Shown: piece by piece, positions 1 through 25,991 of the stretch
Position numbering within the stretch: position 1 is the stretch's first letter
Layout of the letters: each line of letters opens with the position of its first letter
Assembly (NCBI GenBank): GCA_012799155.1
Contig: JAAZLV010000067.1
Location: 1-25,991 of the forward strand
DNA: 25,991 nt
Reading direction: 5' to 3'
Source of the DNA: Bacteroidales bacterium
Lineage (GTDB): Bacteria > Bacteroidota > Bacteroidia > Bacteroidales > Dysgonomonadaceae
Program-made: the position numbers and the translations under genes
Notes under the pieces: generated by a model
What the model saw: only the letters and a program-made list of their open reading frames with translations
What the model was told of the DNA's origin: nothing
Databases searched by the model: none

Positions 1-135
1 ATCCGGTAAGTTCGTGTTGGCACCTTGCTGGTTGTTCCCTGCACAAGCTGCCATTGTGGAGGTGGCGGCGATGGAGGCACCTGCAAGTGCGGCCTTCTTT
101 ATAAAATCACGGCGGTTGTTCTTTTCTGTATGCAT
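1..135 (-). CDS. Tat-exported protein, N-terminal fragment (cut by window edge)
   Basis: Only the first 45 codons are present; the gene continues past the left edge. Translating from the ATG at 135 gives a twin-arginine signal: NNRRDFIKKAALAGAS, then a small-residue hydrophobic stretch ending in TMAACAG. The Cys at residue 31 could make it a Tat-exported lipoprotein. It starts 43 bp after the stop of the phosphodiester glycosidase gene and in the same direction, so it is probably the next gene of the PUL operon. Bacteroidetes proteins with this kind of leader are often Gfo/Idh/MocA oxidoreductases, sugar isomerase-like TIM barrels or glycoside hydrolases, but nothing visible here distinguishes them. 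Export and start are fairly secure; the function is unknown. Confidence 0.75.
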   Translation of the reverse strand, partial: MHTEKNNRRDFIKKAALAGASIAATSTMAACAGNNQQGANTNLPD

Positions 136-178
136 CTCGGTCGATGTTATGATTGTTTCTGTTTGTTTGTTCTGTTTT

Positions 179-1426
179 TTAATAGATGGCCACCATGTTG
201 GTGATGGCGCGTTGTTTGCCGTCACTGGGAAGGATGGTCTCCTTTCCGTTCACCAGCAGACAGGATGAGCCTCCGCCATCCAGATTGATTGCCTGGGTAC
301 ACCCCGTCGCCAGCAGGATGTCAGCCACCTCCCTGAGCGTCATCCCGGGGGTATTCGGTGTTTTGTTGCGTCCCTCGCAGACAAAGAAGAGCAGGAAACC
401 ACCGGGGTGGTAGGCTATTGCCGACCGGGGGTGGCTGGCGGTTGGCCCCACACCACTGGATGCATCAAAGAGCTCATGTAGCCATTGGTTCTGGTACTTC
501 CCATCTTTGATCAACAGGGGACCGGCACCGATGGCGTGGTTGGGTTCCCAGGCAGCCGCCCCCTCTGGAAACGAGGAGGAGGGAACAGGCAGGGGCATTT
601 CACCCGCCACGTTGGGTGCCGGAGCAGGATAGCTGTAAAGAGACCGGTTTGATTCATAGACCCATCGTGCGGTGAAGGTACCGTCGTGCTCAGAACCAAA
701 AGCCCCCTGCGTAGGATGATAAGGCGTTTGCACCCCGTTGTAGGAGCGATTGACCACCGGTTGGGCGTGTACAATGGTTACCCCATCCCTTATGATCAGT
801 CCCAGGGAGTTACCGGACCAGAAATAGCCGCCATTCAGCAATGCCCTGGGCTGGCTCTGCTGACTGTAGAACTGTGCGGGTGTAGCAGAAGAACCGGTTT
901 TCTCACCCAACACCTTGAAGCTCCCCTTGCCGGGTTTGATATCGGCAACAGCCACGTAGGCGTTCACCTGCTTTTCGGGCAGATCCTTGCGATACTTGAA
1001 CAGCGCGAGGTAGTCCGGCATATCACCATAACCCTTCTGTTGCTCCCATTCTTCAGCCGAGAGCGGGAAGCTGCTGGATCGAATGATTGAAACAATGGAG
1101 TAGGAGACAATTTGATTGTTCTTCTCAACCTGGATCAGCTGCTTGCCGGTCAGATCGAACAGGGCTCGTGTGGATTGCGGTTGTACCATCCTGGCATCAT
1201 TGGCCAGGATAAACTCCAGTTCCATGTTGTCGAGATCGTCGGCATGCTCGAAAAAGAGCTCAATCGTTCTCCTGAAATTGTCGATCTTCACCTCATCTAC
1301 CGGGTGTGACAACACCTTTACCCCAGTGATGTAGTTCAAATCGCCGCTCTCCTCATTACCATGTGTGGCGCAGCTGAAGAGCAACAGCAGGAACAACAGC
1401 CATGTCTTGTTTTTACCGTGCATCAT
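179..1426 (-). CDS. Phosphodiester glycosidase family lipoprotein (NAGPA / DUF2233 domain)
   Basis: The protein has a short lipoprotein signal (KNKTWLLFLLLLFSC) and a C-terminal NAGPA-type domain. Diagnostic pieces are LLNGGYFW near residue 200, HPRSAIAYHPGG, and the family hallmark INLDGGGSSCLLVNG near residues 378-393. The family includes the human uncovering enzyme, which removes alpha-GlcNAc from GlcNAc-1-phospho-6-mannose, and bacterial DUF2233 proteins. By homology this one is predicted to hydrolyse a sugar-1-phosphodiester outside the cytoplasm. The open frame extends to a TTG at 1450, but the ATG at 1426 (or 1423) places the hydrophobic segment correctly and is preferred, giving 415 aa. 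The first 150 residues match no domain I recognise. It follows the phosphoesterase gene closely in the PUL. The family call is strong; the substrate is unknown. Confidence 0.88.
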   Translation of the reverse strand: MMHGKNKTWLLFLLLLFSCATHGNEESGDLNYITGVKVLSHPVDEVKIDNFRRTIELFFEHADDLDNMELEFILANDARMVQPQSTRALFDLTGKQLIQVEKNNQIVSYSIVSIIRSSSFPLSAEEWEQQKGYGDMPDYLALFKYRKDLPEKQVNAYVAVADIKPGKGSFKVLGEKTGSSATPAQFYSQQSQPRALLNGGYFWSGNSLGLIIRDGVTIVHAQPVVNRSYNGVQTPYHPTQGAFGSEHDGTFTARWVYESNRSLYSYPAPAPNVAGEMPLPVPSSSFPEGAAAWEPNHAIGAGPLLIKDGKYQNQWLHELFDASSGVGPTASHPRSAIAYHPGGFLLFFVCEGRNKTPNTPGMTLREVADILLATGCTQAINLDGGGSSCLLVNGKETILPSDGKQRAITNMVAIY

Positions 1427-1468
1427 CTTTCCGATTGTTTCCTTAATCAAGCCATTTTGTTCATCTGA

Positions 1469-2938
1469 TCACCGTGAGATGGTTTCCTGATAGACCCGGC
1501 CAAAAGGATCTGCAGCCGTGATGGTGATCTTAGAGTCAGGTTTGCGGGGTGTGGCGCGGAAGAGATGATCGGTCAACTCAGGACCTATCCAGCTGAACTC
1601 GAGCTTCTCCTTGTTGCTGTATGCTTTCTCCACTTCCGGATCGAGACCCTCGAAACGGGTCATCTCGCCCATCGGGACTCCATCTTCGAACCATTCGACA
1701 CGCCAATTTTTGTCCCAGTTCCAGATGTTGGCCACCACATCGTTGCCATACCTGCCGGTGGTGTTGGGTGCATAGACCCGCATCTGGTGATCACGATCCT
1801 TTCCCACGCTCTTGAAATACCAAGTCACCTCCGATCCGTCGATCTCGTACACACCATACCCCACCGGGGTTCCATCGAGACAGTAATCGCCCTGCCACCA
1901 GGCACCCGATACCGCACCCGTGTTGTGTTCATATAGGTTATCTGAATGGATGATGTTGCGGTTGTAATGCATGTGTCCCGTGAAAAGGTGTACTTTGTAT
2001 GGTTTCAGCATCCTGAAGAGGGAGGCGATGTTGGTGGTTTGTGCACTGATCTCGCGAGAGTTGTACTGGAATGGCTTTGCTGTTTCATCGAGGCGCCCCG
2101 GGATATGCATGGACAGAATCAGTGTGGATCCTGTCGGCACATGTGACAGATCCTGCTCTAGCCAGGTGAATGTTTTTTCATCGATGTAACCCATGTAGAA
2201 GTAATCTCTCCCTACATAAAAGACATTGTTCAGCACCACGTAATGCACCGCTCCCCTGTTGAAGGAGTAGTGGTCGGGTCCAAAATTCTGCTCGTATCGG
2301 GCGGTGGATGTCTCTGTGCTTCGTCCCCCGAACTGAAGGTCATGATTGCCCGGCATGCGGTAGTAGGGGATGCCGGCACGACTCAATTGCTCGATGTAAG
2401 GCGGGTAGAGTTCAGGTTTGTCGCCCACCAGATCGCCACACTCTATTCCCAGGATATCCCTGTCTGAATAAGCCATCTTTAACTGGTACATGTCGTCCAC
2501 AACTGTTGCATAACGTTTGAAGTTTTCCTCCTTGTGGAATTGCGGATCGGCGGTGACAAGCAGCAGTTGTCGGTTGTCATCTACCGGGTTCTTGTTTAGG
2601 AAGAAATCATACGCGAGCCTTGTGGTGTCAATTGGAATATAAAAGCGTGGTACCATCTTCTCCTCTGCCGGCAGGTAACCTGCCGGGGTGGAGATGTAGA
2701 TGAACCTGGCATTCTGGTGGGGAACCAGACTGAAGGTGCCGTCACTGTCAGTCAACACACACTGGTAGCCATCGGTGACCACCACGTTGGGCATTCCTCC
2801 CTCGCTGGAGTTCACTTTTCCGGTTACTGTTGCAGCTGCAACAGCACCCGGAAGGCAAAAGAGGAGCAGCAGCGCAGTGAGCAAGAAGCAGATGGCATAC
2901 CCACGTGAAACAGATCCTGGTGACATTCGGTTGGTCAT
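1469..2938 (-). CDS. Calcineurin-like metallophosphoesterase, exported
   Basis: This 489-aa protein has a signal peptide (AICFLLTALLLLFCLPGAVAA). An N-terminal beta-sandwich of the kind found before Bacteroidetes calcineurin-like enzymes follows (about residues 36-110, VTGKVNSSEGGMPNVVVTDG). The metallophosphatase core carries all the metal-ligand motifs: TADPQFH, ECGDLVGD, MPGNHDLQ, SMHIPG and FTGHMHYN. A C-terminal beta domain completes the protein. The layout corresponds to MetallophosN / Metallophos / MetallophosC proteins. The core hydrolyses phosphomono- or diesters using two metal ions, here in the periplasm or at the surface. It lies 4 bp after the GHL10 gene and 42 bp (to the ATG at 1426) before the phosphodiester glycosidase, so all three are probably co-transcribed. 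The substrate is not determined. The phosphate chemistry matches its NAGPA neighbour. Confidence 0.9.
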   Translation of the reverse strand: MTNRMSPGSVSRGYAICFLLTALLLLFCLPGAVAAATVTGKVNSSEGGMPNVVVTDGYQCVLTDSDGTFSLVPHQNARFIYISTPAGYLPAEEKMVPRFYIPIDTTRLAYDFFLNKNPVDDNRQLLLVTADPQFHKEENFKRYATVVDDMYQLKMAYSDRDILGIECGDLVGDKPELYPPYIEQLSRAGIPYYRMPGNHDLQFGGRSTETSTARYEQNFGPDHYSFNRGAVHYVVLNNVFYVGRDYFYMGYIDEKTFTWLEQDLSHVPTGSTLILSMHIPGRLDETAKPFQYNSREISAQTTNIASLFRMLKPYKVHLFTGHMHYNRNIIHSDNLYEHNTGAVSGAWWQGDYCLDGTPVGYGVYEIDGSEVTWYFKSVGKDRDHQMRVYAPNTTGRYGNDVVANIWNWDKNWRVEWFEDGVPMGEMTRFEGLDPEVEKAYSNKEKLEFSWIGPELTDHLFRATPRKPDSKITITAADPFGRVYQETISR

Positions 2939-2942
2939 TGTT

Positions 2943-4286
2943 TTATTCGTTCATTGCGCCCCCTTCACGCATCCCTTTCTCCACATAATCCCACATGTCC
3001 TTTGTAATGATGTGGACGATGTCGAAAATCATCAGACCATCGGAAGTGGCCAGGTTCATCTTGATCGACTCGGTAAGCCCCTCCGGATTGTCGTAGAACT
3101 GATCGGCCAGTATGCCGCCGTAGAATTGGTTCCCGTCGAGGATTGTTTTCAGATTCTGGTTCGATCCCTCTACGCAATACCAGATGCTCTTCTGACCCCA
3201 CATGTCGGTCTCATTTTTCACCTCCGGGTTCTTTTCCTGGTACTCATCAATGGTGATGGTGGTGTAGTAGTTACCCACCGTGAAGAGGTCGAGCAATTCG
3301 GCATATCCCTGTTCCTTATAGGTGGGTGATGCCCAGTCGTAGTCGGCCGAAGGATCGTAGTTCTTGCTGGCGAAATTGACACCCACCTCGAAGTAAGAGG
3401 GGTACCAGGCACCCGTATAAGTGCCGAACGAGATCTCTGGATTTGCCTCTTTGATCACGCCCCTGGCCTTGGCCATGAAGTTGTGGATCACCGAGGCGCG
3501 CCATTCGATCCACTGCAGGAAGTACTGTCCCCGTTCGGGATAGAAATTGCCCTGTTCATCCTTCTTCCAGCGATAGATGTCGTCAGGAAACAGATCCAGT
3601 TCCTTGCCAAGGTACTCCTCGAACTTCCGGCGTGAGAGCTCGGAGAAGTCGGCAGTGAAGCCGTCGTAGCGCACCCTGTCGAGGATAACGCCATCCAGTT
3701 CCGGGTATTTTGTAACCACCTCACGGAAGATGTTCAGGATATATTCCTGGAACTCCTCGTTGATGGGATTGACCATCGCCGAGTATTTCTGCTTCTCTTC
3801 GGTGATGGGGATCAGCTTCACCTCTTCATTGGGGGGGTAGACAATTGTTGCCCAATCGGCTTTTCCACCCTCGTAGATTGGACCTTCATCCATGTAATTG
3901 TGTCCTGCCACAAAGGTGTTGAGTGATGCCTGTACCTTCATTCCCAACTTGTGGGCCTTTTCAATGTAGTAGCCCAGGTAGTCGAACGTGTAGTTGATCT
4001 CTTTTCCATTCCATTCGGTAAGTAGTGGAGCATAGTCACTTTCATAAAGCAAATGACCCGAGATGGGGCGCACATCGACAACTATGTCGGTGAATCCCAG
4101 CTCCTTCACTTTTTCAAGATAATAGTCGATGGTGTCTTTGTTGTTGAACCGTTCGATATTGGCGGTGGCGTCGATCCACATCAGCTTGGGTGCTACTTCA
4201 GCCAATTCATTGTTGCTGCTCCCGGTGCAGGAATAGAGTCCTGTCGTGATCAGGAGTGATATAATCAGTTTTGTGATATTGCTCAT
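2943..4286 (-). CDS. GHL10/DUF187-like glycoside hydrolase lipoprotein, copy A
   Basis: This 447-aa protein has a lipoprotein leader (MSNITKLIISLL..GLYSC). The rest is a TIM-barrel-type domain: MWIDATANIERF, FTDIVVDVRPISG, then ELDGVILDRVRYDG near the middle, where the Asp residues of the barrel are the likely catalytic or binding residues. GHL10 relatives include E. coli DigH, which acts on denuded peptidoglycan glycans. It is clearly paralogous to the next gene upstream: both share WIDA.AN, FTD.VVD.RP.SG, LDG.ILDR.R.DG, GW/AWY..Y.EVGVN.AS and GYAELLD. The open frame runs further upstream, to 4391, but that would overlap the other gene. The internal ATG at 4286 gives a proper lipobox and is chosen. 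The family is fairly sure; the sugar specificity is unknown. Automated annotation may call it an 'alpha amylase family protein'. Confidence 0.82.
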   Translation of the reverse strand: MSNITKLIISLLITTGLYSCTGSSNNELAEVAPKLMWIDATANIERFNNKDTIDYYLEKVKELGFTDIVVDVRPISGHLLYESDYAPLLTEWNGKEINYTFDYLGYYIEKAHKLGMKVQASLNTFVAGHNYMDEGPIYEGGKADWATIVYPPNEEVKLIPITEEKQKYSAMVNPINEEFQEYILNIFREVVTKYPELDGVILDRVRYDGFTADFSELSRRKFEEYLGKELDLFPDDIYRWKKDEQGNFYPERGQYFLQWIEWRASVIHNFMAKARGVIKEANPEISFGTYTGAWYPSYFEVGVNFASKNYDPSADYDWASPTYKEQGYAELLDLFTVGNYYTTITIDEYQEKNPEVKNETDMWGQKSIWYCVEGSNQNLKTILDGNQFYGGILADQFYDNPEGLTESIKMNLATSDGLMIFDIVHIITKDMWDYVEKGMREGGAMNE

Positions 4287-4353
4287 TTTGTGTGGGTATA
4301 ATGTGTTTATTTGTAATTCAGAAAACCCTCTTTCAGCATGGCGTAATGGGTTG

Positions 4354-5745
4354 TTACTTCCCGATGGCAATGTCGATGCCCTGTTTGGCATATTGCCACT
4401 GGTTGGCCATCTTGAGGTGGATCATATCGAACAGGAAGTAACCGTCGCACTCATCCATGCAGGCCTTCACCGATTCCACGATGGCCTGGTTCTCCTGCTG
4501 CTGGGTGGCCACATTGTTGCTATCCCAGTTGCCAACATCGGGCCCGCTGACAACGAGGGGACCATCCTTGATCTTATCCTTGGCCAACCGGGAGAAGCCC
4601 TGCATGGTCCATTCGGAGGTGCCGTAGACACTCAGGGGGGAGGCGTAGGCTCCGATAAGGATATGATCCAGCAGCTCGGCATAACCGTAATCCATGTACT
4701 TGGGTGTTGCCCACTTGTAGGTGAGGCTGGGGTTGTATCGATTGCTGGCCCAGTTGACACCCACCTCGTAGTAGGTGGAGTACCAGCCACCCACATAGAC
4801 ACCAAATAGGATGTCAGGATTGACAGACTTTACGGCATTCCTTGCTTTTCCCATGAAGTCGTGGATCACCTTCGCCCTGAACTCGAGCCACCTGGTGAAG
4901 TAGGGAGGATAGTTGGAGAGCGCCATCACCTGTTGCATGGTGGCTCCTACAGGGACAATGTCTTCCGGAAACTGCTCAACCTTCACATTCCCGAGGTAGC
5001 TCTCAAACGCGTTCCGGGTTATCTCCGAGAAGTCGGACTGCATCCCGTCGAAACGGCCCCTGTCCAGGATGATGCCGTCCAGGTCGTATTTTGCCAGGTC
5101 TACCAACAGCTCGCAGAGGTAGTCTTGTACCGCTACGTTGGCAGGGTTGAGGAACTTGGTCCCTCCACCCGCATCCATCGTGTTGGTGATGCCAATGGAG
5201 AGATTCTCCGAGGTGGCCCAATCTTTCTTGGAGGCATCGCGGTAGAGGATGCCCTGGCTGCCCAATCCGCTGCTGTGTCCGCCCACCATAGTGTTGAATC
5301 CGGCATGTACCTTCAGATCGAGCTTGCGTGCTTCTTCAATGAAGACTTGCAGATAATCCCATGTTGCGGTCCGTTCCACCTTCGAGTAGACGCCATTGAC
5401 CCATGCGCCCAGCCATTGTACCTTTGCAGAACCCGGCACGGATGAGTTGTACAGAATGTCACCGGAAGTGGGTCGGATGTCAACCACCACATCGGTGAAG
5501 CCAGCATTTTTGGCCAGCGTCAGGTCGCGTGTGATGTTTTCCCTGTTGTTGGCGAAGTCAGGGAAGTTGGCCGCGGCATCGATCCAGATGTAACGTGGTT
5601 TGTCAATATTTTCTTTCGGTGGATCCGGGAACTCATATCCCGGATCAGGATTGTCGTCACCGCTGCAGGTGACCGACAGGAAGAGACAGCTGAGGAGCAG
5701 CACCGAGGTGAAAATCCTATTGTAATGAATTGATTTTTTTGTCAT
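4354..5745 (-). CDS. GHL10/DUF187-like glycoside hydrolase lipoprotein, copy B
   Basis: This 463-aa protein has a lipoprotein signal (FTSVLLLSCLFLSVTCSGDD) followed by a spacer rich in Asp and Pro, typical of surface lipoproteins. The catalytic-type barrel shows YIWIDAAANFPDF, FTDVVVDIRPTSGD, YDLDGIILDRGRFDG and GVYVGGWYSTYYEVGVNWAS. It is a diverged tandem paralogue of copy A, lying 67 bp upstream of it. The differences are concentrated in loops after the first and third strands, and in the C-terminal third, where A has ILADQFYDN and B has VVSGPDVGNWD. Distinct subsites are therefore likely. The ATG at 5745 is chosen over the longer frame (to 5892) because it starts the signal peptide and because the longer start lies in the promoter-like gap. 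It is the first gene after the internal promoter and inverted repeat. Confidence 0.82.
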   Translation of the reverse strand: MTKKSIHYNRIFTSVLLLSCLFLSVTCSGDDNPDPGYEFPDPPKENIDKPRYIWIDAAANFPDFANNRENITRDLTLAKNAGFTDVVVDIRPTSGDILYNSSVPGSAKVQWLGAWVNGVYSKVERTATWDYLQVFIEEARKLDLKVHAGFNTMVGGHSSGLGSQGILYRDASKKDWATSENLSIGITNTMDAGGGTKFLNPANVAVQDYLCELLVDLAKYDLDGIILDRGRFDGMQSDFSEITRNAFESYLGNVKVEQFPEDIVPVGATMQQVMALSNYPPYFTRWLEFRAKVIHDFMGKARNAVKSVNPDILFGVYVGGWYSTYYEVGVNWASNRYNPSLTYKWATPKYMDYGYAELLDHILIGAYASPLSVYGTSEWTMQGFSRLAKDKIKDGPLVVSGPDVGNWDSNNVATQQQENQAIVESVKACMDECDGYFLFDMIHLKMANQWQYAKQGIDIAIGK

Positions 5746-5828
5746 GTAATGAATAATTGGGGTTATATCCTCGTTTCCCGGTAAAACGCACCGGGGACAC
5801 ACTGCAAGTAATATGCAGGGTGATGAAA

Positions 5829-5919
5829 AGTTGTCCAGGTTTTTGTAGATAACTAAATCAAAGCCGGTACCAAAGGTAACACATATCTTCATTTAATCAG
5901 GTACAAAACCTGGACAACT
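5829..5919. repeat. 15-bp perfect inverted repeat flanking a promoter-like element
   Basis: AGTTGTCCAGGTTTT at 5829-5843 is the exact reverse complement of the bases at 5905-5919, with 61 bp between the arms. The arms lie either side of the -7-like box at 5871-5878 in the gap between the DUF5018 gene and GHL10 copy B. This would suit a pair of operators for one dimeric or looping regulator. Alternatively it could form a 15-bp RNA stem in read-through transcript from the SusCD half of the operon. The match is seen directly; the role is inference. Confidence 0.6.
5871..5878 (-). promoter_or_regulatory. Candidate internal PUL promoter (-7 box)
   Basis: On the minus strand this reads TACCTTTG, an exact match to the Bacteroidetes -7 consensus TAnnTTTG. 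No good -33 TTTG is present at the usual 19-21 bp spacing, so it may need an activator. A transcript from here would have a leader of about 120 nt before the ATG at 5745, with a small CCCGGT/ACCGGG hairpin at 5777-5795. Confidence 0.4.
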
Positions 5920-5947
5920 GGTTCATGCATTTACTGCATAACAGGTC

Positions 5948-7609
5948 TTACATGTCGATACAGTCATATTGCACGCAGACCACACATCCGTTGGTAAACA
6001 TGAAATAGAGGTACATGTAATATCCGTCGCTGGATACTTTCAGAATTGCATCGCCGGTACCGTTTGCATTGGTTCCGCCGTTGTCCTTGCCTCCATAGGT
6101 GCCGATGGGTGTTTCCCAGATCGGTTCGGTGAAGGTTGTGGTGGCGCTGGCGTCATGCAGGTAGACCTTGTCGTCGCTGCCCCAGGTAAAGGAGTTGATT
6201 GACATGTTCACCGCATAGGAATTGCCATTGAAGTGGGTGTAGTCGGCGGCATTCTGGATCCAGTTGCCACTGATCTCAGGTCCAAACGCCTTTACGCTGT
6301 TCGTTTTCCCATCCACCCATGCGAACTTCCTGGGCATGGCATAGTATGAGACGAAATAGTCGGCGGTGGGATCGGAAGGATCGGATGCTACCACATCGGC
6401 ATTGTTCCACCATGCTCCGCCTAAGCCGTTGATCGCGACAATCTGCGGTGTTTGGGAGAGCAGTACACCATCCTTCACCTGCCAGCGGGCGAAGCTCATG
6501 GCATCTCCCATCAGTGCGGCGGTAATGATGGCATCGCCATCGAGGCTACCCTTGATGGAAAGCTTGCGTCCGAGTGAGGGGCTGCTGGTCCAGTCGATGT
6601 AAAGCTCCGGTGAGGCGTTGACACCCTTGAATCTCCATACCTTGTAGGTTCCTGCGTTGGGTGCCAGGTTGCTGATCAGGATGTTGTCGCCATCGTCCGC
6701 CGTGGCGAAGAAGTTGGTGAGCCCGCCTTGGATGGATCCCATGTTGGGCATCGTGCCCACCTTTGCTCCGGTCTTGCGATCCAGCAACATGCCCGGTTCA
6801 TTCCGGGTGTTCACAACCACATAATCCTTCGTAACCGCCAGACTTGTGGTGTTGTGCAGGGTGGTGATACCCAGATCAGACTGCAGCTTTTTGGACCAGA
6901 GGATCTTGGCACTGCCGTTGCGCATCCCGCGATCAACCTTGTTGGGCACATCCTTGCGGACGGTGTAGACCACTTTGTTCACCCCGTTTTGAGCGGTCAC
7001 CGTGAGGGTGACTTCCTGGTCGTAGTTGAGCGGCGTGGTTCTGGGGTCGGGGCTGATGGTGGCACCGTGTGAGATGCTCACCTCGGCCGGCACTTCACCG
7101 ATCGGTTCAATCGAGATGAGTGAGATCGTTTTGTTCTCCTCATCGATGATGCCGGAGATGCCCACTGTATTCAGGCTGAAATCGGTGATCCGGGCTTCAG
7201 CACTCTTCCGTATCTCTGCTACCACCTTGTACTCTTTTTTGCTCTTGGTCTGGTCTGTCACGGTGATAAAGTTCTCTTGTGTCAGGTCCATGTAGAGTAA
7301 CGAAGGAGAGACCGTCACGTTGTCATCCAGATTGGCATCTATCCTCACATTCTTCAGAGCATCCATTGTGAGCACATTCTGAGAGGTGCGGGGATAATTG
7401 TACGGGAATACCACGGTGATGATCCCGTTAACGTAATCAATTTCGCTTGAAAAGCTGTTTTCCGAGCTCTCATCGCCATAGAAGGAGGCACTCAGGCTGT
7501 TGATCCCGTAGCGCGCCACCGATGGTGTGAGGTCTTCTACCTGCTGACATCCACTCAGAAAGATCAGGAATGCAGTCAGTATTGCCAGGGTTGCTGTTAT
7601 TTTCTTCAT
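5948..7609 (-). CDS. DUF5018 domain lipoprotein (PUL surface glycan-binding candidate)
   Basis: This 553-aa protein has a clear lipoprotein signal (MKKITATLAILTAFLIFLSGCQQ). The first 230 residues look like two or more immunoglobulin-like strands modules: ITVVFPYNYPRTSQNV, then EISDF-type starts such as ARITDFSLNTVGISG, ending in VTAQNGVNKVVYTVRKD. The remaining 320 residues are rich in Trp and Gly with repeated strand-like segments (VVVNTRNEPGMLLDRKTGAKVG, DNILISNLAPNAGTYKVWRF), suggesting a propeller-like fold. DUF5018 proteins are encoded directly after SusD in many PULs and probably serve as SusE/F-like surface glycan binders. The frame is open to 7633, but that overlaps the susD stop. 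The ATG at 7609 starts the signal peptide, lies 14 bp past the susD stop, and is preferred. No catalytic motif was seen. Confidence 0.8.
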   Translation of the reverse strand: MKKITATLAILTAFLIFLSGCQQVEDLTPSVARYGINSLSASFYGDESSENSFSSEIDYVNGIITVVFPYNYPRTSQNVLTMDALKNVRIDANLDDNVTVSPSLLYMDLTQENFITVTDQTKSKKEYKVVAEIRKSAEARITDFSLNTVGISGIIDEENKTISLISIEPIGEVPAEVSISHGATISPDPRTTPLNYDQEVTLTVTAQNGVNKVVYTVRKDVPNKVDRGMRNGSAKILWSKKLQSDLGITTLHNTTSLAVTKDYVVVNTRNEPGMLLDRKTGAKVGTMPNMGSIQGGLTNFFATADDGDNILISNLAPNAGTYKVWRFKGVNASPELYIDWTSSPSLGRKLSIKGSLDGDAIITAALMGDAMSFARWQVKDGVLLSQTPQIVAINGLGGAWWNNADVVASDPSDPTADYFVSYYAMPRKFAWVDGKTNSVKAFGPEISGNWIQNAADYTHFNGNSYAVNMSINSFTWGSDDKVYLHDASATTTFTEPIWETPIGTYGGKDNGGTNANGTGDAILKVSSDGYYMYLYFMFTNGCVVCVQYDCIDM

Positions 7610-7623
7610 ATGATTAAATCTGT

Positions 7624-9243
7624 TTATTTCCAACTGTCGTATTGTTCGATCAATGAGTTGTTTGCCAGCTCCGCATCAGGGATTGGCAGGATGTAGTTCT
7701 TCGCTGAGAACTTACGGTCCTGGTAATCCACATCAATGTACTCGTAGTTGTCACCGGTGATCTTGAAGCCATGGGCACGTGTGTTGTTGTACTCGATGTG
7801 TGCAAGCTTCCATCTTCTCATGTCCCAGAAGAGGTGACCTTCGTATGCCAGCTCCACCTTCCGTTCGTTTCTGTAGTCGTTGAACCACTCATTTCCGGAT
7901 GTGTTTTTTGCAGGCAGTCCGACCCTGGCACGCACTTCGTTCAGTGCATCCCTCGCTTCACCCATCTTGTTGAGCCGGAAGGCGGCTTCTGCCAGATTGA
8001 GCAGTACCTCTGCGTAACGAATCTCCACCCATGCCTGGGTGCTCGGGATGCCTTTCACATCGATGAGTGACTCATCCATCAGCTTCTTGAGGTAATAGCC
8101 GGTGGTGGTGAGTCCATAACTGTAGGGTTGTTCCCTGTAAGCCATGAAGGTACCATTGGTGCCATTCACCGAGTTTTGCATCACCTTGCCTTTCCAGATG
8201 CTGCCAGGAAAGATGACGGTTGCTTTGAATCGGGGTTCCAGTTCTTCATAGGGAGGTCTTGTCGCGTTCACTGTATGGTAGGGTGTCCAGTCCATCTTGG
8301 TGCCATCAGCCTTCTCGTAACTCTCCACCATCTCCTGGGTGGGGGTACCCAACCCTCCGAACTCATAACCGTCGCTCAGGGGCACATAATCTTTGTCGAA
8401 TGTGTGATTGGGCCCAATGACATCATACTTGAACTCCAGAATCGACTCCTCGTTGCTACCCTTCCAGGCTTTGGCATAGTCGTCCACCAGCTCGTATTTT
8501 TCTGATTTTACTACCTGATCAGCCGCATCATAAGCCGATTGCCAGCGCTCTGCAAACAGCATCGCACGCGATTTGAATGCAAGAGCCGCATATTTGGTCA
8601 CTCTACCCTGATTCTTACCTGTCCATGATTCCGGCAGGTTTGCGATGGCATAGTCGAGGTCACTCTCAATCAGATCCCAGGTGGCCTGGTTGGAACTACG
8701 TGCCTTGTCTTTTTCCATCTCGGCGATGGAGGTGTAGAGGATGACACCGTCGTGTCTTCTGGCTAGCTGGAAGTAGATGAACGCACGGAAGAAGAGCACC
8801 TGTGCCTTCCAGCGGGTGTTTTGCTCTTCCGGGAACGTACCATATTGCTCCATGGAGTGAAGAAACTCGTTCATTCTGCGGATCTTGTTGTAGGCATCAC
8901 TCCAAACACTGTAGAATCCACCGGAAGCGGTGGTGATCAGACTCGGATCGAATACATAGCTGTTGGCGTGTCCTGCCTTGTGACCAGGTGAGTAGGATCC
9001 ATACTTGAACGTGTTGGTAAAGCTTTCGGACAGGTTGCCGCTAGCCTGTGCCGATCCGAACTGGCCATACTGATTCAGATAGGTATAAAAACCATTCAGA
9101 TAGAGATCAACGCTCGACTCATCCTCCCAAATCACTTTGTCGGTCAGTTTGTCGGTAGGGGTCAGGTCCAGCCAATCTGAGCAACTGCTGAAGACGAACA
9201 CAGCAGTTGTCAAGTAGAGTAGTGTCCTAAATATTTTTTTCAT
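7624..9243 (-). CDS. susD-like: RagB/SusD family outer-membrane nutrient uptake lipoprotein
   Basis: This 539-aa protein has a lipoprotein signal (TAVFVFSSC) followed by SDWLDLTPTDKLTDKVIW, the standard SusD N-terminus. The helical TPR-like core is recognisable (AQVLFFRAFIYFQLARRHDGVILYT, KYAALAFKSRAMLFAERW). The C-terminal region has the conserved EIRYAEVLLNLAEAAFRLNKMGEARDALNEVR-type helices and YRNERKVELAYEGHLFWDMRRWK. SusD caps the SusC channel on the cell surface and captures oligosaccharide. It starts 20 bp after the susC stop, the usual arrangement. The ligand cannot be read from the sequence. Confidence 0.96.
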   Translation of the reverse strand: MKKIFRTLLYLTTAVFVFSSCSDWLDLTPTDKLTDKVIWEDESSVDLYLNGFYTYLNQYGQFGSAQASGNLSESFTNTFKYGSYSPGHKAGHANSYVFDPSLITTASGGFYSVWSDAYNKIRRMNEFLHSMEQYGTFPEEQNTRWKAQVLFFRAFIYFQLARRHDGVILYTSIAEMEKDKARSSNQATWDLIESDLDYAIANLPESWTGKNQGRVTKYAALAFKSRAMLFAERWQSAYDAADQVVKSEKYELVDDYAKAWKGSNEESILEFKYDVIGPNHTFDKDYVPLSDGYEFGGLGTPTQEMVESYEKADGTKMDWTPYHTVNATRPPYEELEPRFKATVIFPGSIWKGKVMQNSVNGTNGTFMAYREQPYSYGLTTTGYYLKKLMDESLIDVKGIPSTQAWVEIRYAEVLLNLAEAAFRLNKMGEARDALNEVRARVGLPAKNTSGNEWFNDYRNERKVELAYEGHLFWDMRRWKLAHIEYNNTRAHGFKITGDNYEYIDVDYQDRKFSAKNYILPIPDAELANNSLIEQYDSWK

Positions 9244-9263
9244 TTTATATCAAGTTAAAGTGA

Positions 9264-12200
9264 TTATAATGAGAAGTTAATCCCGAACGAAAGTGTCTTC
9301 TGCTGTGGGTAATACCCGTTGTTCACACCAGGTTGCTCGGGGTCGATGTTGTACTTCGTCAGCTCGCTGAAGGTGAAGAGGTTAGACCCCTCCATAAAGA
9401 GCCTGATCTTGTCCACACCGGCTTTGCGGGTAAGGGCGGAAGGGATGGTATATCCCAGCTGGAATGATTTCACCCGTAGGTAGTTGCCATTCCTGTACCA
9501 GAAGGTGGAAGAGTAGGCATTGTTGGTGCTGACCGTAACCAGCGACAGACGGGGGAACTCTGCCTGCGGGTTCTCCGGTGTCCAGGAGTTTTCGGGCACA
9601 AACGAGGGTGTATTTCCACCATGATAGAACATCCCGGTGAAGACGGTATTGTCCATCACTCCGTTGGAGTATACACCTGTCAGTGCCACGGTACGTCCCA
9701 GACCCGATTGCAACAGGATGTCGAAGTCGAATCCTTTCCAGTCGGCGTAAAGATTGAGTGAGGTCTGGAACTTGGCATAGGGGCTTTTGCCTACATAACC
9801 AATGTCCTGGGCGTAGGTGATCTTGCCATCCCCGTTGCGGTCCTTGTATCGAATGTAACCGGGCAGTACCGGTGATCCTGGGATGGTGGGTGAATTGGCG
9901 ATCTCATCCTCTGACTGGAAAAGTCCATCGGCAATGAAACCGAGCTGTGATCCCACCTCCTTGCCTGTCAGCTTGCGATAATCGGGCGTGTTCTCCGAGT
10001 CGCCTGCATAATAGAGCCACCTGCGGTTAGCAAGGGTGCCGATCCACTTCACACCATAACGGAAGTCGCCAATCTTGTTGTTGTGCGTGATGGTGAAGTC
10101 CAAGCCTCTGTAATCGATCTTGTTTACATTGTCAGAGCTGAAGAAGTAGCCACCCATGGAAGGAGGATAGGAGCCACCCACACTCGCCAGCAGGTCATAT
10201 TGATACTTGTAGAAGAGATCTAGTTCCACACCCAGCAAGCCTCTCCATGCCATGAATTCCACACCGGCATTGTAGGTGATTGCTTTGGCCCATGAAAGAT
10301 AGGGATTGCCGAGCGTACTGGAGTAAATCATGCTCTCTCTCTGGTTGGCAAGGATCAGTGCATTGGACTGGATTGTCATCAGATTGAGATACTGGAACGC
10401 GCTAACGGCTGAAGTCGCAGTTTTACCGATACCGCCTCTCAGTTTGAGGTTGTCGATCCAGTCGGCCTGGAACCACTCTTCGTTGTTCATGCGCCATCCT
10501 GCCGATACTGCCGGTAAATTAACCCACTGTGAGCCGGCCATTCCACTGAAGAGGTAGCTGCCGTCGCGGCGAATGGATGCTTCCAGCAGGTAACGGTTGT
10601 CATAGTCATAGTTGAGCCTTCCCACGAAACCGACCAGTCGAGACTGGCCACTGTTTCCGGAGATGGAAGGGATTCTCTCCTCACCGTTGCCGGTGGTGTT
10701 GGTAATCATGCTCAGTTCGTCCAGCTCTAGGAAGTTAAGTCCATAGCCTGTCGCTCCTAGTGTGTTGGAGAAGTTGTTGCGGGTCTCGGCAAGTCCGAAG
10801 AGGTTGATCTTGTGCTTGTCGAACTGACGGTTGTAGGTGAAACTCGACTGCGTCACCACGTTGGTGGAGCTATGCGCACTTTCGCTCAGGGAGGTGTTCC
10901 CGGAGTTGTTCAGGAAAGAGGTGTAGCTGATGACCTCGGTGGTTGTTGCCGGCAAGCCAGCCATCATCGTTTCGAAAGGTATCGTGAGCGATTTGTTGAA
11001 CTGGAAGAAACGGTCGTAGGCTCCCATGAATTTCAGGCTCAACCCCTCCATCCAGGGTGCATCATAATTGAGCGAGAAGTTTGTCTGGATGGTGGTGTTC
11101 CTGGGACGGCTGTACCCTGACTGGTAGATCGCTGCCAGCGGACTCACGGGAGAGGAGGCGGTACGGGTAGAGGTGTAATACTCTTTCCCATCGTTTCCAA
11201 CAATCGTCTTGGGGATATAGGGCAATGCACGAACCGCTTGCTGGGGTATGTTGTGCCAGTCTTCGGGGTTCGCCGAATAGTTGGGACGGTCATGCTCGTC
11301 GAGACGTCCTGCCACGTTCATGACAAGTGAGAGGTGATCGGTGAGTTTCGCATCAATGTTGGCCCTCAGGTTGTAACGGGTATAATTGAAGTTGTCCACA
11401 TTTCCTTTTTGCTGAAAAGCACTGAGCGAGGAGAAGAACTTCACTTTATCGCTGCCGCCAGTGGCACTCACGTTGTGGTTCATGGTGCGTCCGACACCAA
11501 ACACCTCGTCATACCAGTTGGTGTTGCCCCAACCATCGACGCCTGCTTTCATCTTCTCCACCTGCTCGGAGGTGAAGACGGGATCATCTCCATCCATCTC
11601 CCTGGCCATGTTGTACCAGTATGCGTATCCCGGTCCATCGAGCCACTTGATCTGGTTGGCGTTCTGACTGATGCCATAGTTCCCATTGTAGGAGATGCCC
11701 AGTTTTCCCTCTTCACCTCGTTTGGTGGTTACAATAACCACAGAGGTGGCATTCAACCCATACACAGAGGCGGAAGTGGCGTCCTTGAGAATGGAGATTG
11801 ATTCAATCTCATTGGGGTCGATTTCATTAATGCTCCGGATCACACCGTCGACGATGTAGGTGGCACCCTCACCCCGCACAAGCAATGAGGCTCCATCCTG
11901 TCCCGGTTGACCCGATTGTTGCAGAGAAGTTATACCTGCAACACGTGCACCCAGCACATTGGTCACACCCACTACCGGAGCTCTGATCAATTCAGTATCA
12001 GAGAGTGTAGAGACAGCACCGGTTACGCTAGCCCTGCGTTGTGTGCCGTATCCTACCACGATCACTTCGTCCAGCAGCTCGGTATCTTGCTCCATGGTTA
12101 CAGTGACAAAATTCCTGCCGTTGAGCGGAACTTCAAGTTCTGTGAAACCCACATAAGAAAATACCAATGTACTGTTGACTGAGGGAACAGATAGAGTGAA

Positions 12201-12407
12201 ATTACCATCCATATCGGTAACGGTACCTTGTCGTGTGTCCTTAAGTATTACGTTAACGCCAATCAGGGTTTCCCCTGTCGCATCATTTACCTTCCCTCTG
12301 ACATTCACCTGTGCATAGGTGATCAGCGTTGAGAGAAAGAAGAGTGAGAGAAACAGTGCCCGAAGGGTGCTGTGACTCCACTTTAAAGTACGGGTCTTGC
12401 TTTCCAT
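9264..12407 (-). CDS. susC-like: SusC/RagA family TonB-linked outer-membrane transporter
   Basis: At 1047 aa this is a full-length SusC. The signal peptide ends at about residue 32 (FFLSTLITYAQ). A carboxypeptidase-regulatory-like domain follows (VRGKVNDATGETLIGVNV, about 35-110), then the TonB-box-like segment DEVIVVGYGTQRRASVTGAV. The plug domain has LLVRGEGATYIVDGV and ESISILKDATSASVYG, and the barrel runs to the C-terminal end KTLSFGINFSL. The plug lacks the longer 'NxPLYVIDG' loop, a variation of a known SusC subgroup. It imports oligosaccharide across the outer membrane using TonB energy, partnered with the adjacent SusD. It starts 28 bp after the DUF4434 gene and depends on the promoter upstream of the epimerase gene, since no room for a promoter is seen in the gap. 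Confidence 0.97.
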   Translation of the reverse strand: MESKTRTLKWSHSTLRALFLSLFFLSTLITYAQVNVRGKVNDATGETLIGVNVILKDTRQGTVTDMDGNFTLSVPSVNSTLVFSYVGFTELEVPLNGRNFVTVTMEQDTELLDEVIVVGYGTQRRASVTGAVSTLSDTELIRAPVVGVTNVLGARVAGITSLQQSGQPGQDGASLLVRGEGATYIVDGVIRSINEIDPNEIESISILKDATSASVYGLNATSVVIVTTKRGEEGKLGISYNGNYGISQNANQIKWLDGPGYAYWYNMAREMDGDDPVFTSEQVEKMKAGVDGWGNTNWYDEVFGVGRTMNHNVSATGGSDKVKFFSSLSAFQQKGNVDNFNYTRYNLRANIDAKLTDHLSLVMNVAGRLDEHDRPNYSANPEDWHNIPQQAVRALPYIPKTIVGNDGKEYYTSTRTASSPVSPLAAIYQSGYSRPRNTTIQTNFSLNYDAPWMEGLSLKFMGAYDRFFQFNKSLTIPFETMMAGLPATTTEVISYTSFLNNSGNTSLSESAHSSTNVVTQSSFTYNRQFDKHKINLFGLAETRNNFSNTLGATGYGLNFLELDELSMITNTTGNGEERIPSISGNSGQSRLVGFVGRLNYDYDNRYLLEASIRRDGSYLFSGMAGSQWVNLPAVSAGWRMNNEEWFQADWIDNLKLRGGIGKTATSAVSAFQYLNLMTIQSNALILANQRESMIYSSTLGNPYLSWAKAITYNAGVEFMAWRGLLGVELDLFYKYQYDLLASVGGSYPPSMGGYFFSSDNVNKIDYRGLDFTITHNNKIGDFRYGVKWIGTLANRRWLYYAGDSENTPDYRKLTGKEVGSQLGFIADGLFQSEDEIANSPTIPGSPVLPGYIRYKDRNGDGKITYAQDIGYVGKSPYAKFQTSLNLYADWKGFDFDILLQSGLGRTVALTGVYSNGVMDNTVFTGMFYHGGNTPSFVPENSWTPENPQAEFPRLSLVTVSTNNAYSSTFWYRNGNYLRVKSFQLGYTIPSALTRKAGVDKIRLFMEGSNLFTFSELTKYNIDPEQPGVNNGYYPQQKTLSFGINFSL

Positions 12408-12435
12408 TTGTTTTCGTTTTTGTTGTTACTGTTTT

Positions 12436-13524
12436 TTAAATGGTAAAATGTTCTCGATATCTTTCATACAGGAATTTCGCCTGAGGATAGGTTGAGTTTG
12501 GGCTCATAAAGTGTGAAAACTCAAACGTGATAGCATCCTCCATGCCGGCTAACCTTGCAGCTTCAAGTTTTAAGAGTAGTTTCTCCCATTTGATGGGCAG
12601 AAATCGAATGGGCATATCACGATCAAATGATTCGATATTAGTCCAACACCTCATTTGATGAGCATCTGCTAACTTTTTATTCACCTCGAGATAATCAGCT
12701 AATTCATGATAATTGACCTGCCCATCCTGAAAAGCAAGAATGTCAATTGCGCCTTCCACATTTGTCAGAATCTCATTCCACTCTTTTTCATGTTCCTGTA
12801 TGGTGATTGCAGAGTCTCCACTCATTACCTGATCCGTTTTTACACCATGTATATAAGGTGAAACAAGTGTGGTCAGATTTCCTGATACCTTCTTTGCATG
12901 TTTGCCAACCTCGGCATATATTTTTGACATGTTTTTTGTACGTCGGCTAATCTCCTGCGAGAGGTACCATCCTTTAAAGGATGGGTGGTGCCCATATTTT
13001 TCCCAAACTTCGTCTATTAGCCTAAGATTCAGGTCAATCTCCTTCTGATATTTTCCTTCAATCCAATATCGACCGGAATCATACATGCCGAACATGAAAT
13101 TCATGTTGTATTTGTCGGCAAGCGTGAGAAACATTTCTGTAAGATCGACGGGTGGGTAATATACATCTTCAGTTTTTAAGATAGTTTCAAATGGTGATGC
13201 GATCCACCATCCCAGACCCGATCGAATCATAACAACAGTGTTGATACCGATTGCTTTCATCGATTGAAAATCGAGATCCCACTCAAGTACTCCCCAATTC
13301 TGGTGCGGGATGTCCCAGCTAACCTCATCCAGGAAGGTAGCATGAATCGGCATCCCTTGATAAATAGATGGTGTTTCAAATGTTTTGTTCGAAAGGGAAG
13401 ACTCCGTTATTAATTGTCCTGCACCTATTCCTGACTCATGGGTGTGACTATGTAGAGATTGAGTTGCAAGAATACCTGCAGAACCCAGCACCGCACTTTT
13501 TAAAAATTTTCTCCTGCCGCTCAT
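12436..13524 (-). CDS. Tat-exported DUF4434-type TIM-barrel protein (putative glycoside hydrolase)
   Basis: This 362-aa protein starts with a Tat signal (MSGRRKFLKSAVLGSAGI). The body has the pattern of DUF4434 / glycoside-hydrolase-like TIM barrels: HATFLDEVSWDIPHQNWG, DLDFQSMKAIGINTVVMIRSG, a strand with MNFMFGMYDSGRYW, then FKGWYLSQEISRR, where the Glu is a candidate acid/base. Later strands are TTLVSPYIHG, IDILAFQDGQV, CWTNIESFDRD and DAITFEFSHFMSPNS. The open frame reaches 13590, but that would overlap the AGE gene; the ATG at 13524 fits both the Tat signal and a 19-bp gap. The gene looks clearly more AT-rich than susC. Family assignment is from pattern memory, so moderate; catalytic activity is not shown. 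Confidence 0.72.
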   Translation of the reverse strand: MSGRRKFLKSAVLGSAGILATQSLHSHTHESGIGAGQLITESSLSNKTFETPSIYQGMPIHATFLDEVSWDIPHQNWGVLEWDLDFQSMKAIGINTVVMIRSGLGWWIASPFETILKTEDVYYPPVDLTEMFLTLADKYNMNFMFGMYDSGRYWIEGKYQKEIDLNLRLIDEVWEKYGHHPSFKGWYLSQEISRRTKNMSKIYAEVGKHAKKVSGNLTTLVSPYIHGVKTDQVMSGDSAITIQEHEKEWNEILTNVEGAIDILAFQDGQVNYHELADYLEVNKKLADAHQMRCWTNIESFDRDMPIRFLPIKWEKLLLKLEAARLAGMEDAITFEFSHFMSPNSTYPQAKFLYERYREHFTI

Positions 13525-13543
13525 TTTGTTAAACTTAATAGGT

Positions 13544-14752
13544 TCATTCAGACATTGATTTTGACACATGAGAATCCTGAAGAGTATCAATTTGATCTAA
13601 TATGGTCCAACATTGATACAATCCCCGAGGCACATGGAAACAACCTTTCCATTTGCCCCCCTTCAGGTCCAGCAACACCTCTCCCTGACGGTTGAGGTAG
13701 CCCCACCATTCCGGGTGGGCGGGATCCTTGAAGTGAGTCCATGTGTAGTCATGGACCTTCTCAAACCATGAGAGACACTCCTGAGAACCTGTCAATTGAT
13801 ATCCTTTAAGCAAAGAGATCAATGCCTCTATATGAACCCACCACAGCTTCTGGTCCCATTCAAGTTGCTGGGGAGGATATCCTTTGCGATCCAGGAAATA
13901 AAAGATGCCACCATATTGTTTATCCCACCCATACTTCAGGGTTTTAAGCGTGGTCTCTACTGCCTGATCGATCAGTTTAGGACGGTCAAGCCGCACCCCC
14001 AGGTCCATGATAAACCACATTGCCTCGATGGCATGCCCCGGATTCATCAAACGGCCGTCGAATGTGTCCGAAAGGGAGCCATCTCTGTTAAGATTCTCAA
14101 CGATTAATCCATCCAGTTCCGGATGCCTGAATACCTCCATTACTTCATGTATACATTCCTCCATGACCTGATGTAGGTAATCCTCATCCAGTAGATGCTC
14201 AATCTCAAGTGCCAGATTGCATAGAATCATGGGCAACGAGAAACTCTTGAGCGACCTTGTTCCACTGAATGTTTTGTTCCATTGCCCTTTTGGATTCTCT
14301 TTTTTTGCAAGGATGATGTCGAATGTCTTTTTAGCGATTTCAGCATATACGCTGCTGCCGGTAGCCAAGCTTAGCTGGCCAAAAGCCATAGTGGCAAATG
14401 TATAGGAGAAAATGTTATAGGGCTCAATTAAAGGCATCCCTTCCCGGGTTAGTGAGAAATACCAGTTGAATTCCCCATCATGGCCATGTTTTCTTAAAAA
14501 TTCAGCACCCTGCAGTGCACATTCCAACCACTCCTGCCGTTTTTCGACTTTGTTGTAAAGCATCGCGAAAAGCCAAACCTCTCTGGCCTGAAGCCAGACA
14601 AACTTGTCGGTGTCAAATATCCTGCCCTGTCGATCGAGGCAGCTGAAGTAACCACCCATTTCCAGGTCTTGTGAGTGATTCAACCAGAAGGGAACCACAT
14701 TGTCTAAAAGTTCGCCCTTGTATTGTTCGGCAAGATTGTTAAAATATTCCAT
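13544..14752 (-). CDS. AGE family N-acylglucosamine 2-epimerase
   Basis: This 402-aa cytoplasmic protein has the (alpha/alpha)6 barrel pattern of AGE / renin-binding protein over its whole length. Highly diagnostic segments are MGGYFSCLDRQGRIFDTDKF, VWLQAREVW, LMNPGHAIEAMWF, WDQKLWWVHIEAL and GGKWKGCFHVPRGLYQCW. Arg57, His240, Glu309 and His373 fit the spacing of the catalytic Arg/His/Glu/His set described for this family. The C-terminal part resembles mammalian GlcNAc 2-epimerase more than cellobiose epimerases, so interconversion of GlcNAc and ManNAc is the leading prediction (EC 5.1.3.8). It is the first gene of the PUL operon and lacks a signal peptide, so it would process the imported sugar. 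No sialate lyase gene (nanA) is in the window, so a simple sialic-acid locus is not evident. Confidence 0.88.
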   Translation of the reverse strand: MEYFNNLAEQYKGELLDNVVPFWLNHSQDLEMGGYFSCLDRQGRIFDTDKFVWLQAREVWLFAMLYNKVEKRQEWLECALQGAEFLRKHGHDGEFNWYFSLTREGMPLIEPYNIFSYTFATMAFGQLSLATGSSVYAEIAKKTFDIILAKKENPKGQWNKTFSGTRSLKSFSLPMILCNLALEIEHLLDEDYLHQVMEECIHEVMEVFRHPELDGLIVENLNRDGSLSDTFDGRLMNPGHAIEAMWFIMDLGVRLDRPKLIDQAVETTLKTLKYGWDKQYGGIFYFLDRKGYPPQQLEWDQKLWWVHIEALISLLKGYQLTGSQECLSWFEKVHDYTWTHFKDPAHPEWWGYLNRQGEVLLDLKGGKWKGCFHVPRGLYQCWTILDQIDTLQDSHVSKSMSE

Positions 14753-14825
14753 CTGTTAATCCGATTCATTTCCTGAAAATTCAAATAATATGCTGAATAC
14801 AGGAGTAATAATGCTATAATGGCCA

Positions 14826-14857
14826 CAAAATAACAGATAATATTTTATATATGCAAA
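14826..14857 (-). promoter_or_regulatory. Candidate promoter of the PUL operon
   Basis: In the 208-bp AT-rich gap upstream of the epimerase gene, the minus strand has TTTG at 14857-14854. After 21 bp it has TATTTTG at 14832-14826. This resembles the Bacteroidetes -33 TTTG / -7 TAnnTTTG promoter, with the -7 box one base short. The leader would be about 65-70 nt. The rest of the gap (14753-14960) shows no gene or strong hairpin. Confidence 0.35.
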
Positions 14858-14960
14858 TGTTATAATAAAAATATTTATTATTATGCTGTAATTTAACAAT
14901 TCGCGCCTGGGATTATTTTGATTTTTTTTTGGAAATAGGTTAAAAAAACACATTGAACTT

Positions 14961-15698
14961 TTAGCGTATCTTTTGCAGGAAATCTTTTGCATATTCAATG
15001 GATTCTGGCCTACCTACATCGAGGATCATACCTGTTCTGAAATTGTAAGCGCTGATCTTGTATGTGACACTAAGGGAGAGATAGAAGTCAATGATGGAAA
15101 AACGACCCGGGAAAGAGTCCATCTCCCGGAATATTGAAGGGTGAAGTACCTGTATGCCGGAGAAAGCCAGTTGGCTGTATCCGGTTGGTTGAAACCCTGC
15201 GACAGGTGATTTCATTTCACCCGTTTTCTTGTTGATCCACCCCCGGAGATGGTTCTGTTCGTTAAACAGCAGATAACGGTTGGTTTCTCGTTCGCTGCAA
15301 ACAAGTGTTGCCGCGACATTACTGTTCTGATGGTGGAGCATTACCTCCTTCAAGTCAATGTTTGAGAGGATATCGACGTTATGTACCATGAACGGACGGT
15401 TGTCATCGAAAAACCAAGCGGCCTTTTTGATGCCTCCTCCGGTATCGAGCAACTGCTCCCTCTCATCAGAGAATTCAATCCTGATGCCGAAACTATTGTT
15501 TGCTTCCACAAAATCGATGATTTGCTGTCCGAAGTGGTGTATGTTAATGATGATTTCATTGAAGCCCGCAGCAGAAAGTCTCTCAATGGTGTGTTGCAGT
15601 AATGGTTTTCCCTCTACTGGCACCAGTGCTTTCGGCATGTTGTCGGTCAATGGCTTTAGGCGGGTGCCAAGGCCGGCAGCGAAGATCATTGCTTTCAC
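14961..15698 (-). CDS. murU: MurU-like sugar-1-phosphate nucleotidyltransferase (MurNAc-1-P uridylyltransferase)
   Basis: This is a single-domain nucleotidyltransferase of 245 aa. The N-terminal signature MIFAAGLGTRLKPLTDNMPK binds the nucleotide. DTGGGIKKA is the variant typical of MurU, and MVHNVDILSNIDL supplies the metal-binding Asp. MurU converts MurNAc-1-phosphate to UDP-MurNAc in the peptidoglycan recycling route that bypasses de novo synthesis. It lies 55 bp after an AmgK-like kinase, its usual partner. The open frame extends to a GTG at 15794 inside the kinase gene. I prefer the GTG at 15698 (encoding (V/M)KAMIFAAG), because homologues begin right at the nucleotide-binding strand. 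A GlcNAc-1-P or other hexose-1-P substrate is possible. Confidence 0.82.
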   Translation of the reverse strand: MKAMIFAAGLGTRLKPLTDNMPKALVPVEGKPLLQHTIERLSAAGFNEIIINIHHFGQQIIDFVEANNSFGIRIEFSDEREQLLDTGGGIKKAAWFFDDNRPFMVHNVDILSNIDLKEVMLHHQNSNVAATLVCSERETNRYLLFNEQNHLRGWINKKTGEMKSPVAGFQPTGYSQLAFSGIQVLHPSIFREMDSFPGRFSIIDFYLSLSVTYKISAYNFRTGMILDVGRPESIEYAKDFLQKIR

Positions 15699-15753
15699 AG
15701 GATGAAATTTGATTTTGTTTGTGATTGAAATTGAACGAACCTGAATTGTACTT

Positions 15754-17178
15754 TCAGTTCTTCTTCCTGAATTCCTGTTCCAGATTCTGTTCACGATGCA
15801 CCAATGATACTTTCACACCGTATTTTTTTGAGATATGCTCCGCCACATGTTGTGCTGCATAGACTGATCGATGTTGTCCGCCGGTACATCCGAATGAGAT
15901 CATCAGACTGGTAAAGTTACGTTCCATATAACGCTTCACATGCCGGTCGATGAGGGGGTAGAGGGTTTCAAGGAAGGTGACGATCTCACCATCCTCTTCC
16001 AGAAAGCGGATCACCGGTTCATCGAGGCCGGTCACATTGTTATACCGTTCAAATTTACCCGGGTTGTTGATGGCACGGCAATCGAAGACATAACCCCCTC
16101 CATTGCCGGAACTATCATCCGGGATTCCTTTCTTATAAGCAAAACTGTAGATACGTACCTCCAGCTCTCGCTTACGGCTGTCGGCAAATTGTTTTAGTTC
16201 GCACATCTCACGGAGCATTTTGCAGAGGTAGGGGTATTCATCAAATCCCTTATCCAGCAATTCCCGAAGATTGTTCAGCGCAAAGGGGACGCTCTGGATG
16301 AAGTGAGGCTTCTTTTCAAAATACCCCCTGAAACCGTAGGCACCCAGCACCTGGAGTGTGCGGAAGAGTACGAAGTGACGCAGTTGTTCTCGGAAAGTGG
16401 TTTCCTCCACCGGTTGGTATTTTCGAAGTGAGGTGATATAGGTTTTGATGAGCTCTTCACGCAATCCAGCTGGCAAGTTGGCTTTTGCTTGCCATAGAAA
16501 GGAGGCCAGATCGTAATATACTGGTCCTTTTCTGCCACCCTGGAAATCGATGAAGTAGGGCTCATCTTCCACCAGCATCACGTTGCGTGACTGGAAATCG
16601 CGGTACATGAAGGTGTGGGTCTCATCTTGCAGCAGAATTTCTGCCATTTTATCGAAGTCGTTTTCCAGTTGGTCCTCTAGGAACTCCATGCCGGTAGTCT
16701 TCAGGAAGTTGTACTTGAAATAGTTGAGGTCCCACATTACCGAACGGTGGTTGAAGGCTGGTAGGGGGTAGCAGACGTTGAAGTCGAGATCACGTGCCCC
16801 CAGATACTGAATATCCGCAAGTAGAGCAATGGTCTTGTGCAGCAATTCCTTTTCACCATGACTGAACACCCCGGTACTACGACCAGCCTTGATCCGGTCA
16901 AACAAAAGCGAGTCTCCCAGATCCTCCTGAAGGTAACAACTTTCATCACCGGAGACAGCCAACACCAGTGGTACGTTCAGACCTTGTTTGCGAAAGTGGT
17001 GAGCGAGCACTATAAATGCATGGTTCTCCTCGCGCGACTCACCGTATACGCCGATAAGTGATGTCGCTCCAGCACTAATGCGGTAGTACTTGCGATTTGA
17101 ACCGGAAGTAGGCAGCGCTTCAATTGTTTGATGTGGCTTACCTGTAAAAGAGTTGAATAGATCGGTAAGGGATTGCAT
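15754..17178 (-). CDS. amgK-like: AmgK-like anomeric amino-sugar kinase fused to RapZ C-terminal domain
   Basis: This 474-aa protein has two parts. Residues 1 to about 320 form an aminoglycoside-phosphotransferase-type kinase, with LPTSGSNRKYYRI near the start, the catalytic loop FMYRDFQSRNVML, and the metal-binding YFIDFQGGRKGPVYYDLASF. These match AmgK, which phosphorylates MurNAc/GlcNAc at C1. Residues from about 335 to 474 match the C-terminal domain of RapZ: EVRIYSFAYKKG, VFDCRAINNPG, then SFGCTGGQHRSVYAAQHVAE and a final VSLVHRE. The Walker-A domain of true RapZ is missing. In E. coli this C-terminal domain senses glucosamine-6-phosphate and binds small RNA, so here it may regulate the kinase; that is inference. 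It lies between nadE and murU in one operon. Confidence 0.85.
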   Translation of the reverse strand: MQSLTDLFNSFTGKPHQTIEALPTSGSNRKYYRISAGATSLIGVYGESREENHAFIVLAHHFRKQGLNVPLVLAVSGDESCYLQEDLGDSLLFDRIKAGRSTGVFSHGEKELLHKTIALLADIQYLGARDLDFNVCYPLPAFNHRSVMWDLNYFKYNFLKTTGMEFLEDQLENDFDKMAEILLQDETHTFMYRDFQSRNVMLVEDEPYFIDFQGGRKGPVYYDLASFLWQAKANLPAGLREELIKTYITSLRKYQPVEETTFREQLRHFVLFRTLQVLGAYGFRGYFEKKPHFIQSVPFALNNLRELLDKGFDEYPYLCKMLREMCELKQFADSRKRELEVRIYSFAYKKGIPDDSSGNGGGYVFDCRAINNPGKFERYNNVTGLDEPVIRFLEEDGEIVTFLETLYPLIDRHVKRYMERNFTSLMISFGCTGGQHRSVYAAQHVAEHISKKYGVKVSLVHREQNLEQEFRKKN

Positions 17179-17224
17179 TTATAGGGTGATTTGATGTTAT
17201 GTGGATTGGTTGTAAGCTGAATGT

Positions 17225-19165
17225 TCATTTCCTGTTACTTGCCTCTTCCAACTCCTTTAACCAGAGATTTGCCATTGCGTCGCTCGGCATACGCCAGTCG
17301 CCCCGTGGCGAAAGGTTCACTGAGCCTACCTTGGGACCATCGGGCATGCAGGAGCGTTTGAATTGCTGTGAGAAGAACCGTTTGTAAAAGACTCTGAGCC
17401 ATTTTGTAAGCTCCTCCTCGGTAAACCGTCCTTTAAAAGCTAACTGTGCCAGGAAGAGGATGCGTGCCGGGCCATCGCCAAAGCGCAGCATCCGGTGCAG
17501 AAAAAAGTCGTGGAGTTCATAGGGACCCACAAAATGTTCCGTTTTTTGTGCAATCTGGCCGTCGACAGTTGCCGGTAGTAGTTCAGGGCTGAAGGGAGTG
17601 TCAAGCACATCATGGAGGATGGTGCGGGCATTTGCCTCCATCCGGTTGTCGGCGATCCAGCGCACCAGAGTGGCTACAAGCGTCTTTGGTACGCTGGCGT
17701 TGACACCATACATTGACATCTGGTCACCGTTGTAAGTTGCCCAACCCAGTGCAAGTTCCGACAGGTTACCAGTACCCACTACCAATGCCCCAATTTTGTT
17801 GGCAACATCCATCAGTATCTGCGTACGTTCGCGTGCCTGACTGTTCTCATATGTGATACTGTGATCGTCGATGTTGTGATCGATATCTTTGAAATGTTGC
17901 TTTACAGCTTCTTCTATGGGGATCTCCCTGACAGTGATGCCGGAGGCGTGCATCAAGTCAATGGCGTTATGGTATGTCCTGTCGGTGGTTCCAAATCCCG
18001 GCATGGTGATACCCACGATATTTTCACGCGGCAACTGCAACCGGTCGAAGGTGGCGATGGTGACCAAGAGTGCCAGCGTAGAATCGAGGCCCCCGGAAAT
18101 ACCAATGGTTGCCTTTTCTATGCCGGTGTGGCGAAGTCGTTTTGCCAATCCCTCCGTCTGAATAGTGAACACTTCCGCGAGCGATTCGTCTTCATATTCT
18201 GTTGATGGGATGAAGGGATGTTCCGGCACCGGGTGAAGAAGGGTGTTGGTTGCAACTTCTGTAAGAGAGCAGCTGACAACAGTAGTGGGGTGATGTGTAC
18301 TGTTTTTGTAGTTGCAGTTCTTCAGCCGGTCGTGTCGCAGCACATCCAGGTCAATATCAGCTGCAATCAGTTCACTCTCCAGCGAGAAGCGTTTCGATTC
18401 TGCCAGGAGGGTGCCGTTTTCAGCAATGAGGCAGGCGCCTGAGAAGACCATGTCGGTAGTCGACTCACCAGTGCCCGCAGAGGCGTAGATATAGGCTGCG
18501 TTGCATCGCCCCGACTGTTGCAATACCAGCGATTTGCGGTAGCGATGTTTGCCTACAAGTTCATTACTGGCTGACAGGTTGAACAACAGTTCAGCTCCCT
18601 CCATTGCTAGGCGGGATGAGGGGGGAATGGGCATCCAGAGATCCTCACAGATCTCCACCCCGAAGGTGGTGTAGGGAGTCTGGAAAATCATTCCGTGTGG
18701 TGAGACAGGTACCTTATACCCACCTATCTGTACCGAGCAGTCAACCAGGTCGGCTGCCGCTGCAAACCACCGTTTCTCATAGTACTCACGATCATTTGGG
18801 ACATTGCTTTTGGGCACCACTCCCTGGATGCCGTCGGCAGAGATTACAGCGGCCATATTGTATAGGCTGCTACCAATGCGCATCGGTAATCCCACGATGG
18901 CGATAATGGAAGGCTTGTCGCGCATGAATTGTGCAAGTTGCTGAAGTGAAGAGAGTGCTTCTCTCTGTAACGTCTCCTGAAAGAAGAGATCACCACAGCT
19001 GTAGCCGGTGAGTGCCAGCTCCGGGAAACAGATAATTTGTATCTGTTCCTCCACGGCTTGACCAATGATTGTTTGGATCTCTGCCCTGTTATAATCGCAG
19101 TCGGCAACCCTTAATCGGGGTGAGGCAGCTGCCACGCGTATAAAACCCTGCCTGTTGATATACAT
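17225..19165 (-). CDS. nadE: Glutamine-dependent NAD+ synthetase
   Basis: At 646 aa this is the two-domain type. The N-terminal nitrilase-like glutaminase domain (about 1-280) shows the catalytic Glu in FPELALTGYSCGD, Lys in VVPKSNVPNDREYYE, and Cys in FGVEICEDLW. The C-terminal synthetase domain has the P-loop IGISGGLDSTLALL and the conserved GTGNLSELALGWATYNGDQM. It makes NAD+ from deamido-NAD+ (NaAD), ATP and glutamine in the cytoplasm. The ATG at 19165 follows a consensus -7 promoter by about 27 nt. The kinase-RapZ gene follows 46 bp after its stop, so the recycling genes are likely transcribed with it. Confidence 0.97.
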   Translation of the reverse strand: MYINRQGFIRVAAASPRLRVADCDYNRAEIQTIIGQAVEEQIQIICFPELALTGYSCGDLFFQETLQREALSSLQQLAQFMRDKPSIIAIVGLPMRIGSSLYNMAAVISADGIQGVVPKSNVPNDREYYEKRWFAAAADLVDCSVQIGGYKVPVSPHGMIFQTPYTTFGVEICEDLWMPIPPSSRLAMEGAELLFNLSASNELVGKHRYRKSLVLQQSGRCNAAYIYASAGTGESTTDMVFSGACLIAENGTLLAESKRFSLESELIAADIDLDVLRHDRLKNCNYKNSTHHPTTVVSCSLTEVATNTLLHPVPEHPFIPSTEYEDESLAEVFTIQTEGLAKRLRHTGIEKATIGISGGLDSTLALLVTIATFDRLQLPRENIVGITMPGFGTTDRTYHNAIDLMHASGITVREIPIEEAVKQHFKDIDHNIDDHSITYENSQARERTQILMDVANKIGALVVGTGNLSELALGWATYNGDQMSMYGVNASVPKTLVATLVRWIADNRMEANARTILHDVLDTPFSPELLPATVDGQIAQKTEHFVGPYELHDFFLHRMLRFGDGPARILFLAQLAFKGRFTEEELTKWLRVFYKRFFSQQFKRSCMPDGPKVGSVNLSPRGDWRMPSDAMANLWLKELEEASNRK

Positions 19166-19191
19166 ATGCTATTTTTTTACAGCCTTTCAGG

Positions 19192-19199
19192 CAAAGATA
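19192..19199 (-). promoter_or_regulatory. Candidate nadE promoter (-7 box)
   Basis: The minus strand reads TATCTTTG, an exact and commonly seen form of the Bacteroidetes -7 consensus. It would give a very short leader, about 20 nt, to the nadE ATG at 19165. The -33 region has no clean TTTG at 19-21 bp. Confidence 0.5.
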
Positions 19200-19243
19200 G
19201 TGATAAAATGGCAAAAATATTGTGGTGGCCAACCATTAATCTG

Positions 19244-19984
19244 CTATGCCGTAACCTCCCCTGTCAGCCTGATGATTTCAGGGAGTACTTCAGATAGTTC
19301 GTGCATTGAGTCAAATACCAGAGAGGCGCCTGCCTGGTACAGAATATTGTCGGGAAGAGGACCTGTATTTACAGCGATGGTGAAGATGCCGGCACCCACT
19401 GCCGCCTCGATACCCAATGGTGCATTCTCGATCACGATAGCCTGGTGGGGTTGTAATTCTCCCCCTTTCTGCAATCCTTTCACGAAAGGCTCTGGGTCGG
19501 GTTTGCCATTCACCACATCGAACGCCGTGACCATGGTTTCAGGGGTGAAACAACCGGTGAAGTGGTGGTCGAGACGCTCCAGCAGGGAGGGTTGACCTGA
19601 TCCGGTTACAAGCACCGGTGTCAGTTTCATTCTCTGTACATACTCCAACACTTCCTTTGAACCAGGCATAGTGTCCCCGCTGTTGTATTCCTGAAACAGT
19701 TCCGACTTACGGGCATAAATTCGTTTTTCCTCTTCTTCCGCTGCATCCCGTTTCAGGTTGCGTTGAAAAATAATGTCAATGGTTGCCTTTCCGATTCTTC
19801 CTTCATGGAGATAAAACTCATTTGGCTCATGTGTGAGTCCCAGCTCATCCATCGTCTGCTGCCAGGAGCGATCGTGTGCAGGCATTGAGTCGTAGAGCAC
19901 GCCATCCATGTCGAATATCACCGCCTTCAGGTCGAACCGATGCAGCCGGTTCCGTTGCAAATAGTCAATCAGTATTTCTTTCAT
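19244..19984 (-). CDS. HAD-superfamily phosphatase, beta-phosphoglucomutase-like
   Basis: This 246-aa protein carries all the HAD motifs. IFDMDGVLYDSMPAHDRSW has nucleophile Asp25 and acid/base Asp27, VTGSG carries the motif II Thr, NGKPDPEPF the Lys, and IENAPLGIEAAVGAG the acidic motif IV. The helical cap after motif I (about residues 32-100) is of the PgmB/Gph type. Such enzymes act on sugar phosphates or 2-phosphoglycolate; the substrate is not clear. An 18-residue extension precedes the core. The start codon at 19984 lies 12 nt past the pgi terminator stem, and no promoter-like box was seen in the gap. Confidence 0.87.
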   Translation of the reverse strand: MKEILIDYLQRNRLHRFDLKAVIFDMDGVLYDSMPAHDRSWQQTMDELGLTHEPNEFYLHEGRIGKATIDIIFQRNLKRDAAEEEEKRIYARKSELFQEYNSGDTMPGSKEVLEYVQRMKLTPVLVTGSGQPSLLERLDHHFTGCFTPETMVTAFDVVNGKPDPEPFVKGLQKGGELQPHQAIVIENAPLGIEAAVGAGIFTIAVNTGPLPDNILYQAGASLVFDSMHELSEVLPEIIRLTGEVTA

Positions 19985-19996
19985 TCTCTTAAATAA

Positions 19997-20036
19997 AAAA
20001 ACCGCACGACTGCTGTGAAGTAGTCAGGCGGTTTTT
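19997..20036 (-). terminator. Rho-independent terminator after pgi
   Basis: AAAAACCGC at 19997-20005 pairs perfectly with GCGGTTTTT at 20028-20036. An inner GACT/AGTC helix lies across a small internal loop. On the minus strand the stem is followed by a run of U residues (TTTTTTTATTT). It starts 17 bp after the pgi stop. The symmetric A/T flanks would also let it work from the other strand. Confidence 0.8.
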
Positions 20037-20052
20037 CTGCTTTATAAATTCA

Positions 20053-21402
20053 TTATAGTCTTGCCTTGATGGCACGTGTGGCTTCCTCGTAGCCCGGTTT
20101 CTCGAGTAACGCGAACATGTTCTTCTTGTATGCCTCTACACCAGGTTGATCGAACGGGTTGATCCCCAGCATGTAGCCGCTGATGCCACAGGCTTTTTCG
20201 AAGAAGTAGATCAGCTGACCGATGTACTTTTCATTCAGCTCAGGCAGCTCGATCAGCAGGTTGGGTACATCACCATCCACGTGGGCGATGCGGGTGCCCA
20301 GTTCTGCCATCTTGTTCACCTCATCCACCCGTTTTCCTTCCAGGTAATTGAGTCCGTCCAGATCCCTGTCGTCGTGTGGGATTTCCACCTTCTTGTTGGG
20401 CTTACGGATGGAAAGTACCGTTTCGAAAATGGTGCGTTCCCCCTCCTGAATCCACTGTCCCATGGAGTGGAGGTCGGTGGTGAAGTCCACTGCTGCGGGG
20501 AAGATTCCCAGGTTCTCCTTGCCTTCGCTTTCTCCGAAGAGCTGTTTCCACCATTCCGCAAGAAAATGGAGTTTGGGATGGTAGTTCACCAAGATTTCAA
20601 TCTTCTTGCCTCTTTTGTAAAGCTCATTGCGGATCGCTGCATAGATTGCAGGCAGGTTATAGTCAAAGGCTGTTGAGGCCGCAGCTGCTTTTTCAATTTC
20701 GAGGGCACCTTCCACCAGCTTGCGGATGTTGATACCTGCCACGGCAATTGGTAGCAGTCCCACAGGTGTGAGTACCGAATAGCGGCCGCCCACATTGTCG
20801 GGGATGATGAAGGTCTTATAGCCTTCCGTGCCTGCCAGGGTGCGCAGTGCACCGCGGGTAGCATCGGTCACTGCCACGATGCGTTGACGGGCTTCCTCCT
20901 TGCCCACCTTGCTCTCCAACTGATCTTTAAGCAGGCGAAAAGCGAGGGCCGGTTCAGTGGTTGTTCCCGATTTGGAGATGTTGATCAATCCGAACTGCTT
21001 GTTCTCGAGGTAACTCATCAGTTCATAGAGATAATCTTCGCTGATGTTGTTCCCTGCATATAGGATCACCGGATTTTTACGCTTTGAGGACTCTTGCAAC
21101 CAGTCGAATGAATCACTGAGGGCGTCGATTACTGCACGGGCGCCAAGATAGCTGCCACCGATACCCACAACTACCACTGCCTCGCAACGGACGCGCAACT
21201 CGGTAGCCGCATCTTCTATCTCCCGCAGATCCTCATCTGTGATGGAAGAGGGGAGACCCACCCATCCCAGAAAATCATTCCCGGCGCGACTGCCATCGTG
21301 CAATGCCTGATTGCAGGCTACTGCCTTTGCTGCCTGTTTCAGAATCTCTTCCTCCGGAAGAAATTTCGACACATCCTTGATCTGTAGTTGAATATGATCC
21401 AT
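20053..21402 (-). CDS. pgi: Glucose-6-phosphate isomerase
   Basis: This 449-aa protein is the short type found in Bacteroidetes and Firmicutes. The sugar-isomerase core shows [15 protein letters not shown], the phosphate-binding [19 protein letters not shown], and the signature [17 protein letters not shown]. The later catalytic region has the family's conserved [17 protein letters not shown]. It interconverts glucose-6-phosphate and fructose-6-phosphate in glycolysis and in the supply of amino sugars. The ATG at 21402 is the only sensible start. It follows gpsA by 56 bp and ends at a strong terminator. Confidence 0.98.
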
Positions 21403-21458
21403 TGTTTTAATTTTATTGGTTATTTGATTCTTGCAAGTATAAATGAGATCGTTATCTA

Positions 21459-22454
21459 TTAGAAGAAATCAATCAGATTGCGGATTGCCTCCTGAGGTGG
21501 CAGCTTCTCGTAGAGAATCTGGTAGACCGTGCGTGCGATGGGCATATCCACCTTGAAGCGATTGTTTAATTCGTAGATACACTTGGCGCCGTAGTATCCC
21601 TCGGCAATCATCTCCATTTCAAGCTGTGCGCTCTTTACTGAGTAGCCCTTGCCGATCATGGCCCCTAGGGTACGGTTGCGGCTGAACTGCGAGTATCCGG
21701 TGACAAGCATGTCGCCCAGGTAATGCTGTTCTGCGATACAGCGCTCCATAGGTAGCACGCCGTTGAGAAAGCGGGACATTTCCTTAGCGCAATTGCTCAT
21801 CAGTACTGCCTGAAAGTTATCACCGTATAGCAGTCCTTGGCAGATGCCGGCCGCAATGGCGTAAATATTTTTCAGTACTGCAGCGAGCTCTATTCCCACC
21901 ACGTCGTCGGAGATGCGAGTCTTCAGGATCCGGGAGTTAATTGCTTCTGAGAGGAGGGCTGCCTTGTTCTGGTCTTTGCTGGCCACCGTGAGGAAGGAAA
22001 GGCGTTCGAGAGCTACCTCCTCAGCATGGCAAGGACCTGATAGTACACCGATGTTCTCGAAAGGTACCTTGTAGTTGGCAGCCAGGAACTCGCTCATCAC
22101 CACGTTGTCGTTGGGAATGATTCCCTTGAGGGCGGAAACCACGAACTTGCCGCGGAAGGAGCTATTCCAAATGCGACGGAAGTATTGCTTCACATATGGT
22201 GAGGGGATGGCAACGATGATGGTGTCGGAGTCCTTTATCGCCTTCTCGATGTTGGAGTAGAAGGTGATCTGTGCCAGGTTGAATTTGACGTTGGTGAGGT
22301 ATGAGGGGTTGTGCCCCAGCTTGTAGAATCCCTCGATCTGATCGTCGCGGCGAATGAACCAGTTCATGTGCTTCTGGTTCATCAGTACCATCTTGGCGAG
22401 TGCCGTTCCCCAGGTGCCGCCACCCAGGATACAGATTTTGCCGATTGAATCCAT
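21459..22454 (-). CDS. gpsA: NAD(P)H-dependent glycerol-3-phosphate dehydrogenase
   Basis: This 331-aa protein has the N-terminal Rossmann motif [15 protein letters not shown]. The family segments [22 protein letters not shown] and [17 protein letters not shown], the last with the catalytic Lys, are all present. It reduces dihydroxyacetone phosphate to sn-glycerol-3-phosphate for phospholipid synthesis. The helical C-terminal domain ([21 protein letters not shown]) is complete. It starts 27 bp after the lysS stop, so the two are probably co-transcribed. Confidence 0.97.
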
Positions 22455-22481
22455 GTTCTATTGTTTCAGATTTCCAGGCCG

Positions 22482-24215
22482 TTAATTTGATGCGGCATGC
22501 TCTGTCCATGTTTTAACCTCCTCGGGGGTGGGATTGTTCAGTTCCAACTTGAACTTTTTGTTCATCCCACAGATCTCCTGGTGTAGCTTGTTGGGGTTGA
22601 GCTCCTTGAGGCTCTCCAGCTGCAGATAGCCAGCCTTCTGAAGCAGGGTTGCCCACTCTTCGGGGATGCCAGCTTCAGTGAAACGGGTGAGAGGATCTCT
22701 CTTCACTGTTTTCTCTGGACGCATCATCGGGAAGAGTAGCACCTCCTGGATGGAGGTCTGTCCTGTGAGCAGCATGGCGAGCCGGTCCATACCGATGCCC
22801 ATGCCTGAGGTGGGGGGCATTCCATACTCCAGGGCACGGAGGAAATCCTGGTCGATGAACATCGCCTCGTCATCACCCTTTTCGGAGAGGCGTAGCTGCT
22901 CTTCAAACCGCTGACGCTGATCGATCGGGTCGTTCAACTCCGAGTAAGCGTTGGCCAGCTCCTTGCCGTTGACCATCAACTCGAATCGTTCGGTTAGCTC
23001 GGGATTGTCGCGATGCCGCTTGCAGAGAGGAGACATCTCGATGGGGTAGTCGATGATGAAGGTAGGTTGGATATAGTTGCCTTCAGCCTTTTCGCCGAAG
23101 ATCTCATCGATCAACTTCCCTTTACCCATCGTTTCGTCCTCTTCCACGCCCAGTTCGCGGCATACAGCACGCAACTGCTTTTCATCCATCCCGCTGATGT
23201 CAATGCCGGTATGCTCCCTGATCGCATCTATCATTGTGATACGACGGTAAGGCGCCTTGAAGTCTATTTCATGATCTCCCACTTGCACCTTCGTGGTGCC
23301 CAACACCTGTAAGGCAACCTGTTCTAGCATCTGCTCGGTGAATTCCATCATCCACTTATAGTCCTTGTAAGCCACATAGATCTCCATCACCGTGAACTCA
23401 GGATTGTGGGTGCGGTCCATCCCTTCGTTGCGGAAGTTGCGTGAGAACTCGTAAACTCCTTCAAAGCCGGCCACGATCAGCCGTTTCAGGTAGAGCTCAT
23501 TGGCAATTCGAAGGTAGAGGTCGATGTCAAGCGCATTCATGTGGGTGATGAAAGGGCGCGCGGCTGCACCACCTGGAATGTTCTGCAGCACGGGTGTATC
23601 TACTTCGAGATACCCCCTTTCGTTGAAGAAATTACGCATCGCATCGAATATGTGGGTGCGTTTCAGGAAGATGTCTCTTACTCCGTCATTCACTAGTAGA
23701 TCAACATATCGTTGACGGTAGCGCATTTCGGGATCCGAAAATTTATCGAACGTGACCCCATCTTTCACTTTCACCACCGGCAGTGGTTTGAGTGACTTGG
23801 AGAGGATGGTCATCGTTTCTGCGTGTACAGAGATCTCACCGGTCTTGGTGCGGAAGACATAACCTGTAATACCGATGAAGTCTCCGATATCGGTGAGCCT
23901 CTTAAAAACGGTGTTGTAGAGTTCTTTATCCTCTCCGGTACAGATGTCGTCACGGGTAATGTAGACCTGTATACGCCCCTGAGCATCCATCAGCTCCACG
24001 AATGAGGCTTTGCCCATGATGCGGCGCCCCATGATACGACCGGCGATGCTTACCTGACGGCGTTCAGTCTCATCATTGAAAGCATCTTTTATCTCTGCAG
24101 ACCAGGCATTCACCTCATAGAGTGCAGCGGGATAAGGTTCTATCCCCATGTTTCGCAACTCGTCAAGACTTTGGCGGCGAATGATTTCCTGTTCGCTTAG
24201 TTCTAAATTGTTCAT
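22482..24215 (-). CDS. lysS: Lysyl-tRNA synthetase, class II, with C-terminal helical extension
   Basis: This 577-aa protein has an N-terminal OB-fold anticodon-binding domain (VSIAGRIMGRRIMGKASFVEL). The class II catalytic core includes motif 2 (FRNEGMDRTHNPEFTVMEIY) and motif 3 (GMGIGMDRLAMLLTG). It charges tRNA-Lys. Canonical enzymes end at about the LLFPMMRPEK segment. Here 75 further residues follow, with a helix-hairpin-helix-like look (LLQKAGYLQLESLKELNPN, TPEEVKTWTEHA). The frame is open further upstream, but the ATG at 24215 gives the usual MNNLELSEQE N-terminus and lies well after the promoter. Confidence 0.97.
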   Translation of the reverse strand: MNNLELSEQEIIRRQSLDELRNMGIEPYPAALYEVNAWSAEIKDAFNDETERRQVSIAGRIMGRRIMGKASFVELMDAQGRIQVYITRDDICTGEDKELYNTVFKRLTDIGDFIGITGYVFRTKTGEISVHAETMTILSKSLKPLPVVKVKDGVTFDKFSDPEMRYRQRYVDLLVNDGVRDIFLKRTHIFDAMRNFFNERGYLEVDTPVLQNIPGGAAARPFITHMNALDIDLYLRIANELYLKRLIVAGFEGVYEFSRNFRNEGMDRTHNPEFTVMEIYVAYKDYKWMMEFTEQMLEQVALQVLGTTKVQVGDHEIDFKAPYRRITMIDAIREHTGIDISGMDEKQLRAVCRELGVEEDETMGKGKLIDEIFGEKAEGNYIQPTFIIDYPIEMSPLCKRHRDNPELTERFELMVNGKELANAYSELNDPIDQRQRFEEQLRLSEKGDDEAMFIDQDFLRALEYGMPPTSGMGIGMDRLAMLLTGQTSIQEVLLFPMMRPEKTVKRDPLTRFTEAGIPEEWATLLQKAGYLQLESLKELNPNKLHQEICGMNKKFKLELNNPTPEEVKTWTEHAASN

Positions 24216-24292
24216 ACAAATTTGTTCAATAGTTTTGGTGGGTTCGCCTTCGACTGGGTAGAGGCATTCAGCGGGAAGCCCGTATATGCCAT
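24212..24292 (-). other. Possible upstream ORF in the lysS leader
   Basis: In the predicted lysS leader there is a 26-codon ORF, in a different frame, that begins at an ATG at 24292. Its stop overlaps the lysS start (ATGA). Its last 12 codons include three Lys codons (SKANPPKLLNKF). Lysine-responsive translation coupling is a possibility, but chance is equally plausible. No clear ribosome binding site is seen. Confidence 0.2.
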
Positions 24293-24350
24293 CGTGGGCA
24301 AAAGACCAATGTGGAAAACTGCAATCGCAACAGCGAAGCAAAAATCTCTG

Positions 24351-24358
24351 CAAAAGTA
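24351..24358 (-). promoter_or_regulatory. Candidate lysS promoter (-7 box)
   Basis: The minus strand reads TACTTTTG, an exact match to TAnnTTTG. The -33 element is weak. Transcription from here would give a leader of about 130 nt ahead of the lysS ATG at 24215. Confidence 0.45.
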
Positions 24359-24447
24359 CAAAATATTTCGCTAAGAAGCATCTTTTATTGTTGATTCCTC
24401 CCGTTCAATGGAACTTGTGAAAGATCTATAAAATAATTATGGAAAAA

Positions 24448-24479
24448 TTTCCTCAATATTGGTAGAATGCTTACATTTG
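24448..24479 (+). promoter_or_regulatory. Candidate promoter of the DRTGG-ATPase-hydrogenase operon
   Basis: TTTC at 24448-24451 is followed after 20 bp by TACATTTG at 24472-24479. The latter is an exact match to the Bacteroidetes -7 box, and the former is one base off the -33 TTTG. It points toward the plus-strand genes and gives a long leader of about 300 nt. Confidence 0.5.
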
Positions 24480-24595
24480 TCATATGTAACGTACAGGATA
24501 TCTTGGGGAATATGGAAGACATGGCTATGCAATGAGCCTGTAATTGGGATACACGTTTTTACCTGATACTTTCATTGTTGATTAAATGTACTTTT

Positions 24596-24718
24596 ATGAA
24601 AACACAAACCGATTTGTTGATCTCCGGTGATCAGCTCGATGAAATCATTGAAAGGCACAGAGTATTTACTGAAACTTTGTTTTACTCCTTCTTCAATTTA
24701 CATACAATGTGGGATTGA
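24596..24718 (+). CDS. Possible small protein of 40 aa upstream of the DRTGG gene
   Basis: An ATG at 24596 opens a 40-codon frame with natural-looking composition: MKTQTDLLISGDQLDEIIER, then an aromatic-rich segment with FTETLFYSFFNLHTMW. It lies between the promoter candidate and the DRTGG gene on the same strand. It could be a true small protein, a leader peptide, or the remnant of a longer gene. I do not recognise the family. The overlapping frame at 24627-24818 looks less protein-like. Confidence 0.35.
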   Translation: MKTQTDLLISGDQLDEIIERHRVFTETLFYSFFNLHTMWD

Positions 24719-24789
24719 TCTCAATATCTCCTACACACCGCCTACCAACAGAGAGTCTGTTGAGGCGTCTGTAACGAAAAACAGTTTAA

Positions 24790-25143
24790 ATGAAACAGAT
24801 GAATGTACAACAACTTAACCAATTGATTCCAGGAACGATTCTTTTGGAAGGGCATGCTTCAACCCTCTACACAAAAGCGTTCGCCTCTGACCTTATGAGC
24901 GATGTGCTCCGTTTTCAGATGGAGCAGACAGTGCTGGTAACAGGTCTGTGTACCATACAGGTACTGCGGACAGCAGAGATGTCCAATATCACCTGCATTA
25001 TCTTTGCTCGTGGTAAACGGGTCTCTCCTGACATGTTGGCACTTGCGGAGGAGCATCACATCACCCTGATCGAATCAGCGCTGACCCTCTTCGAAATATC
25101 GGGGCGACTCTATCAGGGTGGACTGGAACCAGTGTACCGATGA
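24790..25143 (+). CDS. DRTGG domain protein of a hydrogenase-associated cluster
   Basis: This 117-aa protein is essentially one DRTGG-like domain. The characteristic segments are VLVTGLCTIQVLRTAEMSNI, CIIFARGKRVSPDMLALAEE, and a C-terminal LFEISGRLYQGGL. DRTGG proteins of this size are small putative ligand- or nucleotide-sensing modules encoded beside anti-sigma-like ATPases and [FeFe]-hydrogenase-like proteins in anaerobes. A second ATG at 24799 is an alternative start. Its stop overlaps the next start codon (ATGA at 25140), which indicates translational coupling. The biochemical role is not established. Confidence 0.82.
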   Translation: MKQMNVQQLNQLIPGTILLEGHASTLYTKAFASDLMSDVLRFQMEQTVLVTGLCTIQVLRTAEMSNITCIIFARGKRVSPDMLALAEEHHITLIESALTLFEISGRLYQGGLEPVYR

Positions 25144-25550
25144 AATTCTGTTATGAGATAACGGGAGGTGACTTCAGTGCAGGTGGCAGTGCCAGCTCAC
25201 AGGTGAAGAAGACGCTGAAGCAATTCAACATTGCACCGCAGGTGCTTAGAAGAATTGCAGTAGCCCTCTATGAGGCAGAGATGAATGTTGTGGCACACGC
25301 ATGGAGGGGTAGTATGTGTGTGAATATCAATGTGGATCATCTCAGTGTGGTGGTTGAGGATGAAGGTCCCGGTATTGAAGATATCGATCGGGCGATGGAG
25401 GAGGGTTTCTCTACTGCCACTGAGGAGGTGCGGCAGATGGGATTTGGTGCCGGCATGGGGTTGCCTAACATCCGGAAAAACAGCGATGAGATGGAGCTTA
25501 CCTCCACACCTGGCATCGGTACAAGGCTTACATTGACAATCAGATTTTAA
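25140..25550 (+). CDS. Anti-sigma-factor-like ATP-binding protein (HATPase_c, RsbW/SpoIIAB type)
   Basis: This 136-aa single-domain GHKL ATPase has the N box in ALYEAEMNVVAHAWRG, the ATP-binding Gs in VEDEGPGIEDIDRAM, the G2 region in MGFGAGMGLPNIRKNSDEM, and the terminal strand GIGTRLTLTIRF. The family contains serine kinases that act on anti-anti-sigma proteins. Here it is coupled to the DRTGG gene by a 4-bp overlap and precedes a ferredoxin/hydrogenase-like gene. A partner-switching signal role is therefore likely, but the target is not in the window. Confidence 0.88.
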   Translation: MKFCYEITGGDFSAGGSASSQVKKTLKQFNIAPQVLRRIAVALYEAEMNVVAHAWRGSMCVNINVDHLSVVVEDEGPGIEDIDRAMEEGFSTATEEVRQMGFGAGMGLPNIRKNSDEMELTSTPGIGTRLTLTIRF

Positions 25551-25597
25551 CCTTGTATTGAATCATGACAAGGATGTGACAAACGACGTGACAAACA

Positions 25598-25991
25598 ATG
25601 AGAGAGAAAAACTATACGCACTCTATTCAGATTGACCGGGATAAGTGTATCGGTTGTTCCCACTGCATGCGTGTCTGCACCACTCAGGCGATACGTATCA
25701 TTGAGGGTTGTGCCGTGATACAACCGGAGCGCTGTGTGGATTGTGGTGAATGCTACCGCGTCTGTCCCCAGCATGCCATCTACGCAATGGATGATGGACT
25801 TGCTTCTCTGCCTGCCGACAATTGCCGAATTGCGCTGGTTCCCTCCGTCTTTCTCGGCCAGTTTCCGTCGGATTACTCTGCCACCGAGGTGCTGGAGGCA
25901 GTGAAGAACTGTGGCTTTGATGAGGTTTGTGAAGTGGAGCAGGCGGTGGACTTCATGAAAGAGGCTTACCGGATTACTGCCGGCAACCATC
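25598..25991 (+). CDS. [FeFe]-hydrogenase-like iron-sulfur protein, N-terminal fragment
   Basis: The gene runs off the right edge; 131 codons are visible. It begins MREKNYTHSIQIDRDKCIGC, with two 4Fe-4S clusters of the ferredoxin type: CIGCSHCMRVC at residues 17-27 and CVDCGECYRVCP at about 46-57. Then comes a segment (CRIALVPSVFLGQFPSDYSA, EVLEAVKNCGFDEVCEVEQAVDFM) matching the start of the '[Fe] hydrogenase large subunit, C-terminal' domain. The H-cluster cysteines lie beyond the window. Neighbours suggest a sensory hydrogenase of the HsfB type rather than a bulk H2 producer. The ATG at 25598 is the first in frame after a stop at 25589. Confidence 0.85.
   Translation, partial: MREKNYTHSIQIDRDKCIGCSHCMRVCTTQAIRIIEGCAVIQPERCVDCGECYRVCPQHAIYAMDDGLASLPADNCRIALVPSVFLGQFPSDYSATEVLEAVKNCGFDEVCEVEQAVDFMKEAYRITAGNH

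What the first reader, a model, noticed from the sequence alone, without database searches (positions are those of the whole stretch)
1..14752. A PUL combining phosphodiester glycosidase, phosphoesterase, HexNAc epimerase and DigH-like hydrolases: possibly for Gram-positive cell wall or teichoic acid
Seen: one dense minus-strand gene run encodes AGE epimerase, DUF4434, SusC/D, DUF5018, two GHL10 proteins, a calcineurin-like phosphoesterase and a NAGPA protein. Known: NAGPA cleaves GlcNAc-alpha-1-phospho-6-sugar bonds, AGE interconverts ManNAc and GlcNAc, and GHL10 member DigH acts on denuded peptidoglycan. Inference: the wall teichoic acid linkage unit (ManNAc-GlcNAc-1-phospho-6-MurNAc) contains exactly the bond and sugars this set would handle. 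AmgK/MurU genes for MurNAc recycling follow next door. Other HexNAc-1-phosphate polymers, such as capsules, would also fit. No such PUL is known to me.
Basis: partly seen in the sequence, partly recalled or inferred. Interest (0 to 1): 0.72.

Follow-up and report, generated by a model that had tools for sequence, protein, structure and literature searches.

The report
Amino-sugar phosphodiester glycan uptake locus
This stretch of a Proteiniphilum-like bacterium's DNA is a real, widely shared nutrient-uptake gene set that probably dismantles an acetylated amino-sugar polymer carrying phosphate bridges; which polymer it eats is unknown, and nothing found here singles out Gram-positive cell walls.

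Summary
The gene list is right. On the minus strand, in transcription order: AGE epimerase, DUF4434, SusC, SusD, DUF5018, two GHL10/DUF4985 proteins, a calcineurin-like phosphoesterase and NAGPA. The run goes on: window 1-127 is a unique, perfect contig-end overlap with contig C363, which adds a second DUF4434, a sugar-porter MFS, a CE2-type esterase and DUF5009.

Related loci show one conserved PUL type in Bacteroidales and Sphingobacterium. By published gene names it includes the B. [quoted passage not shown] In 20 loci found with GHL10a, SusCD and DUF5018 occur in 20, DUF5009 in 18, a SASA esterase in 17, NAGPA in 13. NAGPA is thus an accessory; AGE usually accompanies the locus with or without it.

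MurU/AmgK accompany none of the loci in view. The GHL10 proteins fold like Cwp19 and PgaB, but the second Asp of the DigH/Cwp19 DD motif is Arg, so DigH activity cannot be carried over.

Best reading: a PUL for an O-acetylated HexNAc (ManNAc/GlcNAc) glycan, probably bacterial, with phosphodiesters. Teichoic acid is possible but not favoured over capsules, exopolysaccharides or host glycans.

The parts
13544..14752 (-). AGE, N-acyl-D-glucosamine 2-epimerase, first gene of the run, no signal peptide seen
   Evidence: PF07221 270 bits, NF052547 708.5 over cut-off 600, 530 bits to 6f04 and 526 to 2gz6
12436..13590 (-). DUF4434 protein; ORF starts with TTG, a twin-arginine type start MSGRRKFLKS lies inside
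   Evidence: PF14488 233 bits; 378 bits to 4h41 'putative alpha-L-fucosidase'; start read by eye
9264..12407 (-). SusC-type TonB-dependent transporter
   Evidence: TIGR04056 831.5 bits over cut-off 368
7624..9243 (-). SusD-type lipoprotein
   Evidence: PF07980, PF14322
5948..7633 (-). DUF5018 lipoprotein, in the position of a surface glycan-binding protein
   Evidence: PF16410 366 bits; lipobox LSGC read by eye
4354..5745 (-). GHL10a: GHL10+DUF4985 TIM-barrel lipoprotein (ORF open from 5892; likely start 5745)
2943..4286 (-). GHL10b: second GHL10+DUF4985 lipoprotein (ORF open from 4391; likely start 4286)
   Evidence: PF02638, PF16373; lipobox LYSC by eye
1469..2938 (-). Calcineurin-like phosphoesterase with MetallophosN and MetallophosC domains
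   Evidence: PF16371, PF00149, PF16370; model pLDDT 91, top folds Rv0805 and GpdQ; best sequence match to solved structures is a purple acid phosphatase
179..1450 (-). NAGPA-domain lipoprotein (phosphodiester glycosidase family) with an N-terminal extension of about 110 residues
   Evidence: PF09992 93 bits; PR(S/T)-A and NLDGGGS regions align with 3ohg and 6pku; Cys27 invariant in a 34-sequence alignment
1..135 (-). 5' end of DUF4434 no. 2; continues on contig C363 with sugar-porter MFS, CE2-type esterase and DUF5009
   Evidence: window 1-127 identical to G000:C363:1-127, the only two places found in the genome; families on C363

Best explanation
This is one operon-like PUL of a conserved type that feeds on an O-acetylated polymer rich in N-acetylhexosamines (ManNAc and GlcNAc), most likely a bacterial surface glycan (capsule, exopolysaccharide or wall glycopolymer), in a variant equipped for phosphodiester bonds. 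Proposed working: SusD and the DUF5018 lipoprotein bind the glycan at the cell surface; the two GHL10/DUF4985 lipoproteins cut the HexNAc backbone; esterases strip O-acetyl groups (CE2 type on C363 here, SASA or GxDLY in relatives); NAGPA hydrolyses HexNAc-alpha-1-phospho bonds and the calcineurin-like phosphoesterase opens or clears the remaining phosphoesters; SusC imports the pieces; DUF5009 (a distant NagX/HGSNAT relative) re-acetylates free glucosamine in the periplasm; the MFS porter carries HexNAc inward; AGE converts ManNAc to GlcNAc in the cytoplasm for the Nag pathway. In some relatives a NagC-like ROK protein lies beside the locus. Shown: gene content, conservation, contig continuation, folds, intact NAGPA and AGE homology. 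Inferred: every enzymatic step, the locations and the substrate.
For: Gene set and domains. Continuation on C363 by a unique 127-bp perfect overlap, adding DUF4434, MFS, CE2 and DUF5009. Of 80 NAGPA loci, many cut by contig ends: GHL10 in 70, DUF5018 67, SusC 56, any PE 41, AGE 36; of the 38 of at least 18 kb: GHL10 35, SusC 32, AGE 26. Of 20 loci found with GHL10a: SusC, SusD and DUF5018 20, DUF5009 18, SASA 17, PE 16 plus one PE2tat, NAGPA 13. AGE in those 20 after extending some views upstream: of the 13 with NAGPA, present in 8, a divergent AGE-family protein (276 bits, L197) in 1, absent in 1 (L177), undecided at contig ends in 3; of the 7 without NAGPA, present in 6, undecided in 1. HexNAc signs among neighbours: DUF5009, NagC-like ROK (185 bits, below its 650 cut-off), GH20, PIG-L de-N-acetylases, a glucosamine-6-phosphate isomerase family protein. 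O-acetyl signs: SASA, GxDLY, CE2, AXE1, and single ORFs of 886-911 aa that match both SASA and GHL10 in 7 loci. GHL10 fold nearest to Cwp19 and the PNAG hydrolase PgaB.
Against: No enzyme of the locus has been assayed and no substrate is shown. The GHL10/DUF4985 proteins have Arg where DigH and Cwp19 have the second Asp of the DD motif, so even glycosidase activity is inferred. Whether the phosphoesterase is a diesterase is open: by sequence its best solved match is a purple acid phosphatase (E 5e-6) ahead of GpdQ and acid-sphingomyelinase-like diesterases, purple acid phosphatases also rank high by fold, and its first metal motif reads D-x-Q (DxH is the usual form, recalled). NAGPA is missing from the fetched stretch in 7 of 20 loci and in 4 of 5 further loci of the order (L183-L186; present in L187). 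AGE is absent from about 38 kb around one such locus (L183 with L201). 10 of 80 NAGPA loci show no GHL10 in view. DUF5009 is far below the NagX cut-off (41 of 480 for L028). The B. thetaiotaomicron counterpart lies in a region called an N-glycan PUL, and 3 of 80 loci carry a sialidase-cluster gene.
Confidence: 0.5

Rival explanations
1. One reading: the PUL dismantles Gram-positive wall material, with NAGPA cutting the GlcNAc-1-phospho-6-MurNAc bond of the wall teichoic acid linkage unit, AGE handling its ManNAc and GHL10 cutting denuded peptidoglycan.
For: NAGPA, AGE and a phosphoesterase lie in one run; the nearest solved GHL10 relative is Cwp19, a C. difficile surface protein whose gene lies in the anionic polymer locus; GDPD-type phosphodiesterases in 2 of 65 unlabelled neighbour ORFs.
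Against: No MurU or AmgK beside related loci; no MurQ, MurK, amidase or muramidase in the neighbour tables I saw (a sample); the DigH/Cwp19 DD motif reads DR; the linkage unit is one short stretch per polymer (recalled), a poor reason for AGE to accompany loci that lack NAGPA.
Confidence: 0.12
2. The substrate is an O-acetylated HexNAc-1-phosphate polymer such as the serogroup A meningococcal type capsule, a chain of ManNAc-1-phosphate: esterases remove acetyl groups, NAGPA cuts the anomeric phosphodiester, PE removes phosphate, AGE feeds ManNAc into GlcNAc metabolism.
For: NAGPA, several esterase families, PE and AGE sit in one locus type. Passages of PMC7501274 give that capsule as repeating 6-linked alpha-ManNAc-1-phosphate, O-acetylated at C3 and C4, and mention a GlcNAc-1-phosphate capsule (serogroup X).
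Against: Two GHL10 TIM-barrel proteins are a constant part and such a homopolymer has no glycosidic backbone for them (inference from the repeat unit); 7 of 20 loci lack NAGPA in view; such polymers would have to be common in many habitats.
Confidence: 0.12
3. The locus serves host glycans: sialylated or O-acetylated N- or O-glycans, with the SASA esterase de-O-acetylating sialic acid and AGE handling ManNAc.
Against: Sialidase is rare in the loci and no NanL-type lyase is among families seen twice or more (which shows 25 of 50 families); close loci come from Proteiniphilum, Petrimonas and Maribellus (record titles; that many of these are not host-associated is recalled); Cwp19 and PgaB rank above GH156 by fold.
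Confidence: 0.16
4. NAGPA here does not cut phosphodiesters but an ordinary alpha-glycosidic bond of an exopolysaccharide, and PE is a monophosphatase; the PUL is a HexNAc exopolysaccharide system without phosphodiesters.
For: NAGPA is an accessory (13 of 20) and sits at different places in the locus; some relatives are named exopolysaccharide biosynthesis protein; the best sequence match of PE is a purple acid phosphatase.
Against: Regions shared with solved phosphodiester alpha-N-acetylglucosaminidases are conserved and the PE model is best matched by the phosphodiesterases Rv0805 and GpdQ.
Confidence: 0.2

Closest known systems
Bacteroides thetaiotaomicron BT0446-BT0454 region (operon BT0453-BT0449)
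   Same: By names in a table passage of PMC10434189: BT0446-0449 are DUF5009, family 10 glycosylhydrolase, calcineurin-like phosphoesterase C-terminal protein, family 10 glycosylhydrolase; BT0451-0454 include SusD, SusC and a sugar-porter MFS. Substrate unknown.
   Different: Compared by names only, not by sequence; NAGPA and AGE are not named in that passage; neighbours are an alpha-N-acetylglucosaminidase/SusCD operon and an N-glycan region.
NAGPA uncovering enzyme (6pku and others) and the DUF2233 structure 3ohg
   Same: The PR(S/T)-A and NLDGGGS regions align significantly.
   Different: Only about 75-100 residues align significantly; the NGGYF region aligns but not significantly; the reaction is untested.
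Cwp19 and E. coli DigH (GHL10), PgaB C-terminal domain
   Different: DUF4985 subfamily; the DD of DigH/Cwp19 is DR, followed by an invariant Arg231; 56-66 bits against GHL10 versus 453 for DigH.
GpdQ and Rv0805 class III phosphodiesterases; purple acid phosphatases
   Same: Rv0805 and GpdQ are the top fold matches of the PE core; GD, GNHD and GHxH invariant.
   Different: Extra N- and C-terminal domains (PF16371, PF16370); first motif D-x-Q; best sequence match is purple acid phosphatase.
Bacteroides nanLET sialic acid operon (recalled)
   Same: AGE-type epimerase beside sugar transport genes.
   Different: No NanL lyase family seen twice or more among neighbours; other hydrolase families.

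Membership tests
Polysaccharide utilization locus (PUL) | Tandem susC-susD pair with linked surface hydrolases | tested here: met
   TIGR04056 831 bits over cut-off; SusD_RagB 176 bits; adjacent genes on one strand
NAGPA / phosphodiester glycosidase PF09992 | Profile match above cut-off with conserved family regions | tested here: met
   93 bits over 25; PR(S/T)-A and NLDGGGS regions align with 3ohg, 6pku, 6pky and 6u11; NGGYF region aligns only without significance
NAGPA / phosphodiester glycosidase PF09992 | Hydrolysis of GlcNAc-alpha-1-phospho-6-sugar | not testable with these tools
   needs an assay
AGE, N-acylglucosamine 2-epimerase | NCBIfam equivalog NF052547 | tested here: met
   708.5 over 600
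DigH-type denuded-glycan hydrolase | GHL10 domain | tested here: met
   56 and 66 bits over cut-off 27.9
DigH-type denuded-glycan hydrolase | Asp-Asp motif of DigH/Cwp19 (Asp195-Asp196 in Cwp19) | tested here: not met
   DigH FDDYFY against LDRGRF and LDRVRY in the window; Arg229 in at least 90% of the 50-sequence alignment A2
DigH-type denuded-glycan hydrolase | Cleavage of denuded peptidoglycan | not testable with these tools
   needs an assay
GpdQ/Rv0805-like phosphodiesterase | Calcineurin-like fold and metal-ligand motifs | tested here: met
   model pLDDT 91, top fold matches Rv0805 and GpdQ; GD, GNHD, GHxH invariant, first motif D-x-Q
GpdQ/Rv0805-like phosphodiesterase | Closer to diesterases than to monoesterases | tested here: inconclusive
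   by fold Rv0805 and GpdQ first; by sequence purple acid phosphatase first
AmgK/MurU recycling as part of the PUL | Conserved linkage with the PUL | tested here: not met
   0 of 80 and 0 of 20 loci at 60 bits or more (the sets overlap and many loci are cut by contig ends); over all loci searched only one 33-bit MurU match (L072) and none for AmgK
NagX transmembrane acetyltransferase | NCBIfam NagX equivalog score | tested here: not met
   a relative (L028) scores 41 of 480 and the fragment on C363 has no match; PF16401 DUF5009 is met in this genome
Sialic acid (nan) operon | NanL-type lyase linked to AGE | tested here: inconclusive
   no such family among those seen twice or more in 65 ORFs; families seen once are only partly shown
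Teichoic-acid or peptidoglycan utilization locus | Linked MurNAc or polyol-phosphate catabolism, amidases or muramidases | tested here: inconclusive
   none in the neighbour tables seen, apart from GDPD in 2 of 65 ORFs; unlabelled ORFs under 230 aa were not scanned as a set

The most novel reading that the evidence does not exclude
A whole class of Bacteroidota uptake loci, including one in the model gut species, is dedicated to phosphodiester-bearing, O-acetylated ManNAc/GlcNAc polymers of other bacteria, such as teichoic-acid or secondary wall glycopolymers or HexNAc-1-phosphate capsules, with a NAGPA-family enzyme as a bacterial glycan phosphodiester glycosidase and the GHL10/DUF4985 proteins as a glycosidase family with a changed active site.
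Probability: 0.3. Interest if true: 0.75.

Novelty: new variant of a known kind. Interest (0 to 1): 0.45.

Why it matters
A locus type shared by gut Bacteroides, Proteiniphilum, Maribellus and Sphingobacterium should serve a common nutrient, yet the substrate of its likely B. thetaiotaomicron counterpart is still called unknown in the paper I saw. The recurrent set (AGE epimerase, O-acetylesterases, phosphoesterase, DUF5009, often NAGPA) narrows the search to acetylated amino-sugar glycans, some with phosphodiesters, and gives a short list of substrates to test in a genetically tractable species. If the substrate were a bacterial wall or capsule polymer, it would show these bacteria feeding on their neighbours' surface glycans.

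Tried and rejected
AmgK/MurU as part of the system: rejected, no conserved linkage. My recall that BT2818-BT2826 might be the counterpart: rejected after reading passages; that locus is listed with BACON proteins and a chitinase. A scan seeded with the single NAGPA protein found no relative; one seeded with alignment A1 did (527 stretches matched, 514 relatives, best 80 kept). Promoter, terminator and TTTG/TAnnTTTG scans gave about what shuffles give. No Rfam match. A shared N-terminal domain between NAGPA and DUF5018: weak only (hhalign probability 37%). DUF5009 as a MurNAc transporter (TfMurT): raised by a remark in PMC9007349 (passages); PMC5790795 (passages) describes MurT as a sodium symporter or MFS protein, so not pursued. 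Literature: ten searches listed no paper that I recognised as describing this PUL type or its substrate; only open-licence PMC papers are held, and I saw listings and passages, never a whole paper. Families missing from the fold lists are not taken as excluded.
Full report
What is there. The window is contig C214 of a genome in 444 contigs, 85% complete; its nearest named relatives are Proteiniphilum, Petrimonas and similar genomes. On the minus strand nine genes run from 14752 down to 179: AGE, DUF4434, SusC, SusD, DUF5018, GHL10a, GHL10b, a calcineurin-like phosphoesterase (PE) and NAGPA. Neighbours overlap or lie close; the upstream MurU gene is separated by 208 AT-rich bases. Lipobox cysteines read by eye suggest that SusD, DUF5018, both GHL10 proteins and NAGPA are lipoproteins; AGE shows no signal peptide.

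It continues past the window. The left edge holds the start of a tenth gene at 135-1. The first 127 bases of the window are identical to the first 127 bases of contig C363, and a search of the genome finds this sequence only there, as expected for two contigs that meet in an assembly graph. C363 carries DUF4434 no. 2, a sugar-porter MFS, a CE2-type SGNH esterase and a truncated DUF5009. Two relatives, L189 and L191, also have DUF4434 then MFS downstream of NAGPA, with other genes between. The other end of C363 matches no other contig.

Conservation. An alignment of 34 NAGPA sequences was used to scan one genome per species; the best 80 loci of 514 were kept. Window proteins were matched to their ORFs. 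Many loci are cut by contig ends. Counts at 60 bits or more: GHL10 in 70 of 80, DUF5018 67, SusD 57, SusC 56, any PE 41, AGE 36, DUF4434 35. Of 38 loci of at least 18 kb: GHL10 35, SusC 32, AGE 26. Three Sphingobacterium loci (L062, L082, L084) carry SusCD, DUF5018, two GHL10, AGE and NAGPA. NAGPA is found in 19 of 101 genomes of the window's family and in 9 of 393 of an order-wide sample, own genome included in both.

A test not seeded with NAGPA. GHL10a was sought in 149 genomes around B. faecis; 23 matched at E <= 1e-60. I fetched 20 stretches from 18 of these, leaving out four genomes already seen through NAGPA loci (with them NAGPA would stand in 17 of 24) and one with a weak match. SusC, SusD, DUF5018 and the query GHL10a are in 20 of 20, DUF5009 18, SASA 17, PE 16 plus one PE2tat, NAGPA 13. 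NAGPA sits after DUF5018, GHL10a, PE or DUF5009. After extending some views upstream, AGE is present in 8 of the 13 NAGPA loci, a divergent AGE-family protein in 1, absent in 1 (L177, about 33 kb seen), undecided at contig ends in 3; of the 7 without NAGPA it is present in 6 and undecided in 1. In a thinner order-wide search GHL10a was found in 6 of 295 genomes; of the five other than this one, NAGPA is in view in one (L187, the same contig as L168) and not in four (L183-L186); AGE is in view in L184 and L185, and absent from about 38 kb around L183. So NAGPA is an accessory and AGE a usual but not universal member. A consensus order is FAD oxidoreductase, DUF4434, MFS, AGE, DUF4434, SusC, SusD, DUF5018, GHL10a, (NAGPA), PE, SASA, GHL10b, DUF5009, (NAGPA), GxDLY, with a ROK gene alongside in some.

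Neighbours as clues. Recurrent extra families are DUF5009, BACON lipoproteins, sugar MFS, SGNH and SASA esterases, FAD oxidoreductases, NagC-like ROK proteins, GH20 and Gfo/Idh/MocA. Seven ORFs of 886-911 aa match both SASA and GHL10. Of 65 further ORFs of at least 230 aa scanned as a set, 6 are ADP-ribosyl-GH, 3 each AXE1, SSF, HipA and DUF4434, 2 each DUF4855, sialidase, GDPD and PIG-L; 25 of 50 families were shown. Passages of PMC9007349 propose that NagX acetylates periplasmic glucosamine; DUF5009 is only a distant relative. Together these point to O-acetylated amino-sugar glycans. No MurNAc or peptidoglycan family was in the tables I saw, and no MurU/AmgK pair accompanies a related locus in view.

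B. thetaiotaomicron. A table passage of PMC10434189 lists BT0446-0449 as DUF5009, family 10 glycosylhydrolase, calcineurin-like phosphoesterase C-terminal protein and family 10 glycosylhydrolase, and BT0451-0454 as including SusD, SusC and a sugar-porter MFS. [quoted passage not shown] PMC7531118 (passage) calls BT0451-BT0461 an N-glycan PUL. I did not compare these genes by sequence.

Verdict. A real, widespread PUL type with an open substrate.

Noticed in passing
window 1-127 and G000:C363: Unique perfect 127-bp contig-end overlap shows that the PUL continues on C363 with DUF4434 no. 2, MFS, CE2 esterase and DUF5009.
   Followed up: yes
window 15754-17178: AmgK-like kinase carries a RapZ C-terminal domain (PF22740, 115 bits) and overlaps a MurU-like gene; both are below the NCBIfam equivalog cut-offs.
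   Followed up: partly
window 12436-14752: DUF4434 (GC3 0.39) and AGE (GC3 0.52) differ in composition from SusC to NAGPA (GC3 0.63-0.71), suggesting a mosaic origin.
   Followed up: no
L049, L054, L066, L170, L178, L180, L181: Single ORFs of 886-911 aa match both the SASA esterase and GHL10, tying de-O-acetylation to the GHL10 substrate.
   Followed up: partly
window 24790-25990: Plus-strand DRTGG/HPr-kinase-N-like protein followed by a small HATPase, with an unassigned ORF beyond; not part of the PUL.
   Followed up: no
L024 and L193: Two NAGPA genes with DUF5009, GH20 and a GH28-like gene in one locus of a Bacteroidales genome.
   Followed up: no
window 4354-5745: The Pfam domain DUF4985 covers residues 341-455 of the modelled TIM-barrel protein GHL10a, so it may be part of the barrel and not a separate domain.
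   Followed up: no
L205 6278-7439: AGE of B. reticulotermitis appears as three overlapping ORF pieces, a draft-sequence error or a broken gene; described only.
   Followed up: no
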